From Candidatus Latescibacterota bacterium (GTDB lineage: Bacteria > Krumholzibacteriota > Krumholzibacteriia > WVZY01), in NCBI GenBank assembly GCA_011772205.1, contig WVZY01000064.1:1-64000 (forward strand): DNA of 64,000 nt, in the 5' to 3' direction. A model generated the notes under the pieces. It did no database searches, was not told where the DNA came from, and saw only the letters and a program-made list of their open reading frames with translations. The position numbers and the translations under genes are program-made. This document shows positions 1 to 64,000 of the stretch, in pieces; positions within the stretch are counted from its first letter, which is position 1, and each line of letters opens with the position of its first letter.

Positions 1-968
1 ATGTGTTTCGGTGGCTTGCCATCGCCCGTCACCGCGCGCTGGATGATCTCCCGAACTTGATCCTCGTGCGATGGATAGTCGCCAAATCGGTCGAACTCAC
101 CGTCATCGATGTGCACGTAGTGGTCCCGGATTTCATGTTGCGGGGGCGCGATGACCTTGGCTTCGGACCGCCCGCCAACGTCAATATATGCGCCGACCCG
201 CAGCGTTTTTGCTTCTGTAACAGGCAACGCGAGACGGGCCACCCAAAGATCCCACACGTTGTCCTCGAAGTCATCGTACCGCCAGATCGCGCATCCAGGG
301 TAAAACGCGCCATTCATTTGTAGACCGCCCCAGTCATCCCCCCAAGAATTCTGGACAATGAAGCCTTCTTCCGTGTATCCGAGGATTGCAAATGCGTGCC
401 CCCCTTGGCTGCCATATGCTGGCTTGTATGGGATGAGCCCATTGTCAACGTTATCCCAGCCGCGGTGTGTATCCGCGGTGGCGAAAATGGCTTCCACCTC
501 GTTGAGCGCTGCGTGCGCGTCCGAGCGTTTCGGCAAAATGCGGTAGTAGGCGCCGAGGGGATACTCCAATGCCGCCACTTGCCTCTGGCGCGTCAGGAAA
601 CCAGGATCGTCCGGATCGTAAGGCCAGTCTTCCTCGGGACATACACCATTCTTGTGCCAGCCCTTCATCGCGCCGCGCGCACTCGAGCCTTCGTAATCTT
701 CGCCGGGCCAGCGATCGTGGCGCTTCGCCATTTCATAGAGCATGCGTGTGCTGACTGGTTCCTTTATTCCTTTTGAGCGATTGAGATAGTCGATAACGGC
801 AGCCAATCCAAACCCACTGCACGCGCCTTCGTACCCTTGGTCGCGTACGTTCATGAAGCTTTTCTGGGGAAGAAGTTGCTCTTTCAACGGGACTAGGGCT
901 GGCTGGTAGATTCGATCGCGGAAATCCAAAGAGTCTCTGCGGGTAACAGGGCTATTCTCCTTTGGCAT
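1..968 (-). CDS. Papain-like (C1A) cysteine peptidase, C-terminus outside window
   Basis: Predicted cysteine endopeptidase of the papain clan. 322 residues are visible and the gene runs off the left edge, so its C-terminus is missing. The catalytic triad can be read: Cys50 in DQGYEGACSGFG, His191 in GGHAFAILGY and Asn207 in QNSWGDDWG, in the order and spacing of the family. No signal peptide and no long propeptide precede the domain, suggesting an intracellular enzyme or export by another route. Residues after about 235 lie beyond the papain fold and include HYVHIDDGEFDRFGDYPS, so a second domain probably follows outside the window; I do not recognise it. The ATG at 968 is chosen because GGAG lies six bases upstream. 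This start lies inside a small membrane ORF (893-1090). The family call is strong; the substrate is unknown. Confidence 0.88.
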   Translation of the reverse strand, partial: MPKENSPVTRRDSLDFRDRIYQPALVPLKEQLLPQKSFMNVRDQGYEGACSGFGLAAVIDYLNRSKGIKEPVSTRMLYEMAKRHDRWPGEDYEGSSARGAMKGWHKNGVCPEEDWPYDPDDPGFLTRQRQVAALEYPLGAYYRILPKRSDAHAALNEVEAIFATADTHRGWDNVDNGLIPYKPAYGSQGGHAFAILGYTEEGFIVQNSWGDDWGGLQMNGAFYPGCAIWRYDDFEDNVWDLWVARLALPVTEAKTLRVGAYIDVGGRSEAKVIAPPQHEIRDHYVHIDDGEFDRFGDYPSHEDQVREIIQRAVTGDGKPPKH

Positions 969-1090
969 GAGTAGCTCCTTTCCGTTGGGCTTACGTCCTT
1001 GGTTTGCTGCGAGTAAACGCGCACCACGGCGATGAGGAAGATGCAGAATATTATGGTTATGAGGAATCCAGGGATGGATAGTTGTGCCAT
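893..1090 (-). CDS. Possible small single-pass membrane protein overlapping the C1 peptidase start
   Basis: A 65-residue ORF beginning MAQLSIPGFLITIIFCIF, with one strongly hydrophobic stretch at about residues 5-27 and a polar tail. AGGA lies nine bases before its ATG. Its last 76 bases overlap the peptidase gene in another frame, and the peptidase ribosome site lies inside it, so the two could be translationally coupled. The overlap is longer than usual. The C-terminal half (after about residue 40) looks like a by-product of the overlapping peptidase frame. It may therefore be a genuine membrane microprotein or a chance ORF; the clean transmembrane segment favours the former. Confidence 0.4.
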   Translation of the reverse strand: MAQLSIPGFLITIIFCIFLIAVVRVYSQQTKDVSPTERSYSCQRRIALLPAETLWISAIESTSQP

Positions 1091-1745
1091 GGGTGTAGGT
1101 CCTACCCAGATTGATTTTATATCATCTTAATTATAACAAAGGAGTGCGCCCGAGCATACGATTGCCACCAGGAAAATTCACGCGACAGGCGGGCGTAAAA
1201 AGAATTTGACAGACTAGGTGGTGGGTACGTGGGATAGGGTGTTACAAAGGATTTGAGGATCGGGCCAACTTGATCAGGAACAGATCTTATGCTATGCTAT
1301 TGATGCATTTCAACGGGGAGATTCAGCACATCTTGCTATTGCTCCTCGCCCTGCTTCAGGGATTTCCTACATTCCCTTTTAGCTCTCGGATATTTGCTTT
1401 TAGCGGATCATACCCAAAATGCTTACAATGCTTCATTTGGATCACTAATATATGCACCGAGTAATTTAGATGAGCTCGAGTTCAATCATCATTACGAACC
1501 AAGCACAATTTCAAAGGGGACTAAGCACCATCTCCTGATAAATGGGGCGTGCAGCGTTTGCTGTCGGAAAGCTTGAGGATGATCTCAAAGCCGTGGAACT
1601 GGGACAAGAAAACGAGGGAAACGACCAGCCAAATCCGTCAGGCTAAGCGGACTCATTGGGATAACAAATTTACCAATCTGCAATCAAACATGTTCTTCAG
1701 CACTATGCACGAATAACTAGCAGTGCATTAAAAAAGGGGGGCAGG
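1091..1745. other. Intergenic region without recognisable gene
   Basis: About 650 bases between divergent genes. Short ORFs occur here but have no ribosome site and no family resemblance. The region must hold promoters for both directions. I could not identify a convincing -35/-10 pair: a TTGACA near 1206 has no good -10 box at the right distance. Confidence 0.5.
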
Positions 1746-2483
1746 ATGCTCAGACCAATGAAATCGTCGGCAATTCTACTTGTATTTCTTTTCGCGGCTT
1801 GCGCTCAGGTGCCGAAGCAGTCCGTCGAGCTATCCGCCACCGTCGGTCGAGATATAACGGAAATGTACAGAGCGCACAGGGAGCTAGCCGGAATCCTTTT
1901 CGACCGGATGAAGAAGGATGTCAACGAATTCGTCGACGATGTGTACGCCCCATATCAAATTAGCAAGCTTCTCGAGGAAGACTACGAGGATTTTCAAAGC
2001 GGCGATGGGGCTTCTCTATTTGCTGCGCTAGATGCAGCAATTAAGCAGCCAGATAATTCCATTGTCCAGAGAGAAGCCGTTGACTTCATGGACGCCTTTG
2101 TTGAACTCGTGCGGGAGGAGGTAGAATCTTACAGAACAGAAAGGCTCAAACCCGTGATTGAACAGGAGCAGGAAGTATTGTCCTCCATCGACCGCTCGTA
2201 CTTTCAAATCCACTACGCGAACTCGATTGTTACGGGGCACCTCTCATCGATCGTCAAGGTGCACGACGCCCAGGAATCAATATTGAATGAATTCGGGCTA
2301 CAAGGCGTACGCAAAGAAATCGGCGAAAAGCTGGCCAGCACATCAAATGAGATTGCCAGATTTGTCGAAGAAGCAAAGAAAGTCAAGTGGAAGACTGAAG
2401 AAATGCACGAAAAAATAAAAAAGCTAACAGAGGAATTGGATAAGGTTATCGGTAGATTTCGCGAAGAGAGTGATGAGGAGTAG
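1746..2483 (+). CDS. Coiled-coil lipoprotein of unknown function
   Basis: Predicted lipoprotein of 245 residues. The N-terminus has a short basic region, a hydrophobic core and the lipobox FAAC near residue 20, so the mature protein should be lipid-anchored to an envelope membrane. The rest is highly charged and helical, with heptad-like patterns, strongest in the last 50 residues (KKVKWKTEEMHEKIKKL), indicating coiled coil. A purine-rich AGGGGGGCAGG directly precedes the ATG at 1746; an internal ATG five codons later would also leave a full signal peptide. I recognise no enzyme motif. It is the first gene of a plus-strand run that continues with a small helical protein and two phosphoesterases. 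A role as a scaffold or tether is only a guess. Confidence 0.75.
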   Translation: MLRPMKSSAILLVFLFAACAQVPKQSVELSATVGRDITEMYRAHRELAGILFDRMKKDVNEFVDDVYAPYQISKLLEEDYEDFQSGDGASLFAALDAAIKQPDNSIVQREAVDFMDAFVELVREEVESYRTERLKPVIEQEQEVLSSIDRSYFQIHYANSIVTGHLSSIVKVHDAQESILNEFGLQGVRKEIGEKLASTSNEIARFVEEAKKVKWKTEEMHEKIKKLTEELDKVIGRFREESDEE

Positions 2484-2548
2484 ATGTGCCCGAGTAAACA
2501 CAGAAATGGATCCCCCTGACCAATAAACAGTTATAAAGGAGGGTTGTT

Positions 2549-2854
2549 ATGCCGACGAAAATCGAAGCTTTTCGGAGAAAGATAAAGAGGCGGACCAAGG
2601 AGAACCGGGCGGCGTTCAATGGGAAATACCGGAAGGAGATCGAGGGCCTGTTGGGGCTTTCCCGCAAAGAAATCGATCGCATTACTCCGGGTACGACCGA
2701 TCTCGAAACCTACGATCAGTTGATTACCGTAGTTAAAGAGGCTTCAGCTGCCAACATCTCCCAGGCCGAGCTGAAGAGCCGCATTAAGGAGATGGGCGAT
2801 GTCGCCGTGAAAATTGCCACACGGGTCACAAAAATGAAGGGCTTGTTCGTTTAA
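2549..2854 (+). CDS. Small basic helical protein, unknown function
   Basis: A 101-residue protein with a strong ribosome site (AAAGGAGGG) six bases before the ATG. The first 35 residues are very basic (KIEAFRRKIKRRTKENRAAF), and the remainder is predicted helical without signal peptide or membrane segment. The basic N-terminus would suit nucleic-acid or acidic-partner binding, but no known domain is recognised. It lies 65 bases after the lipoprotein gene and 160 bases before an EEP-fold enzyme, so it may or may not share their transcript. Confidence 0.7.
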   Translation: MPTKIEAFRRKIKRRTKENRAAFNGKYRKEIEGLLGLSRKEIDRITPGTTDLETYDQLITVVKEASAANISQAELKSRIKEMGDVAVKIATRVTKMKGLFV

Positions 2855-3013
2855 GTCGGATTCAATCGTTATATCATCTCAAATCATCCAATCCGGTCTT
2901 GCCAGCAGCTTCGATCAGTCCTTCTGTGGATCAGCTCGCACGCCAATTTCTTTGAAATGAATAATTACCGAAATAACCTGCCAAGCATGCTTTGATCACG
3001 CGGAGGAAATACA

Positions 3014-3826
3014 ATGCCAAAAGCATTTTCTGTTGCATCCTGGAATGTAGAACATTTCGGAAATGATCCATCCAAGATAAGCTCAACGATAAAGTACCTG
3101 GCCGACCAGAAGGCTGATATCGTCGCAATCTACGAGGTTGCGAGCAGCAAGGTTTTCCGTCCGATTGTGAAAGCCATGCCGAAATACCAGTTTCACATCA
3201 CGGAAGGTCCCCAAACGCAGGAGATTTTAATTGGAATTCGCTATGGGGTGTCCGCCTATGTGACACAGAAGCTCGAGTTCAAGAGCGGACAGCCATCCTT
3301 GCGTCCGGGAGTTTTGGTGACAGTGAACAAAGAGGGCAAGTATTATTCTCTCCTCTTCCTCCATCTCAAGAGTCTGAGCGATCCCAAGGGATTTGGTCTC
3401 CGTGACGACATGATCAACCGCGCCTTGAAATTTCGAAAGACTCTCGATAAAGTAGCTGGTGGGACTGGGAAAGCCAACTACATTTTTCTCGGGGATCTTA
3501 ACACTATGGGACAGGAGTACCCGTATGTGGAGAACATCGATGCCGAAGCGGAGATCCGGCGGCTTGGGAGCCGAGCATCTCGCCGCAAGATGAGAATCTT
3601 GACTAAGAATTCCTCACACACGTGGTGGAACGGCCCCAGCTCCAGTTACGAGCCCGGGAATCTTGACCACGTGGTAGCAGCGAAACATCTCAAGTTCAAG
3701 CCATTCCAAGGTGCCGAGGTGGACGTGCGTGGATGGCCAAAGGAGGCAACGGATACGAAGAAAGGCCACTGGATCAGCAAATATTCCGATCACGCGCTCA
3801 TTTATTTCGAGGTTCAGCAATTATAA
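3014..3826 (+). CDS. Endonuclease/exonuclease/phosphatase (EEP) family protein
   Basis: A 270-residue enzyme of the EEP (DNase I / exonuclease III / inositol-phosphatase) fold, a metal-dependent phosphodiesterase or phosphomonoesterase. All core motifs are visible in order: WNVEHF (Asn11), Glu41 in IVAIYEV (the metal ligand), LHLKS, GDLNT with Asp161 and Asn163, NLDH with Asp218 and His219, and SDHALI with the catalytic His260. The protein is close to a bare catalytic domain and has no signal peptide, so it should act in the cytoplasm. GGAGG precedes the ATG. Substrate cannot be read from sequence: DNA, RNA, phospholipid headgroups or inositol phosphates are all possible. A calcineurin-like phosphoesterase follows two genes downstream. 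Confidence 0.88.
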   Translation: MPKAFSVASWNVEHFGNDPSKISSTIKYLADQKADIVAIYEVASSKVFRPIVKAMPKYQFHITEGPQTQEILIGIRYGVSAYVTQKLEFKSGQPSLRPGVLVTVNKEGKYYSLLFLHLKSLSDPKGFGLRDDMINRALKFRKTLDKVAGGTGKANYIFLGDLNTMGQEYPYVENIDAEAEIRRLGSRASRRKMRILTKNSSHTWWNGPSSSYEPGNLDHVVAAKHLKFKPFQGAEVDVRGWPKEATDTKKGHWISKYSDHALIYFEVQQL

Positions 3827-3922
3827 GCTCAATTCGGCATCGTGCAGGGACTTCCCAGCAGAGCCTTTGATATAGTTGATAAGAACTATTGATACTATTG
3901 CACACTATCGAGGAGGACAGAA

Positions 3923-4735
3923 ATGGCTTCCATGACTTCCCTACTCCCGCCCATTACAGCCGTTCGAATCGCATGGGCCCGAACCGGCGCTTTTTCCAAT
4001 GACACAAGCTCCCAAAAATATGCCTCCATGGTGGAAGCCAGCCTCAAAGACATAAAAGCAGAAGCAGAAAAAAACAAAACGGAAAAAAAGTATACCCTCA
4101 ACGCGATAGCTGCTATCGACACGAGCCTCCGCAGCTTGGAAATCGTCCACAAAGGCCGCGACTTGAATTTCGAAGACAATGAAAAATTGCGGTTGGCCTA
4201 TTTGCAGTCGGTCGAAGAAAGCATCGTTTTCGGAAAGCAGCTAAAGGATTTTTTGAAATCGTTACCTGCCATAGCTATCGGCGCTGGTGGAGGTGTGACC
4301 CTTGCAGATGCTCTTAACCTTTCTGGCATTACTTTATGGGGAATTGGCTCAGGGCTGGCCGGAATTGGCTACTTCGCTTACCTGGGGATTGCAAGCAGGG
4401 CTCGAAAGAAAAAGCAAATGCTTTACGTCAGAGAAGACTATGAAAGAGGGCGCTATTATGATAAGTACTTGGATCAGGTCGAATTAATTCTAAACTCGCT
4501 GTATTTGGATGTGGATCGCATTCACAAGAATATTTTCGAGGATTCTTATCCAACAGAAAGAAACGTGGCTGATATTATCGAAGATCTGTTAAAAGGCGTA
4601 CGGAGAGATATTTGCCCCTATGCCGAGAAGCATATCTCGGAACGAAAGATAACGCCCGAAGTATGGCCGCTTTGCGAGACCGCAGATGAAGGTGCTGTCG
4701 AAAAATGCGAACATTGGGAAGGAGCAAAAGCCTAA
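3923..4735 (+). CDS. Two-helix membrane protein of unknown function
   Basis: A 270-residue protein with a long charged N-terminal helical part (about 1-110, including the Lys/Glu-rich KDIKAEAEKNKTEKKY), a glycine-rich pair of hydrophobic segments at roughly 112-150 that should form a membrane hairpin, and a soluble helical C-terminal half (about 155-270). The C-terminus carries four cysteines (ICPYAE, PLCETA, EKCEHW and one more in context) that could bind metal or form disulfides. The ribosome site GAGGAGG precedes the ATG. I do not recognise the family. The soluble-hairpin-soluble layout resembles membrane-anchoring adaptors rather than transporters. It lies between the EEP enzyme and a second unknown gene. 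Confidence 0.72.
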   Translation: MASMTSLLPPITAVRIAWARTGAFSNDTSSQKYASMVEASLKDIKAEAEKNKTEKKYTLNAIAAIDTSLRSLEIVHKGRDLNFEDNEKLRLAYLQSVEESIVFGKQLKDFLKSLPAIAIGAGGGVTLADALNLSGITLWGIGSGLAGIGYFAYLGIASRARKKKQMLYVREDYERGRYYDKYLDQVELILNSLYLDVDRIHKNIFEDSYPTERNVADIIEDLLKGVRRDICPYAEKHISERKITPEVWPLCETADEGAVEKCEHWEGAKA

Positions 4736-4759
4736 TAGAGAGGAAAGGAAGATCTGATC

Positions 4760-5485
4760 ATGACCCCATACCAGCCATGGAGGCGTGTCCCCGAAGGCGA
4801 GCTTCAACCATATGAGAAGCTCGCCTCTTATTTTTGTCCAGCGATAAGGCTCAAACCCTTTGATTTGTGGCAAAATCCCCGAGTGTATTTTCGGGCGGCG
4901 ATCCTCAAGCAGCCTCAACGAGGAAGGTACATTGCGAGAATCCAGCTAGCCATTCATTACGTGTGGGATATTCCGTCGCAGCAGGATTTGGGGAGGCTTA
5001 AACCCGGCTGGGCAGTCCAAACGGTAAAGCGCATCCACGACAGGTTCCTAAAACACGAAGAGGATTGGGGGCCGGGAGACGTCGAGCTCGTGAAGGTAAT
5101 TCTTCAGAGGAAGCCAACGTTACCTGATCTCGACCTTCTTGCGCCCAGCGAGTTCGTCGTGGACGAGATGACGTACCGTGTAGATGCCCATCCTTCAGGC
5201 GTATTCAAGCAAATCCTCGACTGGGATTGGGACAAGCTGGGTAACAAACGACTCTATTTTACATTGCGCAAAACGAAGTTCGAAATGAAGGGAAAACGGC
5301 CCATCCTCACCAATGATTCTTACCACCACTCCTTTTTCAGACCTCATGAAGTTGGAGATAAAGCGCAGAAATGGCCGCAGGTCGTGATTCCAAAAATTGA
5401 GTATTTCGATAAGGACAGTTGGAAGCATTTCCAAATTAGCAAGAAAAAACGGGGATATGAATCCTGGGAGACGGGCGGCGGGTAA
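4760..5485 (+). CDS. Unknown soluble protein in phosphoesterase cluster
   Basis: A 241-residue, aromatic- and proline-rich protein without signal peptide or membrane segment. Its gene follows the membrane protein by 24 bases and precedes the calcineurin-like phosphoesterase by 48 bases; GAGGAAAGGAAG lies before the ATG. Tryptophans are frequent (for example DWDWDKLGNKRLY and PQVVIPKIEYF). There is no motif I can assign to a known enzyme. Tight spacing suggests it works with its neighbours, perhaps as a partner of one of the two phosphoesterases. Confidence 0.7.
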   Translation: MTPYQPWRRVPEGELQPYEKLASYFCPAIRLKPFDLWQNPRVYFRAAILKQPQRGRYIARIQLAIHYVWDIPSQQDLGRLKPGWAVQTVKRIHDRFLKHEEDWGPGDVELVKVILQRKPTLPDLDLLAPSEFVVDEMTYRVDAHPSGVFKQILDWDWDKLGNKRLYFTLRKTKFEMKGKRPILTNDSYHHSFFRPHEVGDKAQKWPQVVIPKIEYFDKDSWKHFQISKKKRGYESWETGGG

Positions 5486-5533
5486 GCGGCCAACTTACTC
5501 CTGCTGAAGCGCCCCAGGGAAGGAGGCGATTAC

Positions 5534-6967
5534 ATGGCAAATAACATCCGCTATGTCTGCCTCTCCGATCTGCATCTCGGCGAGGAAGACAGTCTATTGA
5601 CCAATTTAAAACCGGACAGTACAACGACAGATCCACGCTACCCCAGCCTTGTAATGAAGAGACTGATCGATTGTATAAGGCACCTCATCGAGAACGCCAA
5701 CTACGGTAGAAAGCCGATCCTCGTGCTGGCCGGCGATGTTCTCGAGCTGGCTCTGGCCACGGTCAATCAGGCGGCGATGGTATTCGAACGCTTTATAGAA
5801 CTGACCTTGCAGCCAGATGAAGCGCTCTTCAGCGGAATCATTTACCTCCCTGGAAATCACGACCATCATTTCTGGGAGAGCGCCCGGGAGACGCAGTATG
5901 CAAAACACATTGGAAAGCTCCGTCCGGGCAAGCACCTGCCAATCCCGTGGCACGTAACGAGAATGTTCGAGAAAAACCCGTCGAAGCTGCCTCAAGCGTA
6001 TCTCCTGACCACGTTGATTCAGAGGCACGCGCATCTTGGCAAGAATGGGATTGAAATAAATGCAGCCTATCCGAATTATGGCATCCTCAGCAGAGATGAA
6101 CAAAAATGCGTCATTTTCCATCACGGTCATTTCATCGATTCACTCTACACCCTAATGAGCTTTTTGAAGACACTGGTATTCCCCAAACGCGAAATGCCAA
6201 AGTACACATGGGATATCGAAGCGGAGAATTTCGCCTGGATCGATTTTTTTTGGTCGACAATGGGACGTTCAGGGGAATTTGGACAGGACGTCGAATTAAT
6301 CTACGAGAAAATGCGGGACGAGGCAGAATTCAAGAAGCTTCTCAGCGGCCTCGCTAAAAACTTAAAGGACAAGTATGACCTCCCCGGACCTGATTGGGCA
6401 GCAGCTAAGCTCATCGAAAAAATACTCCACGCCGCCGCAGATAAAGCCTTCGAAACAGAGAGAAAAATGAAGGACAAGCCCTTATCCAAGAACGGCCGGG
6501 AAGGACTCAAGAAATACATGCGCGGACCTCTCAAAGAGCAAATCCTCCGGGAGCGCAGCGGAAACATGCCCATTGACGTCACATTTGTTTTTGGGCACAC
6601 GCACAAGCCATTTCAAAAAGACATGAATTTCCAAGGCTACCCGCAGTGGGTGAACGTCTACAATACAGGCGGTTGGGTGGTGGATACGGTGAAGCCGGAA
6701 CCGCTGCACGGCGCTTCGATGATCCTGATCGATGAGAAGCTGAACGCCACTTCGATCCGTATGTACGATCAAAAAGAAGACGCGGCGGCCTCTTCCGTCA
6801 AGGTCCTCGAAGCGCGCCACAAAACAGAACCGTCCAATCCCTTCCACCTCAAAATCCAGGACCTGGTGCACCCATCAGAGAATCCCTGGAAAACATTTTC
6901 AGAAACAGTTGCCCAAGAGTCAAAAATCCGGTACAAAAACCTGAAAGAAAGGATAAGTTCGGGCTGA
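5534..6967 (+). CDS. Calcineurin-like metallophosphoesterase with large insertion
   Basis: A 477-residue dinuclear-metal phosphoesterase. The five family motifs are present: Asp12 and His14 in SDLHLGEED, Asp68 in AGDVLEL, Asn108/His109/Asp110 in GNHDHHF, His197-Gly-His199 in FHHGHF, and His355/His357 in FGHTHKPF. It is about 200 residues longer than a minimal domain. The extra length falls mainly between motifs IV and V (about 200-350, a charged helical insertion), plus a C-terminal tail after about 400. The insertion may form a lid or a partner-binding surface. No signal peptide is present, so cytosolic action is likely. AGGAGG precedes the ATG. The substrate cannot be predicted; UDP-diacylglucosamine hydrolases, nucleases and cyclic-nucleotide esterases all belong to this fold. 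Confidence 0.88.
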   Translation: MANNIRYVCLSDLHLGEEDSLLTNLKPDSTTTDPRYPSLVMKRLIDCIRHLIENANYGRKPILVLAGDVLELALATVNQAAMVFERFIELTLQPDEALFSGIIYLPGNHDHHFWESARETQYAKHIGKLRPGKHLPIPWHVTRMFEKNPSKLPQAYLLTTLIQRHAHLGKNGIEINAAYPNYGILSRDEQKCVIFHHGHFIDSLYTLMSFLKTLVFPKREMPKYTWDIEAENFAWIDFFWSTMGRSGEFGQDVELIYEKMRDEAEFKKLLSGLAKNLKDKYDLPGPDWAAAKLIEKILHAAADKAFETERKMKDKPLSKNGREGLKKYMRGPLKEQILRERSGNMPIDVTFVFGHTHKPFQKDMNFQGYPQWVNVYNTGGWVVDTVKPEPLHGASMILIDEKLNATSIRMYDQKEDAAASSVKVLEARHKTEPSNPFHLKIQDLVHPSENPWKTFSETVAQESKIRYKNLKERISSG

Positions 6968-7041
6968 GTCAACATGACGGCGCTGCGAGCAAGTATAGGC
7001 GTTAAAAGTATGGAGAAGGAACAAGCTCGGGCCGAGTCAAC
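6959..7041 (+). repeat. Imperfect direct repeat at the 3' end of the phosphoesterase gene
   Basis: TCGGGCTGAGTCAAC at 6959-6973 (overlapping the stop codon) recurs as TCGGGCCGAGTCAAC at 7027-7041, 14 of 15 bases identical, 68 bases apart. Similarity continues weakly upstream (AAGGATAAG versus AAGGAACAAG). It lies between two gene clusters and looks like a duplicated gene end or a recombination scar. Neither copy is a hairpin with a T-run. Confidence 0.5.
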
Positions 7042-7097
7042 GATCGTACATGGATGCGCCCTCAATATTGCGTTTCTAAAAACAAGGAGGAACCGCC

Positions 7098-7664
7098 GTG
7101 CTCCTGATTGACGTCCCGGTGGGCCTCATTTCCGGCCAGGTGATAGCGGATGCCGGGCGAAACATGCTGAGAAGCGGCAACCGCGAGCAGTATCTATTTC
7201 TGCGGACCGTGACCATCATATTCGCCTTTTGCTTTATAACGCCGATTGTGGTCTATTTCTTCACGGGCTGGCCGGCATGGGAGACCAACTATTTCTTCAG
7301 GCAAATCGACGATATCAAGAACACCCCATGGCTGGCCCTCGTCTGCGGGATCTGCGTGGTAGCGATGACCCTCATTCCGACCCTGCTCGGTCTCATATCC
7401 GGCAGAGCCCTGATCAGAAAAGGAAAAGAACGCTCGTTGAGGGCATGCTACATTGGATTAGGAGTCCTCATTCTGATCATCGTCATCCTCAGCAGAGAAG
7501 CGACATTCAACGTGGCGGCCACATGGATCGACTATCAAAACGGCAATACTTTTTCTTTCTTTGAAAGTCCGTTTTTCATCTACTGGCTGGCGCTGACCGT
7601 TGTATTCTGGGGTTCACTTCTCATCTTCTTCCTTTGGATCCGAAAAAGAGACAGGGGGGTATAA
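7098..7664 (+). CDS. Four-helix membrane protein A of the glycyl-radical operon
   Basis: A 188-residue integral membrane protein with hydrophobic segments at about 35-55, 78-100, 115-131 and 158-179. The start is GTG at 7098, fixed by AAGGAGG seven bases upstream. It is paralogous to the next gene: both begin with a short amphipathic lead ([LV]xxDxP..), then a soluble stretch, a conserved GWPxWExxYxF loop after the first helix, GKERxLRxxYI before the third, and a loop ending in D-Y-x-N or DQYHN. I do not recognise a known transporter or enzyme family. It opens a run of seven genes that ends with a glycyl radical activase. A role in substrate uptake, product export or membrane docking of the enzyme is inferred from context only. 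Confidence 0.78.
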   Translation: MLLIDVPVGLISGQVIADAGRNMLRSGNREQYLFLRTVTIIFAFCFITPIVVYFFTGWPAWETNYFFRQIDDIKNTPWLALVCGICVVAMTLIPTLLGLISGRALIRKGKERSLRACYIGLGVLILIIVILSREATFNVAATWIDYQNGNTFSFFESPFFIYWLALTVVFWGSLLIFFLWIRKRDRGV

Positions 7665-7666
7665 AA

Positions 7667-8140
7667 GTGGTACAACTGGATATTCCTGCCGCTTTTGCGG
7701 CGAGCCAGCTTTTCATCGATCTGGCCCGGAAGAAAATCCAAAAAGAAGCCGGAAGTCCGGGCGGCGAGAGACCGTCGATCTATTACCGCTACCTCTTCTA
7801 CTCTGTCTTCTTTGCCGCGGTGGTCATCGTACCGGCGGGCTTGTACCTGATCTGCGGCTGGCCGGGGTGGGAAAACATTTACTGGTTCAAGCGGTTCGAA
7901 TCGCAAATACACGCCGGCTGGTTCAATCCCCTTTTCCCCACCCTTTTCATACTGAGCATCGTCATCGCCGGCTACCTTGGCTTTCGCCTCGCTTACTACT
8001 GGATCACCACCGGCAAGGAACGTTACTTGAGACCGACATACATCGCCATATTATTGATAGCCGGACTGGTGGTCGTTCTCTGCTACCCTTCGTTCACCCT
8101 GGTTGGAACCTATGACCAGTATCACAATCTCAGCGGTTAA
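7667..8140 (+). CDS. Three-helix membrane protein B, paralogue of the preceding gene
   Basis: A 157-residue membrane protein, hydrophobic at about 43-63, 90-112 and 124-140. GTG at 7667 is taken as start because AGGGGGG lies six bases upstream and because the resulting N-terminus (VVQLDIPAAF) matches that of protein A (MLLIDVPVGL). An upstream in-frame ATG at 7634 lies inside gene A and has no ribosome site. It shares the GWPGWENIYWF and TGKERYLRPTYI signatures with protein A but lacks its fourth helix. Only two bases separate it from gene A, so the pair is co-translated and likely forms a heteromer born from tandem duplication. Confidence 0.78.
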   Translation: MVQLDIPAAFAASQLFIDLARKKIQKEAGSPGGERPSIYYRYLFYSVFFAAVVIVPAGLYLICGWPGWENIYWFKRFESQIHAGWFNPLFPTLFILSIVIAGYLGFRLAYYWITTGKERYLRPTYIAILLIAGLVVVLCYPSFTLVGTYDQYHNLSG

Positions 8141-8152
8141 ACGCGAGAATCG

Positions 8153-8275
8153 ATGGCCAGAGTATGGGAGAATCCTTTCGATTTTAGCGGCGCCTGGATT
8201 GGCGTGATGATTTATTTCATCATTCCCCTGATTTATATGATCGCGAAGATCAGGAGAGAAAGCAGAGCACCCTGA
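8153..8275 (+). CDS. 40-residue membrane microprotein
   Basis: A short ORF, ATG at 8153 to TGA at 8273. The product begins MARVWENPFDFSGAWIGVM, continues into a hydrophobic helix (about residues 14-31) and ends in a basic tail (KIRRESRAP). It starts 12 bases after membrane gene B and ends seven bases before the presumed start region of the flavin reductase; the reductase ribosome site begins right after its stop codon. The helix plus positive-inside tail and the exact fit into the operon argue for a real gene. Its own ribosome site is weak (GCGAGA), which would suit coupling to gene B. It may be a subunit or regulator of the two membrane proteins. Confidence 0.6.
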   Translation: MARVWENPFDFSGAWIGVMIYFIIPLIYMIAKIRRESRAP

Positions 8276-8290
8276 AAGGGAGGAATCCCG

Positions 8291-9496
8291 ATCTCCGTTC
8301 TATTTACCAAAGCAACCATCGGCACGATGGAGCTCTCGAATCGGATGATCCGGAGCGCTTCCCATGAGGGGCTGGCGGACGATAGGGGCAGACCAACCAC
8401 TGAGCAGTTCGATTTCTACGAGGGTTTCATAAGGGGTGGGATTGGTCTGATCATCACCGGATACGCAGGGATCATGCAATCTGGCAAGAGCGCTCTATAC
8501 CATATGACGATGATCGATTCGGACGAGCTGATCCCTTCTCATCGAGCGCTCGTCAACCGCATCCATCAAATCGGCGGCAAAATCGTTTTACAAATCGCTC
8601 ACTGCGGCCGCCAGACATGGTCCAAGGAAACGGGAGAGCCGTTGATGGCACCCTCACGAATTCCTTGCGGTTTCTACCGGGAAACTCCAAAAGAAATGTC
8701 TGAAGCAGATATCCGGATCGTGATAGAAGGCTTTGCCGAAGCGGCGCGGCGTGCAAAACAAGCGGGATACGATGGCGTCCAAATTCATGGTGCTCACGGA
8801 TATCTCCTTTTTTCTTTTTTATCTCGCCATTCCAACAAAAGAATGGACAGATGGGGAGGCAGCCTCGACAATCGATTCCGAATCGTAGGTGAAATACTGA
8901 AAGCTGTTCGAGAAATGGTTGGGAAAGACTATCCGGTGCTAATAAAGCTAAACACGTACGAGCGAGCCCCTCTCGGCATGAAGCCTGAAGAGTGCGTCCA
9001 AATCACCTCGATGGTCGAGGAGACAGATTGCTGTGACGGGATCGAATTGAGCTGCGGCACGAATGAGGGCGGATTCGTCATGACGAGGGGGAAATTTCCA
9101 ACGAGCGCCATTTTCAATTATATGCGCCCCTACTGCAATTATCATCCCATCATCAAGCTGCTTCTAAAAGCGTTCGTGGTTCCGTTCGTTAAAGTTGTGC
9201 AGCCGTCGTTCGCCGAAGGATACAATCTCGAGACGGCCGCCAAGGTAAAGCAAGCTGTCTCACTGCCTGTTATCACTGTCGGAGGCATGCGCTCCAAAGC
9301 TGTCATGGAATCCGCTATCGAATCTGGCAAAACAGACTTTATCTCCATGGCGAGGCCTTTGATCTTGGAACCTGACCTGGCCAATAAATTCAAGACCGGT
9401 GCCAGCGAAAAGGCCCTGTGCGACAACTGCAACGAGTGTGTGGTCGCTACGGACACACGTCCCATACAATGCTACAAAAAAGAACTCCTGCATTAG
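8291..9496 (+). CDS. Old-yellow-enzyme-like NADH:flavin oxidoreductase (apparent ATC start)
   Basis: FMN-dependent reductase of the OYE family, expected to reduce activated C=C bonds (enones, enoyl thioesters) with NAD(P)H. Family signatures are QIAHCGRQT, HGAHGYLLFSFLS followed by NKRMDRWGGS, and a late VITVGG phosphate-binding stretch. The C-terminus has the cysteine cluster CDNCNEC...C, like the Fe-S site region of 2,4-dienoyl-CoA-reductase relatives, but no second flavin domain follows; about 401 residues is a single-domain length. The first ATG (8327) would cut off the family's usual N-terminus. In-frame codons upstream read SVLFTKATIGT, and AGGGAGG lies exactly seven bases before ATC at 8291. 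I therefore place the start there: either a rare ATC start or an ATG damaged by mutation or error. Part of the glycyl-radical operon. Confidence 0.85.
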   Translation: MSVLFTKATIGTMELSNRMIRSASHEGLADDRGRPTTEQFDFYEGFIRGGIGLIITGYAGIMQSGKSALYHMTMIDSDELIPSHRALVNRIHQIGGKIVLQIAHCGRQTWSKETGEPLMAPSRIPCGFYRETPKEMSEADIRIVIEGFAEAARRAKQAGYDGVQIHGAHGYLLFSFLSRHSNKRMDRWGGSLDNRFRIVGEILKAVREMVGKDYPVLIKLNTYERAPLGMKPEECVQITSMVEETDCCDGIELSCGTNEGGFVMTRGKFPTSAIFNYMRPYCNYHPIIKLLLKAFVVPFVKVVQPSFAEGYNLETAAKVKQAVSLPVITVGGMRSKAVMESAIESGKTDFISMARPLILEPDLANKFKTGASEKALCDNCNECVVATDTRPIQCYKKELLH

Positions 9497-9577
9497 CATT
9501 GCGGGAGTTGAATATATAAAGCCGGTTCACAATCAAAACTCTTTCGATCGGAGCTCTACAGAACCTGGAGGGACACA

Positions 9578-11998
9578 ATGCCGATTGCCCTGGATGATCT
9601 CAGCCTGAAAAGCGTCACTCTCGACAAACTGCTACGCCTGAAGAAACTGCGGGACGTCCATTTCAAAACGAGACCCGCGGTTTGCACCGAGCTTCCTCTG
9701 TTGATGACAACATACATGCGGCGAATGGATAACGCATCCGACTCACAAGAGGTCCGCGCCGCCAAGAGACTCAAATATGTCCTCGAGAACAAAAAGCCGC
9801 TCATCCAGGACGATGATCTCCTCGCCGGAACCACGACGACGAAGACCAAAGGGATGGTAATCTACCCCCAGTTCATGGGGCAAGCGCTGTGGCCTGAACT
9901 CGAGACGCTCCCGGAGCGCTCGAAGAATCCCTACAACATTACCCAGGCAGAGATCGATGACTTGAACTTCAAGGTGTTCCCCTACTGGATGGATGGGACC
10001 ATCCAGGAGGTCTGCCGCAAGGACTACAACAATCCCACATGCCAGAAGATTATGGAACGCCTGGTCTTCTTCCTCGGCACCAAAGCCCACGTGATCTCGC
10101 ATACCGTTCCGGATTACGAAGTGGTAATCGAAGAAGGATTGGATTCCATAATCAAGACGACAACAGCTAAAGAATCCACCGAGACCGATCACAAGAAAAA
10201 GGATTTCTATAAAGCGGTGAGGACGGTTCTTGAGGGAGTCATTGCTTACGCCCAGAGACTCAGCAAGAAAACGGCTGCCATGGCGCAAAGGGAACTTGAC
10301 CCGGTCCGTAAGGAAGAACTCATGACAATTAGCAAAATCTGCGAGCGGGTACCGGAGAAAAAGCCGCAGACCTTTCATGAAGCTCTCCAGGCCATTTGGA
10401 TCTGTCATGTTGCTCTGCACCAAGAGAACAACAACATCGCAATGAGCCTCGGCCGGTTGGATCAGATGCTGTACCGCCTCTACAGCGATGATATCAAAGC
10501 GGGCACACTCACACCGGAAAAGGCTGTCGAACTCGTCGGATGTTTCTTCTTGAGGCTGGTGGATCACGTTCCGATGAGCCCCGAGACCGGCGAGGAACTG
10601 TTCGGCGGCAGCGGCTCGAATCAGGCCATCACCATTGGGGGTGTTGACCAAAACGGAAAAAACGCGGTGAATGAGCTCACTTATGTGCTGCTTCGGGCCA
10701 CGGAACTTCTCAAGGTGAGAGATCCCAATGTCAATGCCAGATATTGTCCCGATGAGAATCCGCCAGAGTACCTGGTCCGCCTTGGGGAAGTGAACATTAC
10801 CACCAAAGCCACTCCCTGTTTCCACAACGATGTCGAAGTCATTAAGACGCTTCTCGCCCAAAATTACACCGAAAAGGATGCCCGCAATTACTCCATTGTG
10901 GGATGCGTCGAACCGGTATGCGGCGGCAAAACATTTGGCCACACAGGGGCTATCATGCTCAATCTCACTTCCGCGCTGGAAATGGCCTTGTTCCAGGGAA
11001 GACACCGGCTCACTGAAGAAGAACAAGTTGGACCTAAGACCGCGCCGCCTTCAGAGATGTTGAACTTTTCGGATTTCCTGAATGCCTTCGAGACGCAGCT
11101 CATCTTCCTCATTGATCAAAGCGTGGAGCTGAACAATATGCTCGGTAAAACACATCTCAAGGTGCATCCGCTGCCACTCCTGTCGGCACTCACGAAAGGA
11201 ACTATGGACAAAGGCAAGGATGTCCTGGAAGGTGGTGCCACTTACAATGCCTCCGGAGCGGCGATCATCGGTCTCTCAGAAGTCGTCGATTCCCTCTGTG
11301 CGCTCAAGGAGTTGGTCTTCGACAAACAGGAGACCGCGTTTGCCGAACTGATCAAAGCCGTAGAAAACGATTGGCAGGGATACGAGAGACTTCATCAAAA
11401 AGCGATCCATTCGGAGAACAAATACGGTGCGGGGAGCCGAGAGGCCGCAGATATGACCAAGTATCTCCTCGACTTCCTCCATACGGAGTATCAGAGCAGG
11501 GAAAACTACAGGGGAGGCAAGTATACGGTCGGCTACTGGACAATGACCACCCACGCAGGTTGGGGCGTGCTCACCGGCGCGATGCCCTCCGGCCGCAGGA
11601 ATAGAGAAGTACTGCCCAGCGGTATCACTCCTGTTTCGAGGCAGGCTCCGGACCTAATGGAATCATTGGGCTTTGTGGCAAACCTCGATGCGAAAAAGAT
11701 TGCAAACAGCCATGCTTTGAACCTCAAATACACACCGGCAAGAGATCCCGCTCATATGATTCCCAAGTTCGCTTCGAGCGTCGAAGCATTCATGAAGATG
11801 GGCGGTCTTCAAGTCCAGTTCAATCTGATCGATAGAGCAACACTCAAAGACGCAAAAGCTCACCCGGAGAAATATCCGAACCTCTTGGTGAGAGTTTCCG
11901 GCTATACGGCCTACTTCGGTGATTTGAACAAATACATGCAGGAGGAGATCATCATTAGAGCCGAGTACGACCTCGATACTGGAAAGGAGGTGTGGTAG
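9578..11998 (+). CDS. Glycyl radical enzyme, eliminase/lyase type (CxE motif)
   Basis: An 806-residue member of the pyruvate-formate-lyase superfamily. The thiyl-radical cysteine is Cys443 in YSIVGCVEPV, with Glu445 as the adjacent acid/base. A single Cys followed by x-Glu is the signature of dehydratase, C-N, C-S and decarboxylase members rather than pyruvate formate-lyase, which has Cys-Cys. The glycyl radical site is Gly775 in VRVSGYTAYF near the C-terminus. Such enzymes work only without oxygen and need a radical-SAM activase, encoded two genes downstream. GGAGG lies six bases before the ATG. The reaction cannot be named from sequence; the neighbours (SCP2-like protein, enone reductase, membrane proteins) differ from those of choline, glycerol, hydroxyproline or isethionate clusters that I know. 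No microcompartment shell gene or encapsulation helix is evident. Confidence 0.93.
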   Translation: MPIALDDLSLKSVTLDKLLRLKKLRDVHFKTRPAVCTELPLLMTTYMRRMDNASDSQEVRAAKRLKYVLENKKPLIQDDDLLAGTTTTKTKGMVIYPQFMGQALWPELETLPERSKNPYNITQAEIDDLNFKVFPYWMDGTIQEVCRKDYNNPTCQKIMERLVFFLGTKAHVISHTVPDYEVVIEEGLDSIIKTTTAKESTETDHKKKDFYKAVRTVLEGVIAYAQRLSKKTAAMAQRELDPVRKEELMTISKICERVPEKKPQTFHEALQAIWICHVALHQENNNIAMSLGRLDQMLYRLYSDDIKAGTLTPEKAVELVGCFFLRLVDHVPMSPETGEELFGGSGSNQAITIGGVDQNGKNAVNELTYVLLRATELLKVRDPNVNARYCPDENPPEYLVRLGEVNITTKATPCFHNDVEVIKTLLAQNYTEKDARNYSIVGCVEPVCGGKTFGHTGAIMLNLTSALEMALFQGRHRLTEEEQVGPKTAPPSEMLNFSDFLNAFETQLIFLIDQSVELNNMLGKTHLKVHPLPLLSALTKGTMDKGKDVLEGGATYNASGAAIIGLSEVVDSLCALKELVFDKQETAFAELIKAVENDWQGYERLHQKAIHSENKYGAGSREAADMTKYLLDFLHTEYQSRENYRGGKYTVGYWTMTTHAGWGVLTGAMPSGRRNREVLPSGITPVSRQAPDLMESLGFVANLDAKKIANSHALNLKYTPARDPAHMIPKFASSVEAFMKMGGLQVQFNLIDRATLKDAKAHPEKYPNLLVRVSGYTAYFGDLNKYMQEEIIIRAEYDLDTGKEVW

Positions 11999-11999
11999 G

Positions 12000-12494
12000 G
12001 TGGACTGGCTGTTGTATCCCTGGCGAAAGACCAGGCATTATTTCATCAAACGCTCACTACTGAAAAGCTTGAGAGATGAAGCGGCGGAGGAGTTCCTCAA
12101 AATCCTCCTCAACTTCATGACCTTTTCCTTTCTTATCGACCGGCGCCTGAGAAAGAACATCGAAGGCTTCAACGGCTTGATCCAATTCAAAAGCAAGGAC
12201 AACGAAATAAGAGTCCTTGCGGAGTTCAAAAACAACAAGCTCAAGCAAAAAGAGCTCGAGCCGAATGAATCGTTGAAAGTCACACCGAACGCCACCGTCA
12301 TTTTCAAAAACGCAGAAGCGCTGATGAACTTTCTGCTTCCGCGTGGTGGTCAGGAGGGTAAGAAGAACAGGAGGGATATTTTAAGGTCCCTATTACGGAA
12401 TGAGGTCATACTCGACGGCAATTTCAACTACATCTACAGATTTGGGTATCTGGCCAACCATCTCCAACTTCAATTGGCCAAGGCATTTGATTAA
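12000..12494 (+). CDS. SCP2-like (sterol-carrier fold) protein
   Basis: A 164-residue protein starting at GTG 12000, one base after the glycyl radical gene stop, with AAAGGAGG about ten bases upstream inside that gene. The C-terminal 110 residues follow the SCP2 fold pattern: a GLIQF strand, a strand of the type NATVIFKNAEALMNFLL, then a short helix and NEVILDGNFNYIYRFGYLANHL, the usual hydrophobic cavity-lining end. SCP2 domains bind lipids or acyl chains, and some have become regulatory or substrate-presenting subunits. The N-terminal 40 residues are basic and helical. Its position between the enzyme and its activase suggests it delivers or holds a hydrophobic substrate. The fold call rests on pattern, not on an alignment. 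Confidence 0.62.
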   Translation: MDWLLYPWRKTRHYFIKRSLLKSLRDEAAEEFLKILLNFMTFSFLIDRRLRKNIEGFNGLIQFKSKDNEIRVLAEFKNNKLKQKELEPNESLKVTPNATVIFKNAEALMNFLLPRGGQEGKKNRRDILRSLLRNEVILDGNFNYIYRFGYLANHLQLQLAKAFD

Positions 12495-12505
12495 AGAGAA
12501 GCCGA

Positions 12506-13381
12506 ATGATGCCAGAGAAGTTTCCTCTTATCGTTGACATCGGGAGAGGCTCGACGGAAGATGGGCCGGGCGTTCGCACCACCGTCTTCTTCAAAGGCTG
12601 CCCGCTGTCCTGCAAGTGGTGTCAGAACCCGGAGACACTCGATCCCCAGGTTGAAATCGGTTTTTATCCAAAAGACTGTATCGGCTGCTTCGATTGCGCG
12701 ATCGCCTGCTCTGAGGACGCCATTCTGCCAGAAGCAAATGTTAGAATCGATCGCTCGAAGTGTGCACGTTGCGCCCAATGCGCTGACATATGCCCGGGCA
12801 AGGGTCTCCGCAGGATCGGCAATTATTACGAAGTCGAAGAACTTATTGAGATTCTTCTTCGCGATCGAGTTTTCTATGAAACATCAGATGGGGGTGTCAC
12901 GCTGTCCGGAGGAGAGCCCACGCTCTGGCCTGGATACTGCGGAGAACTTTTGCGAGGACTAAAAGCAAACGGTATCCACACAGCTGTGCAGACATGCGGC
13001 TATTTCGACTACTCCGCGTTCGAAAAAGAGCTGCTCCCCTGGATAGACCTGGTGATGTACGACATTAAAATCATCGGTCCCGAAGAACACCGTCAGCACA
13101 CCGGTCGCGATAATAAAAAGATATTGGAGAATTTCATACGCTTATCGAAGGAAAATATAGAGCTGATACCCCGCGTTCCACTGATTCCCGGATTCACGAC
13201 ATCAGAAGAGAATCTGAGCGGTATCTCCAACTTCGTCAGGGCGGGTGGGATTAAAGAATGCTCCCTCCTCCATTACAATCCCCTCGGGCTGTCGAAATGG
13301 GAGCATATCGGGAAGGCTGAGCCTGAGCTTCCCCGGTGTCTACCACAAAACGAGTCCGAACAATCTCCCGGCCAACCTTAA
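12506..13381 (+). CDS. Glycyl radical enzyme activating enzyme (radical SAM)
   Basis: Radical-SAM activase that installs the glycyl radical. Residues Cys32, Cys36 and Cys39 form the CxxxCxxC cluster site (GCPLSCKWCQNPE), preceded by the typical DGPGVRTTVFFKGC lead. A two-cluster ferredoxin-like insertion follows (CIGCFDCAIAC and CARCAQCADIC at about 65-105), as in eliminase activases but not in pyruvate-formate-lyase activase. The SAM-binding SGGEPTLW and VMYDIK motifs come next. The gene starts 11 bases after the SCP2-like gene; ATG at 12506 or 12509 are both possible with a weak AAGAGAAG site. The last 15 residues are proline/serine-rich and short of the usual C-terminal helix; I see no clear frameshift. 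It closes the operon and converges on the minus-strand gene 36 bases on. Confidence 0.93.
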   Translation: MMPEKFPLIVDIGRGSTEDGPGVRTTVFFKGCPLSCKWCQNPETLDPQVEIGFYPKDCIGCFDCAIACSEDAILPEANVRIDRSKCARCAQCADICPGKGLRRIGNYYEVEELIEILLRDRVFYETSDGGVTLSGGEPTLWPGYCGELLRGLKANGIHTAVQTCGYFDYSAFEKELLPWIDLVMYDIKIIGPEEHRQHTGRDNKKILENFIRLSKENIELIPRVPLIPGFTTSEENLSGISNFVRAGGIKECSLLHYNPLGLSKWEHIGKAEPELPRCLPQNESEQSPGQP

Positions 13382-13416
13382 TGCAAGCTCTCCTTGCTGC
13401 ACCACTCCGAGCCTCT

Positions 13417-15636
13417 TTACTCCACCACGCGTATAAATCCTTTGCCCTTCTTTACCACTTCTCCGATTTTCGAAGCATTCTCCACGCCGGCCTTACGCAG
13501 CGCTTTCAAAAACTTTTCGGTGCGGTCTGCCGGTACGCTCACCAACAGACCACCCGACGTCTGCGCATCGGCTAGAATCAACTGCATGACCCGGGACACG
13601 CCCTTGGCGAATGTCACGTGGGGCTCCACGTACGCCAGGTTATTCAGGGTGCCTCCAGGTACCACATCGGCGCCGGCGAATTTCCGAGCTGCTTCCAGTA
13701 TCGGCACCGCTCCCGCAGAAATCTCCATGTCCACACCGCTCCCCTCCGCCATTTCTCGCAGATGGCCCAAAAGACCGAATCCGGTTATGTCCGTGCAAGC
13801 GTTGACGCCCACTTCGTTCATCACCTCAGCTGCAATATGGTTTAGCGTTGCCATCAAATCTGCCGCTTCACGTGCCGCGTCTTCATCAGCCAGCCCACGC
13901 TTCATCGCAGTGGAAATGATTCCCACACCAACAGGTTTCGTCAATACCAACGCATCGCCCGGTTGAGCAGTATCGTTTCGCACCAGGCGATCGGGATGCA
14001 CAATGCCCGTTACGGCCAATCCGAACTTGGGCTCCGTATCGTCCACCGTGTGTCCCCCGATCACACTGACGCCGGCCTCCGCGGCTTTGTCCAAAGCGCC
14101 CTTGAGAATCTTTTCCAGCACACTCATTGGGAGTCGATTCGATGGGAACCCAACCACATTCAACGCAAACAAAGGCCGGGCGCCCATTGCGTATATATCG
14201 CTGAGAGAGTTGGCGGCCGATATAGCCCCGAACATATACGGGGCGTCCACTATCGGCGTGAAAAAGTCCACGGTCTGAACGACGGCGAGTTCATCGCTCA
14301 AACGATACACGGCCGCATCATCGGCCGTATCGGTACCGACCATTAAAGCCGGATCCGAAGGAGTTGGAAGTGCCGCGAGGATTTTTTCTAACTCTTGTGG
14401 ACGCAGCTTGCATGCACAACCGAGGCCGTGGGTATAATGTGTGAGTTTGTATTCGCCTTCCTCTACGTCAGTTGAAGCGGACACAGGCTCCGCCGATGGT
14501 TGGAGCCGTCTTACGGCCTTGGTTACGACATCAACAGCGCGATCGATTTCCTCTGCTGTGGTTCCATGCCCGGTGGAGAAGCGGACGGTTCCCATCGCCC
14601 ACTCGACCGGCACCTGCATCGCTTCCAATACAGGGGAGACCTCCACATCATCCGCATGGCACGCAGCGCCCGCTGAGGCAGCCACTCGATCGCCGATTTC
14701 GGAGAGGAGCGCGTTGGCTTCGACACTGCGGAAGCTTACGCTCAACGTATTCGGCAAACGCCTGACCGGATGACCGTTCAATCTCACAGCTTGATCCCCC
14801 AGCTCATCAAACAACCCATCGTGCAGCTTGTCACGCATTTCCATAACATGCTGCATGTCGTCTTTCATGCGTTCGCCTGCAAGTTCACATGCGCGCCCGA
14901 GCCCGACGATTTCCAATACGTTCTCGGTTCCCGGCCGGCGGCCGCTCTCGTGGTCGGCTCCATGGAGGATTTTCGCCACGCGGACATCATCTCTCACGCA
15001 CAGCGCGCCGATCCCTTTGGGGGCGTACAGCTTATGCCCGGCGATGGAGAGCAAATCCACACCGAGCGCATCCATCGTTACCGGTATCTTCCCCACTGAT
15101 TGCGCGGTATCCGAATGCACGATCGCCCCGTGTTCGTGAGCAACTTCCGCGAGCCTGCTAATGGGCTCCAAGGTGCCCACCTCGTTGTTCGCGTGCATCA
15201 CGGTTACCAGGATTGTTTCTGGTGTGATGGCGTTTTCGAGATCTGCAGGATCAATTTGGCCGAATTTGTCTACGGGCAATATAGTCACTCGAAATCCCTT
15301 GGTCGCCAGCCAGCGGCACACCTGCATGACGGCAGGATGCTCCACAGCCGAAGTGATGATGTGGTTCCCTTTATTGAGATACGCATACGCCACACCCTTG
15401 ATCGCGATGTTGTTGCTCTCGGTACCACCGCTGGTGAAGATGACCTCGCTGGGATCACAGCCTACGAGATCCGCCACCTGAGAGCGGGCATTTTCTATCG
15501 CCCTTTTCGTTGTGACGCCGTACGGGTGGCTGCTCGATGGATTCCCGAAATGCTCGTAGAGGTAAGGCTTCATCGCCTCCGCGACTTCGGGGAGAATAGG
15601 CGTTGTGGCGTTGTAGTCGAGATAGATGGGTTTCAT
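13417..15636 (-). CDS. selD: Fused cysteine desulfurase (NifS-like) and selenophosphate synthetase (SelD)
   Basis: A 739-residue two-domain enzyme. Residues 1 to about 385 are a NifS/IscS-type PLP desulfurase with the Schiff-base lysine Lys202 in SIAGHKLYAPKG, RRPGTEN, and the catalytic Cys326 in SAGAACHADD. After a linker, residues about 395-739 are SelD, with Cys407 and Lys410 in GLGCACKL, the ATP-binding GTDTADDAAVY, and TSGGLL near the end. The active-site residue is Cys (TGT), not selenocysteine. Desulfurases can also release selenium from selenocysteine or deliver it to SelD, so the fusion channels selenium into selenophosphate for selenocysteine tRNA or selenouridine. GGAG lies before the ATG. 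A gene convergent with the activase operon. Separate or fused arrangements both exist in bacteria. Confidence 0.93.
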   Translation of the reverse strand: MKPIYLDYNATTPILPEVAEAMKPYLYEHFGNPSSSHPYGVTTKRAIENARSQVADLVGCDPSEVIFTSGGTESNNIAIKGVAYAYLNKGNHIITSAVEHPAVMQVCRWLATKGFRVTILPVDKFGQIDPADLENAITPETILVTVMHANNEVGTLEPISRLAEVAHEHGAIVHSDTAQSVGKIPVTMDALGVDLLSIAGHKLYAPKGIGALCVRDDVRVAKILHGADHESGRRPGTENVLEIVGLGRACELAGERMKDDMQHVMEMRDKLHDGLFDELGDQAVRLNGHPVRRLPNTLSVSFRSVEANALLSEIGDRVAASAGAACHADDVEVSPVLEAMQVPVEWAMGTVRFSTGHGTTAEEIDRAVDVVTKAVRRLQPSAEPVSASTDVEEGEYKLTHYTHGLGCACKLRPQELEKILAALPTPSDPALMVGTDTADDAAVYRLSDELAVVQTVDFFTPIVDAPYMFGAISAANSLSDIYAMGARPLFALNVVGFPSNRLPMSVLEKILKGALDKAAEAGVSVIGGHTVDDTEPKFGLAVTGIVHPDRLVRNDTAQPGDALVLTKPVGVGIISTAMKRGLADEDAAREAADLMATLNHIAAEVMNEVGVNACTDITGFGLLGHLREMAEGSGVDMEISAGAVPILEAARKFAGADVVPGGTLNNLAYVEPHVTFAKGVSRVMQLILADAQTSGGLLVSVPADRTEKFLKALRKAGVENASKIGEVVKKGKGFIRVVE

Positions 15637-15854
15637 TTAATGAGCTCCTCGCGCAATGGAACACGAAAGAGAAGATGGTGACTTCACTGGGTTGATAAGG
15701 ACGATCAAAGAAATTGTAGTCTATAGTTACTTTGATATCAACAAGTTCAACAAATCCGTTATAGAAATCTTTTCGGCGGTAATGTGCCGTTTGAGCTCGT
15801 AACATCAAGCGTTAAATAAGAAGCCAATCTTAAGCAATCGAAGACCTGTCTCCA

Positions 15855-15898
15855 TAAAAAACCCAGCTATCGCTGTCTTTATTGGCGATAGCCGGGCT
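15855..15898 (-). terminator. Rho-independent terminator downstream of the S9 peptidase gene
   Basis: Read on the minus strand, CCCGGCTATCGCC pairs with AGCGATAGCTGGG around a short loop (AATAAAGAC region), followed by a run of six T. It lies about 35 bases after the stop codon of the S9 peptidase and before the next minus-strand gene, the desulfurase-SelD fusion, so it separates their transcripts. Confidence 0.8.
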
Positions 15899-15934
15899 TG
15901 AATCAAACTCAAGATTAAAAAATGCTTGCTCTAT

Positions 15935-17830
15935 CTACTCCCCCTCCCCCTTCAAATGCTCATCCAGAAAATCCAGAACCGCCTTGTATCCTTTGATCCG
16001 GTTTTCTTTCTTTCTAAAACCGTGGCCCTCATCATCGAATAACACGTATTCGACGGGCACATTGTTCTTCTTCACGGCCTCAACGATCTCATCGGATTCT
16101 TGTTTTAGAACGCGCGGATCGTTGGCGCCCTGGAGGACCATTAACGGTCTTCGGATATTGTCCGCATGAAAGAGCGGCGAAATTCTATGCAGGCGTTCTT
16201 CGTCAGTTGCAGGATCGCCCAACTCTTCATAGAGGGCTTTCTTGAAAGCCTCCCACCACGGTGGGATGCTTTTCAATGTCCTCACCCAGTTGGAAATGCC
16301 GAAAAGATCCACGCCGACGGCAAACTGCTCCGGCTCGAAAGCCATTGCGGCCAGCACCATGTAACCGCCATAGCTCCCGCCGATGATTCCGATCTTTCCA
16401 GGATCCACGTACCCGGTACCGGTCAGGAACTTCTTGGCTTCAACACAATCCCCAAGATCGGCTTCTCCGTGTTTTTTGTCGTCCATTTTGTAGAACGTTT
16501 TCCCATACCCCGAACTGCCTCGGTTGTTCACGGCAAGAATCAAATATCCGTGGTTGACGAGATATTGGATCGTTGCACGATACCCGATACGAGACTGCCC
16601 GCCTGGGCCGCCGTGCACCCAAACGAGGGCTGGAACCCGAACGCCTGATTCGGCCCGATGGGGCTTGTATAATATGGCCGGGATCCTGACACCATCGTAT
16701 GACTCGTAACTTACGAGCTGCGCATCCACCAGGTCCTCCAACACAATCTTGGGATTCATCGAGTCGGTAAGCTTTCTATATTGCTTCGTCTCAAAATCGT
16801 ACACGTACAGGTTATTGGGCGACCGCGAGCTGTTGACATAGAACGTCATGAGCTTTTCGCTTCTCGAGATATTGACCGAAGTGACATCTGCTTCGGGGAG
16901 TTTGGGCAGGTTCACTTGCTTTCCCGTCTTCGTGTCTGCAACTTTTATCACTGTTCTTGCGTTTTCATTGATTCCAACAACGCGGTACTTTTCATTTCTA
17001 GAAAAATAGGCCTCCATGAGATCCCAATCTGCTTCGTACACTGTTTCGATTTCTCCGGACTCGATATCGTACCGATTCAGGCATTTGAACTCCCTGCCCT
17101 TATCGGTAAGGTAGTACAGGCTCTTCGAATCATTACTGAAGGCCACGGGTGAGTAACTCACTTCCTCTTCCTCTGGCGTTAGATGCTTGAGCTCCTCCGT
17201 TTTCCTGTCGTAGAGATACATCTCCGTAGCATGAGTGGTAATCGTCTTTCCAAACGCCATAAACCGCTTATCGTTGGAAACATCACCGAGGAAATAACCG
17301 GCATCGTTCTGATAAACCATCGTCGGCTCGTAAGTTTCGATATCCATTTCGTAGATATCCATGAATTTCGAATCGCGCTTGTTGCAGCTGAAAAAGAAGC
17401 TCTTGTCATCATAGCTCCACGCTTCGAACGTCGAACGGGCGCCTTCCCACGCTGTAAGATCGCGAACCGTCCCGTCCTCCTCCCGGAGATAAAGATGCCA
17501 GATCTCGTTGCCGCCCTGGTCGCTCATCACGAGCAGCCGGTTGTCGTGGGGGAAAAACGAAAGGGCAATCACCGAGTTGCTGTCCGAATGGGTGATCTGC
17601 TTCGTTTCGCCGCCCTGAACGGGAACCAGATACGCATTGAAAATGCCTGATTCATCGCTCGTGAACGCGATGTGCTTTTCATCGGGTGAAAACGTGCTTC
17701 CGAATATGGCTTTTACATCCATGAATTGCTCGATCGTGTACTGTGGGATCTCGCGTGAGGCGGGCTGTTGGCAGCTGACAACGGCAAACGCAACGAGTAC
17801 GATCATAAAAACGATGTGTGTTCTTCTCAA
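15935..17830 (-). CDS. S9 (prolyl oligopeptidase) family serine peptidase, lipoprotein
   Basis: A 631-residue exopeptidase or oligopeptidase of the S9 family. The N-terminus is a lipoprotein signal (VFMIVLVAFAVVSC), so it should be anchored in the envelope. Residues about 30-370 form a beta-propeller with repeated strands such as FSPDEKHIAFTSD and FFPHDNRLLVMSD. The alpha/beta-hydrolase domain follows, with the nucleophile Ser486 in IGGSYGGYM, the Asp in GANDPRV and the His in DDEGHGF. It should cleave short peptides in the periplasm, feeding on exogenous protein. The start is TTG at 17830, chosen because GAGGAGGAG lies six bases upstream and the signal peptide begins directly after. It is monocistronic, with its own terminator. 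Confidence 0.92.
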   Translation of the reverse strand: MRRTHIVFMIVLVAFAVVSCQQPASREIPQYTIEQFMDVKAIFGSTFSPDEKHIAFTSDESGIFNAYLVPVQGGETKQITHSDSNSVIALSFFPHDNRLLVMSDQGGNEIWHLYLREEDGTVRDLTAWEGARSTFEAWSYDDKSFFFSCNKRDSKFMDIYEMDIETYEPTMVYQNDAGYFLGDVSNDKRFMAFGKTITTHATEMYLYDRKTEELKHLTPEEEEVSYSPVAFSNDSKSLYYLTDKGREFKCLNRYDIESGEIETVYEADWDLMEAYFSRNEKYRVVGINENARTVIKVADTKTGKQVNLPKLPEADVTSVNISRSEKLMTFYVNSSRSPNNLYVYDFETKQYRKLTDSMNPKIVLEDLVDAQLVSYESYDGVRIPAILYKPHRAESGVRVPALVWVHGGPGGQSRIGYRATIQYLVNHGYLILAVNNRGSSGYGKTFYKMDDKKHGEADLGDCVEAKKFLTGTGYVDPGKIGIIGGSYGGYMVLAAMAFEPEQFAVGVDLFGISNWVRTLKSIPPWWEAFKKALYEELGDPATDEERLHRISPLFHADNIRRPLMVLQGANDPRVLKQESDEIVEAVKKNNVPVEYVLFDDEGHGFRKKENRIKGYKAVLDFLDEHLKGEGE

Positions 17831-18281
17831 CTTGATCTCCTCCTCTTGTTGCTAAGGCGGCACCTATTTCTGGTACATGCAACGTCTCGGAAAGTGTATT
17901 AAATATTTCACATGACATGCAAACCATTAGTGAAGGGGGAAATTATTATTTAGCTTTAATCAGGCCTATTCAGAGGGAGAACGCGGAATTAAACCATCTA
18001 GAAAAGCTGTGAGCAAGTCGTCCTTTGAAACAGCGAGTCGCTAAAGCCAATAGCAAACATGTCTGCGAAACGTTGAGGAGCGGTTCGAACTCTCTGCAAG
18101 TCGAGGCTGCTGGATGTGGCGCTCATTCATTATGCCGAATCGGAAATCAGCGCAACTTGATAATGTCATTCCGGGCGAACAGTGAGCAATCAAACGGAGG
18201 GACGATCGGAATATTCCCGAATGGGGGATGAACACAAGCAAATGGCACACTACCGGAACTCGGCGTTGAGGGAGGGTAGCG
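17831..18281. other. Intergenic region without recognisable gene
   Basis: About 450 bases between two minus-strand genes. ORFs here are short and overlapped on both strands, without ribosome sites. The part next to 17831 is AT-rich and should contain the promoter of the S9 peptidase. I see nothing else. Confidence 0.5.
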
Positions 18282-18830
18282 CTAGCGCCCACCCCCCAAC
18301 GGGAGATTGAATCCGAACACGAGCCGGAAAAACTGCTCATCAGCCACGAACGTCCACCGCGCTTCCAGAAAAGGTTTTGCCATCCATCGGCGCATCGGCA
18401 GCCTGAGACCTGCCAGCAAGTTGAAACCGGTTTCGGTATCCTCACCGCCGCTTCCCTTTAAATCCCTCCTGAAAATGGCAATCCCGCCGCCCATATAAAT
18501 GGGGCCTCGAAAACCCAACCGCCCTCCGCGAAAGGCCGCATCGAGGTTGACCTGCCAGTCCATTTCGTCATCAAGGAAAAAAACATCACCGCTGGGAATC
18601 AGCTCGAGCATGCCCCTGGGCCCCAAAGGAACGATCATATGACCGCCCGCGCTCCACTTATCGATCTCAAAATCATACCCACCGCGGACTCCGAGCATCA
18701 TCCGTGTCACCATTTCCGGAGCTCCCTGCATGCCTCGCCGCGGCCGCGCCCCGGCATCGAATGGAACGGCTGCCAGGCAACAGGCGAGCACGGCAATGGT
18801 TGCCGCCAGCTCAAGATTCTTCCTACGCAT
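18282..18830 (-). CDS. Small outer-membrane beta-barrel-like protein
   Basis: A 182-residue exported protein with a signal peptide (about 1-28, ending near FDAGARP). A short Gly/Met/Arg-rich segment follows (RPRRGMQGAPEM), then alternating amphipathic strands such as MLGVRGGYDFEI, RLGFRGPIYMGGGIAIF and FNLLAGLRLPM, ending with an aromatic-rich last strand. The length and pattern fit a small eight-stranded barrel of the OmpA/OmpW type. It is the last gene of the minus-strand envelope-stress cluster (two-component system, Spy-like protein, Gly/Met/Arg-rich protein). Precise function is unknown. Confidence 0.65.
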   Translation of the reverse strand: MRRKNLELAATIAVLACCLAAVPFDAGARPRRGMQGAPEMVTRMMLGVRGGYDFEIDKWSAGGHMIVPLGPRGMLELIPSGDVFFLDDEMDWQVNLDAAFRGGRLGFRGPIYMGGGIAIFRRDLKGSGGEDTETGFNLLAGLRLPMRRWMAKPFLEARWTFVADEQFFRLVFGFNLPLGGGR

Positions 18831-18929
18831 ACCAGCGCACCTCGTTCCAACAGGAAGAATTCTATCTCGCAGAAATCCAACAATCTAATGGCGATTATTT
18901 TCGCGGGGAACCGTGCCATCTGTCCAGCG

Positions 18930-19607
18930 TCAATTATGGCTCTGCCTTCCCTCTTCCCCCAGGACGGCGTCGTAATGATACTCGATTTGGATCTTTCCGG
19001 GGCCTCCAGCTGGCTCGATCAGAACGGTGACATGAAGGCTCCTGCCACCCTCAGCCAATCGATACGTGCGGGTCATTGTGCCGCCGTTTGGCATATCCGA
19101 GCGTACAACGAGAATATCGCCCTCCCATGCCGCTTTTCGAATGATTTCGCCTTTATCCGTTTCCTGCCTCAACGGGCGTCCGTCTGTGTACAATTCGATC
19201 GCTTTGTCAGAAACGCCGACCGTCAGTTTGACATCATCCTGGGCGATATGCAGAAGCTCTTCGCCTTCCAAAAGCTCTCGCATCGCTCCTCCCATTTGCG
19301 GCCGGCCTTGCATGCCTCCACCTCGTGGTCCCATTCTCCCTCCCCGCCCGCCCATTCTTCCTCCACGACCCTCCGGCATTCCCCGGCCCGATGATCCACG
19401 CCCATGCCGCATCCTTTCCCCGGCTTGTTTCATGACCTCCTGCGGATCGTCGCTCAAGTCCTTATTCAGCTTCCATGTTCCGGACAGATTTGGCTGCGGA
19501 GTTGACGTTTCGTCCGCCGATGCAGGAGATGAGCAAAACAACAGCACCAGGCAGGCCAACAATACGGTAGCAGCTCTCGAAATAATGCATGACTTCGAAT
19601 TGTTCAT
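18930..19607 (-). CDS. Exported Gly/Met/Arg-rich protein with beta domain
   Basis: A 225-residue secreted protein. The signal peptide (about 1-32) ends at PASADE. An NLSGTWKLN lead follows, of the kind seen in lipocalin-like secreted domains. Residues about 68-105 are a low-complexity block of glycine, arginine and methionine (for example GRGGRMGGRGGRMGP). The C-terminal 110 residues look like a small beta-barrel or lipocalin-like domain (KLTVGVSDKAIELYTDG, GTMTRTYRLAEGGRSL). AAGGGGAAACG precedes the ATG. The low-complexity block recalls similar spacers in the neighbouring Spy-like and barrel proteins. Methionine/glycine-rich stretches can bind copper or silver, but that is only a suggestion here. 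Confidence 0.68.
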   Translation of the reverse strand: MNNSKSCIISRAATVLLACLVLLFCSSPASADETSTPQPNLSGTWKLNKDLSDDPQEVMKQAGERMRHGRGSSGRGMPEGRGGRMGGRGGRMGPRGGGMQGRPQMGGAMRELLEGEELLHIAQDDVKLTVGVSDKAIELYTDGRPLRQETDKGEIIRKAAWEGDILVVRSDMPNGGTMTRTYRLAEGGRSLHVTVLIEPAGGPGKIQIEYHYDAVLGEEGRQSHN

Positions 19608-19777
19608 CGTTTCCCCTTTTCCTTGGATTCAGCATGCAGTTTCTTTGGCTTCAGCGATCCATGCGAGAAAAGATCCAGGTGTATGACGCCAGCAAATACA
19701 CGTTCCATTGACAATCCCCAGCCCGGACCGGGGGTGGATCAGCCCGGGCAAAGGGATCGTTCGCTGCTGGACGCGAC

Positions 19778-20056
19778 TTACCAGCGTGCAAACCGCATCC
19801 TGAGCGGTTTCAACGCTTCGAGCCTGTTGATTTGCTTCTCGATGAGAATGTCTCGAATCGCAGCAATGGATTCATCTTTGAGGGTCATGAGATCCCCAAG
19901 GGCATCTTCCAGGGAAATCTCATCATCGCGGAGCGCGATAAGAACGGCCTCGCGCTTGGGTAGCGTGCCGTCTAAGACATCGGTAACGGCCGCCTTTTGC
20001 TGATCGGTGAGATCGAGCAACCGGCTGAGGACTTCAACATGGTGATCGATACGCAC
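19778..20056 (-). CDS. Spy/CpxP-like repeat fragment 3 (behind in-frame TAG)
   Basis: A 92-residue ORF starting at GTG, containing the LTxxQ-type helix LLDLTDQQKAAVTDVL and a second helix ending KQINRLEALK. It lies in the same frame as the upstream fragment; only a TAG (20069-20071) and four codons separate them. There is no good ribosome site and no signal peptide. The repeat is homologous in layout to those upstream (LTxxQxxAV...L, then a helix and IL...Q...L..LK). I read it as the C-terminal part of one three-repeat periplasmic protein that has been interrupted, unless the stop is a sequencing error. Confidence 0.6.
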   Translation of the reverse strand: MRIDHHVEVLSRLLDLTDQQKAAVTDVLDGTLPKREAVLIALRDDEISLEDALGDLMTLKDESIAAIRDILIEKQINRLEALKPLRMRFARW

Positions 20057-20068
20057 GCCAAGACGAGC

Positions 20069-20377
20069 CTACCTGCGCTCAACGAAGCCGTTTATCCGCG
20101 CTTCCTTCATCTCTTCCAGCGTCTTTAGCTGCTCTTCGCTGAGGATTGCTTCGAGTTCGCTCAACACTTGCTCCCGAAAGCTGGAAACATTTTTGCGAAG
20201 TGTTTCTCTATCGATCTCGCCTTCTCGACACTGATCCCGAAGCTCATGAACCGCATCCCTTGCCTTTGCCAGTGCTTCGGCTACTGCGGGTTGCTGCTCT
20301 TCGGTCAGATCGAGTTTATGGGAGAGCATTTGCAGCCCCTTGGCCCTTCCGCCCCGCGTGCTCCGGCGGGCTTCCAT
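20069..20377 (-). CDS. Spy/CpxP-like repeat fragment 2 (frame-shifted middle part)
   Basis: A 102-residue ORF with the classic Spy-type helix pair: KLDLTEEQQPAVAEAL and AILSEEQLKTLEEMK. It overlaps the upstream lipoprotein fragment by 73 bases in another frame (a -1 shift). Its own ATG at 20377 does have AGGAG about seven bases upstream, so independent translation is possible, but without an export signal a periplasmic chaperone fold would be stranded in the cytoplasm. A single-base deletion that broke a longer lipoprotein is the simpler explanation. Confidence 0.62.
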   Translation of the reverse strand: MEARRSTRGGRAKGLQMLSHKLDLTEEQQPAVAEALAKARDAVHELRDQCREGEIDRETLRKNVSSFREQVLSELEAILSEEQLKTLEEMKEARINGFVERR

Positions 20378-20853
20378 CCGGCGCTCCTATGTTGGGCAAG
20401 AAACTCACACATTGGGCCGATCTGATCGTCCCGCAAAACGGGCATCACATCAGCGAGAAAATCAATCAGCAATCCACCACCGCGCATTCCATGCTTCATG
20501 CCATAGCCTTCGCCAGTTCCCAATCCGAAGCCCTGGCCTTCACCCAATCGCCGACCGCCCCTGCGGGCGCGTGTTGTTGCCTGCGTTCCGGCCGCTTGAC
20601 GCCAGCGCACGAGAGCCTCTTCGACTGCTTCTACCTGACCGGGTGTTAAGTTTACTGCCGACTGGATCTCCGCAATGCTCGGAGGCGTTGCGGCAACTGC
20701 TGCGAATCCGGTCTCGGCTGGCGTCACTCCGGACAGCTCATCCGAATCAATGCAGCCCACGAACAGTGCTGGCAGGAGTCCAAGCACGGCGGCCGCCAGA
20801 GTCACCAATACTTTTGATTGGATCCGGCTGGTGAAACAGAATGCTGAACTCAT
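20305..20853 (-). CDS. Spy/CpxP-like lipoprotein, N-terminal fragment
   Basis: A lipoprotein of about 182 residues with signal peptide and lipobox LFVGC. It carries one LTxxQ-type repeat (SAVNLTPGQVEAVEEAL), a Gly-rich linker (GFGLGTGEGYGMKHGMRGGG) and the start of the next helix (MPVLRDDQIGPMCEFL). The last 24 residues (after about HRSAGWKP) look like out-of-frame sequence; shifting one frame continues smoothly into fragment 2. AAAGGAGG lies six bases before the ATG at 20853 (the GTG one codon earlier is too close). Family members (Spy, CpxP, ZraP) are periplasmic chaperones or metal-linked stress sensors controlled by the neighbouring two-component system, which fits the two genes upstream. 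Confidence 0.68.
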   Translation of the reverse strand: MSSAFCFTSRIQSKVLVTLAAAVLGLLPALFVGCIDSDELSGVTPAETGFAAVAATPPSIAEIQSAVNLTPGQVEAVEEALVRWRQAAGTQATTRARRGGRRLGEGQGFGLGTGEGYGMKHGMRGGGLLIDFLADVMPVLRDDQIGPMCEFLAQHRSAGWKPAGARGAEGPRGCKCSPINSI

Positions 20854-20942
20854 CACGTTCCTCCTTTGGACGCTCCCATAGGGGCAGGAACCGCAGGTGG
20901 CTCCTCATGAATCGGGCTCCCCTTCCAAGATGTCTTTACTGC

Positions 20943-20986
20943 TATATACGCTCAAAATTTGGCAGAAATGTGGCAGGAGCGTGGCA
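20943..20986 (-). promoter_or_regulatory. Putative response-regulator boxes and -10 of the Spy-like gene
   Basis: On the plus strand TGGCA occurs at 20960-20964, 20971-20975 and 20982-20986, an exact 11-base period (one helical turn). Read in the direction of the Spy-like gene this is TGCCA three times, and 11 bases beyond the last copy lies TATATA (20948 to 20943), a good -10 box. The last repeat thus occupies the -35 position. Tandem half-sites with 11-base period beside the -10 are typical of OmpR/PhoB-family activation. The regulator gene lies 1.5 kb upstream in the same cluster. Confidence 0.55.
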
Positions 20987-21034
20987 AATGAAGACAAACG
21001 TTGGAGGGTGGCCTCGAGGTCTTTATGGATGCAG

Positions 21035-22496
21035 TCAAGGAGCGGGGGGCTTCTCCAGCGCAGGCATATCAACAGTGATAGCCGCACCTGACGGAGAGCG
21101 GTTTTCCGCTCGACCGTCCCCGCCGTTAAGGCGGATGATCTCACGGACAATTGCCAGTCCAAGCCCGCTTCCCGGTGCGGCACGGGCGGTATCGCCTCGA
21201 TAAAAACGGTCAAACACATAAGGAAGGTCTTGTCGTGGAAAGCCCGGGCCGTCATCTCCGATCAGGAGTTTGAAGCGGCGCGGTTGGCTGTCCGAGGCCT
21301 CGGCCAAAGAAAGCATCACGTTGCCACCTGAGGGCACGTATCGCAATGCATTTGTGAGCAGGTTGTCGCTGACCTGCTCCAATCTCCTCCCGTCAGCCTC
21401 GACCCACGCCTCACCCAGAGACGACACCCACCGGAGATGAATTCCCGATTGCGAGAACCTGGCCTGAAACCGGCTCATGGTGTTCTGGCAGAGTTGAACC
21501 CAATCCAGAGGTTCTTTGAAGAGCTGGATGGCGCCCGCTTCCAACCGGGTTAGATCGAGCAGATCCTGAATGAGCAGGTCCATGCGCTTTGCTTCGTCGA
21601 GTACGTCGTTGAGGTATTGTTTGCGCTTTTCTTCGGACAGCATGATATCGGGATTTAGCAGCGTTTCGGTGTATCCCCTGATCGACGTCGACGGTGTGGC
21701 CAGTTCGTGTGAAATGTCCCCAAGAAGTTGCCGGCGCTGGCGCTCGCCCTCTTCGACATGCCGGCGCGCCGCGGCCAGGTTTTCGGTCATTCGATTGAGC
21801 TGGCTGCCCAACCGGCCGATTTCGTCCGGTCCGGGCTTCGGAACTCGGACGTCGAGGTCCTCCTCGGCAACGCGCATGGCAAGCCTTTCGAGGTCGCGGA
21901 TGCGACGAAGCAGAATGCGAAACAGAATCATGCCGGCGATCCCCGCTACAACAATAGCAATCGGAAGAAAGAGCGCGGTGGGGCGGGGAGTTCCCGGCGG
22001 GAACAGAGTCGTTCGAGCCGGCAAAGTCAGAGCAATGACGTCACCGGTCTTCTCCCCATCTGCCATGACCGGTTGCGTGGCTCTAACGCGCATCATTCGG
22101 CCTGGCCCTGCGCCGGGTGCAGCACCCCTCCCACGGCCGGACGTTTTGCCGGACACAACCCTGTCCAATCTCCGGCTTAGATTCGGCGGGATGGGTCTGT
22201 CGGCAACGACCGTTCCGTCTTGCTGGCGAAACAGCAGCATAACCGAGGGAAAATTGGAGCAGTACGACCGCAGGATCGTCTCGATCTGCGCGCTATCCAG
22301 TTGCGCTCCTTTCTCTTCGATTTCTTTCGCCACCTGACGAGTGCGCAGCTCGGCCTGAGCTCCAAGGAGGTTCAAAAATGATGGTGAGAAAAAAATTGAT
22401 CGCGATGACTTGCAAAATGGTGGCCACAATCAGCACGAGCAAGAAGGATCCGGCAAAAGTCCAGTAAAGGCTCCGCATATGAATTCGTTTTGTCAT
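21035..22496 (-). CDS. Sensor histidine kinase with apparent frameshift
   Basis: Membrane sensor kinase, partner of the adjacent response regulator. The true start is the ATG at 22496, which overlaps the regulator stop as ATGA. From there the frame gives MTKRIHMRSLYWTFAGSF and a first transmembrane helix (LLVLIVATILQVIAINFFL). The frame must then change by one base, near a seven-A run (22389-22395, plus strand) or the nearby five-A run, to continue with GAQAELRTRQVAKEIEEKG: a periplasmic domain, a second helix (IAIVVAGIAGMILFRI), HAMP, the H-box LLGDISHELATPS, the N-box NLLTNALRY, and GDDGPGFP and GSGLGLAIV of the ATPase domain. As read, no single frame encodes the whole protein; this is either a homopolymer error or a real break. 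Confidence 0.85.
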
Positions 22497-23176
22497 TCCA
22501 TTCGGGGAAAACGATAACCGGCTCCCCACACCGTTTGGATATAGATCGGCTTGGATGGTTTGGGTTCGAGCTTGCGGCGGAGCCGGCTGATCAAGCTGTC
22601 GATGGAGCGTTCGTCGACAAACCGTTCACCGCCCCAGACGTGTTCCATGAGCGCTTCGCGGCTGAAAACGCGGCCTGCTCTCGAGGCCATAAAATAGAGC
22701 AGATCAAATTCCAATGTGGTGAGCTCGATTTTATCCTCACCGCGACGCACTTCCCTGTTTCCGGGATCGATGTACAAGTCACCGCGTTCGAGAATCTCCT
22801 CACGGGTGCCGGCGGTCGATCGGCGTAGCAGCGCCCGAACACGCGCGACGAGTTCGAGAGTGCTGAAAGGTTTCGTCAAGTAGTTGTCCGCACCGATCTC
22901 GAGGCCCAAGACTTTGACGCTCTCTCCCGAACGTGCGGTCAAGAGGAGGATGGGCACGTTGCTCTCCTGGCGTATCCTGCGAGTGAGTTCGAGCCCGTCG
23001 ATGCCGGGGATCATGATATCCATCACGATGACCTCCGGACGGGTGCGTTCGAATAATTCGAGGGCGGATGCGCTCTCGCGCGCTCGATAGCACTGCATTC
23101 CGGCCGCCTCGAGGTTTTTTGCAACGAGCGCCGAGATTTTCCTGTCATCTTCGACGACGAGAACGATCGCTTTCAT
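22493..23176 (-). CDS. OmpR-family response regulator
   Basis: A 227-residue two-domain regulator. The receiver domain has the acidic pair in VVEDDRK, the phospho-acceptor Asp in VIVMDIMIPG, LLTARS and the lysine in NYLTKPF. The winged-helix DNA-binding domain includes LTTLEFDLLYFMASRAG and VWGAGYRFPR at the C-terminus. The start is placed at ATG 23176 (MKAIVLVVEDD), where the receiver domain begins; an ORF extension upstream has no family similarity. The ribosome site is weak. It is co-transcribed with the kinase (ATGA overlap) and probably controls the downstream Spy-like gene, in a Cpx- or Bae-like envelope-stress circuit. Confidence 0.93.
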   Translation of the reverse strand: MKAIVLVVEDDRKISALVAKNLEAAGMQCYRARESASALELFERTRPEVIVMDIMIPGIDGLELTRRIRQESNVPILLLTARSGESVKVLGLEIGADNYLTKPFSTLELVARVRALLRRSTAGTREEILERGDLYIDPGNREVRRGEDKIELTTLEFDLLYFMASRAGRVFSREALMEHVWGGERFVDERSIDSLISRLRRKLEPKPSKPIYIQTVWGAGYRFPRME

Positions 23177-23267
23177 AACAAGAATTTTGTGGAGGGACTT
23201 TGTTAAAGTCAAGTATGATGAACGGCTTTGAGTAAACAAGTCGTATCTTTGGCAAACAGGGCAAATT

Positions 23268-25865
23268 ATGCTAACATCGCCGTCCATGAATCGCTGCACA
23301 ACACGTAAGCTATATTTATTGCTAATAGTCTCGATGCTCCTCATGGCGACTTCCTGCGCCAAACCTCCAATGCTGTACATGGAAATTAGCAAAAACTGGC
23401 GGTTTCGCAAGGCCGGGTCCGAAGAATGGCTACCTGCGTCCGTGCCCGGATGCGTCCATGCCGACTTGCTGGACCGCGGCCGGATCGAAGATCCGTTTTA
23501 TGGGGACAATGAAAAGCGCGTTCAGTGGATTGAATACGAGGATTGGGAATACCGGGCGACGTTCGATGTGAGCAGAGAATTTATGAAAAAAAAGAACGCT
23601 GAGATTCTTTTCGAGGGATTGGATACATACGCGGATGTCTACCTCAACGATGAGCTGGTTTTGTCATCGAATAATATGTTTTGCAAATGGGACATCGAGT
23701 GCAGCGATATCCTAAAACATGGCAAGAATACGCTCGAGGTGTATTTCCATTCACCGGTAAAACGCGTCGAGGCGGCATGGGACAGCATGGAATACCGGCT
23801 CCCAGGTGGGCCAAGAGTGCTCACGAGGAAGGCAGCCTATCAATATGGTTGGGATTGGGGGCCGAGGTTTCCAACGGTGGGAATTTGGCGTCCGGCCTAT
23901 CTGCGCGCCTGGGATCAAGCGAAAATAAATAACCTCCAGATCGTCCAACACTCTGGGAGTGATGAAAAAGCGGAGCTATCCGCCATTTTCGAAATCGAAT
24001 CTTCGATCGATGACCGAGTGACTCTTTCGTTATTCGACATGGACGGCAATCGGCTGCTCGGGAGGACCGAAGCGGCGCTCCGCCTCGGAGAGAATTCGGT
24101 CACTGTTGATTTTGTGATCAAAAATCCCCTCTTATGGTGGACCAATGGACTCGGGGAAGCGCATCTCTATAACCTGCTCGGCGAATTGAGAGTCGAAAAC
24201 AACGTCGTGTCCAGAATATCCGAACGCATCGGCGTACGCACGCTCGAGCTCGTCACCGATAAGGATTCTGCGGGGGAGCAGTTTTACTTCGAGCTGAATG
24301 GCATTCCTCTATTTATAAAAGGAGCCAATTACGTGCCACAGGACAACTTCCTTCCCCGGGTTACTTCGGCTCATTACGAAAAGCTGATCCGCAATGCCGT
24401 CGATGCAAACATGAATATGCTCCGGGTGTGGGGCGGCGGGATTTACGAAAACGATATCCTTTACGATCTCTGCGACGAGAACGGAATTCTCGTTTGGCAG
24501 GATTTCATGTTCGCCAATGCGATGTACCCGGATGACTCGCTCTTCTTGGAAAATGTCGAGCGCGAAGCAGCGCAGAACGTAATCCGCCTCCGAAATCATC
24601 CGTCACTCGCGCTCTGGTGCGGAAACAACGAAATCGACGAGGCCTGGCACAATTGGGGCTGGCCGGATCAATTTGGCTATTCCGCAGAAGACTCCTCGCG
24701 GATTTGGAACAACTACAAGCAGTTGTTCCACACGCTCCTCCCCGGCATCGTCGGCGAATACGATAATCGCAGGCCCTACTGGCCTTCCTCGCCGCAGTAC
24801 GGCCGGGGTGACGAACGGAGTCTTTACGAAGGGGACTCTCATTACTGGGGCGTCTGGCACGATGCCGAGCCATATGAAATCTTCAAGGAAAAAATAGGCA
24901 GGTTCATGAGCGAATACGGATTCCAATCGTTTCCTAGATTCGAAACTCTCGAATCATTCTCACGGCCGGAAAATTGGGAGATGGATTCGGAGGTGATGCT
25001 CTCTCACCAGAAGCACCCCAGAGGAAACCAGCTCATCAGAATGTACATGGAGAGAGATTACAACATTACGGACGACTTCGATGAGTTCGTTTATTTGAGT
25101 CAGGTGCTCCAGGCCGAAGTGGTCAAAACCGGTATCGAAGCGCACCGGCGAGCGAGACCGTATTGCATGGGTACGCTGTACTGGCAGCTGAACGACTGCT
25201 GGCCGGCGATATCCTGGTCCAGCGTCGGTTACTCCGGCAGATGGAAGGCTTTGCACTACTACGTCAAGAAAGCATACAACGACATCCTGGTATCTCCAAC
25301 TGTGGACAATGGAGTTTTGAGAATTTTCGTGATCTCTGATCGGTTGATTCCTGTGAATGGGATATTGAAGCTGGAACTCCTGGACTTCTCGGGTGAGAAG
25401 CTGTGGCAGAGAAGCATAGAGTCGATCATTCAACCGAACACGAGCAAATTGTGGTTCGAAGAAAAAGTGGAAACGCTTGTTGAGGATGAAGAGAAACGCA
25501 GCGCCGTGCTCGTTGCCGAAGTAGGGACAGAAGAAGGGCAGATGTCAAGAAACCTGCAATATTTTGTGCCTCCCAAAGATCTGAATCTGCCAAAAGCCAC
25601 GATTGCAAGGAAAATCAAGCGCTACAAGGATGGATATGTGATCACACTCACGTCGGACAAATTGGCCAAGAATCTGTTTCTCAGGCTCGATGATCCGGAA
25701 GGACACTTTTCGGATAATTATTTCGATTTGCTTCCCGGAGAAACCGTCGAAGTCCTTTTCAAAGTAAAAAAGAGAATCCGCAACCTCGATGAAAAGCTGA
25801 GAATCACTTCTCTCGCAGACACCTTCGATGGATCAGTCACAACCTTAAGCCGATCCGCCTATTGA
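23268..25865 (+). CDS. GH2 beta-mannosidase, lipoprotein
   Basis: An 865-residue glycoside hydrolase of family 2, predicted to remove beta-linked mannose from the ends of manno-oligosaccharides or glycoprotein cores. An N-terminal lipoprotein signal (LLLIVSMLLMATSC) anchors it in the envelope. The GH2 sandwich carries the mannosidase signature QYGWDWGPRFPTVGIW; the barrel has WGGGIYENDILYD, the acid/base Glu455 in WCGNNEID and the nucleophile Glu549 in SEYGFQSFP. Length fits the family. ATG at 23268 has a weak AGGG site; ATG at 23286 is an alternative with no better site. It is divergent from the response-regulator gene, sharing a 90-base promoter region. Confidence 0.93.
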   Translation: MLTSPSMNRCTTRKLYLLLIVSMLLMATSCAKPPMLYMEISKNWRFRKAGSEEWLPASVPGCVHADLLDRGRIEDPFYGDNEKRVQWIEYEDWEYRATFDVSREFMKKKNAEILFEGLDTYADVYLNDELVLSSNNMFCKWDIECSDILKHGKNTLEVYFHSPVKRVEAAWDSMEYRLPGGPRVLTRKAAYQYGWDWGPRFPTVGIWRPAYLRAWDQAKINNLQIVQHSGSDEKAELSAIFEIESSIDDRVTLSLFDMDGNRLLGRTEAALRLGENSVTVDFVIKNPLLWWTNGLGEAHLYNLLGELRVENNVVSRISERIGVRTLELVTDKDSAGEQFYFELNGIPLFIKGANYVPQDNFLPRVTSAHYEKLIRNAVDANMNMLRVWGGGIYENDILYDLCDENGILVWQDFMFANAMYPDDSLFLENVEREAAQNVIRLRNHPSLALWCGNNEIDEAWHNWGWPDQFGYSAEDSSRIWNNYKQLFHTLLPGIVGEYDNRRPYWPSSPQYGRGDERSLYEGDSHYWGVWHDAEPYEIFKEKIGRFMSEYGFQSFPRFETLESFSRPENWEMDSEVMLSHQKHPRGNQLIRMYMERDYNITDDFDEFVYLSQVLQAEVVKTGIEAHRRARPYCMGTLYWQLNDCWPAISWSSVGYSGRWKALHYYVKKAYNDILVSPTVDNGVLRIFVISDRLIPVNGILKLELLDFSGEKLWQRSIESIIQPNTSKLWFEEKVETLVEDEEKRSAVLVAEVGTEEGQMSRNLQYFVPPKDLNLPKATIARKIKRYKDGYVITLTSDKLAKNLFLRLDDPEGHFSDNYFDLLPGETVEVLFKVKKRIRNLDEKLRITSLADTFDGSVTTLSRSAY

Positions 25866-26407
25866 TACAGCGCCTTGACTTGCCCCCATCGCGTTTGTCT
25901 TACGGGCGTATCGCAGTCACAAGTCGCATCGGGATTGATAAAAGCAGCTCCACCGGTTGCGACAATAAGATTCGGCGGATCCGCGCAGTCTGCAACCAGA
26001 ACTCCTTGAGGAATCGCCGCTGGATCCGGTACAACCCTTATCATACTGCAGGACGGTGAATTGCAGCCGCAGTAAGTGATCGTCGTCAGATGGATTGGTG
26101 AAACGAGACATGTTCCATATGCGATCGTAATCCCAGTTTGTGGATCGCCGATAACCGTCGGAAATGGCGGGAGAGTGTAGCCAATCCAGGTCATACACGC
26201 CCCGTCTGCTTGTATTACCTTGAATTGAGAACCCGTCGCTCCAGTCGAATGCACATGCAACACGTGAACTGCCACCGTGCTGCCCGTATCGTACAGATTG
26301 CAGTCCAGCCCTTGGGTATCGGCAAACAAGCCGATGCTCCCAAGCTGGGCACCCGCCGCGCCTGCCACAGCCATGGAAAAAACAACCAGCAGCAGTGTCC
26401 TTTTCAT
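25859..26407 (-). CDS. Exported protein with short C-terminal WG..K.LY tail
   Basis: A 182-residue secreted protein. The signal peptide (LLLVVFSMAVAGAAGA) is followed by a beta-rich, cysteine-containing domain (for example LFADTQGLDCNLYDTG, CGCNSPSCSM), of a type seen among secreted proteins of candidate phyla but without a name known to me. The protein ends CDTPVRQTRWGQVKALYQ. The last 16 residues match the ends of two other secreted proteins in this window (39343-40152 and 54053-55594) at identical spacing. AGGAGG lies before the ATG. It converges on the beta-mannosidase gene with a seven-base overlap of the stop regions. Confidence 0.8.
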   Translation of the reverse strand: MKRTLLLVVFSMAVAGAAGAQLGSIGLFADTQGLDCNLYDTGSTVAVHVLHVHSTGATGSQFKVIQADGACMTWIGYTLPPFPTVIGDPQTGITIAYGTCLVSPIHLTTITYCGCNSPSCSMIRVVPDPAAIPQGVLVADCADPPNLIVATGGAAFINPDATCDCDTPVRQTRWGQVKALYQ

Positions 26408-26740
26408 ATCAACCTCCTTCGTCGAAGATCAGGTTGATAGCCAATTGTATACTTAATGATAACACTCTCAACACTCATCCTCAAGCTCAGCTGTAAATTA
26501 TTTATATAAAAGAGATTCTAGGGGCGGGGGCAAGAAGACCAGATTTGCTATAAAGGACGTGTATGCTTGGCGAGACATGTTTCTACCGAGAGCGGCGCAA
26601 GAGTGGCATGGCTTTCGAGCGGGGCGGAACGTCATCCCCCCCAATCGCTATATGAAACGCGGCCGCAAGTCGTCGTTGAATACATAATTCATGCAACCCT
26701 GTTTTTATCAATAAAATTTATAAAAGCTCAAAGCGCTAAC
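26408..26740. other. Intergenic region without recognisable gene
   Basis: About 330 bases between two minus-strand genes. AT-rich next to 26408, where the promoter of the exported protein should lie; a GC-rich patch near 26520. No gene, hairpin terminator or repeat was found. Confidence 0.5.
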
Positions 26741-27982
26741 TCAAAATGCCTCATCCAAAGACAAATAGACCCGAACGGTATTCTCACCTGCTGCAATGTC
26801 GAGCCTTGCCCGGATCCTATCCTCCAAGCCGGTTCTGAAGCGAATACCACCGCCCACCGTAGGCCTCATGAGACCAAATTCCAGTCTTCGTAACGTACGC
26901 GTAACACACGCCACACCTGCAAATCCTACCAGGCCAAAACGCCACCACACTTGGGCTCTGTACTCTCCTTGAAAGGCGAAAAGAACGCGATCGAGATAAC
27001 GCCCCTTCCGATAACCGCGCGAATGGGCGCGCCCGCCCAAGGCAGCCATTCGCCAGAATGGTGGGCTTCCCTTGGCCGCATAAACGAAAAACTGCGAAGC
27101 CAAAACATGTCCTGGCGCTGCGGAGAAATAGTTCTTCAGATCGATGTGATAGTTGTTGAAATCATGCTCGCTTCCGAGTTCATCGTCGAAGAATATTGCA
27201 AAAGCCTGATAGTAGCTGCCCGAAGTGGGCGAATGCTTACGGTCGCGGGTGTCCCAGTCCAGAAGAATGCCGGCACCGACAGTGTTTTTGTCGACAGTGG
27301 CACGAATTCGATCCGTATCGAGCAATCTGTTCGGTTCCACTTCGAGAAACTTAAAATGCTCGAACTCATACCGGACACCGATTTTTAAATGCGAAAAAAA
27401 CCTCCGGTAAAATTCGACATATGCACGTACTTGTTGGGGTTGATAGACCTCTTCATTGCTGTCAGGCGTGTCCGGACCGATTCCATAGTAGCGCAGCGCG
27501 AGGTTATTGAAGTTGACTTTCGATCTCAGATAATATCTCCCTTGCCCCCACTTGAGATTCAAAACCGATTCCACCTCACTCTGACCTTTCGTGGTAATTC
27601 GGCCTTTCAACCTGACATCCGATCGATCCAGCGAGGCCTCTCCGTTCGGCCATCGAAACGGGCGAATGATCTGCCCCCCTACGCCAAATCCCCGTTCAGT
27701 AGTGTAGTAGACTTTCGGCAGATAAACCAACCCCCAGGCACTCAGTTTGGGCCGCAGAGACTTCCAGCCCTTGGAGCTGGAGGCAGTATCGACCCGAGTG
27801 CTCTCAGGCCCTGCCGCATTTGCCACAACGGACCGGGCGCCACCGCACAGAAACAGCTGCAGCAGGCAGAGGCAGAATAAAAGCCCCAGGGAGTTTTCGA
27901 GTTTTGCATATCTGTATCGGGTAGTTTTCAACTTTCCAGTGCTGAGAAACGCCTCAAGAACGAACTCCGTTGACAGCATCAT
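26741..27982 (-). CDS. Omp85/BamA-like outer-membrane barrel (surface antigen D15 type)
   Basis: A 413-residue predicted outer-membrane protein. A hydrophobic signal segment lies at about 30-45 after an unusually long polar lead, so the true start may be further in. The mature part shows the end region of Omp85-type barrels: amphipathic strands (RYYLRSKVNFNNLALRYYGI), the lid-loop region GGRAHSRGYRKGRYLDR with the characteristic RGY, and the final GGGIRFRT...RIRARLDIA strands. No POTRA domains precede the barrel, so it resembles stand-alone D15-like barrels rather than BamA itself. Some such barrels secrete patatin-like or other partners; none is adjacent. Confidence 0.78.
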   Translation of the reverse strand: MMLSTEFVLEAFLSTGKLKTTRYRYAKLENSLGLLFCLCLLQLFLCGGARSVVANAAGPESTRVDTASSSKGWKSLRPKLSAWGLVYLPKVYYTTERGFGVGGQIIRPFRWPNGEASLDRSDVRLKGRITTKGQSEVESVLNLKWGQGRYYLRSKVNFNNLALRYYGIGPDTPDSNEEVYQPQQVRAYVEFYRRFFSHLKIGVRYEFEHFKFLEVEPNRLLDTDRIRATVDKNTVGAGILLDWDTRDRKHSPTSGSYYQAFAIFFDDELGSEHDFNNYHIDLKNYFSAAPGHVLASQFFVYAAKGSPPFWRMAALGGRAHSRGYRKGRYLDRVLFAFQGEYRAQVWWRFGLVGFAGVACVTRTLRRLEFGLMRPTVGGGIRFRTGLEDRIRARLDIAAGENTVRVYLSLDEAF

Positions 27983-28406
27983 ACAATATCAGGGGACCGC
28001 AGCCTAGAGGCGAATGCTCTGGCTGACAACAGACATGAGTATGTGTTCATGCTTGTTAGAGCGTGCAGCGGCAGAGAAAAGTGGTTTTTAATGTTCGATT
28101 TGCGGTACCGAATTCCACCGTGCTCAGAGTTGCAGACAATATACGAAAACAACCAGTTAAGTCAAGGAACGTCTTTGCGGAAGATAACCGACCGGATTGA
28201 CCAACGAGACATTAAAATGAAGAAGATGTGATCAATTCCTCCATTCCTTGCCTCACAATTCTTCTCGGCGGCACCGGCGATTGAACCTATCCAATTTACT
28301 CTTGACACCCGTCTAGGCGGCGAATACGGTTAACACAATCATAGTTGCATACCAACGGCTCAAAAGTGGCCCGCTCCGGAATTTTCGAACCGAAAGGAGG
28401 AGGCCC
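27983..28406. other. Intergenic region upstream of the LpoB-type operon
   Basis: About 420 bases between divergent genes, without a convincing gene. It holds one plausible promoter toward the operon (28302-28330), described separately. A short ORF at 28043-28231 has no ribosome site. Confidence 0.5.
28302..28330 (+). promoter_or_regulatory. Possible sigma-70-type promoter of the lipoprotein operon
   Basis: TTGACA at 28302-28307 is a perfect -35 hexamer; 17 bases later stands TACGGT (28325-28330), a poor -10. It points at the GTG start at 28407. Position and spacing are right, but the -10 match is only three of six. Confidence 0.35.
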
Positions 28407-29126
28407 GTGATAAAGGGAAACCGGAAGTATATCGGAATCTGTTCTTTAATTGTTCTCTTCGCCGTTGCAGTCATACTGCTGTGCCCGCGTTCCACTTCCG
28501 CCGACAAGCCCATCAAACTCGGCATCTTCGTATTCGAAAACCTCGAAGGTATTCACACCCAATCGTCCACCTTCGGAACCAGCCTCGGTTCCCAACTGAT
28601 GCCGATGCTCGAGAAGGTCCGCGTCGAGGATTCTGTGCCGCTGCAATCGAACGAAACGGTTCGAATTCTCGATGAACTCACGAAAGACAGAAAGGTGGTC
28701 ATGACCACCCTGCACGCGGTTTTCAGAAACGGTGTCATCGACTATCCGGCCGTTGTCTTTGCGGACGATGCGGTCAAGTTCATCGACCTTACTTGGAAAG
28801 TCGACGATGACAAGACGATGGAATTGGCCAAAGAAACCGGCTTGAGTCACTGCTTGATAGGGACCTGCCAAGGCATCGCCACGGCGCCACACGAAGAATC
28901 GGCGGCCGGGAGGCGGGGACTGACTGCCGTGACCGCCTCGGTGAATGTCCGGCTGCACAACATTTCGAGCGGCGAGGCAGAGTGGATGAATACGTATCGA
29001 CGCGTCGTTTCACATACGGACCCGAGACTGGCTTTCGAGCAGGCCGTCGAGATGGTCGCTGAAGATATCGCCGAAGATCTCAAGGGATTTTTCGAACCTA
29101 AAAAAGGAATCGAACGAAAAGATTAA
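28407..29126 (+). CDS. Exported protein heading the LpoB-type operon
   Basis: A 239-residue periplasmic protein. The start is GTG at 28407, set by AAAGGAGG six bases upstream. A signal peptide (IGICSLIVLFAVAVILL) is followed by a fold with the pattern LGIFVFENLEG, then GLSHCLIGTCQGIA and TASVNVRLHNISSGEAEW, which resembles the LpoB/CsgG type of periplasmic domain (a name-like strand, then a test for the gene product by a ...G...I-T/G strand, then a strand carrying [TE]W). I would place it as a distant relative of the next gene, not as a known family. It begins a run of five lipoprotein or exported genes spaced by a few bases. Confidence 0.7.
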   Translation: MIKGNRKYIGICSLIVLFAVAVILLCPRSTSADKPIKLGIFVFENLEGIHTQSSTFGTSLGSQLMPMLEKVRVEDSVPLQSNETVRILDELTKDRKVVMTTLHAVFRNGVIDYPAVVFADDAVKFIDLTWKVDDDKTMELAKETGLSHCLIGTCQGIATAPHEESAAGRRGLTAVTASVNVRLHNISSGEAEWMNTYRRVVSHTDPRLAFEQAVEMVAEDIAEDLKGFFEPKKGIERKD

Positions 29127-29137
29127 GGAGCATCGAG

Positions 29138-29737
29138 ATGAATAACCGAATCGTATGGATATGCATTCTGGTGTTGGCATCACCCATTGTATTTGGCTGC
29201 GCAACGGGTCGGAGCGTTTATGTAGATCCTTCGACCGTCGACGAGAAAGGCGCTCAATTCGGTGACACGGACATCAAACTCATGTCTGAGGAAATAGTCT
29301 CGGAGCTTCTTCAAGCGCCGTTCATCGAGCGCGTTGAAAAGCCGGCCACCATTTCGATTATCGGCATCGAGAACAAAACGAGCGAATTCATCAACACCGA
29401 TGACATATCCGACAAAATCATGATTGCGCTCATCAACAGCGGTTCGGGGGTATTCGAATTTGTCGACCGCGAAATGCTCGAAGAAACCATGGCGGAATTC
29501 GAGCTGGGCGCAAGCGGGATTGTTTCAACGGAGGAAGCTACCAGGCTCGGCCGCGCCGCGGGTGTGAACTTCCTGATGACGGGTTCGCTTTCCTCCATCA
29601 CAAAAGTCGATCGAAGAGAAGATCAGCGATTTTACAGGCTCTCGATGCGGCTGGTAGATGTGGAGAGAAATACCGTTACATGGGTCCATGAAAAAGAAAT
29701 TCGCAAGATCGCCAGAAAAGGCGTTTTAAAATGGTGA
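29138..29737 (+). CDS. LpoB-family lipoprotein (penicillin-binding-protein activator type)
   Basis: A 199-residue lipoprotein (lipobox VFGC) matching the LpoB family throughout: ISIIGIENKTSEFINTDDIS, the FEFVDREMLEETMAEFELG core, GRAAGVNFLMTGSLSS and LVDVERNTVTWVHEKEIRK. In Enterobacteria LpoB reaches through the periplasm to activate the peptidoglycan synthase PBP1b. Here the protein has almost no disordered linker after the lipid anchor, so a shorter reach or a different partner is likely. The gene starts 11 bases after the previous one and overlaps the following start (ATGGTGA). Neighbouring YcfL-like and TPR lipoproteins repeat an arrangement known around lpoB in gamma-proteobacteria. Confidence 0.85.
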   Translation: MNNRIVWICILVLASPIVFGCATGRSVYVDPSTVDEKGAQFGDTDIKLMSEEIVSELLQAPFIERVEKPATISIIGIENKTSEFINTDDISDKIMIALINSGSGVFEFVDREMLEETMAEFELGASGIVSTEEATRLGRAAGVNFLMTGSLSSITKVDRREDQRFYRLSMRLVDVERNTVTWVHEKEIRKIARKGVLKW

Positions 29738-30948
29738 GCCCTGGAAGACGCTTCGGTTCATATTTATTGTTGATGATAGCCACAATGCTGTTCGCAGTCG
29801 GCTGCGGGCCCACTACGCATGTTGTTGCATTGAGAGAGTACGAATCCGGCCGGCCCGCCGTCGCGGAAGAGACGCTGTTCCCCCTCCTTCAAAAAACCCA
29901 CAAAAACGATATCCTGTATCTATGGGACATGGGGATGTTTCGTTTTGCCCAGGGCAATTACATGATGGCAAACGAAGCGTGGCTAAAATCGGACGAGCTG
30001 GCAGGTATCGAACCCGGCGCTTTGGACACGGGCCTGGAGCTCTTTACGACCGATGCTGATAAGCGGTTCATTGGAGACCCCGTCGAATACAGCATGGCGT
30101 TTCTATATGTAGGACTAGGTTACTACGTGATGGGTGATTATGAAAACGCAACAGTTGCGTTTAGAAAAAGCCTGGAATGGGATTACAGCGGTAATCCCGA
30201 GCGGCAGGGCGATATGGTGATTACGAACATGATGCTGGCCGAGTGTTACTCCAGAACCGGAGATCATGACCAGGCAGTTGTTGGGTACAGACGGGCGCTG
30301 CAAAGCGCTCCGGAACTGATACCCGCTTACATCGGGATTTACCGTGAACTCGACAAAATGGGAGATAACATACAGGAAAAAACTTACCGCGAGGAGCTCG
30401 CCGCGCTGATTTCGCAAGAATATGCCAAGGCTACGGACCGGAATCCACAGGGAGTTCTGGTCGTCGTCATGTCGGGTCCCGCTCCAAAAATTGAAGCGCA
30501 GGGGGAAGTATTTAGAAAGCGCAAAGAATTGGCTAGCTCCATCGATCGCTGGCAAATCGAATGCAGTGGTCATCGGAGCGCCGTTGCCACGAGCCTGGCG
30601 GATGAGTTGATCACCCACCTGAAGGACCAAGGTGGTGAATTGGGCCAGGCGGTTCGAAAGGTCACACAAGCAACGGTGGCAGAAGCCATGCAGGAGGTGC
30701 CGATTCTCGGATTGTTTGCTCCATCGACCGAAGCCGACCTTCGGTACTGGACAACGCTTCCCGGACGCATATACGCCGGCTATATACCGCTCGAACCGGG
30801 TCTCCACAGCATCCGAGCTACCGCCTACGATGAAAATGGTGTTAGTCTGGAAAACTACAGGCAGACCTGGCACTATATTCCGGTTCACGAAGGTGAAAAC
30901 ACCGTTCTTGTGATTATATCGCACAAAAACCTACAGGAGTTGATGTAA
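29731..30948 (+). CDS. TPR lipoprotein of the COG3014 type
   Basis: A 405-residue lipoprotein (lipobox FAVGC) with tetratricopeptide repeats: residues about 50-80 and three clearer helical pairs around 130-210 (MAFLYVGLGYYVMGDYENA, NMMLAECYSRTGDHDQAVV). A separate C-terminal domain (about 240-405) contains GVLVVVMSGPAPKIEAQG and HSIRATAYDENG. This layout matches the large partner often found beside YcfL and LpoB. TPRs suggest it scaffolds a protein complex at the outer membrane. The start overlaps the LpoB stop by seven bases, implying coupled translation. Confidence 0.78.
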   Translation: MVSPGRRFGSYLLLMIATMLFAVGCGPTTHVVALREYESGRPAVAEETLFPLLQKTHKNDILYLWDMGMFRFAQGNYMMANEAWLKSDELAGIEPGALDTGLELFTTDADKRFIGDPVEYSMAFLYVGLGYYVMGDYENATVAFRKSLEWDYSGNPERQGDMVITNMMLAECYSRTGDHDQAVVGYRRALQSAPELIPAYIGIYRELDKMGDNIQEKTYREELAALISQEYAKATDRNPQGVLVVVMSGPAPKIEAQGEVFRKRKELASSIDRWQIECSGHRSAVATSLADELITHLKDQGGELGQAVRKVTQATVAEAMQEVPILGLFAPSTEADLRYWTTLPGRIYAGYIPLEPGLHSIRATAYDENGVSLENYRQTWHYIPVHEGENTVLVIISHKNLQELM

Positions 30949-31001
30949 CCTTATTTTTGCTCTGCTGGAAGCCGAAATCCAGAAGGATTGCAAACAAAAA
31001 A

Positions 31002-31508
31002 ATGAAGCTTGGATCAATGCACTGCCGTTACGCGCGTCTGTCGCTGTCGATATTGTCGACCACAGTTGCGCTTATCATTTTTATCGGTTGTGGCCCGCGC
31101 AGAGGCGGCTTCTTCGTTGTAAACAAGACCCTCGATGCGCCTCCCCCTGTCGCATGCTGCTCTGCGACCGGACACAATCCAGACAATATCCCGTACATTC
31201 TCGGTGGCAATTGCTTTTGCACACCAAGCCACCGTTTGATACAAGCGATGCACGCAGCCGGGTACCACCCCGACATAGATTACAAAAGCCTTGTGAATAT
31301 GTACAAACACGCCGGCATAACAACAGATCTCGACCACAGGGGTTGCAACAATCTTTGTTCGAATGGCCCGCATGTGGCATTCGGCGGAAAATGTATGGCC
31401 ACCCCAACACCGGGGACGCGCAACTATGAGCGCGTCCTATCGACGGCCGTTGCTCCTGCTGAAACGTCCGGGAACGCAAAAGAAAAGGAAGGGACTGATC
31501 GAAAATGA
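31002..31508 (+). CDS. Small cysteine-rich lipoprotein
   Basis: A 168-residue lipoprotein (signal ending IIFIGC). The mature part has eight or more cysteines in short spacings (VACCSATG, NCFCTPSH, GCNNLCSNG, GKCMATP), which would form disulfides in the periplasm or bind metal. No family is recognised. The ATG at 31002 gives a complete signal peptide; an ATG at 31017 is also possible, and the ribosome site is weak for both. Its stop overlaps the next start as ATGA, so it belongs to the LpoB-type operon. Confidence 0.68.
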   Translation: MKLGSMHCRYARLSLSILSTTVALIIFIGCGPRRGGFFVVNKTLDAPPPVACCSATGHNPDNIPYILGGNCFCTPSHRLIQAMHAAGYHPDIDYKSLVNMYKHAGITTDLDHRGCNNLCSNGPHVAFGGKCMATPTPGTRNYERVLSTAVAPAETSGNAKEKEGTDRK

Positions 31509-31933
31509 AAGCTGTTCTTTCACGCCTGATACCGTTTTCACTCGCTGTTTTGACGCTCCTTATCGTATTCGCTATGACGAGCGGGTGTCTCTCGAAAGCG
31601 AAATACGTGAAAAAAGAGACACAGCTCGACACAGAGACCGTTGTGATGAAGGACATGGCAGTCGCAACGAATGTTGCTTTATATAAGGAGTGGAGCGAAA
31701 CCGTAAATGGGCTATTGAAAGCTCACATCATTCTCAGGAATAAGAGAAACGCGACGGTACAGCTCGAAATCAAAACTATCTTCCGGGATGATCAAGGCGT
31801 GCCGATCGAGACAACCAGCGATACATGGTTTCCTATCATGATCGAGTCCAACGAAGACTATCACTATTCGAGGCTTTGTCCGGAACCCGGTGGCGTGAGT
31901 TATCAATTTCTCATAAAGACCGCGGGACAATAG
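31505..31933 (+). CDS. YcfL-like lipoprotein
   Basis: A 142-residue lipoprotein (lipobox TSGC) with an Ig-like beta domain: VNGLLKAHIILRNKRNATVQLEIKT split over two strands, then FRDDQGVPIETTSDTW and a terminal YQFLIK strand. This is the pattern of YcfL/DUF1425, which accompanies lpoB in Enterobacteria. It is the last gene of the coupled lipoprotein run, starting inside the previous stop (ATGA). Probable role: accessory to the peptidoglycan-synthesis lipoproteins upstream. Confidence 0.75.
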   Translation: MKAVLSRLIPFSLAVLTLLIVFAMTSGCLSKAKYVKKETQLDTETVVMKDMAVATNVALYKEWSETVNGLLKAHIILRNKRNATVQLEIKTIFRDDQGVPIETTSDTWFPIMIESNEDYHYSRLCPEPGGVSYQFLIKTAGQ

Positions 31934-32012
31934 TCCGTCCCGATGAGCTTGGGCTTCACCCTATGATTAGTAAATTTCCGTTATCGAACGATTCCTTATG
32001 CTAGGAGGAGCC

Positions 32013-32666
32013 ATGCTTAAAGCGTACGCGAAAACATTTTCGATCCTTATCCTTTTTTTGGCGGTCTGTATGGCAAGCACGGATGTCTGGTCGCAAGCGG
32101 AGGTAGGATTCGACGTGAGAGGAGGGCTTGCCACTCCTGTGGGTGATTTCAACGATCCATTCAATCTTGGTTTTGGGATCCATGGCTCAGTTTATGTGGA
32201 ATTTTCGCCTGTTGCTGCGGCCGGTTTGGGTATCGGATTCAACCGCTTCGGTTATGACGAGACCCAAGCTGGAGCGGATATCAATGCATCGGGAGGCGAA
32301 ATCTCCTTGCTCAACATTTGCCCGGAACTCAGATTCATGGTTGGTACGGAGGATATGCCCACATTCTCCTTCGTAATAGGCGCCGGGCTGTACCGAATTT
32401 CGCAAGCAGATCTCACTCTCTCCGGATTTGTGACTCCTCCCGCTCCTCCTCCCGATACGATAACTCTTGAGTTCGATGCAATCAGCAAGTTTGGCATCAA
32501 CACGGCAGGGAAGGTCGTATTCCCCGTTTCTCCCATATTCAAGATCGGTGTCGAGGCAATGTACCATTTCGTCTTTACCGAAGAGGACGATCCTGCGGCC
32601 AGCTTGCAGGTAAACACAAGCTACTTCGATTTTATGGCGGTTTTTGCGATTAGTACGGGCACTTGA
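32013..32666 (+). CDS. Outer-membrane beta-barrel protein
   Basis: A 217-residue protein with signal peptide (FSILILFLAVCMASTDVWSQ) and barrel-like strands (VGFDVRGGLATPVGDFND, FGIHGSVYVEFSP, IGFNRFGYDETQ, FDFMAVFAISTG) of the OmpA/OmpW-like OMP_b-brl type. The start is the ATG at 32013, because AGGAGGAG stands directly before it; an upstream ATG at 31998 contains that ribosome site. It lies 79 bases after the lipoprotein operon and could be read through from it. The exact role is unknown. Confidence 0.78.
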   Translation: MLKAYAKTFSILILFLAVCMASTDVWSQAEVGFDVRGGLATPVGDFNDPFNLGFGIHGSVYVEFSPVAAAGLGIGFNRFGYDETQAGADINASGGEISLLNICPELRFMVGTEDMPTFSFVIGAGLYRISQADLTLSGFVTPPAPPPDTITLEFDAISKFGINTAGKVVFPVSPIFKIGVEAMYHFVFTEEDDPAASLQVNTSYFDFMAVFAISTGT

Positions 32667-32745
32667 TCATCCTTGCGAAAGAAATAATGCCCAGGACGCT
32701 GCATCCACAAGGGCTGCGATCCTTTTTCCGTGAGGAGGTTTCGTT

Positions 32746-33162
32746 ATGACTGACAGAGTTATCAAAGTCAACTATTGCAGCACTACTGTCACTAGCCGCG
32801 CCGGGCAGGGTGCTAAGGTGCTGTCCGAGCTCAAGAAGGCCGGCGTCAATCTGGCTGCATTTACGGGATTCCCAACCAGAGGCGGCAAAGCCCAGCTCGA
32901 TTTTATCGCCGAGAACATGACCCCCGTCCGTCGGGTTTTCAAGGAACATGGCTGGAAGTTGAGCAAGACCAAAAGGGGATTTCTCATTTATGGTGACGAT
33001 AAAGTTGGTGCTGTCTTCAAGCACGTCCAGAAGCTTGCCGATAAGAGAATCAACATCACTGCGGCCGATGCGGTGCGAGCAGGTAAGGGGCGTTATGGGA
33101 TGCTCCTCTGGGTCAAACCGAAAGACTTTGCTCGAGCGGCGAGAATACTGAAAGCCAAATAG
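32746..33162 (+). CDS. ACT-like domain protein
   Basis: A 138-residue soluble protein. It appears to hold two ACT-like halves: residues about 5-75 (TSRAGQGAKVLSELKKAGVN, then a strand ending AQLDFIAEN) and about 85-138 (a strand GFLIYGDD, then a helix and INITAADAVRAGKGRYGMLLWV). ACT pairs usually bind amino acids and regulate enzymes or transcription. No enzyme is fused or adjacent, so this may be a free regulatory subunit. AGGAGG precedes the ATG. A strong inverted repeat starts at its stop codon. Confidence 0.72.
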   Translation: MTDRVIKVNYCSTTVTSRAGQGAKVLSELKKAGVNLAAFTGFPTRGGKAQLDFIAENMTPVRRVFKEHGWKLSKTKRGFLIYGDDKVGAVFKHVQKLADKRINITAADAVRAGKGRYGMLLWVKPKDFARAARILKAK

Positions 33163-33224
33163 CCTTAATGCATCAAAAATGAACGCCTCACGCAAAGTCG
33201 AGGCGATTGTTGACGCATTAAGGC
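33162..33224. repeat. Two-tier inverted repeat after the ACT-like gene
   Basis: An outer inverted repeat of 15 bases (14 paired) spans 33162-33176 and 33210-33224 (GCCTTAATGC with its complement), enclosing a second, perfect hairpin CGCCTC (33184-33189) with GAGGCG (33200-33205). The structure begins within the stop codon. No T-run follows, so classic intrinsic termination is doubtful. It could be a transcript-end stabiliser, a cruciform or a protein-binding site. Confidence 0.6.
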
Positions 33225-33373
33225 AGAATGATAAGTTCAATTATGCAAGCATGTGCCCCTTATCCAGGAGCACAGGGATCACATGACTTGCAGAGGGTTC
33301 GTGGTTCCTCAGCCCGCCGCTGACAGACCCAATAAAGGGCCGAGCGGTGAGGACTTTTAGTCCTCTTCGTTTC

Positions 33374-34144
33374 CTAGTCAATCCTGCGTGCGCGCACTCC
33401 AAAATCGACGTTGTCATTCACCCAGGCGAAAAAGTGCTCCTGATGATTCAATGGAGTTCCTGGTACCAATATCTTAGGATCCTTCCAGGACACCATTACA
33501 TCGGCATCTTGAGTCCATATCTTGACTCTCTTGCGCTTGACACTTGTCTGCCAGCTCTTTCCAACAACAGCGTCGGTATACAGTAACCGAATGGTAACAC
33601 TCCTGGCGAGCCTCTCGAGTGGCTTGACAACGATGCTTTGATAGTTCGTTTTGCCATCCTTCTTCACATCAGGGATACCGTCGCTCACCATGACTATTGT
33701 GATCGGCCTGAGGACAAGATTTTTGCTTCTTACTGTATACGCAACTTGCTCGAAGAAAGCGTTGAAATCCGTGTATGGATTCGGCTCTTCCTTCGGAAAC
33801 ATTTTCCGCAGCGTTTCAGCTATTTCCTCCATGGATTTATTCTCGAAGGTTTGAATCGGATAAAACGTCTTCGGCTCATCAGCTCGAGCACCACCGATAG
33901 AACTCACAAACAGCGCTTTCGGGACTTCCAACCCGCCAATACTATTGAGATGACAATATAAATATCGCGCAAGGAAGTCTATCGAGTCATCGAAATGCGG
34001 TCCATTCATGAAGGAACCGCTCACGTCCACACCAACGAACATCGACATTCTAGGCTTGGGGCCGTCGCTATTGCCCGACAAGTTGCAGCCGTTGACTATG
34101 ACTAGCAAGACGATGGCAAACAGAGTTATTCTACGCTTGTTCAT
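33374..34144 (-). CDS. von Willebrand A-like domain lipoprotein
   Basis: A 256-residue lipoprotein (lipobox VNGC). The mature part resembles a vWA fold: a first strand with MFVGVDVSGSF (the DxSxS metal-site motif), and a later IVMVSDGIPD strand with the second aspartate. The residues between are helical. Such domains bind partner proteins through a metal ion. The start is ATG at 34144, with GGAG upstream; an extension to a TTG three codons earlier lacks support. It lies 24 bases downstream of a polytopic membrane protein gene, so the two are co-transcribed and probably interact. Confidence 0.75.
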   Translation of the reverse strand: MNKRRITLFAIVLLVIVNGCNLSGNSDGPKPRMSMFVGVDVSGSFMNGPHFDDSIDFLARYLYCHLNSIGGLEVPKALFVSSIGGARADEPKTFYPIQTFENKSMEEIAETLRKMFPKEEPNPYTDFNAFFEQVAYTVRSKNLVLRPITIVMVSDGIPDVKKDGKTNYQSIVVKPLERLARSVTIRLLYTDAVVGKSWQTSVKRKRVKIWTQDADVMVSWKDPKILVPGTPLNHQEHFFAWVNDNVDFGVRARRID

Positions 34145-34168
34145 GGCGATCAACTCCAGGCTAAGACG

Positions 34169-35524
34169 TTAGACATCTTCCAAGGACGGCTTGCTCTGTC
34201 TCGAAGCATTTATGACAAAGGGATCATCTTCAACTGGAGCCGCCGTCGGGATATTGTCGACTATCGGTTCCGGTTCCTGCGATTTGACTTTGGGCGAATT
34301 CTGTCTCTTCGCAGGCTCCGATCTGAGTAATTCTGATTCTCGCCTGATGCTCCTGATCAGGTCTTCCGAGTACTTGATTGCATCAATATCTTTAAAAGGA
34401 AGCCGGAACAAATGCTGGTTGATCACACAAAGCGTGCAGAAATTCAATCCAGCAGCAATCACCTGGAGAGGAGGCAGCAGAAATGCCGCGATTAGATCCT
34501 CGCCTTTCTCCTTCATCCAGACCGATTCCTTTTTGATTCTTTCCCAATACTCACCTGATATCTCGAGCACATGACTCTCGACAGGTTTGCCTCGCGAGTT
34601 GGTCTTCAAGCCCCTGCCCTGAATGACGGCCATAATGGTGGGAGTACCATGACTGGCGAACAAGAACCACGAGAGACTTCTGACTCCGAACCAAACAAAA
34701 CCCGCTATTGCGAGCGTCCAGAACACGCCGAGCTCGAAATTCTCCGAATACTGTGCGAACCAGGGGACGAGCGAATCGACGAACTCCCTGTACAGGAAAA
34801 CAACTTCGACGAACAGCACGACCATCTCGATCGCTCCTATGCGGGCTATTGTCGCAACACGCTTTGTTTTGAACGAATCCACAAATGTTGAAAGAACCGC
34901 ATAACTACCCAGTACGACAAAAAACAGGAACAAGAAGAGAGGCAGACGGACGAACGCCTCGCTCATCGTCTCGCCGGTTATGTTGGAAAACGTGTCTATC
35001 ACCAAAGGAGACATGACATAGGTAAATATTGTTGTTTCGACCAAACACCAGGACAATGTTAATGCAACAGCGATCCATGGAATCGGCGATCTAACGACAC
35101 TTTGCCCCATCTGCTTGAGCATATAGGCCGGCATGAGCAACACATCATGTACGATTGCCCAAACACCAAGAGCCACCATTCGCAGTATACCGAGGAGCGC
35201 AACAACAAGATTAAAAATGAATTGAAAGACGCCTCCCCAGAAGGAAAGTATCGATTTCCCCAAATCCCACCATGTGACAAACAGCGCTGTGACGTATTCC
35301 TGACGTTTTTGCCGGATCGGCACGGTCAGGACGCATGCGATGCTCGCCCAGCAGCTCAGTAATATGACTCCGGCGGGCAGCAGGACGAGTATTCTTTTTG
35401 CGGTCAGAAGCCACAAGGGATCACCTGCACCCCAGGCAAAGCGCAGGAAAACTTCCTGGAAGTACATCGGGAAAAATAGCGCAGATAGAATTATTTTAAT
35501 GATTCCGCTCGTGTTATTGAACAT
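34169..35524 (-). CDS. Polytopic membrane protein with charged C-terminal tail
   Basis: A 451-residue integral membrane protein with about seven or eight hydrophobic segments (for example ILVLLPAGVILLSCWASIAC, FIFNLVVALLGILRMVALGV, LPLFLFLFFVVLGSYAVLS). A hydrophilic tail follows after about residue 370, with a Ser/Pro/Glu-rich end (PKVKSQEPEPIVDNIP). I do not recognise the family. The start is ATG at 35524 (MFNNTSG) with GGGGA upstream; an upstream TTG in frame has no ribosome site. It heads a two-gene unit with the vWA lipoprotein, so it may be the membrane partner of that domain. Confidence 0.72.
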   Translation of the reverse strand: MFNNTSGIIKIILSALFFPMYFQEVFLRFAWGAGDPLWLLTAKRILVLLPAGVILLSCWASIACVLTVPIRQKRQEYVTALFVTWWDLGKSILSFWGGVFQFIFNLVVALLGILRMVALGVWAIVHDVLLMPAYMLKQMGQSVVRSPIPWIAVALTLSWCLVETTIFTYVMSPLVIDTFSNITGETMSEAFVRLPLFLFLFFVVLGSYAVLSTFVDSFKTKRVATIARIGAIEMVVLFVEVVFLYREFVDSLVPWFAQYSENFELGVFWTLAIAGFVWFGVRSLSWFLFASHGTPTIMAVIQGRGLKTNSRGKPVESHVLEISGEYWERIKKESVWMKEKGEDLIAAFLLPPLQVIAAGLNFCTLCVINQHLFRLPFKDIDAIKYSEDLIRSIRRESELLRSEPAKRQNSPKVKSQEPEPIVDNIPTAAPVEDDPFVINASRQSKPSLEDV

Positions 35525-36022
35525 GACTGATCCCCCAAACCGTTGAGCCAAAATATGGGCTTGCTAGCCCCCTTTACGATTTATTGTGTTGAATATCGCA
35601 AATCCCACCAATTAGTGGGACCACATGAATGTTCCTCATGATTGGCTGGTTCTTCGGCGCATAATCCATGCCCGGCTCAATCCGGCCCTGGCGCATTGCT
35701 GCTCAGATTCGCGCAACGTTCCCCATTGTGCCCTTTAATTGCGGAAAGAACCGGCTCCCCCCGTGGGCCGTTTCCCATGCGTATTCATGGAAAATGTTGT
35801 AAAAAGCACGTCCGGGGGGCCTAAATTGGCCCGTTAGGAAATGCCCAGAAGTTGCTTTTACTTCTTTGGTAGGGACTTACAACGCCTATAACCCGAATGT
35901 AGGTGAAATCGAGGGCGCATTCTTCAGAGGTGCACTTCGCAATGCAACCGGCACACTCAATGAGCCTGTTGTCGCCATGCTCCATGCAAATTCATAGCCT
36001 TTTTGACCAGAATATGAGGCGT
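35525..36022. other. Intergenic region without recognisable gene
   Basis: About 500 bases between two minus-strand units. It has only small hairpins (TCCCACCAATTAGTGGGA near 35605; AGAAGT...ACTTCT near 35850) and no supported ORF. It should include the promoter of the membrane protein / vWA pair and the end of the amidohydrolase transcript. Confidence 0.45.
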
Positions 36023-37096
36023 CTAATGCACACAGGACAAGCTTTCCGGATACCGGGCCAGTATTTCGAGGAGATCCGGAGTAACTTCCTTCAAAAACTC
36101 CGTCTGCGAAAACGTCTTCATAATAAGGGCGCGATTTTTTTCACAGCTGTAATCCTCGAATTCCTCCGAGACGTCGCCTGATTCCTTTGAGTCGAGATCG
36201 TACGTCTTGACCGGTTGGTCGCATGAAAAGTCGAACGCCGCTAAATCGAGGAAACGGATCGATGGATTGGTCTTCGTACGGAAATGGATTCTTCGGTTGG
36301 CAATATCGTAAACGATGCTCCACCATGTATACTCTTGCGAACCGACTTTATCCAGTATCTCAAATGCATAGCTCATTGACTTGCCGGGAGGACCGGGTGC
36401 ATAGGCATCCAACATCTTTGACGCCCATACGAATCTGCCCAAGCTGCTGCCTTCGGCAATGAATTCTTCGTTCGTTTCATCTCCATCGAATCGATTCAGG
36501 AAATCAAGCGATGTGTCTTACCTGCTGTTCGTTAGAACATGGACAGGAAAGCTCTTCCCCGAATGGATCACTCGCTCGCCGTCGATGAATTCAATGCTTG
36601 CGCAGTCCCCGTTCCGGTCGCACACCAGATAATGGATTTTTGATGGACTATCGGAATTGATTCGGATGAGAGAATCGGTAGCGATGACTTCTGCTACCGT
36701 GCCGCAGTTATCCAGCTGGTACTGAATCCACTGCAGGGTGTTGACCGCCGGCCTGGAATCGGGCTCCGGATAGGTTGAACTATCCATCCACATATTGTCC
36801 ACAACCAGACCAGCCTCGTTCATGCCGCCCATCGGCATCTCACGGCCGTACATATTGAACGTTACGCTCCCATATTTGGAGACCCATTGCGCAGGATTCG
36901 AGAAGGTAGCTGCATGTTTAGCGACGTTACGCTTGTTGATGATTACCACTCCATAGCCCATATGGTAGTCGAAGTTCTTACCGAATACCGTTTTGTCCCC
37001 TTTACCGAGGCAGAAGGTGCTGCAGGTGTGGCCTGTCTCCGATGCAATGCATGCGAGCAAAAGCAATGCTGGCAAGAAGGCAAGGCGTTTCAACAT
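36023..37096 (-). pseudogene. Linear amide C-N hydrolase (Ntn/choloylglycine-hydrolase type), interrupted by TAA
   Basis: An exported N-terminal-nucleophile hydrolase. The signal peptide (MLKRLAFLPALLLLACIA) leads to HTCSTFCLGKGDKTVFGKN, whose cysteine would become the nucleophile after cleavage. GGMNEAGLVVDNMW and IHYLVCDRNGDCASIEF are typical of the family. After VLTNSR an in-frame TAA occurs (36518-36520), and the same frame then continues without break for another 164 codons (DTSLDFLNRFDG ... FVWASKMLDAY ... to 36023). Family members have Tyr in the LTN.xY position, so TAT or TAC to TAA is the likely change. As read, the gene makes a truncated product and is probably dead, unless the base is an error. 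The ATG at 37096 has AGGAGG upstream. It follows the TetR gene by 16 bases. Confidence 0.8.
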
Positions 37097-37112
37097 AGAA
37101 TGTCCTCCTTGG

Positions 37113-37730
37113 CTACTTCGAATCTTTAGTAGATACCTCCTCATCCCGGGGCGGGCCCGGAGTATAAAAGTCCATGAAGATGGCTTTCAATTCGTCCTTG
37201 CTCGAACCTTCCACCGATTCGAGGGTACCCGATATAAGGAGAGAGACGAATCCATGAAGCAGAATCCAACCGATCATTGCACCTTTGCGAGGGTCGTCTC
37301 TGTATAGGCCTTTTGCGGCCAGATCTTCCAGCATCTTCCTGGCAGCGAGATAGGAGAAATGCAGAGTTTCGTACTCATCCCCCCTTACCAGGGTTTTATC
37401 GAGCAATTCCTCCATGAAGTGCCTGTAGAGATGTGGATTATCTTCCGCGAATTCAATATAGATTTCCCCTAAGGTACGGATGGCTGATTGAGGATCCCTC
37501 GTGGGATCGATCTGTCCGATCTTTTCGTTGAGCTTTCGTGCTGTCCGCAGCTTGATTTGAACGAAAATGTGCTCTTTCGATTTGAAATAATAGTACAGCG
37601 TAGTGGGAGTGACTCCGACTTCTTTGGCCAGGCGGCGCATGTTCAAAGCGAAATGCCCATCGGCTGCAACGATCTTTTCGGCTACCGAGAGAATTCTCTC
37701 CGGCAATTCTGGGTTGGGGAGTCGGGTCAT
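37113..37730 (-). CDS. TetR-family transcriptional regulator
   Basis: A 205-residue regulator. The N-terminal helix-turn-helix domain is clear (ILSVAEKIVAADGHFALNMR, then LAKEVGVTPTTLYYYFKSKE); the C-terminal helices (about 60-190) would bind an unknown small molecule and dimerise. The start is ATG 37730; a TTG three codons upstream is possible, and neither has a strong ribosome site. It sits directly upstream of the interrupted amide hydrolase, so it likely controls itself and that gene. A palindrome 23 bases upstream of its start is a candidate operator. The TetR call is secure; the ligand is unknown. Confidence 0.9.
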   Translation of the reverse strand: MTRLPNPELPERILSVAEKIVAADGHFALNMRRLAKEVGVTPTTLYYYFKSKEHIFVQIKLRTARKLNEKIGQIDPTRDPQSAIRTLGEIYIEFAEDNPHLYRHFMEELLDKTLVRGDEYETLHFSYLAARKMLEDLAAKGLYRDDPRKGAMIGWILLHGFVSLLISGTLESVEGSSKDELKAIFMDFYTPGPPRDEEVSTKDSK

Positions 37731-37752
37731 AACATCCAAAAACTCATATTTT

Positions 37753-37766
37753 TTATTTTAAAATAA
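37753..37766. promoter_or_regulatory. Perfect 14-bp palindrome, candidate TetR operator
   Basis: TTATTTTAAAATAA is an exact palindrome located 23 bases upstream of the TetR-family start in an AT-rich promoter-like stretch (37740-37810). TetR proteins bind palindromes of this size next to their own promoters. AT-rich palindromes also arise by chance. Confidence 0.45.
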
Positions 37767-38042
37767 GTTTTAAATATAACTGCGTTAATATTACATAGTT
37801 CTAATTATCTTGTCAAGCACCATTTCAAGAGGCCGCCCAGCTCATTCGCTTGATCGAAGCGGATGGCCGATTCCTGCCAGGAAGATCCGATTTTTTGATA
37901 AGACGACACCGGCACTCGCCTGGCTTGGAGATCGTTCTTAATCTCATGGCCCGGCTAAGTGCCGGCGCTCTTGTCTCGAGGTTGGGAGCCATAAAGCCAC
38001 ACTGACGGCCTCCTGGTTCCGGCACCCAAACTGGATGAGCAC

Positions 38043-38510
38043 TTATTTCAGCATCACCATTTTCCTTACCGTTCTCACATCACCAGCGACAAGGTGCGCA
38101 AAATAAATGCCCGAAGCCACGTGCTGTCCTCTATGGTCACGACCATCCCACAGCACTTCATGTACGCCGGACGGAAGGCTCTCTCCCAAGAGAGTTCGTA
38201 TGAGGACGCCTCTAGCGTCATATATCCTCAAGGACACTCTTCCTGATGTTACGAGCGCGAAACGAATCGTTATTGATGGATTGAACGGATTCGGATAGAT
38301 GGACGTAATCTCTGTGACCTTTGGGACATCGCTGGGGAGTTCCTCACTCGGTGGGCTGTCCCCGTCATCCAATACAACAGGTGGTTCTTCCGGTGACAGC
38401 ACGACCGGCTCACCCAGCTCGAAGATATTGGAGACAAGGTAGTCAACTCCATCCACGCTCTGATAATGCAGCCCAATCGGGCCGTAGGAACGCGATATCT
38501 TTATCTTACC
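38043..38510 (-). pseudogene. C-terminal remnant of a FlgD-Ig-tailed secreted protein
   Basis: About 155 residues without signal peptide. The end is a complete FlgD-Ig sorting domain (SIYPNPFNPSITIRF, then LRIYDARGVLIRTLL, WDGRDHRG, ASGIYF, VRKMVMLK), preceded by an acidic/proline linker (VLSPEEPPVVLDDGDSPPS) and a stub of a beta domain (ISRSYGPIGLHYQSVDG). An ORF can be extended to a GTG at 38555 in this frame, but only by overlapping a different gene remnant, and there is no ribosome site. I read it as the last part of a larger secreted protein whose front is missing. Confidence 0.62.
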
Positions 38511-38511
38511 T

Positions 38512-38799
38512 TCACTTTCCGTAGCCGAAATTGACATTTCCCCTGCCGCGATCACGCAGGATGATTTTCAAGATGCCGTCTTCCAGCAGGAAAGTGATGT
38601 AAACCTTTTTATCCTTGCTCCGGGAGTGCTCGAAGGAGTTGAGGCACGCCTCGATGAGTGCCATTGCGACCTCGGCCGATTTGTCTTCACCGAACTCCAT
38701 GACTTCCGCAACGGCCTCGGCCGTTCTGCATGCCGCCAGCTCCATGTTCTGAAGTATAGGTGTCGTCAGTTCGACGACTTTATTCGATGCCCTCGGCAT
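38512..38799 (-). pseudogene. Truncated anti-sigma-factor-like (RsbW-type) ATPase domain
   Basis: 95 residues that match the front of a GHKL ATPase of the RsbW/SpoIIAB kind: a helix with MALIEACLNSFEHSRSKDKK (the N-box, Asn with following His) and ILKIILRDRGRGN (the G1 box start). A complete domain needs about 40 more residues with the GxGL lid and a final strand. Here the frame ends at once (NVNFGYGK then stop), and sequence of an unrelated secreted-protein gene begins. No good ribosome site is seen. It looks like a deletion junction. If expressed it would be non-functional. Confidence 0.6.
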
Positions 38800-39342
38800 A
38801 ATTTCTACGGAAAGTCACCTTCCCACGTTCAAGATTTTTGGGTCTGTCTCGAGGAGGAAAACGAGGCAAGTCATTATGTTACAATTGAATAGATTTTTCT
38901 TGGGCGCTAATGGCAACACCCACGGCCTCTCTGGTTTTGACGCGGCGAGAGCGGGGAAGCCGATTCTGGCTCTTCGGGACCTGTGATCGAACACCTTTGC
39001 TTAAGCCCTAGCATGAATTCAATAATGGGGCAACCTAATATCCGCTGCCTGGCACTTGGGGCCGCCAGCCGTATTTTGGCCGGCCCATCTCTTCGACTCT
39101 AACGCTGCTCGCGAGCTTTGTTGCGCTCTTGCTGTCGCTTCGCCATGTGGACAATGAACGATCGAGCTGTCCGTTGAGATTGGTTCGAGCATTATCGGCT
39201 GGAGTGGGGCTATAACGCTCGAGGGAGCACCCTTCGGGGTGCTCCCTCTCTCTTTCCAGGAAACAGTGCATTTCGTTTCAGTTTTTAGCAGCTCTGAGTA
39301 CCCAGCACTATAGGAGCTTCAAATGAGACGGCTTCATGAAAA
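38800..39342. other. Intergenic region with one orphan hairpin
   Basis: About 540 bases without a supported gene. It contains one strong terminator-like hairpin (39221-39255), listed separately. Other ORFs here are short and lack ribosome sites. Confidence 0.45.
39221..39255 (+). terminator. Strong terminator-like hairpin without an upstream plus-strand gene
   Basis: GAGGGAGCACCC pairs with GGGTGCTCCCTC around a tiny TTC-G loop (39221-39248), followed by TCTCTTT. This has the shape of an intrinsic terminator read on the plus strand, although the T-tract is imperfect. No plus-strand gene is recognised in the 5 kb upstream, so either a non-coding transcript ends here or the hairpin is a remnant. 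Confidence 0.55.
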
Positions 39343-40152
39343 CTATTTGTATAGCTGTTTGATAGCTCCCCAGGTCTTGCCCTCTTCCGGGGTTCCTGAT
39401 GTTCTCAGGAAACTCGGCGCACTCAACGGGCCATCGGGGCAGGTCTCATTGTAGTCGACCAGCTCGTCCTTGATGTTCCCGCCCTCGGTCTTGATCAATC
39501 CATTGGGCTTACTGCCAATGGGATAGGATGCAAGATAGGCGTCAGCGGCAGCAATGTCACCGATAATGGAACCGTCTCCTCCGGTCAGCAGATTGAACTT
39601 AGCCGCAATCAGATGCTGAGCCAGGATGATCGTTATATCACCCCTCGTAGGCATATCGAAGATGGCCATCAGCTGAGCTTTGTTGTACAGTACCCCGCCA
39701 AGCGTCAGCTCATCCACCGGCCATTCATCCGGACGATTTTTCCAGAAGCCCGGAGTGCCACAGCCCCCGTTCCCATCACACGGGCAGTTGAACGGAACGG
39801 AGAATTGCCTGTAGTTATAGCCGTACAGATTGAAATAGAACAGACCTTCTGCCACGTAATCACCGCATAGCTCCATGCCCCAAGGCTGAGAAATGGCAAA
39901 CGGATGCAGGCCTGTCGAGCCGGAAATGGGTATGGATCCAGTAAACGAGGCCACGATGGTACTATTTTGAATGAGATCCACTTCATAAAACAGGTCGAAC
40001 GAATAGGTGCCATCCAGGTAAATGGATCCGGATACCTGCCAGCCTTCGCAATTCGCGCCGGGAGTGAAATCCTGGAAATAACAGGCCCATGCAACGCCGA
40101 TGAAAGCAATCACGAGTACGGGTATCGTCAGAAACAGCAATTTTTTGTTCAT
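39343..40152 (-). CDS. Exported GFWK-domain protein with WG..K.LY tail
   Basis: A 269-residue secreted protein. After a signal peptide (LLFLTIPVLVIAFIGVAWA), residues about 25-125 form a beta domain. Then comes CGTPGFWKNRPDEWP, the start of a domain widespread in secreted proteins (GFWKxxPxxWP ... LAQHLIAAKFNLLTG), which here runs to about 235. Cysteines frame its start (CPCDGNGGCG). The end is SGTPEEGKTWGAIKQLYK. The final 16 residues match the C-terminal tails of two other secreted proteins in the window at the same spacing. The gene is monocistronic, with a GGGG-type ribosome site. Confidence 0.82.
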   Translation of the reverse strand: MNKKLLFLTIPVLVIAFIGVAWACYFQDFTPGANCEGWQVSGSIYLDGTYSFDLFYEVDLIQNSTIVASFTGSIPISGSTGLHPFAISQPWGMELCGDYVAEGLFYFNLYGYNYRQFSVPFNCPCDGNGGCGTPGFWKNRPDEWPVDELTLGGVLYNKAQLMAIFDMPTRGDITIILAQHLIAAKFNLLTGGDGSIIGDIAAADAYLASYPIGSKPNGLIKTEGGNIKDELVDYNETCPDGPLSAPSFLRTSGTPEEGKTWGAIKQLYK

Positions 40153-40514
40153 GTTCTTACCCCTTTAATTTAAATAACTTACTTCCCAATTTAGCTAGAA
40201 ATAAGCCTCAAATCCACCTCCTATGGGACAGAATTCGCATGAGAATGCGCGTTGTCGCACCATGGGCCAAATTAAATTTATATCATACCTTAAGGTTAGA
40301 ATTCAAGCGAAAAATCAAAATGCGGGCAATTAGCTGTGCGTTCCTATCGAGTCACTCATGAATCTTTTGCGGTTCATTATCTACTTATCGGGACCTTTAA
40401 ATCCACTACTATGGGGCGTAGCTTCCAGATTAATCTTCAGATTAGAAGTATTTTTTTATTAAGTGGCGCAGTCAGCCGGGCTTTTTGAAATCCAGAACTC
40501 AAAAGAGATGCTGG
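40153..40514. other. Intergenic region without recognisable gene
   Basis: About 360 bases, AT-rich around 40200-40330, where the promoter of the GFWK protein should lie. A weak hairpin near 40433 (CTTCAGATTAGAAG) with a T-run on the plus strand serves no visible gene. Nothing else seen. Confidence 0.45.
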
Positions 40515-43103
40515 CTATTTCAGGAACACTAATTTTTTCGTATCCGCGAAGTGTTTCGTCACAAGTCTGCAGAAATACACACCGCTCGACACTGGATCAC
40601 CCGCGTCGCTTCGGCCGTCCCATGTCGCCGTATAGCCTTCGATCCTCGGACTTTGGACTTCATTCACTAAAATCCTCACCAGCTGGCCGGCGACGTTATA
40701 AATCTTCAATGTTACGCGAGAACGTTCCTTGATCGTGTATTTGATCGTCGTCGTTGGATTGAACGGATTCGGGTAGTTCTGGGTGAGACTGTTTCTGAAC
40801 TGAGGAGATTGCTCGACGGATACTGGATCGTCTACATCATTGTTGAACCACTGGATTATTTTGGTCAGATGATGCACACGATCTGGAATACTATCAGGCA
40901 ATTCGTCCCGGATGCTGTGGTAACTAAAGCCAGAAAGTATGACGCGCAGCGGATTTCCCTGAGCGTTGGAAGTATCCTTTGCGATGACCGCTTGTTGGTC
41001 CGGCAACCCCGTGCCATTGTATGTCATCTCACAGCTCACATTCCCTGTGGCCTCTAGCACGTCGAAATCTCCGTCGTAAGCGATCAATGTATCTGGATTT
41101 CCATCGTGGAAAAATCCCACCTGTGACGTAGCTTCTGCCACCACCAGTGGATGGGTGCCGTGGGCCATCATCCGGTGATCGCCGTGAGTCAGGTTGAAGT
41201 TCATGTAATTGCTTCTAAAGCTATCTGCACTCGCACCTGCGAGAGTTACCCATTCCTCGGCGAGATCGCCGCCGGAGAGATAGATACCACATCCTTCTGG
41301 ATGGTCATGAAGATCGGCAAAAGTGAACAGCATGAGCCAGTCATCCACATCGCAAGGATTTCCGGTGCCATCGCCGACCGTTCCAGAGTCGATGTTACCC
41401 GAGTTCCATATGATCTTGCGGTAGCTCGGGATCAGCTGATTGGATACATCAACCACCCGACCACCCGGACCGCCTCCCTCGATCGAAGACGAGCCGCGGA
41501 CATCATAGCGGTCAGGCGCAATCCCGATCATTTCGAACGCTGTGCCAATAAGTTGTTGGCCATCTTCACTGTTAAAGTTGTGGACATAGAGAATATCCGT
41601 AGTGCCGGTGGGCAAAATCTGGAATTCCATCGGATAGCACTGGACCTCATTAAGATTGCCTGTTGCTCCAGTATACTGGCTGTAGTACGTTTCTTCGCCT
41701 TTCGTGTTCTTGGCTGAGAAAAAGAAGAGAACCGTATCCGGCGGTGTGAAGAGGTTGTCGTTGAGATCTACGCAGTATGAATTCGCTGCTTCGTAGAAGC
41801 GGTCGGGATATAAAAAGCAATAATCCATCCGGAATTTATACCATTTTAAATACCGCAGATTGGCTGTCTCAGTCCCCCACAACGTGGAATAACACTCCAG
41901 CGAGTCCACAAGCGGCCAGCGGAGAGGATTTGTGGCAGGTGGTGGATACTCGTTCAACAGATCGCGTTCCTGCATATCAAGAGGATCATAAAGCTGAGTG
42001 CTGCCATTCAAGCATGTAACAAAGCAATAAACCGCCGGGCCACTCAGCGTATCTGCCGGATTGTGGTATGCGATACGAGCGGTGTCACCCACGCTGATGA
42101 CAGCTGAATCACCAGGTATCACTCTGGTGTCTCCGTTTGGCGTGATATCATCCCCCGCATCTGCCCTCCCCGTCCCAGTCGTTGTACCATCAGATGAAAA
42201 AGCATCCTGGAATAGGTCGATGTCGCGGACGTCCCAAAGCAAGCTTCCCCTCGTGTCTCCAAGCCCGAGAACACAGCCAGGGTACTTCCGTCCCAGCTCG
42301 GACAAATACACCGAGTCTGAATCAACTATATCGATGAGATAGTGTATGTCATATAGGTATTGCCAATGTCCGCTTGCATATTCCGTATCATAGAAAGCGA
42401 CGGCAAAAAGCCAGCCGGTAACCTCGTCGTGCCAAATATCAGAAATAAATTTTCCTTCGTAGTTTAGTGTATCTATTTTTGTGATTTGTGCAGTATTCAC
42501 ATCAACTTCGTATAAACACTTGTCTATGCAGGAAACAGTAAGCAGCTTGTCTAAACCAGCGTGATAATCCATCGCTTGAAATGCCCCTGGCTCACCCATT
42601 GTACCGACTTCGGTAGCCTGGCCTGTGACTTTGTCGATTGTGTACAGCCGCAAGTAGTCGCTGCCATAGAGAACATCAGTTTTTTCATTATATGCTAGCT
42701 CCTTAACACTTTCGCCGCACTCCCCCACTAAGGTTGCTTTCTGCATATAAGGATTGATCCGGTAAAGAAATCCTTGTACATCCGCGTAGACAGCAAAGAA
42801 CTCGTTCGGATTGTCCCCATCAGTCGCTCCCATCCACGGTTGTGCAGTATCGAACTCCTTAGTCACCATCGTGCAGAAAATGACATCATGAACTGCACTG
42901 GTCGATTGACCAACACCATAACACCGTCGATATGACATCGCTGCGCGGCCAAAACCGCTGCTATCCATCATGCCTGTTTCAACATCTTTGAATCGTCCCC
43001 TTTCCTTTGCCAGCGGATTTGATGGATGGGGATCAACAATGTTCAGTGAAACCAAGGTGGTCATGACCAACGAAATCCCTATTATCAAAGGTCGCCTTTT
43101 CAT
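40515..43103 (-). CDS. Large secreted protein with FlgD-Ig C-terminal sorting domain
   Basis: An 862-residue exported protein. The signal region is at 1-20. Residues about 85-330 repeat beta-propeller-like strands (LYGSDYLRLYTIDKVTG, LTVSCIDKCLYEVDVNTA, GWLFAVAFYD) of a non-specified propeller or lectin type. The middle (about 330-770) holds extracellular beta domains with no signature I recognise. The end is a full FlgD-Ig domain (NYPNPFNPTTTIKYTI, LKIYNVAGQLVRILV, WDGRSDAGDPVSSGVYF, KKLVFLK) used in FCB bacteria as a secretion and surface-attachment signal. AGGAGG lies before the ATG. Function unknown; a surface adhesin or sensor of polymers would fit. Confidence 0.82.
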   Translation of the reverse strand: MKRRPLIIGISLVMTTLVSLNIVDPHPSNPLAKERGRFKDVETGMMDSSGFGRAAMSYRRCYGVGQSTSAVHDVIFCTMVTKEFDTAQPWMGATDGDNPNEFFAVYADVQGFLYRINPYMQKATLVGECGESVKELAYNEKTDVLYGSDYLRLYTIDKVTGQATEVGTMGEPGAFQAMDYHAGLDKLLTVSCIDKCLYEVDVNTAQITKIDTLNYEGKFISDIWHDEVTGWLFAVAFYDTEYASGHWQYLYDIHYLIDIVDSDSVYLSELGRKYPGCVLGLGDTRGSLLWDVRDIDLFQDAFSSDGTTTGTGRADAGDDITPNGDTRVIPGDSAVISVGDTARIAYHNPADTLSGPAVYCFVTCLNGSTQLYDPLDMQERDLLNEYPPPATNPLRWPLVDSLECYSTLWGTETANLRYLKWYKFRMDYCFLYPDRFYEAANSYCVDLNDNLFTPPDTVLFFFSAKNTKGEETYYSQYTGATGNLNEVQCYPMEFQILPTGTTDILYVHNFNSEDGQQLIGTAFEMIGIAPDRYDVRGSSSIEGGGPGGRVVDVSNQLIPSYRKIIWNSGNIDSGTVGDGTGNPCDVDDWLMLFTFADLHDHPEGCGIYLSGGDLAEEWVTLAGASADSFRSNYMNFNLTHGDHRMMAHGTHPLVVAEATSQVGFFHDGNPDTLIAYDGDFDVLEATGNVSCEMTYNGTGLPDQQAVIAKDTSNAQGNPLRVILSGFSYHSIRDELPDSIPDRVHHLTKIIQWFNNDVDDPVSVEQSPQFRNSLTQNYPNPFNPTTTIKYTIKERSRVTLKIYNVAGQLVRILVNEVQSPRIEGYTATWDGRSDAGDPVSSGVYFCRLVTKHFADTKKLVFLK

Positions 43104-43614
43104 CTTCCTCCTTTCTCTAAATGCGGTTCAATGTCGCAGTAAATGATGACCGAGCTTATAGGATTTGCTGAGCAGGATGAGCACGAAGATCTTCCTAAGC
43201 CGCTCAGACTCATAAGCCTCTGGAAAATGAAACACAATTATAGAATACCCGGAACGTGCTTTGATGAGTGGATAAATTATATCAGAAGAAAGTTGAAAAA
43301 TCAACAGAGAATCAGGTTTCCTGTGCTTTCAAAATCTATCGCCACATTTCCATCCAAGACTGATCAATTGAATTCCTGGCGCATCAGGCAGACGAAGAGC
43401 GGAGGCATGAATCGCCCTCAACCATTGACCGTGCATCCAGGACTTAATGGAACTTTTTGCGTAATCTCGCGTAAGCATATTCAAGAAGCCAATCATGGGT
43501 CACGAAAGCCGATTAATCACCCCATCTCCCTGAAATTACCGGCATTTTGAAGAAGTTACAGGCCGGCCACTTGACTTCCGCAAGGCCCTATGGCCCCTCA
43601 GAAGGGAGCAAACA
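43104..43614. other. Intergenic region without recognisable gene
   Basis: About 510 bases between divergent genes. An ORF at 43143-43550 is rich in improbable residues, has no ribosome site and no family match. I see no repeat or terminator. Confidence 0.45.
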
Positions 43615-46260
43615 GTGAAATCGCTCGTGACCGCCCTATTGCTGCTCATCTCGACGGCTACTTCCCTCCTCGCAAATTCCATCCCCCCGATTGAAACCCG
43701 GATCTACGATACGAAGCGGATAAACGGCAGAGCACCCACTATCGATGGCCGCTTGAACGACCTTATATGGAATACCGTCGAGTGGTCGGGTGAGTTCATC
43801 CAGAGAAACCCAACCGACGGGGATCCGCCCACCGAGCAGACGAAATTCAAGGTTCTCTACGACGACGAAGCTCTTTACTTCGCCTTCTTTTGCCACGATG
43901 ATCCCGAGCTCGTAACGAGCATGCTAGCCAGGCGGGACTGGTTCCCTGGTGACTGGATCGAGGTGAACATCGACAGCTACTTCGACCGCCGCACCGCTTT
44001 TTCCTTCACCTTGAGTCTCTCCGGCACGCGTGGCGACGAGTTCGTATCCAACGACGGCAACAATTGGGACAGCAACTGGGATCCCGTTTGGCAGGGCGCC
44101 ACGCGTATCAACGATGGAGGCTGGACGGCCGAAATGAAGATCCCTCTGAGCCAGCTTCGCTTCAGCAGTGAGGAGGAGCAAACATGGGGATTACAGGTCC
44201 AGCGCCGCATCTTCCGTGAGGAAGAGCGCTCCACGTGGCAGCGGATCCCAAAAGATGCCGCGGGCTGGGTGAGCAAGTTCGGGCATCTGCGTGGTATCCT
44301 TAGTATCCGGCCGAGCCGCCACATCGAGCTGCTTCCTTACGGAGTCGCCAAAGCAGAGAACTTCGAGAAAATTCCCGGAAATCCGTTTCTGGATGGCAGT
44401 GCATCGCAATTCACCGGCGGGCTCGACGGCAAGATTGGAGTGACCAGCAATTTAATTCTGGATTTTACCATCAATCCGGATTTCGGGCAGGTGGAGGCGG
44501 ATCCATCGGAAGTCAACCTCAGCGCCTTCGAGACCTTTTTCCAGGAAAAGCGCCCGTTCTTCATCGAGGGTAACAATATCCTGGAACTACCACTGGCCCC
44601 GGCCATCACTGGAGGATCGTTCACGCAGGACAAACTGTTTTACTCGCGGCGCATCGGCCGGCGCCCGACCTACTGGCCTGACCTCGCGGTTGATGAATCG
44701 CTCGACCAGCCCGATTACACATCGATCCTAGGAGCTTTCAAACTGACTGGGAAGACGCCCGGAGGTTTGTCCATCGGCTTCATGGAAAGCATCACCGCGA
44801 AGGAGAAGGCGGAGATCGACAACAACGGCCGACGGCGTCAAGAGACGGTCGAGCCGTTGACCAACTACTTCGTCGGCCGCGTCCAGCAAGATTTCCGGAA
44901 AGGGGATACGCATCTGGGCGCCATGGCCACAGCTGTCAACCGTGACATCGACGATCCCCACCTCGATTTCATGCGTCGCCAGGCTTACGCCAGCGGCTTG
45001 GACTTTTCTCATTATTTCAAAAAGCGCGATTACCGTATCGAGGCCAACATTCTTGCCAGCCACTTGAGAGGGAGCGAGGAGGCCATATACGATGCCCAGG
45101 TCTCATCGGCACGCTACTTCCAGCGGCCGGACAACGATTACGTATCCCTCGACCCGAACCGCACAGCGTTGAGCGGTTATTCGGGATCCGTCCGTTTCAC
45201 ACGGACGAGCAACAGCAAGTTCGTGTTCGAGACCGGAGTTGCTTTACGCTCTCCGGGCTTCGAGATCAATGACCTGGGTTACATGCGAAATGCCGATCAG
45301 ATCAACCAGTTCACATGGGCAGGGTACTATTTTCGTAATCCTTTCAGCATCTTCAACAACGTAGGCATCAACACCAACCAATGGCTCTACTGGGACTTCG
45401 GCGGCAACTTGCTTTTGAGAGCTGCCAATGCCAACGCGCATGCAAACTTCCGCAACAATTATCATGTCTGCGGTGGTGTCACGCGCAGCTGGGAGTCCAC
45501 ATCGAACACAGCGCTCCGCGGAGGCCCCTCCTCGAAATGGCCGGGCACATGGGAGTTCAACTTTCATGTGGCCACTGACCATCGCAAGAAAATTAACTTT
45601 GGATTCGGTGGTTACACCCAGCAAGGAGATGAGGACAGCGAAGATTACCGGGAGGGATGGATGGAGTTGATCGTGCGGCCCACTAACGCCATGAGATTGT
45701 ATTTTAATCCCTCGATCTCTCGCAACCGCCCGGAAATGCAATACGTCAGTACCGAATCCTTCGGCAGCGAGGACCGCTACTTATTTGGACGTCTCGATCA
45801 GAAGACCACGGCGATGACATTCAGATTGGATTACTGCATCACGCCCAACCTAACCGTGCAGTATTACGGCGCGCCCTTCGTCTCCGCCGGCAGGTACAGT
45901 GGGTTCAAACGCATCACGAACTCCCGCGCAGACAAATACCAAGATCGCTTCAATGTGTTCGACGAGGGGCAAATCGCATATGACTCCATCGATAATGTTT
46001 ATTACATCGACGAGGACGAGAACGCTACCAACGATTATGCAATTGACAATCCGGATTTCAACTTCCGGGATTTCAACTCCAACCTAGTTATCCGATGGGA
46101 GTATATGCCGGGTTCCCTTCTCTACCTGGTCTGGTCACAGGCACGCAGCGAATACCAGTCCTTTGGTGAATTCGACTTCGACCGGGATATGCGGGGGCTG
46201 TTCGACGTTCACCCGCACGATATTTTCCTGATCAAGTTCATCAAGTGGTTTTCTCTGTAG
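43615..46260 (+). CDS. DUF5916 outer-membrane protein with CBM9-like N-terminal domain
   Basis: An 881-residue exported protein starting at GTG 43615, fixed by AGAAGGGAGC upstream. A short signal (TALLLLISTATSLLA) is followed by a carbohydrate-binding-module-9-like domain (about 25-215: PTIDGRLNDLIW, FKVLYDDEALYFAFFC, WTAEMKIPLSQLRF, WGLQVQRRIF). The DUF5916 part follows (KRPFFIEGNNIL, LFYSRRIGRRP), ending in repeated amphipathic strands and RDMRGLFDVHPHDIFLIK, the likely last barrel strands. Such proteins are common in Bacteroidetes-like envelopes and may bind polysaccharide. No partner is adjacent. The gene is monocistronic. Confidence 0.88.
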   Translation: MKSLVTALLLLISTATSLLANSIPPIETRIYDTKRINGRAPTIDGRLNDLIWNTVEWSGEFIQRNPTDGDPPTEQTKFKVLYDDEALYFAFFCHDDPELVTSMLARRDWFPGDWIEVNIDSYFDRRTAFSFTLSLSGTRGDEFVSNDGNNWDSNWDPVWQGATRINDGGWTAEMKIPLSQLRFSSEEEQTWGLQVQRRIFREEERSTWQRIPKDAAGWVSKFGHLRGILSIRPSRHIELLPYGVAKAENFEKIPGNPFLDGSASQFTGGLDGKIGVTSNLILDFTINPDFGQVEADPSEVNLSAFETFFQEKRPFFIEGNNILELPLAPAITGGSFTQDKLFYSRRIGRRPTYWPDLAVDESLDQPDYTSILGAFKLTGKTPGGLSIGFMESITAKEKAEIDNNGRRRQETVEPLTNYFVGRVQQDFRKGDTHLGAMATAVNRDIDDPHLDFMRRQAYASGLDFSHYFKKRDYRIEANILASHLRGSEEAIYDAQVSSARYFQRPDNDYVSLDPNRTALSGYSGSVRFTRTSNSKFVFETGVALRSPGFEINDLGYMRNADQINQFTWAGYYFRNPFSIFNNVGINTNQWLYWDFGGNLLLRAANANAHANFRNNYHVCGGVTRSWESTSNTALRGGPSSKWPGTWEFNFHVATDHRKKINFGFGGYTQQGDEDSEDYREGWMELIVRPTNAMRLYFNPSISRNRPEMQYVSTESFGSEDRYLFGRLDQKTTAMTFRLDYCITPNLTVQYYGAPFVSAGRYSGFKRITNSRADKYQDRFNVFDEGQIAYDSIDNVYYIDEDENATNDYAIDNPDFNFRDFNSNLVIRWEYMPGSLLYLVWSQARSEYQSFGEFDFDRDMRGLFDVHPHDIFLIKFIKWFSL

Positions 46261-46349
46261 GTAAGCTTGAGGCTCAGGCTTCACACTCTTTCTATTGCCA
46301 TGCGGAGAATCGTGTCATTCCGGCCAACGTCTATTCCTCTATTATATTC

Positions 46350-47084
46350 TCACTGCTTCCCAAACACTCGTCGTAAAAGCTCCGTTGTTCTCGCCAAGGG
46401 ATCCTGACGAATCCGCTTTTCCTCCTGGCCGAGGATGGTAAACAAACCGTAGAGCGCGCGATCGGTAATATACTCATCCAGGTCGAGTGCCGGTTCCGTG
46501 ACCATAGGGAGTTTGTTGTAGTAATCGGTCAGCTCATTGTATACCTGGTAAAGGCCGACTTCTGACATCTTATCCCTGACGATTGGCATGAAGCGCGTGC
46601 GGAGGGTTCCTTCGGTTCGATCTCGAAAATAGTCCGTTGCGGCGGTTTCGCCGCCGTTCAAAATTCCAAAAGCATCTGCCAGCGTCATCCGCGTAATGGC
46701 GTTCCAGAAGATGTCGATTGCTTCACCCGCAGCACGCTCGGCAGCACGATTCATGCCGACTGCGAATTTATCCACCTGCTTACCGAGACCGACGCTTCTT
46801 AGAGTATTTGCAGCCTTCTCGAACTCCTCGGGTATCACGATGCGAATGAGAGCGTTGCCAAGGAAACCATCGAGCTTTGAAGTGCTAGCTACGGTGCGCT
46901 CTGTCCCGATGCGGAGCGCTTCCTTCAACCCGGCCGCCACGGTTCGTTCGTCCAGGGGTGCATCCTGACCAGCGCGGGAGATGGCGTCGAGCGCATCGGA
47001 CTTGAGACCTGCACACCCGGAAATGAGCAATACCAAGATTAAGAAATCGATCATTCTACTCATCACAGCCTTACGATGCTGCAT
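46350..47084 (-). CDS. DUF4197 lipoprotein
   Basis: A 244-residue lipoprotein (lipobox ISGC) of the DUF4197 family, a helical periplasmic domain of unknown function: AAGLKEALRIGTERTVAS, FLGNALIRIVIPEE, MNRAAERAAGEAIDIFWNAI, MTLADAFGILNGGETAATDY and LYGLFTILGQEEKRIRQDP are all typical. The start is ATG at 47084 because AAAGGAGAGAG lies directly upstream; an ORF extension ten codons further is unsupported. No neighbour gives a hint of its job. Confidence 0.88.
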   Translation of the reverse strand: MQHRKAVMSRMIDFLILVLLISGCAGLKSDALDAISRAGQDAPLDERTVAAGLKEALRIGTERTVASTSKLDGFLGNALIRIVIPEEFEKAANTLRSVGLGKQVDKFAVGMNRAAERAAGEAIDIFWNAITRMTLADAFGILNGGETAATDYFRDRTEGTLRTRFMPIVRDKMSEVGLYQVYNELTDYYNKLPMVTEPALDLDEYITDRALYGLFTILGQEEKRIRQDPLARTTELLRRVFGKQ

Positions 47085-47578
47085 ACTCTCTCCTTTATCT
47101 ATATCAATAGTCACCGAGTCAATTTATGCCATGCTGCTTGCGGAACCCCAGGTCACTCCGCAATCGAGGTATTTTAACTGTAGGGCAAATCCGAATCCAG
47201 GCAGAATTTTGGGAGCAGGTTCGATGTTGTTGGTGGAAACTCAATCCCAAAGCTCAAAGGGACAGGACGGGATTGCCGATGCATGGATTCCAAGGAAGGA
47301 AGGGGAGGATGAGCAGGCTGTTGGAAGCCCTGCATTTAAGCAAGTTGCTTGCAATTATGGAGCCTCTATTGGGCTAAATTCGAGTAAAACGCGGGTCATT
47401 AAAGAAGCCCAAGGGCAAAAATGCTGTTTGTAATTTTCGTCATTTTCTTACTATAGTCGCGTTTAGTTGCGGCGCGAATGGATTTTATCGTAGTCTATTA
47501 CGCAAATAGGAACGCTCGCTGAACGAGCACATCACTATCGAGTCAACTCAATTCACCGTCGCAAGGAGACACGAATAC
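47085..47578. other. Intergenic region without recognisable gene
   Basis: About 490 bases. Short ORFs at 47126-47433 have no ribosome site and look non-coding. The region holds promoters for the DUF4197 gene and the small gene at 47579; none could be assigned firmly. Confidence 0.45.
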
Positions 47579-47878
47579 ATGGATACAGAACAGATAAAGA
47601 AAATGAACCTTTGGTTGCAAAGCAGAATCAGCATGGATAATACCGCAGACGGGATCGTAATTAAATTTGACGAGCCGACGGCTGCTGACTTTATTGCTCA
47701 GGGATTTGATGAAGAAACAGTAAACCTGACCATAAAATCATCCTGGTGGAGTGAAATGGTCACCGACATCATTGAAACGCCCGATTTTGTCGATCCTGAA
47801 GAATCACCGGAGCAGATATTGAAATACGCCCGCGATCTCGTATTTGAGTATGTGGGAAAACGTCTGTATCCCTACTGA
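47579..47878 (+). CDS. Small acidic protein, unknown function
   Basis: A 99-residue acidic protein with an AAGGAGAC ribosome site eight bases before the ATG. No signal peptide or membrane segment. Aromatic/acidic helices (ESPEQILKYARDLVFEYVGK) alternate with short strands. I do not recognise the family. The stop codon lies inside the first unit of a 26-base tandem repeat (47870-47998), so the transcript end is formed by that array. Confidence 0.62.
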   Translation: MDTEQIKKMNLWLQSRISMDNTADGIVIKFDEPTAADFIAQGFDEETVNLTIKSSWWSEMVTDIIETPDFVDPEESPEQILKYARDLVFEYVGKRLYPY

Positions 47879-47998
47879 TGCCCGAATACCGGTGGCCCTA
47901 TTGATTCCCGAACGTCTATATCCCTATTGATACCCGAATATCTGCACTCCTGTTGATGCCCGCATATATGTGCCCTATTGATTCCCGAATAATCGATG
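47870..47998 (+). repeat. Five-unit tandem repeat, period 26 bases
   Basis: Units begin at 47870, 47896, 47922, 47948 and 47973. The core reads CCCTATTGATTCCCGAATA with changes between copies, and the first unit overlaps the end of the preceding gene. 25-26 bases is not a multiple of three, so it is not a coding repeat. There are no conserved spacers of the CRISPR kind; copies differ mainly at the 3' part. Confidence 0.7.
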
Positions 47999-48136
47999 GC
48001 ATGCTCAAAACCGGCTAACGAGCATGAGGCGCGCCGCTAAGACATTGGTCCGATCTTTTGGCTTCAACGAGCCGCCCAAGCTGCGTGCAGGTTGTCTCGA
48101 CCGTTGTGGTGTGCCACATCCCCGGCTTTGCGGGGA

Positions 48137-49228
48137 TTACTCGAATCGAGAACTCGCCCCGACGGACGAAGTTACTTGAGTTCGACGAGATTTGGAGCGC
48201 GCCGCACTCGCCCGACGAACGCCCTTTACCTCGAGCGAAGCGGCGAGCCACTTTTGCGAGACATACTTAGCGGACCAGGCGACCGAGAAGCTGCCAACCT
48301 GGGCGGGCACATTGTTCCCGTCGAACCCCATGTAGAATTTCACTTGCGTGCAATGCGAAGGCATGGACACGATACGATACGCCGTGAAAAACTGGATCAG
48401 GCCCGTGGGAGTTGTCTCGAGCTTGCGGCAGTAGCGCCACATCCGTTCGGTATCTTCGTAAAGACACTCCTCGGCATACTCGCGAATCCTTTGGTTCATG
48501 AAGCGGCGTTCCCTGGACGCCGGAAGCTCTATGTCCCTCTCATGAGCATGCAAAATCACGCCGCCAATCGAGCACTGCTTGAGTGCTTCAACGTCCTCGC
48601 GTGCCATCGCGCGGAGCGCCTTGGCCAGGACCGGTCTCGGATCAACGGATGCCTCCCAGTCCATGTTCAAGGACACCAGTTTACTATAGGACAGGTTCAT
48701 GAGGATGGGGATCGTCCGGTCGTAATCGAGTGCAGACGTGTCGATGCGGAGATAATCCAACTTCCAAGCATCGCCATCTCTCCGGAACCTCCATGTGGTG
48801 TGATGTACAGGAGTACCGGATACGGTGTGATCTTGCCTAAAATCATACCACGCCTGGATAATGAGTTCCCGCACGTGTATGTCGGCGGTCACACGGTCTA
48901 TCTGGAGCGGTGTCATTACGATCCCCGATAGATAGTTGCCATAGTCGCGCCGGTGACGCTGGATGGCGCTCCAGGCCGTTTCCCCGGCGCCCGTTCTGGC
49001 AAACAAGCTCTTGAATCGTTTCGAATCGCTTTTCAGCACCGCCTCGTGAGCGCCGCGCATGAGCGCAACGAGTTCTTCACCGTCGTGCTCATCGACGATT
49101 GCGCGGGGCGGTTTGACACCATTCGTACGATTATCATCCCGATTGCCAAAAAAGCTCAGGAACTGCCACCCCAGTATGCCAACCCAGAAGACCGTTCCAA
49201 TTGCTGAAATGATCTGCCTACCGCTCAT
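48137..49228 (-). CDS. Membrane-anchored protein of unknown function
   Basis: A 363-residue protein. One transmembrane helix lies near the N-terminus (IISAIGTVFWVGILGWQFL, about 5-24). The rest appears to carry two mixed alpha/beta domains, the first with an NTF2-like layout (LMRGAHEAVLKSDSKRF, then a helix and strands ending TTWRFRRDGDAWKLDYLR), the second similar but less clear. The basic Ser/Arg tail (residues after about 330) may be disordered. The start is ATG at 49228, with CAGGAG seven bases upstream; an upstream extension is unsupported. It stands alone, convergent with no identifiable partner. Function unknown. Confidence 0.66.
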   Translation of the reverse strand: MSGRQIISAIGTVFWVGILGWQFLSFFGNRDDNRTNGVKPPRAIVDEHDGEELVALMRGAHEAVLKSDSKRFKSLFARTGAGETAWSAIQRHRRDYGNYLSGIVMTPLQIDRVTADIHVRELIIQAWYDFRQDHTVSGTPVHHTTWRFRRDGDAWKLDYLRIDTSALDYDRTIPILMNLSYSKLVSLNMDWEASVDPRPVLAKALRAMAREDVEALKQCSIGGVILHAHERDIELPASRERRFMNQRIREYAEECLYEDTERMWRYCRKLETTPTGLIQFFTAYRIVSMPSHCTQVKFYMGFDGNNVPAQVGSFSVAWSAKYVSQKWLAASLEVKGVRRASAARSKSRRTQVTSSVGASSRFE

Positions 49229-49626
49229 CGCGCCACTCCTGCCGGATCGCTGCGCATTGTCGCGGGCCTCGCCGTCGCAATTTCGCTTACGCCAGCAACT
49301 TGGCAGATTTTTCGCAAAATCCGGGCCAGAACGAAATCGCAGGAGTACATTTGGCACGTGCTGGGAGTTGTCCTTTCGCTGGGGGTTTTCCAGCTAGACC
49401 GCTTCAGTTTTATGGAGCTGCAAGCGAATCAATGACAGATGGAGTTTTTGCAGTGATCTCGAAGCTCGGAATCCAAAAATTCGGCTTCATGGAATGGACC
49501 ACCCTGCGGAATGGGAGGCGGAGTCGGGCGGCCAGCATATGTTCCTCCATATCTCGGGCTTAATATGGTCCTTCCCCATATCGACGCAATGCTGCGTCTG
49601 CGTTGCGCTCCCTCCCTCGATTGGTT
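49229..49626. other. Intergenic region without recognisable gene
   Basis: About 400 bases between two minus-strand genes. No supported ORF, hairpin terminator or repeat was found. The promoter of the membrane-anchored protein should lie near 49229-49330. Confidence 0.45.
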
Positions 49627-50865
49627 TCAGCGATAGGATATTCGGGCAAACGTCGCCTTGTGCCCTCGTCTCATGATGTCTTTGGCATCATTCGAGCATC
49701 GAACAGTTTTATAATAAATAACGTCTCCAATCCGTTCGGAATGATCCAGCCGTTCTTCCTTCTTTAGAAAGTAGGCTTCCATCGTATCCATGGGACGCGA
49801 AGTGCCGTCGCTCTCGTACTTGATCGTAATGTTCGTGCCGGAATCCAGCACCTTATGAGCGTTCTCCGTCCAATCGAAATCCTCTCTGCCGAGATCCGGG
49901 TTGATGCGCAGATGAGCCGCCAGAGACACACCGGGAATTCCAGACTCCGCCAGCTCTCTCGAACACTGAACAAACATCTCGGGAGACTGGCCGTTGCCGA
50001 GATTGATCTCGTATATGGCGGTGGTACCATCATCACGAAGATATTCCTTCATGATATTCATCAGCATCCGCAACTGGATCGCATTCTGGGTCGACAACAG
50101 CATGGATACTTTGAAAGACAGGTTCTTGATATCCCGGGCATAATAACAAGCCGCCACAATCGTGGACCAGCTGGGGTTGAGGAAAACATTCCCGCCCGTG
50201 CGTACCGCCGCCCGCGTAATCCCATCGAGATAAACCAGGTGATTGTTGTTCGCGACTTCAACGCCTCCGAGATTCCCATAGGGAGTGCCCATATTCTTGA
50301 GTATCAGCGCCCTCATCCCGGATGCAGGTTCCCACGTATCGAACTTCTCCCCGGTAACTTTCTCCAGGCGGGAGTATGTTTCGTTGCTAAGAGGAGTACC
50401 GACCAGGTTCGTATTGCAGAACATCGAGGCACTCATGATATTCTCTGCCATGGCCAGAGTGGTCAGTAACTCGCCGTTCAAGACATAATCTTCTGTAAGC
50501 GCCATGACCGAAATAAATTCGGTAGGAACCAGTGTTTCCCCGTCTTCCGCTATCCGTTTCATTCCTCTCAATGTCACCGGCGCCCCCTGCCAGCCAGAAA
50601 CCTGCGTGGTGGCCACGCCGGCCTTCATGATCTCTATGTTTTCTTTTTCGATGAAGTCCTCGACTTTGGTAAAAGACTTCGCATGAGCTTCCGCCTGCTC
50701 TAGCATTTCGCCAAATCCCTTTTCCCCCGCCACTTCTTTTCTTTTCTTGTAGTCACGCATTTCCTTTATGGAGTTCATGATCTCGGATGCACCGCCATAG
50801 GACTCCTTCAGTGCATCCATCTGTTCCATGTCCTTCTTGCTCAAAAAAGGATAGTGCAGACCCAT
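49627..50865 (-). CDS. Large conserved-looking soluble protein, family not recognised
   Basis: A 412-residue cytosolic protein beginning MGLHYPFLSKKDMEQM at ATG 50865, which AAGGAGG precedes by five bases (an in-frame start 11 codons upstream is unlikely). Residues about 15-90 are a charged helix; the remainder looks like an enzyme fold, with stretches such as TTQVSGWQGAPVTLRGM, VALTEDYVLNGELLTTLAM, MGTPYGNLGGVEVANNNHL and YEINLGNGQSPEMFVQCS. I do not recognise a catalytic motif. A TIM-barrel cofactor enzyme (cobalamin- or radical-dependent mutase kind) is one thought, but nothing here proves it. It is monocistronic, between secreted-protein genes, and its compact composition argues for a real, conserved function. 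Confidence 0.72.
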   Translation of the reverse strand: MGLHYPFLSKKDMEQMDALKESYGGASEIMNSIKEMRDYKKRKEVAGEKGFGEMLEQAEAHAKSFTKVEDFIEKENIEIMKAGVATTQVSGWQGAPVTLRGMKRIAEDGETLVPTEFISVMALTEDYVLNGELLTTLAMAENIMSASMFCNTNLVGTPLSNETYSRLEKVTGEKFDTWEPASGMRALILKNMGTPYGNLGGVEVANNNHLVYLDGITRAAVRTGGNVFLNPSWSTIVAACYYARDIKNLSFKVSMLLSTQNAIQLRMLMNIMKEYLRDDGTTAIYEINLGNGQSPEMFVQCSRELAESGIPGVSLAAHLRINPDLGREDFDWTENAHKVLDSGTNITIKYESDGTSRPMDTMEAYFLKKEERLDHSERIGDVIYYKTVRCSNDAKDIMRRGHKATFARISYR

Positions 50866-50948
50866 TTTCCCCTCCTTAGCGGCTGCTTTCTTTCTCATCG
50901 TACAGATGATCTAGCATCAGAATCCGATCAAGCATCTCGGCTTGCTGC

Positions 50949-53834
50949 TCACCTCAGAAGCACCATCTTCCTTGTCAGCGCCTTGTTTCCTGCTTTCAAA
51001 CGATAGAAGTACACCCCCGAACTCGCTGGATTCCCTTTGGCGTCCTTTCCGTCCCAGACGATTTCTCTATATCCTTCAGGGAGTACTTCGTTCACGAGAG
51101 TCTTGATCAGCTTACCCTCGAGATTGAGGATGGACAGGTTGGTCATGGCTTCTTGAGGCAGAGTAAATGAAATCGTTGTCGTCGGATTGAAGGGATTGGG
51201 GTAGTTTTGGCGGAGAGCGAATTCATACGCTAGGACTTCGACATCGACCTCGTGAGATCTTACCTCGCTACCGTCCGCTTTGACGGCACCTAGAGTATAA
51301 TAATAGGTGTGTCCGGCTTCGAAATTCATATCGTCATAGCTTCGATCGCCTTCAGGAATCAATCCAAGCCGATTGATGAGCTTTTCATACCCCTTGCTTT
51401 CATCCCTTCTATAAATGTTAAATCCAGCGATGGCTTCGTCCGCTGAAACGTCCCAAGTGAGTCTTATTGTTGAGCCAGCCCATTTCGCGTCGAAACGCTT
51501 AACAAGAATGGCAACCACGCTCTTTTTAAAGCGTCTCGTTTCACCTAAAAGGCCCCACTCCTTCGAATCGGCGGCATAGGCTCGCCACCAGTAAGTCCCG
51601 TCGGCCAAAGAAGATGGGGTCCAGGCGGTCTGACCAACACCCTCTGGAACGCTGTCCACGTATGCGGCCAGGTTTGTACACATGGAATCGGCGTGGATGC
51701 GAAAACCGTAGGTCAGGGGATCCATGCCATCCGGGTCGGTGCTATTGGCGACGGTGAGAACCGGATCGGTGTTGACTTCTTCGCCCGGAGCGGGAGATAT
51801 GAGAACCGGTGGTGGCGGGGTTTGGTTGCTCCGGTCGGGCCCTTCTAGGAAGACGTCATCGATGTACCAACCATCTTCCGTGAACAGCTCGTCGGCAAGC
51901 AGTAGAAAGCGGATCTGAACCGATTGCCCAGCCCAATTATTCAGAGGCAACTCGACTTGGGTCCAGCTGGTGTTGTACCCGGAATAGATAGCCAGGGTGG
52001 TCCATAGCCCATTTCCAGCAGAGGCCTGCACACACCCGAAGTCGTAGCCCTCCTCGATCTCGTACTTGTGCCAGAAGGAAAGGTGAGTTGCCGGAACTCC
52101 CATGGTTGAAGTCGCCGAGTACTGGGTATCATCCACATAATCATCACCTGGCGAATCGGTCAGTGACTGGGTTGGGGAATGGCTCGTGGAGTTGGTCGTA
52201 TTCCACGTACCCGTCGTCGTCCATGCAGCGATGCCACTCTCGAAATCGTCGCTGAACAGGACGATCGGTTCGTCCACGACGAAATGTAGCGCATAATCCA
52301 GGGGAGGAGCGTCCTGCTCGCGAACGGTGACATTGAGTGTGCTGAGATGCGCGCTTGGGCATGCAGGATCAACTGCGACCGGAAACGGGCTAGAGGTGAA
52401 GTCAACGCCTGCGCGTGCGGGTATAGTTCCAATGTCACGGTATGCCTCACCTAGCTGAATGTAGGGATCATCACTAGAAAGCCTGACGCTTACTCCGAAA
52501 GCATCGGCGGTGACACCCTGGTTGGCCAATGTAAAGGAGAATCCTGCGCTCTCGGCTGGGTCCGCCCGGCCGTTTCCGTCCCCGCCGACCACGACCACAT
52601 CGCTCGCTTCTATGAAAGCGGCAGCGGCCCGAATCAGATAGATCGACGGCCAGAGGTTTTCTTGGAATATCGGTATACGCCTCTCCTCTGGAGGCCAAAA
52701 ACCATCATAGGAATAGCCGAGCTCGTTGCACAATGAAAAAATCTTGCCATGCTCTCCCTGGGCGCCGTAGGCCCAGTCGTGAGCGCAGCCGACGACTGGA
52801 TAAAGGGTGGTGCAGGCCTGTCCGGGCTCGTAGTGGTTATGACGCGTCATGAGGCCGGCCATGTGCTCGAAGATGTGCGCATCGGGCGTTGGATCGGGTG
52901 TGTAGCCCCAAGGATAGAGAGTGAAGCCGCCAAAAGAGTGAAACGTCTGGTGCGTGACAAACTGATGCGCGTTAATGAGACTCATCATCGCTTGGACTTC
53001 CGGTTCGCTGCCCGCAAAGGGACCTCGATAAGTAGCAACGCAGGAGTCACCGATGCTGCCGGGAGCTCCCCACATGTAGGGATAATTTCGGTTGAGATCG
53101 ACACCGTAGCAGCCACCGCCGTTGTCACGGCGGTTCTTCCGCCACATGCCGCCTCCGCCGGGATCGGTCGTCTCGTTATAGACAAGCCCGTCAGGATTGA
53201 CGATAGGAACGAAGTAGATTTCTCTGCTGTCGAGTAGGTAGGTGACCTCCGGATTGCTGCCATAGTTCTGCGCCAGATGCCCCGCCAGTAGCAATGTAGT
53301 CTCGGAAGCCATGATCTCGCGGCCGTGATGGAGGCCGTCGAACAGAATCTCCGGCTCGCCCTCGTCGATGTCCGGGTTGTCGGAGAGTCGGAAGCACCAC
53401 AAATCCCGCCCCTCATGGCTTTGCCCCAACGACCATTTTTCGCTTATGACGTTTGGGTAGAGCGACCGGAGGCTGTCCATGAAAGCGATCGCTTCGGAAT
53501 ATGTGTGGTAAGCTCCGAAGCCGGGACCGACGACCCGCGCGGCGTAGTGAGCTTTCAAGTCCGATTGGATGATTTTGAGCCGGCCTCCGGAATCGCGCAA
53601 AATGCCGAGGTCTCTCTCCCCGGCTACGATGTCGACATAGGTTCTCCGCCTGCAGACCGAGGCGATGTCCAGTTCCGGGTGAGCGTGCAAGAACTCCAGG
53701 TCTTTGGGAGAGTCGATGTAGTATCGAACGAGGTACAGCTGTTGCGCGCTGGCGATATCGAAATGAAGCAGGATCGAGGCAACGGCCAGAATCGCCAAGG
53801 TGGGCAGAATATAATGGCGGCCGAAATGCTTCAT
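50949..53834 (-). CDS. Secreted M14 zinc carboxypeptidase with FlgD-Ig sorting domain
   Basis: A 961-residue exported peptidase. Signal peptide (LAILAVASILLHFDIASA). The M14 domain (about 100-420) has the zinc ligands His170 and Glu173 in LHHGREIMAS, VDLNRNYPYMWG, the third ligand His in THQTFHSFGG and the catalytic Glu in LCNELG. It should trim C-terminal residues from extracellular peptides or wall material. Two or three beta-sandwich domains follow (one with WHKYEIEEGYDFG and FLEGPDRSN, a jelly-roll type), then an FnIII-like and a FlgD-Ig domain (NYPNPFNPTTTISFTL, WDGKDAKGNPASSGVYF, RKMVLLR). The start is ATG 53834 with GGAG upstream. It follows the beta-helix gene region divergently. Confidence 0.92.
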   Translation of the reverse strand: MKHFGRHYILPTLAILAVASILLHFDIASAQQLYLVRYYIDSPKDLEFLHAHPELDIASVCRRRTYVDIVAGERDLGILRDSGGRLKIIQSDLKAHYAARVVGPGFGAYHTYSEAIAFMDSLRSLYPNVISEKWSLGQSHEGRDLWCFRLSDNPDIDEGEPEILFDGLHHGREIMASETTLLLAGHLAQNYGSNPEVTYLLDSREIYFVPIVNPDGLVYNETTDPGGGGMWRKNRRDNGGGCYGVDLNRNYPYMWGAPGSIGDSCVATYRGPFAGSEPEVQAMMSLINAHQFVTHQTFHSFGGFTLYPWGYTPDPTPDAHIFEHMAGLMTRHNHYEPGQACTTLYPVVGCAHDWAYGAQGEHGKIFSLCNELGYSYDGFWPPEERRIPIFQENLWPSIYLIRAAAAFIEASDVVVVGGDGNGRADPAESAGFSFTLANQGVTADAFGVSVRLSSDDPYIQLGEAYRDIGTIPARAGVDFTSSPFPVAVDPACPSAHLSTLNVTVREQDAPPLDYALHFVVDEPIVLFSDDFESGIAAWTTTGTWNTTNSTSHSPTQSLTDSPGDDYVDDTQYSATSTMGVPATHLSFWHKYEIEEGYDFGCVQASAGNGLWTTLAIYSGYNTSWTQVELPLNNWAGQSVQIRFLLLADELFTEDGWYIDDVFLEGPDRSNQTPPPPVLISPAPGEEVNTDPVLTVANSTDPDGMDPLTYGFRIHADSMCTNLAAYVDSVPEGVGQTAWTPSSLADGTYWWRAYAADSKEWGLLGETRRFKKSVVAILVKRFDAKWAGSTIRLTWDVSADEAIAGFNIYRRDESKGYEKLINRLGLIPEGDRSYDDMNFEAGHTYYYTLGAVKADGSEVRSHEVDVEVLAYEFALRQNYPNPFNPTTTISFTLPQEAMTNLSILNLEGKLIKTLVNEVLPEGYREIVWDGKDAKGNPASSGVYFYRLKAGNKALTRKMVLLR

Positions 53835-53975
53835 AAGGTCTCCGTTCAATCTAACGGAGGTCCTCAAATCCGAAGCGGAGGCGTGAGCTTAGAATACTCT
53901 GGTATACACCAATAGATTACTAAAACTCGCCGAATCTGTCAATAAAGCCTGGCTCCACTAGCTTCGACTTGGCCC

Positions 53976-54004
53976 TTGTGATTGAACCTGCCCAATGCTA
54001 TACT
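53976..54004 (+). promoter_or_regulatory. Promoter of the beta-helix gene
   Basis: TTGTGA (53976-53981) and TATACT (53999-54004) are separated by exactly 17 bases, a good sigma-70-type pair, 49 bases before the ATG at 54053. The matches are four of six and five of six. Confidence 0.6.
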
Positions 54005-54052
54005 ACATCAAGTTGTCAAGTACACGGTTAAGGCCTAATCGAGGATGTCATC

Positions 54053-55594
54053 ATGATGAAATCCGCCTATTTTCTCACTTTGGCCGCCGCCTTCCTCTCC
54101 ACTTCTACCGTATCACCTGTAACCGCTAAGACATGGCACGTGCCGGGCGATGCGCCTACGATAAAAGGAGGAATCAATTTGGCCTCTGCCGGCGACACGG
54201 TGCTTGTAGCCTGCGGAACTTACTACGAGTACAGCATTGCAATGAAATCCGGTGTTTGCCTTCGGAGCGAAACGGGAGAGGCCACTTGCGTCACTATCGA
54301 TGCACAACAACAGGCCAGGGTAATGCGATGCCGGGGTGTGAGTAGCACGACCCGGATCGAGGGATTCACGATCAGGGGGGGACTTACCGCTGATGAGGGC
54401 GGAGGATTGTACTGCCTTGACTTTTCTTCCCCAACCGTTGCCAACTGCATTTTTGAAGGTGACTCAGCTTTCTTCGGCGGCGGTGTCCGCTGCTATAACA
54501 ACTCTTCCCCCCGGTTCATCAACTGCACTTTTACAGGCAACTCTGCTGATACAGGCGGCGGGATTTCGTGTCAAGGCAACTCCTCTCCGACGCTCACCGA
54601 CTGTTCGCTCTCCGACAACTCGGCCAGCAGCAGCGGAGGCGGAATGAATTGCTACCATGCTTGCTCCCTCACACTCACTAACTGCACTTTCTCCAACAAT
54701 CGGGCTGTTTATAGGGGCGCCGGGATAGGAATCTCCCGCGAGTGCACCGCTACGCTCACTGATTGCACGTTCTCAGATAATTCTTCCAGTACAGGCGCTG
54801 GGATGTTTGCCTCTTTTGACGGGTCAGCTGTCCTCACAAATTGCACATTCACCAACAACTCCGGTAGCCAAGGCACTGGGATGTTTCTCGGCGGAAACGC
54901 CTCTGCTACGCTCAGTAACTGCTCTTTCACCGGTAACTCGGCTAGCAGCCGCGGCAGCGGGATAAGATTGGACGAAGCTGCTACCGTCACGCTCACTAGC
55001 TGCTCTTTCACCGGCAACTCATCCGGGATGAACGGTGCGATTTACTTGGCGAGCACTTCCCATTTAACCGCTGATGATACGGAATTCAGAAACAATTCGG
55101 GCGGCGAAGGGGTTGGAATGTCCCTCCGCGATAATGCAACAGCCATTCTAGCCAACTGCACGTTCGTCAACAACTCCGGCAGCCAAGGCGGTGGAATGTT
55201 TCTCAGCGATAACACTGCCGCTACGCTCACTCACTGCTCATTCGCCAGGAACTGGGCTACACTAGCCGGAGGTGGAATGGTGCTATCCGACGCTTCCGCT
55301 ACGCTCATCAACTGCTCGCTGACCGACAACTTTGCCTACCAAGGCGGTGGGATTGCTTTGTGGTATGCTGCCCATATGACCGCCGATACCACAGCATTCG
55401 AGGGAAATCAATGTAGAGGTTTTAACATGGGAGCGCATGGCTTTGTAGGAGGCGCCAGCGAAGCAGTGCTCACCTGTTGCGTCCCTGACCTCAGCGGTTT
55501 CGCTGGTGACGGGACCATCATTCTGAACAATGAGGGGTGCATCACCCCAGTCGAGCCAATTTCCTGGGGCAGACTGAAAGCTTTGTACCAATAA
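54053..55594 (+). CDS. Secreted right-handed beta-helix protein with PMP-like repeats and WG..K.LY tail
   Basis: A 513-residue exported protein. Signal peptide (FLTLAAAFLSTSTVSPVTA), then a right-handed parallel beta-helix built from about 13 turns of the pattern L-T-[ND]-C-[ST]-F-x2-N-S-x4-G-G-G (for example LTDCTFSDNSSSTGAGMF, LANCTFVNNSGSQGGGMF). The FxxN..GG arrangement resembles chlamydial polymorphic-membrane-protein repeats and pectate-lyase-like stacks. It probably binds or cuts polysaccharide, or acts as a surface adhesin; no catalytic residues can be assigned. The C-terminus is CITPVEPISWGRLKALYQ, the same 16-residue tail as in 25859-26407 and 39343-40152. A clear promoter lies upstream. 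It converges with the giant minus-strand gene. Confidence 0.85.
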   Translation: MMKSAYFLTLAAAFLSTSTVSPVTAKTWHVPGDAPTIKGGINLASAGDTVLVACGTYYEYSIAMKSGVCLRSETGEATCVTIDAQQQARVMRCRGVSSTTRIEGFTIRGGLTADEGGGLYCLDFSSPTVANCIFEGDSAFFGGGVRCYNNSSPRFINCTFTGNSADTGGGISCQGNSSPTLTDCSLSDNSASSSGGGMNCYHACSLTLTNCTFSNNRAVYRGAGIGISRECTATLTDCTFSDNSSSTGAGMFASFDGSAVLTNCTFTNNSGSQGTGMFLGGNASATLSNCSFTGNSASSRGSGIRLDEAATVTLTSCSFTGNSSGMNGAIYLASTSHLTADDTEFRNNSGGEGVGMSLRDNATAILANCTFVNNSGSQGGGMFLSDNTAATLTHCSFARNWATLAGGGMVLSDASATLINCSLTDNFAYQGGGIALWYAAHMTADTTAFEGNQCRGFNMGAHGFVGGASEAVLTCCVPDLSGFAGDGTIILNNEGCITPVEPISWGRLKALYQ

Positions 55595-55681
55595 AATCTC
55601 GCAGCTTCAAAAAGCGAAAGCCGGCGGCGTTCCGGGAAAAGTCACCACATGTCGGCCAGGGTTCCCTTCCTTGCAATCCGC

Positions 55682-58600
55682 CTATTTGATCAGCACCATC
55701 TTTCTCGTCTTCTTGAATTTGCCGGCCTCGATACGGTAGAAGTAGACGCCGCTGGAGACCGAGACTCCCCGGTTGTCCTTGCCATCCCACTCGACCTCGT
55801 ACCGGTTCGCCTTCTTGAGACCGTTGACGAGCGTCCGCACTCTGCGCCCCGCCACGTCATAGACCACGAGCTTCACATGACTGTTCACCGGAATCGTAAA
55901 TCCGATCGTCGTGTTCGGATTGAACGGATTGGGAAAGTTCTGCTCGAGATCGAACGTGGCAGCATAGACAACCTTGTAGGGGCCGAAAGTCTTGCCCGGC
56001 CCGTTTTCCGTCGCTTCCTCGAGCATGTAGTAGTACGTTCGGTTCGGGCGGACGGCGTCGTCCTCGAACTCGTATGAGGCGCCATCGGGCTCGCCTTTCG
56101 AAGGAATCGCCTCTTTGGTGATCTGGGTATAAGAGCCGTCCTCCTGATTTTCTGCGCGCAGGATATTGAAGCCCTCGATGTTACTCTCAGCCGTCGTGCG
56201 CCACCGGAGAATCGCAGTGCCTTTCTTGATCACTCCATCGAAGCTCGCAAGCGTGACAGAGACTGTAGATGAAATAACGAACATGTCCTGACTCATGCCC
56301 ATGCCTAGATCCGTCCCGTCCTTGTACAACGTCACCATGACCCTGCAGGAGTCGAAATGCATATCAGGGGTCTGCCATGCCACGGATCCGGCATCGGGAA
56401 TGCCGCTTGCGATCGCATACCAAGCGCTCCCGTCATCGTGCGTCCAATAGACGTCGGCCGAGTCCACTTGATAACCCACGGGAGACGCCCAGGTTACCGT
56501 GATAGTCTCTCCTATGGGGAGAATTTCACCGCCTTTCGGGAATTTGACCGTGGGGCGAATCGTCCGGATAGTGTCCTCGCCGATGAAATCCCGGGTTTTC
56601 TCTTCTCCGGAAATAGTGACCGGGACATACTCGCCCTGAGGCAAGACTGCCTGGAACAACGCCCGGTCGAACATGACCACGAGCTCTCTAATGCCGTCTT
56701 GGTCGCTGTCTACGATTTCCCACTCGTCAGGGTCAGCGGGAATCGTATCCTGCAAGAGAACCGTGCTAATATCGATGTCTTCGGCGTAGAACGGCGGAGG
56801 AAGTTCGATGCTCCCCGTCACCCATCTTCCTCGTGACCTGAGGTTGAGAGTTCTAGGAGTCACCAGGATATCCGCCGCAAGGGGTTCCAAGGAAGGGCCG
56901 GTGGCATTCAAGAACGTCACGGTCGAATCGCCGGCATTGGTGATGAGCGCCAGCCCCGAACCCGATGGATCAAACGCAATAGCCTCCGGACCCTCTCCCA
57001 CTTGTATCGAATCCACGATCGTCAACTGGACCTGAACTGGAGGAGCTGGAATCTCTGGATCGATCGCCGAAACGGAGCCGAGGATCTCGATGCTTACGAC
57101 AACCACGAGGTTCGATTCTTCCTGAACAAGGTAGAGTAGCGTTCCATCGGGATTGATTGTAAGCGACTTGTAGGATTCGCCTGCCCCTCCCAGCGAGGCA
57201 ACGACCTTGTTTTCCAGATTGCCGCTTCCGGGCTCGATATAATAGACGATCACGCTGCCCTCGGTCGTAAGAATGAACAGCAGTGTGCCGTCTGGATTTA
57301 TGGTAAGGCTTTTTGCCGCAGCGCTCGTGCCAATGGTGGCTACGACGCTGTAGCTGTAGTCATCCGCTCTGAGAACAATATAGCTATTATTGGTCCCCAC
57401 GTAGAGGCGGCTTCCGTCCGGATTGATCGTGATGCTCCTGGACGCATCTCCCGATCCGAGCGTCGCTACAACCTTGTGATAGTTCGAGCTCGCATCGTCA
57501 CTGTCAATGACATCCAGATTCTTCGTGAAATCCGAGCTTGCGTTGACGACGTACACCCGGTCTCCGAGTGGGCTCGCCACGAGATCAAGCGGGAAGTTGC
57601 CCACGATCAGCGTCGTATCGAGTTGGTGATATGTCGTGAGATCGTTCGGATCAGTGCCGATGATAGAGACACTGCTCGAATTGTAGTTGGCAACGTAGAT
57701 GAAGTTGCCTTCGGGGTGCATGTCGATGGATATGGGGTGATCGCCGACCGGTATACCATTGAGAGACGTCTCGTTGTCCACATCGATGGGAACGACCACG
57801 TTGCCTTCCGGGCTGATTGCATAGGCCATCGTGCCGTCCGGATTGATCGTGATGCTCTTTGTTGCTGTCCCCGTGCCAACGGTCGCTACGACTTCGTCCG
57901 TTACCGTACTCGTTGGCACCAATACATTGAATGGAAGCGCATTAGAAGTATCCGTCCCGACGGCCACCCGAATCGTCCCCGAAACGGCATCCTCCGGTAC
58001 CGCCGCACTGAGATAATTGATCCCGCCATCGGATGGCGTCGCTGCCCGTTCGTTGAAAAGAACAGTGTTCTGGCCTGGATCGGGATCGAAGCCGGTTCCC
58101 CCGAGCACCACCGTTACTCCGACGGTGGCACTGGGCGGACTCACCGATGCGAGCGAAAGCGGAAGTGGGCTCTCGGTGCTGAAGCTCGAGGAAGTGGGGT
58201 TCTGCAGCGGCCAACCATCGCTATCCAAGATGCTGTTCGTGAACTCGACGGTGTAAATCGTGTCCGTTTCGAGCGAGATCATCGGCGTGAGCGACACTTT
58301 CCTGAACTCATCCGTGAAGCCGAATGTGACCGGAATGGGATTGGGATACCCGTTCTTGTGCAAATAGAGGCTCGATGTATTCACCGAGGATGTGTCCACA
58401 CCCCTGCTGAACGTAGCAAGGATCGTTGTGGTGACACTCACATCCAACGCTCCGTTCAGCGGATACACGTCGACGAACTCGAGGGGAAGCGTGCCGGGAT
58501 CGACCTCTCCAGTAGCGGAGAATCCAATGGGCGAGCCGACGAGCCCCAGCGCTCGAGCTTGCACGGCCTGTGACCCCGTGACGCTTCCCAGCGTCCAGTC

Positions 58601-61600
58601 CACTTCGGCATAACCATTCGCGTCGGTTGAAACAATCTGGATGGTGGTGTCAGTGTCTTCGAAGACGCCGCCGCCCGATGTGACTTCGAACGTAACGGGA
58701 ACACCGCCTGATGCCGCACCTCCAGCGAAGGCTCTCACCCGGAGGGGCGCCGGCAGGGTCTGGTCAATTACTCCCGTTTGCCCATTTCCGGAAATCATCG
58801 CGAGAGTATCGGCGTCGCTGAAATCATAGACCAGGAGGCTGTCTCCCAACGTGGCACCAACGTAGATCCGGGATCCATCGTGCGAAAAATCCTGATCCAT
58901 CGGGTCGTCTTGAACGTCCGAGTAGAACGTATTTACGGTCCCTATGGCAAAAGGCGTCAGGGCAAGATTGAAGATACCCACTCCGTTCATATGAAAGACC
59001 GCCCGGTCTCCTCTCGGGGATACATCGATCCTGTTTCCCGTAAGGGGCGTTGGCCACCCGGCAAAGAATTCCTCGACAACCCAGGTGGGAGTGTGCGGAG
59101 TCGACGTGTCCAGCAAATATACGAAGTTGTAGAGGTAGGCTTGGTCGAACACGAGGACGAGGCAGCGCGACCCGTCGGGATGGAACGACAAGGAAAAAGG
59201 CGCCATCCGATCGGGAGGATCAGGGAGAGATCCTGCCGGCAGTGGAATCGGGAACGGAGGTATGAGCGTCCTGTAAGCCTCGCTTGCCGGATTCATGTCG
59301 ACAATCAGGATCGAGTACAAAGGGCCCGACGCGAGGTATAGATACTCACCACTTGGATGGAACGCCATCTCGTTCGCCGTCAAGACAGACGCCGTGTCGA
59401 CGACCGTATTCTCGGTGGGCGATCCTGGCATGATGTCCACGAAGTAGAGCATGTTCGAACCGATGTCCTGAACGACGCACGTTTCGCCGTCCGGGCTAAT
59501 GGCCAGCTCCCTGGGAGTGTCAGGAATCACAAGGGTTCCCAGGTCGACGGTGCCGATGAGCGTCCCATGCGCGTTGCTCGTACGGTCGCAGTTGATGATG
59601 TAGACGTTTTCGTCGGCGGGGACAACCGCGTAAGCTCTTTTTCCGTCGGGGGTGATGGCGATGTCGGATACTACGTCGCTGCTAAAGCTGATCTCGTTGA
59701 ACGGTTGATTGAACGTGGGCCGATTGGGATCCGTATCCACAAAGAGAATATCGCCCCCGTTGGTCCCCATGAGAAATTGGTCGCCGGCTGGCGAAAGCGC
59801 TGCCGACGCCTCGAAGCTCAATAGCGGAGCCGGCTCGGTCTGTTCGGCCAAACGGAGCTGTCCGGGGGCGGGTGTGGGCCCGAGCACCTCGAAGTGGATC
59901 TCATTGGAATTCTCCACCCAAGTGCCCCGGTCCCTCGTAACGCTCACCGCTCCGCTGGCCGCACTGGCAGGAACCGTAACGGTGAGCGCCGTTCCCGTCG
60001 ATCTCTCCGGTGCCACGCCAACGATCGCACCGGATGCGTCGACGAATTTCACCTCGAGAGAGTCGAGGTCCGTTCCGAATCCTTCTCCGCCCAAGACCAG
60101 CTTCGTTCCAATGGGGCCCGCTCGTCGCGACAGGCTTCTTATTGCCGGCCCAACACCAATCGCCGTGATGACCAGCTCCATATCCTCCTCTACCAGGGAA
60201 AACGCGTACAGGCCTTCCGGGGATAGATCCACGTCCACCGGGTCCGTGGCTTGCGGTATGGTTGCAGACACGCCCCAGAACGTCGGGTTATCGGCGTTCA
60301 GGTCGATCACATCGAGCAGGTCGAGCTGCCTGTTGGCGGCAAGGACATAGACGCCTGCCGGCGTAATCGTGAGGCCCCGGAGGGATCCGCCGGTGGTAAT
60401 GTCCCTCACCTTGAACGGCCCGCCCGCCCCGTCCAGTGACACGACCGTTGCCAATCCCATCCCATCGCTCACGTACGCCCGTTTTCCGGTCGGATCGATC
60501 ACAACATCCCTTGGATCCAGCCCTATGTCGACATCGACCTCGAAGGAATCCCGGCTCAGATCGAAGAATAAGAGCTTCCCGCTGCCCGAGAGGGCCAGGA
60601 GACGGTTGTGTGAAGGATCAAGGGCCATTTTCCCTCGGATACTCACTTCCGGCGATGCCATCGTCCCGATTTGCTCCCTGAATGTGCCGCTACCTTCCTT
60701 CACATCCCAGATCTGAATCTCCCCATTGCTGGTTGGAACAAAGGCTTGGCGTCCGCTCTGATCGATGAGGATCCCCAGGGGTTCTGCGGTCATGCCGATC
60801 GAGGTGACGACGGATTTCGTCACCGGATCGATGACGTGAAGCGCCTCTTCACTCCGGCTCACCCCGTAGACCCATTTCCCATCCGGAGTCGCATCCAGCT
60901 CGTCCAATCCGCCCGGGATCGGAATCGGAGTATGGGCGCGAAACGTACCGGATCCCGGATCCACATCGACTGCGGAAGCTCCCGCCTGGGTTGCCACATA
61001 TGCGTAGCTCCCGTCGGACAACACGGTGAGCGATCGAGGGATTGCGCCCAAATTGGTGATGCCAACCTGGAAGCTCCGGGAAACTTCCGTCGAGGGCAGG
61101 ACGGTGAAAAGCAAAGAATCGCTCGTCTCGGGTCCGGACATGACGTACACATTCCCGGTGCCAGCACCTTGTGGCACCGTGACGACGAGCTGGTGCTGTG
61201 TCGCGCTCGTGGGGGTGGTCGCGACAATGCCGGTTCCATTTTCGTCTTTGAAGCGAATGGTGTTCGCGGCGGCCGTTGTATCGAAGCCCCCACCGTTGAT
61301 GACAACAATGGATCCCACGACACCTTTGTTGGGAAGGAAGTCCGTAATATACAACGGTGGCTCCGGCTGCGTCGTGAAGCTGAACACATAGGGCGCTGGC
61401 AGAGTATTGCCGAAGTAATCTTCCAGGCCGGTCTTGAGGCTGCAGACATACGTTGCGGAATAGTCGAGCAGGTCCCAGGGAGTGAACACGAGAAGCGAAT
61501 CGTCCTTTAGGATATAGGCGTTGCCCCCCACTCCATCGGTGCCGTTTTTGAGTAACCGGAAATTACCTTGGACAGTGAGGTGATTGATCGGCTCCGAAAA

Positions 61601-64000
61601 CGAGATCGCGACGGAAGCGTCGATCTCCACATCGACCTCGGCATCGAGCGGCTTGGTTTCCGCTATGGCTGGACCCGTCGTGTCGATGTTGGTGATGAAA
61701 TCGAGATCCGTGATTTCCACTCCATCGGCCACGCCCACAATAGACTTATCTGCGGGATCATCGTACGGGCCGTCACCGATGTTGTAATACTCGGGAACGA
61801 AATTCGTGACGGCCAAAGAATCGACCAGCCAGTTTACGAACGGCGCGATCAGGTATCCAATCGGCGAGGTGCCATTCACCGGGTATATGGAAAGATAGTA
61901 ATCGTTGGCGGGGAGACCCAGGAAATGGTAACTGCCGTCCGGCAAGGTGAAGTCACACCCAACGGTATCGCCATCGATGTTGATCGCGAAGATGATGGCG
62001 CCGGGGATGGGTTCCGGATCGAGCAGATCCGGAGAGGCTCCATCGAGCACTCTGCCGCTAATATGGCTGGCATCTGCAAGCGTTAGCGAGTCGGCATACG
62101 CTTTCAGGAAGACGGTTTCGTCCTCCGGACTCAAGATGCCCCCCGCCGTTCCCGGTTGGAGAACGAAAAACATGCTGGCTGATTTCAAGGCCGAGTGGGA
62201 CAGGCCGAAAAGGTGTCCCGCCTCGTGGAGGGCCGTACTAAAGAGATCTCTTCCTTCGCCGATCGGCGTGGTTTTGAACCGCCTTTGCGGATTGAAAATC
62301 ATATCGACATCCACGATCTGCCCCGGTCGGTATACCTTGCCGTTGTAAAGCGTCGGCGTCGTAAACGACGTCGCCACTCCCACGGCGAGAACGTACGTGC
62401 CGAAGTCGTATTCGTCGTCCGTGAATGTAATGAGGTTGACCTGATCCAGGATCCTGGCCGTGTCTTGAGTGGTGGTGCCCGCGTATCTCACCTCGATATC
62501 CGTACCCGGGATCGATGGCCACATGTTCATGGCGTCATGAATCGCAATCGTGTCGCTCGGGTCGGTGATGTATGGTGCCCCCTCCTCCTGAATGTGATAC
62601 CGGAGCGTATCATCCTCGGCCCAGTACTCAATATGCCGGGCGCCGATCGCTTTATCGATGCAGCCGTCCCCGTCCCTGTCAAAAAGCCATGCGCTTTCGG
62701 CGATGCACGCATCGGCCACGTTGGGCACTCCGTCAATGTCATCATCCGGAAGCATCTGCGTGGTGAAGTGGCTGATAAACGCTTCGGACAGGCCGTTGCC
62801 AAACCGATCCTGCAGACCCACGTCGACCGTGGTCTTGTACACCGTCTGATAGGCCAACGCAGAGCTCGGCACGAACACGAGCAGCGAGTCATCGTTCAAT
62901 AGGACAGCTGACCCTGATACGATGGTGTGCGTCAGGGTGTCTTCCACGATGAAGTTTCCAGTGATGGTGGTCGGGTCCATCTGATCGGAAAATGCGACCA
63001 AGATCGCAGTGCCTGGCGGAACTTCGGTTTCTCCATCATAGGGCGTGACGGAAATGACCTCCGGTGGCAACAAATCCTCGTTCGTGATGATGTCGATACC
63101 CGTAATGTCGCCCGCAGTAGGCAGGTTTATCGCATCCTTGAGAGTGGGATCATCGGAGTTCGTCTCGGACACGGACCAGAATTCAGGAAGGAACACGGTC
63201 TGAGCCGAGGTATCGACCATGGTATTGACATTGGACGGCGTCATATACCCGATGGCCGAGGAGCCGTCCAATGGATGAGTGCTCACATAGTAGTCCCCGG
63301 GCGGCAAGTCGAAGAAGAGATACGTGCCGTCGAGCATCGTATACTCGCAAATGAGCGTATCACCTGTGCCGGCATCGATGGCGAACACCGCCGCGCCCGG
63401 GATCGGAGTGGATCCGTTGGGTTCATAGACAGTGCCTCCCAGGCGGCTCGCTGTGGCCAGAGCAGAAGACGTTGGGTACGCCTTGATCAGCGTGAGTTCA
63501 TCATCCGGCTCGAGACTGCTCCATTCAGGGCTAAAAACAATGGACATCGTGGAGCTCTGTATCGCGGAGTTGGCGATAGCTGCTATGTGACCGGCGGAGT
63601 GAGTCATGGCCGCCTGGATATCGTAGCCGGATCCCTGCATCGGCGTCTCGTAGCTCAGCATCGGATTGAAGAGCACGTCGGCATCCACGATCTGTCCGGG
63701 CCGGTAGAGTGCTCCATATAATATAGTCGGTTCAATAAAGCTCGTCGTTAGCCCAACGGAGATAACAGTGGGGGCAAAGACATAATCCGGGTCGTTAAAC
63801 GTAACCAGATTCACAAAATCGAGCGCCTGGGCGTCGTTAACCGGCGTCGTGCCGGCATAGCTCACCGTGAAATCGGCCCGCGACACGCCGGCCCACGTAT
63901 TCATGGCGTTTTGGATCGCGGTAAAGTCGCTGCCGTCGGTGATACCCGGAGCTCCATCATCATGAATGACGTATGATACAGGCAGATCATCCGTCGCCCA
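55682..64000 (-). CDS. Giant multidomain surface protein with one intact and one degenerate matrixin site, FlgD-Ig tail; N-terminus outside window
   Basis: At least 2772 residues, the start lying beyond the right edge (the frame is open to the last base). It contains a duplicated module: a matrixin-like metalloprotease domain, a carboxypeptidase-regulatory-like beta domain (PIPGAAVFAI, GDYYVSTHP) and a Big_5-type domain (TPYDGETEVPPGTAI). In copy 2 the zinc site HEAGHLFGLSH is intact (about residue 592; 62195-62227). In copy 1 the same place reads HSAGHIAAIANS (about residue 134), with the Glu, the Gly and the third His lost. After these come TIG/IPT domains (DFLPNKGVVGSIVVINGGGF), several YVTN-type beta-propellers (AYVATQAGAS, VYVVNASSDF, NPDGTLLFILT), a Big_1 domain (RVRAFAGGAASGGVPVTF) and a FlgD-Ig end (NFPNPFNPNTTIGFTI, RKMVLIK). 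It should be a cell-surface adhesin/protease. Convergent with the beta-helix gene. Confidence 0.88.
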   Translation of the reverse strand, partial: WATDDLPVSYVIHDDGAPGITDGSDFTAIQNAMNTWAGVSRADFTVSYAGTTPVNDAQALDFVNLVTFNDPDYVFAPTVISVGLTTSFIEPTILYGALYRPGQIVDADVLFNPMLSYETPMQGSGYDIQAAMTHSAGHIAAIANSAIQSSTMSIVFSPEWSSLEPDDELTLIKAYPTSSALATASRLGGTVYEPNGSTPIPGAAVFAIDAGTGDTLICEYTMLDGTYLFFDLPPGDYYVSTHPLDGSSAIGYMTPSNVNTMVDTSAQTVFLPEFWSVSETNSDDPTLKDAINLPTAGDITGIDIITNEDLLPPEVISVTPYDGETEVPPGTAILVAFSDQMDPTTITGNFIVEDTLTHTIVSGSAVLLNDDSLLVFVPSSALAYQTVYKTTVDVGLQDRFGNGLSEAFISHFTTQMLPDDDIDGVPNVADACIAESAWLFDRDGDGCIDKAIGARHIEYWAEDDTLRYHIQEEGAPYITDPSDTIAIHDAMNMWPSIPGTDIEVRYAGTTTQDTARILDQVNLITFTDDEYDFGTYVLAVGVATSFTTPTLYNGKVYRPGQIVDVDMIFNPQRRFKTTPIGEGRDLFSTALHEAGHLFGLSHSALKSASMFFVLQPGTAGGILSPEDETVFLKAYADSLTLADASHISGRVLDGASPDLLDPEPIPGAIIFAINIDGDTVGCDFTLPDGSYHFLGLPANDYYLSIYPVNGTSPIGYLIAPFVNWLVDSLAVTNFVPEYYNIGDGPYDDPADKSIVGVADGVEITDLDFITNIDTTGPAIAETKPLDAEVDVEIDASVAISFSEPINHLTVQGNFRLLKNGTDGVGGNAYILKDDSLLVFTPWDLLDYSATYVCSLKTGLEDYFGNTLPAPYVFSFTTQPEPPLYITDFLPNKGVVGSIVVINGGGFDTTAAANTIRFKDENGTGIVATTPTSATQHQLVVTVPQGAGTGNVYVMSGPETSDSLLFTVLPSTEVSRSFQVGITNLGAIPRSLTVLSDGSYAYVATQAGASAVDVDPGSGTFRAHTPIPIPGGLDELDATPDGKWVYGVSRSEEALHVIDPVTKSVVTSIGMTAEPLGILIDQSGRQAFVPTSNGEIQIWDVKEGSGTFREQIGTMASPEVSIRGKMALDPSHNRLLALSGSGKLLFFDLSRDSFEVDVDIGLDPRDVVIDPTGKRAYVSDGMGLATVVSLDGAGGPFKVRDITTGGSLRGLTITPAGVYVLAANRQLDLLDVIDLNADNPTFWGVSATIPQATDPVDVDLSPEGLYAFSLVEEDMELVITAIGVGPAIRSLSRRAGPIGTKLVLGGEGFGTDLDSLEVKFVDASGAIVGVAPERSTGTALTVTVPASAASGAVSVTRDRGTWVENSNEIHFEVLGPTPAPGQLRLAEQTEPAPLLSFEASAALSPAGDQFLMGTNGGDILFVDTDPNRPTFNQPFNEISFSSDVVSDIAITPDGKRAYAVVPADENVYIINCDRTSNAHGTLIGTVDLGTLVIPDTPRELAISPDGETCVVQDIGSNMLYFVDIMPGSPTENTVVDTASVLTANEMAFHPSGEYLYLASGPLYSILIVDMNPASEAYRTLIPPFPIPLPAGSLPDPPDRMAPFSLSFHPDGSRCLVLVFDQAYLYNFVYLLDTSTPHTPTWVVEEFFAGWPTPLTGNRIDVSPRGDRAVFHMNGVGIFNLALTPFAIGTVNTFYSDVQDDPMDQDFSHDGSRIYVGATLGDSLLVYDFSDADTLAMISGNGQTGVIDQTLPAPLRVRAFAGGAASGGVPVTFEVTSGGGVFEDTDTTIQIVSTDANGYAEVDWTLGSVTGSQAVQARALGLVGSPIGFSATGEVDPGTLPLEFVDVYPLNGALDVSVTTTILATFSRGVDTSSVNTSSLYLHKNGYPNPIPVTFGFTDEFRKVSLTPMISLETDTIYTVEFTNSILDSDGWPLQNPTSSSFSTESPLPLSLASVSPPSATVGVTVVLGGTGFDPDPGQNTVLFNERAATPSDGGINYLSAAVPEDAVSGTIRVAVGTDTSNALPFNVLVPTSTVTDEVVATVGTGTATKSITINPDGTMAYAISPEGNVVVPIDVDNETSLNGIPVGDHPISIDMHPEGNFIYVANYNSSSVSIIGTDPNDLTTYHQLDTTLIVGNFPLDLVASPLGDRVYVVNASSDFTKNLDVIDSDDASSNYHKVVATLGSGDASRSITINPDGSRLYVGTNNSYIVLRADDYSYSVVATIGTSAAAKSLTINPDGTLLFILTTEGSVIVYYIEPGSGNLENKVVASLGGAGESYKSLTINPDGTLLYLVQEESNLVVVVSIEILGSVSAIDPEIPAPPVQVQLTIVDSIQVGEGPEAIAFDPSGSGLALITNAGDSTVTFLNATGPSLEPLAADILVTPRTLNLRSRGRWVTGSIELPPPFYAEDIDISTVLLQDTIPADPDEWEIVDSDQDGIRELVVMFDRALFQAVLPQGEYVPVTISGEEKTRDFIGEDTIRTIRPTVKFPKGGEILPIGETITVTWASPVGYQVDSADVYWTHDDGSAWYAIASGIPDAGSVAWQTPDMHFDSCRVMVTLYKDGTDLGMGMSQDMFVISSTVSVTLASFDGVIKKGTAILRWRTTAESNIEGFNILRAENQEDGSYTQITKEAIPSKGEPDGASYEFEDDAVRPNRTYYYMLEEATENGPGKTFGPYKVVYAATFDLEQNFPNPFNPNTTIGFTIPVNSHVKLVVYDVAGRRVRTLVNGLKKANRYEVEWDGKDNRGVSVSSGVYFYRIEAGKFKKTRKMVLIK

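Follow-up and report, generated by a model that had tools for sequence, protein, structure and literature searches.

Direct repeats are the norm for sites bound by regulators of the OmpR/PhoB family (PMC4832192, excerpt). The E. coli pho box is usually located close to the -10 element and substitutes for the -35 region (PMC4971064, excerpt). The PhoP regulator of Mycobacterium tuberculosis recognizes TCACAGC motifs repeated in tandem, 4 bp apart (period 11), and binds three or four such motifs more tightly than two (PMC4832192, excerpt). ArcA sites often consist of three to five direct repeats with a centre distance of 11 bp (PMC3798270, excerpt). In cpx loci, cpxP is mostly divergent from the regulator–kinase operon, and CpxP damps the kinase (PMC12802237, excerpt).

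Here we analyse a 64,000-nucleotide stretch of a Candidatus Latescibacterota genome (the window), in which a regulator, a kinase, a tandem repeat and a target gene follow one another on the minus strand (Table 1). The target resembles LTXXQ proteins, the family of CpxP and Spy. On the plus strand the repeat reads as three copies of TGGCA at an exact period of 11, the nearest of them separated by 11 bases from a TATATA hexamer, which confirms the arrangement described in the earlier note. Read in the direction of the gene, the promoter is TGCCA-N6-TGCCA-N6-TGCCA-N11-TATATA, lies about 90 bp ahead of the Spy/CpxP-like gene and is aimed at its first piece. A consensus scan of the site finds no sigma70-type -35/-10 pair: the -35 hexamer is absent at the usual distance, and the hexamer 17 bp from TATATA is ACATTT.

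Table 1 Features of the locus in the window
Feature	Position	Strand	Remark
OmpR/PhoB-type response regulator (Response_reg, Trans_reg_C)	22493..23176	-	proposed binder of the boxes
Sensor histidine kinase (HAMP, HisKA, HATPase_c)	21035..22372	-	5′ part (ATG near 22478) in a different frame
Distal box TGCCA	20982..20986	-	aligned with five other sites
Middle box TGCCA	20971..20975	-	with the proximal box, best conserved of the three
Proximal box TGCCA	20960..20964	-	11 bp from the -10; among the two best-conserved boxes
-10 hexamer TATATA	20943..20948	-	spacing compared across sites; -35 hexamer absent
Target gene, first piece: signal peptide, N-terminal part of Spy/LTXXQ-like protein	20305..20856	-	ATG near 20853
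Target gene, second piece, LTXXQ-like repeat	20069..20377	-	below Pfam cut-off
Target gene, third piece, weaker LTXXQ-like repeat	19778..20056	-	frame of the second piece, past one stop codon

From base composition, an exact TGGCA triple is expected 1.3e-4 times per window. However, 7 of 150 dinucleotide shuffles of the window contain a threefold repeat of some 5-mer at period 11, and a second such triple lies within the window itself, at 57956. The bare repeat, which was noticed post hoc, is therefore only mildly surprising alone, and its significance rests on conservation. Across the whole genome the mismatch-free triple occurs once, and allowing up to two mismatches gives nine matches, against three for a reversed control pattern.

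The kinase led to the corresponding promoters in related genomes. Among 58 genomes, its best orthologues after the window genome itself (G000) are found in G002 (54% identity), G012 (53%), G016 (52%) and G019 (44%), and all four carry the same box arrangement between the kinase and the next gene. A matrix built from these five sites picked out a sixth, scoring 31.7 bits, in a 'Zixiibacteriota' MAG (locus L049), where it lies about 600 bp past the kinase and ahead of a gene for a 281-aa protein, with an LTXXQ gene next in line. A gapless alignment of the six sites, each 46 bp long, has 18 invariant columns, and in a leave-one-out comparison every site scores above all 1,905,986 background positions. 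That the repeat is a functionless product of chance, as the shuffled windows and the triple at 57956 might allow, is thus extremely improbable, since the site is kept at corresponding promoters of five class genomes and the 'Zixiibacteriota' MAG, and no background position scores as high.

Site and kinase also coincide across the class. A kinase profile run over 80 class genomes returns five matches at E ≤ 1e-140 and one weak match (G011, 2.3e-77, in a 747-aa frame), and the site model returns the same five genomes at E ≤ 5.3e-8, with a best value elsewhere of 0.037. A strong site at the orthologous place is found in exactly the five genomes that hold the kinase orthologue and in none of the other 75; as the same sites served to train the model, the five positives are non-independent, but the 75 negatives are independent. 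An 'Eisenbacteria' locus (L050) pairs a 65%-identical regulator with an LTXXQ gene and has no strong site. A degenerate CTG-type box array with period 11 lies ahead of that LTXXQ gene (1870-1920), which shows that the regulator can occur with no more than a degenerate array.

Similar boxes extend to Acidobacteriota. A scan of named genomes gave 80 kinase loci, and many Acidobacteriota regulator–kinase pairs bear boxes with GCCA or TTCA cores at period 11, placed in a divergent promoter upstream of the regulator, a gene order that differs from that of the window lineage. The divergent gene in the three loci tested against Pfam is LTXXQ-like (L106, L070) or encodes an HlyD-type adaptor (L072); the L106 target also gives weak matches to the NCBIfam models of CpxP and Spy. 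An LTXXQ gene divergent from the pair is likewise the arrangement of cpxP in E. coli (PMC12802237, excerpt). The TTCACA form of the Acidobacteriota boxes approaches the TCACAGC motif of M. tuberculosis PhoP, whereas the core in the window lineage is TGCCA, a comparison made at the level of the motifs.

Box occurrence follows the recognition helix of the regulator. In the first scoring, which dropped four loci with less than 300 bp upstream as well as loci without a regulator, 35 regulators have the helix RS[IV]D[ST][LIM]; boxes reach the score cut-off of 15.3 at 28 of them, 7 are boxless by this cut-off, and none of the 18 remaining regulators has boxes. Among controls, the cut-off is reached by none of 58 kinase-coding stretches and by 4 of 270 shuffles. 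The Acidobacteriota boxes are looser. Because the box weights had been set by hand after some of the scored loci had been seen, the test was repeated on fresh loci with weights and cut-off unchanged. For this, 40 loci were chosen from 77 listed rows before box scoring, mostly by rank and contig room, and 23 duplicates of earlier DNA and two loci without a regulator were then excluded. Boxes are present in 14 of the 15 fresh loci (controls: 0 of 75 shuffles, 1 of 15 coding stretches); all of these counts cover related, non-independent sequences and are not to be taken as probabilities. In a midpoint-rooted regulator tree of 59 rows, the 28 box-bearing regulators, the six Krumholzibacteriota-related ones (L050 included) and seven boxless relatives form one group (support 95/89), separate from the rows of Chloroflexota and Proteobacteria. 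Seven rows were left out of this tree: two duplicates, four short-upstream loci and one without a DNA-binding domain.

The distance from the last box to the -10 element is shared as well. Of the 26 sites in the first set, 15 have a -10-like hexamer, defined by at least four of six matches to TATAAT, at N11 past the last box; none of 19 other spacings yields more than three. The fresh sites behave in the same way (7 of 14 at N11, at most two at other spacings), as do the six Krumholzibacteriota-related sites (3 of 6, at most one elsewhere). The PhoB-dependent promoters of E. coli phoA (TGTCA-N11-TATAGT) and pstS (TGTCA-N11-TATTTT) have the same box-to-(-10) distance as the window, and like the window site they combine direct repeats of period 11 with a last box 11 bp from the -10. 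Their pho box occupies the -35 position (PMC4971064, excerpt), as is proposed for the boxes in the window. ArcA sites share the multiple 11-bp direct repeats (PMC3798270, excerpt), but have no fixed position relative to the promoter, whereas sites of the window type do. A regulator that binds here might instead repress, or might bind without replacing the -35; repression is possible for OmpR/PhoB regulators, ArcA being an example (PMC3798270, excerpt), and the boxes end just short of the -10. We regard this as very unlikely: the -35 hexamer is absent, and the N11 spacing equals that of the PhoB-activated phoA and pstS promoters.

The likeness to pho promoters also raises the question of which protein binds. 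Another OmpR/PhoB paralogue, for example a phosphate regulator, could occupy the boxes and place the site in a Pho-type regulon, since CTGCCAC-N4-CTGCCAC is similar to the pho box found at phoA and pstS in E. coli, and the best NCBIfam model for the window regulator is that of PhoB (TIGR02154). The match falls below the equivalog cut-off, at 226 of 296 bits, and several features set the window site apart from E. coli pho promoters, namely its TGCCA in place of TGTCA, its three boxes, and its one target with no phosphate regulon. The same box is not found at pst or other phosphate genes, the site model having one match in the genome and the region upstream of a PstS-like gene appearing blank by eye. 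Within the class, moreover, the site is confined to genomes with this kinase orthologue, and the boxes track the regulator–kinase pair through the change of gene order in Acidobacteriota. A paralogue as the binder is accordingly unlikely, and the neighbouring regulator is the preferred candidate.

The gene content recalls Cpx (CpxR, CpxA, CpxP), which likewise sets a regulator–kinase pair beside an LTXXQ-family gene. The LTXXQ partner is present at the locus: the target genes of G002, G019 and L049 match this family above the Pfam cut-off, and the pieces in the window match only below it. The regulator scores 159 bits against the CpxR model (cut-off 341) and the kinase 108 bits against CpxA (cut-off 486), and both are below all NCBIfam cut-offs among the models listed. 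The window has TGCCA-N6 boxes and not the GTAAA-N5-GTAAA described for CpxR (PMC12802237, excerpt), of which a single GTAAA was seen by eye in 20857-21034, on the minus strand and downstream of the -10; its regulon, too, comprises about one promoter. Because regulator and kinase fall below the NCBIfam cut-offs shown and the site has no CpxR box, we assign the locus to OmpR/PhoB-type promoters with boxes replacing the -35, and to neither Cpx nor Pho.

The earlier note had expected the motif in other promoters as well, forming a regulon, and this was not borne out: in the 4.1-Mb window genome the site model gives a single match at E ≤ 0.5. G000, G002 and G016 each contain one exact CTGCCA-N5-CTGCCA and G019 contains two, with one copy at this locus in every case, and none was found in G012. 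Two-box searches with at most one mismatch were run in the five genomes, and in four of them the counts are close to those of the reversed control or lower; in G000 they give 26 matches against 12, and the three one-mismatch sites inspected there (L136, L141, L156) all lie inside long ORFs. The genome of the 'Zixiibacteriota' MAG (G080) holds only its one site at E ≤ 1. With a single model match in G000 and in G080 and few exact two-box copies, the switch seems to serve its own neighbourhood alone. The earlier note had held that a lack of enrichment in other promoters would count against its reading; a private, single-promoter site appears to account for the data better than such a refutation. 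In G012, a second, two-box site lies ahead of that genome's own regulator (L048 2594-2640, E 0.0012), and its position would suggest autoregulation there. Autoregulation of the window regulator finds no such support, as no 11-bp boxes were seen upstream of 23176. A TTTGCC-N3-TTTGCC repeat of period 9 is present at 23250-23269 on the minus strand and may be due to chance.

The window regulator has both of its domains above cut-off (receiver, PF00072; Trans_reg_C, PF00486). The kinase frame breaks at 22380-22400, next to a run of seven A on the plus strand, and the G002 kinase is one open frame. In G002 a single 382-aa ORF also spans the repeats that the window splits into three pieces (19778-20856); the frame changes near 20370, and a single stop codon interrupts it near 20068. 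The first piece by itself has no Pfam match and is 34% identical to the N-terminal part of the G002 protein. The interrupted kinase and target frames may mean that the system has decayed in the window, unless they are assembly errors. Beyond the LTXXQ gene, the window (18930-19607) and G002 (L013 3824-4303) both have a small exported gene, marked by its 'SGTWxxNxxLSDDP' start and a glycine-arginine-rich stretch, so that the operon order seems to be conserved between the two. In G016 (L015, reverse complement 2704-3651) and L049 (1493-2335), the first gene past the boxes encodes a similar exported protein of 280-316 aa and is followed by the LTXXQ gene; the L049 copy has no Pfam match. This protein is an extra operon member in G016 and L049.

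The comparisons show conserved boxes, their spacing, the gene neighbourhood, the co-occurrence with the regulator–kinase pair and a site that is unique in its genome. We consider it probable, with good confidence, that the TGCCA repeat is a dedicated PhoB-style activation site for the 22493-23176 regulator at the promoter of the LTXXQ operon, in a Cpx-like loop. Weighing against this are the L050 locus with its lack of a strong site, the 7 boxless regulators that have the helix, the looser Acidobacteriota boxes with their hand-set weights, the box-free promoter of the window regulator and the interrupted frames. The earlier reading of an OmpR/PhoB-type site that replaces the -35 and is served by the adjacent regulator is upheld by the conservation, the N11 spacing, the co-occurrence with the pair and the single regulator clade, and only its regulon falls away. 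Binding, activation, the signal and LTXXQ feedback are inferred. The phosphorylated regulator would bind the repeat at the operon promoter, with its subunits arranged head to tail along the three TGCCA boxes, which are spaced by one helical turn. The boxes closest to the -10 would take the -35 place, 11 bp from the -10, and RNA polymerase would be recruited as at E. coli pho promoters. The LTXXQ product, a periplasmic protein, probably counters envelope stress, and it may also act back on the kinase in the manner of CpxP.

We found no description of the TGCCA site in the literature, judged by titles and the beginnings of abstracts, and this is our sole ground for calling it undescribed. A wider proposal, which we rate as evenly balanced, is that of an ancient, private envelope-stress switch: one regulator lineage common to Krumholzibacteriota-related phyla and Acidobacteriota would have kept tandem boxes and the N11 spacing at a neighbouring LTXXQ (or HlyD-type) operon since their common ancestor, despite the change in gene order; in these phyla the switch would be the equivalent of Cpx, its regulon comprising about one promoter. 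The site in the window is most likely a new instance, well supported, of a known type of gene switch. For a regulator from uncultured phyla, sequence alone here predicts the DNA that it recognizes, the gene that it controls and the way in which it acts. The locus also suggests that loops of the Cpx type (regulator, kinase, LTXXQ protein) with PhoB-style promoters extend beyond Proteobacteria. Matching recognition helices to their boxes throughout the clade could aid in deciphering the specificity of OmpR/PhoB regulators.

Follow-up and report, generated by a model that had tools for sequence, protein, structure and literature searches.

C-terminal sorting signals reveal which proteins a bacterium displays and by which machine. 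In the PEP-CTERM/exosortase, GlyGly-CTERM/rhombosortase, and MYXO-CTERM/myxosortase systems, a short C-terminal region is borne by dozens of unrelated proteins with signal peptides. The PEP-CTERM signal consists of a signature motif, a hydrophobic transmembrane helix, and then a basic cluster, with a cognate exosortase in every genome that has the signal, and the LPXTG sortase substrate ends in a motif, a transmembrane helix, and a basic tail; this tripartite layout is common to LPXTG and MYXO-CTERM signals (PMC11980579). The C-terminal signals of the type IX secretion system (T9SS) are folded β-sheets of 40 to 80 or more residues (PMC11969387, PMC12618676), known as type A (TIGR04183, PF18962) and type B (TIGR04131), and in Flavobacterium johnsoniae different shuttles have been found to recognise different C-terminal signals (PMC12618676). 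The tail described here likewise occupies the C-terminus of dozens of unrelated signal-peptide proteins and, as in PEP-CTERM-type systems, it is lineage-restricted and unlinked to the gene of any reader; it differs from those systems in having neither a transmembrane helix nor an invariant processing residue, and in lacking a co-distributed exosortase. The tripartite layout of LPXTG and MYXO-CTERM is also missing from it.

Three tailed proteins are encoded in the window (i.e., the whole stretch of DNA that was analysed, 64,000 nucleotides in length). P0001 is an exported protein of 182 aa (25859..26407, minus strand) that belongs to a paralogous family in its own genome and ends in TPVRQTRWGQVKALYQ (25862..25909, minus strand; tail profile match E=4e-5). 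P0002, an exported protein of 269 aa (39343..40152, minus strand), ends in TPEEGKTWGAIKQLYK (39346..39393, minus strand; E=6e-5), and neither it nor P0001 matched any Pfam or NCBIfam model. Finally, P0003 is an exported right-handed β-helix protein of 513 aa (54053..55594, plus strand), recognised both by its Pfam match (PF13229) and by its AlphaFold model, and its tail, TPVEPISWGRLKALYQ (55544..55591, plus strand; E=2e-5), is predicted to be an isolated helix. All three tails are in frame and directly 5' of a stop codon, a plausible Sec signal peptide stands at each N-terminus, and a Pfam search placed no FlgD_ig domain on any of the three, so that the original prediction, made from the DNA alone, was borne out on each of these points. 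The DNA pattern W-G-x-[IVLM]-K-x-L-Y-x-stop matched the window three times, each match being one of these tails, and it matched none of 100 dinucleotide shuffles of the window, for a chance expectation of 0. Standing beside the tailed proteins in the window are three large proteins that end in FlgD_ig/Por_Secre_tail domains (40515-43103, 50949-53867, and 55682-63904).

From 167 distinct tails, a consensus of approximately 16 residues was derived, V-P-V-E-x-[TS]-[TS]-W-G-x-[IVL]-K-[AS]-L-Y-R. The search pattern fixed the residues W, G, K, L, and Y, plus the R at most loci, so that their frequencies simply reflect the pattern; the P-V-E preference upstream was left free, and the T/S before W was imposed on the loci from the scan of 84,980 genomes described below, yet is also present in most loci from other searches. 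Of the motif originally proposed, the core [T/S]-W-G-x-[I/V/L]-K-[A/S]-L-Y has held, whereas the T-P pair proved to be a mere preference (P at ~52% of tails at that position). Similarly, the tail directly abuts the stop codon in the window's three proteins, but not as a rule, since 0 to 7 residues, usually 1 or 2, may follow the Y. This C-terminal position was seen in 35 of 36 occurrences among loci fetched after a search with a stop-free pattern, and in 223 of 224 when all loci, most of them found with a stop-containing pattern, are counted; internal occurrences, sought with the stop-free pattern, were essentially absent. Within the family in the source genome, endings such as LYTD, LYQE, and LYNK are common, and the last residue of the tail is thus not fixed. 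On a helical plot, the W, I, L, and Y fall on one face and the K and R on the other, with a helical moment of 0.51 versus 0.375 for shuffled tails, a difference that is modest given the shuffles' standard deviation of 0.18. The helix carries a net charge of +2 and the linker that precedes it one of -0.8, and immediately ahead of the linker a cysteine is enriched.

The claim that the tail is distinct from PEP-CTERM, LPXTG, and the T9SS domain agrees with these features. The logo of the 167 tails contains no hydrophobic stretch after the motif and neither an LPXTG-like motif nor a transmembrane helix, and with at most 7 residues past the LY in 223 of 224 occurrences, the helix and basic cluster of a PEP-CTERM signal are absent. 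CTD and FlgD_ig profiles did not match P0001-P0003, and among 71 diverse tail proteins neither was present in the 25 of 31 Pfam families and all 25 NCBIfam families listed. No Pfam or NCBIfam model matches the tail itself, and a partial collection of papers yielded no mention of a tail like this from either phylum, textual negatives being weak evidence; the tail thus appears to be undescribed in the family libraries and literature searched.

The tail is widespread beyond the window. In the source genome (4.13 Mb), pattern searching recovered 15-16 strict matches versus 0 for the reversed pattern, and profile searching (a 17-column tail profile, E<0.01) recovered ~43 confident tails. The strict pattern was positive in 33 of 38 genomes of the class Krumholzibacteriia, to which the source genome belongs, and in 67 of 80 sampled genomes of the phylum, with the reversed control positive in 0 of 80. 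Together with the shuffled window, these controls rule out chance, and the original assertion that the three tails are too alike to be coincidental was correct. All 13 genomes without a strict match were positive by profile, and the tail is therefore present in every class genome examined; for the same reason, no tail-free class genome was usable as a gene-loss control. Among 18 low-count class genomes that were re-tested, the profile identified 4-21 tails per genome. Further afield, a scan of 84,980 species genomes matched at least 110 stretches, the chance expectation across the whole collection being ~11 (an estimate that assumes uniform base composition), and the 80 matches listed include 36 from Eisenbacteria, 10 from Krumholzibacteriota or Krumholzibacteriia, 9 from others, and none labelled Bacteroidota. 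A Coatesbacteria genome (bin961) has five or more tails on complete genes whose products bear signal peptides, NHL propellers included, while in a 7.1-Mb genome labelled Planctomycetota the tails are confined to a single 3.4-kb contig, making it a useful negative control. Taken as a whole, the tail is a feature of Krumholzibacteriota and Eisenbacteria, sporadic in neighbouring phyla. Two little-studied phyla, uncultured and known almost only from metagenomes, bear it on many exported proteins, and a simple tail profile would annotate many hypothetical proteins at once.

The association of the tail with export is equally clear. By a home-made rule based on hydrophobicity and charge (rather than SignalP), a signal-peptide-like N-terminus was found in 128 of 139 closed tailed ORFs, versus 122 of 483 neighbouring ORFs (25%), and in 27 of 31 tailed proteins of the source genome. 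The sequence feature and its link to export are secure, and the C-terminal pattern search that had been proposed as a check shows the tail to be strongly enriched, both genome-wide and class-wide, at the C-termini of exported proteins. Once the signal peptide and tail were removed, the 128 proteins fell into 67 families that are mutually unrelated by blastp. Their bodies include choice-of-anchor J and V, DNRLRE, thioester (TED)/TQXA, cohesin, and CHRD domains, as well as MXAN_6652-like (a MYXO-CTERM family), PepA- and ScyF-like (PEP-CTERM families), NHL propeller, and β-helix proteins. According to NCBIfam naming, many of these families have members elsewhere that carry sorting signals of the PEP-CTERM, LPXTG, MYXO-CTERM, T9SS, or other types, an argument for the tail acting as their counterpart here. 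Like C-terminal sorting signals in general, it is a short element common to unrelated exported proteins and exchangeable with other signals, and these comparisons of sequence strongly suggest a sorting role.

Two explanations without sorting can be weighed against this breadth. It is extremely improbable that what has spread is a mobile sequence cassette, or a single domain of which the tail is the last structural element, and that the tail does no targeting: tandem paralogues do have the tail, and homologous bodies gain and lose it, but the 67 unrelated bodies, the strong export association, the unpacked tail in structure models, and a conservation that acts on the protein while codon use stays free all speak against it. 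A role in turnover or quality control, with the tail as a C-terminal degron for a PDZ or tail-specific protease of the periplasm, would suit the C-terminal position and the variation of the last one or two residues; it is nonetheless quite improbable, in that the genome itself encodes the tail on dozens of proteins that seem functional, the whole class has kept it, and degrons of this type tend to be shorter, with recognition of the final residues, while the tail tolerates up to 7 extra ones.

Like the folded T9SS domains, the tail is found at the C-terminus of Sec-exported proteins, in the same genomes, and the two are interchangeable on homologous bodies. A clear example is seen in the 77 β-helix homologues of P0003 drawn from the class Krumholzibacteriia and Eisenbacteria, where 48 have the tail, 22 have a T9SS-type (FlgD-Ig) end, 7 have neither, and 0 have both (ends were classified by regular expression, with eight cases then corrected by eye). 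In several of the tail-free homologues, the stop codon sits where the tail would start. On a quick maximum-likelihood tree of the β-helices, parsimony requires at least 11 switches between tail and T9SS-type end, although the tree has long branches and weak support, and its well-supported branches force just 2-3 label changes. The tail is thus a modular element. Both it and the T9SS domains usually end in a basic residue; the tail differs from type A and type B domains in being only 16 residues long, unpacked, and probably helical, with neither a GxY motif nor a profile match.

Structure models bear on how such an element might be read. In the AlphaFold model of P0003, the β-helix has a pLDDT >90 over most of residues 30-300, and residues 505-512 are helical, with low pLDDT, and unpacked against the body; the low-confidence stretch starts at residue 438 and therefore takes in a poorly covered end of the body along with the linker. 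In a model from a second tailed family, only a helical turn at 244-246 was seen, again with low confidence and unpacked. The helix of the tail is accordingly a prediction, given the low confidence of AlphaFold there, and the models suggest rather than establish it. The suggestion that the tail might instead be the folded last strand of a shared domain was eliminated, since the 67 unrelated bodies share the tail only and both models leave it unpacked. A comparable design is known from encapsulin and microcompartment cargo-loading peptides, short amphipathic helices that a flexible linker joins to the C-terminus of their cargo and that fit into a groove on a shell protein. As with the tailed bodies, the cargoes are unrelated to one another; those cargoes stay in the cytoplasm, however, whereas tailed proteins have signal peptides.

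On this evidence, the tail probably acts as a modular targeting signal at the C-terminus, with a docking helix that is read by a receptor in the envelope. The signal peptide would take tailed proteins through Sec to the periplasm, where a flexible, slightly acidic P-V-E-x-[TS] linker would present an amphipathic helix of 9 residues and basic charge (WGx[IV]Kx-LYR). So exposed, the tail could dock in a groove of the receptor, which would either pass the protein across the outer membrane or retain it there or on the cell surface. The tail may, then, serve these exported proteins as the folded FlgD-Ig/T9SS domain serves others in the same cell. It is rather unlikely that the tail has no part in secretion and is only a retention or anchoring peptide that binds the outer membrane, a surface glycan, the S-layer, or a periplasmic scaffold. 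An aromatic, basic amphipathic helix on an acidic flexible linker, the choice-of-anchor bodies, and the placement of the tail at the extreme end without a folded domain would all fit such a peptide, but 9 residues are short for stable membrane anchoring alone, and the strictness with which W, G, K, and Y are conserved points to a specific groove in a protein more than to generic membrane binding.

As to the machinery that might read the tail, an exosortase (PF09721) is present in the source genome, which is the one point in favour of the tail being processed by an exosortase-like, rhombosortase-like, or CPBP-like enzyme. Exosortase was, however, above cut-off in only 17 of 38 class genomes, while the tail is class-wide, and it is absent from tail-rich, near-complete genomes such as G010, G015, and G030. 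Its distribution rules it out as the reader, and with no transmembrane helix following the motif, processing by any enzyme of these kinds is highly improbable.

The organism does possess a T9SS, its genome encoding the SprA translocon and a PorV-type shuttle. SprA was detected in 38 of 38 class genomes and in 11 of 13 others, the tails of the two SprA-lacking genomes having the look of contaminant contigs, and PorV-family proteins were found in all 16 genomes tested, with 7-17 matches per genome. Little weight attaches to the co-occurrence with SprA, since this translocon is common across related phyla. In addition, a Zixibacteria genome has a strong SprA match and 16 PorV-family matches, and a single tail at a contig edge, from which it follows that a T9SS alone is insufficient. 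A C25 peptidase and a PorV-family protein are encoded in one conserved cluster with an NHL lipoprotein, a POTRA/Omp85 protein, two small proteins that are outer-membrane-like, and a 1146-aa protein in which a segment of 70 residues is SprA-like; since both this cluster and the tail are class-wide, their co-distribution cannot decide the matter.

It is tempting to suggest, as a more specific version of the docking-helix explanation, that the tail represents a third and very short class of T9SS signal. SprA and a dedicated PorV-family shuttle would read it directly, after which the C25 sortase would remove it or it would stay on as the anchor. This proposal is tentative. The T9SS core is present in all tail genomes tested but the two contaminant-like cases, the PorV family is expanded, the tail swaps with T9SS-type ends on homologous bodies, and the shuttles of F. 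johnsoniae differ in the C-terminal signal they read (PMC12618676). On the other hand, neither in sequence nor in structure does the tail resemble the type A or B domains, the signals known so far are folds of 40 or more residues (PMC11969387), the SprA-positive Zixibacteria genome is essentially without tails, and none of the 80 matches listed is labelled Bacteroidota. One of the PorV-family proteins, together with SprA, would be the first-suspect receptor, a link to the T9SS that is a plausible guess. It may equally be that the tail belongs to an undescribed envelope sorting pathway, in which an exposed amphipathic helix is read by a new kind of receptor, independently of exosortases and of known T9SS recognition. 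The tail could be used to determine whether the type IX machinery accepts an address other than a folded domain, the tail profile would give a substrate list for a receptor search, and, should it work alone, a surface-targeting tag of 16 residues would be of use in the laboratory.

Finally, the original prediction proposed looking for a co-distributed membrane protein or protease. SprA does co-distribute with the tail, though it is also common in related phyla; no dedicated receptor or protease was identified. Clustering of the 483 ORFs neighbouring tailed genes revealed no conserved partner that might be a gene-linked receptor. The recurrent neighbours of tailed genes are other secreted proteins that end in FlgD-Ig-type domains.

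A gene cluster recurring across the class Krumholzibacteriia (locus L321, at G000:C8:168500-182500 in the window's own genome, G000; also loci L322-L333 and L335) looks like a type IX secretion (T9SS) attachment cluster that includes an Omp85 member as well as a large protein of an unusual kind. It comprises a C25 peptidase, a PorV-family protein, two outer-membrane-like proteins, an NHL-propeller lipoprotein, the large protein, and a POTRA/Omp85 protein. The large protein of the cluster, at about 1100-1500 aa, has no Pfam match and contains a 70-residue SprA-like segment. In addition, G000 and 15 other genomes each carry 7-17 PorV-family matches, which suggests that their repertoire of T9SS shuttles has expanded. 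Two exosortase-family matches in G000 (G000:C11:17330-18085 and G000:C64:171100-171516) mean that this genome may have a PEP-CTERM-like system alongside the tail and T9SS.

Directly upstream of the gene for P0001, the 182-aa tailed exported protein, and on the same strand, lies a gene for a 413-aa Omp85-superfamily protein (window 26741-27982, minus strand); it was not found as a conserved neighbor of other tailed genes.

Loci L058, L061, and L108 are named Latescibacterota, Fibrobacter sp., and Gemmatimonas sp., respectively, but probably represent close relatives under unreliable organism names, since tail DNA is identical across genomes G039, G040, and G047, and L058 and L108 share an identical protein end. 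The SprA-negative genomes of L110 (Planctomycetota SJ778) and L093 (Kerfeldbacteria) each have their tails on just one short contig; these are probable assembly contamination.

Finally, 77 of 150 tailed proteins possess a cysteine 16-22 residues from the C-terminus, compared with about 13-29% for other 7-residue windows further upstream; this cysteine may form a disulphide closing the body or be a modified residue.
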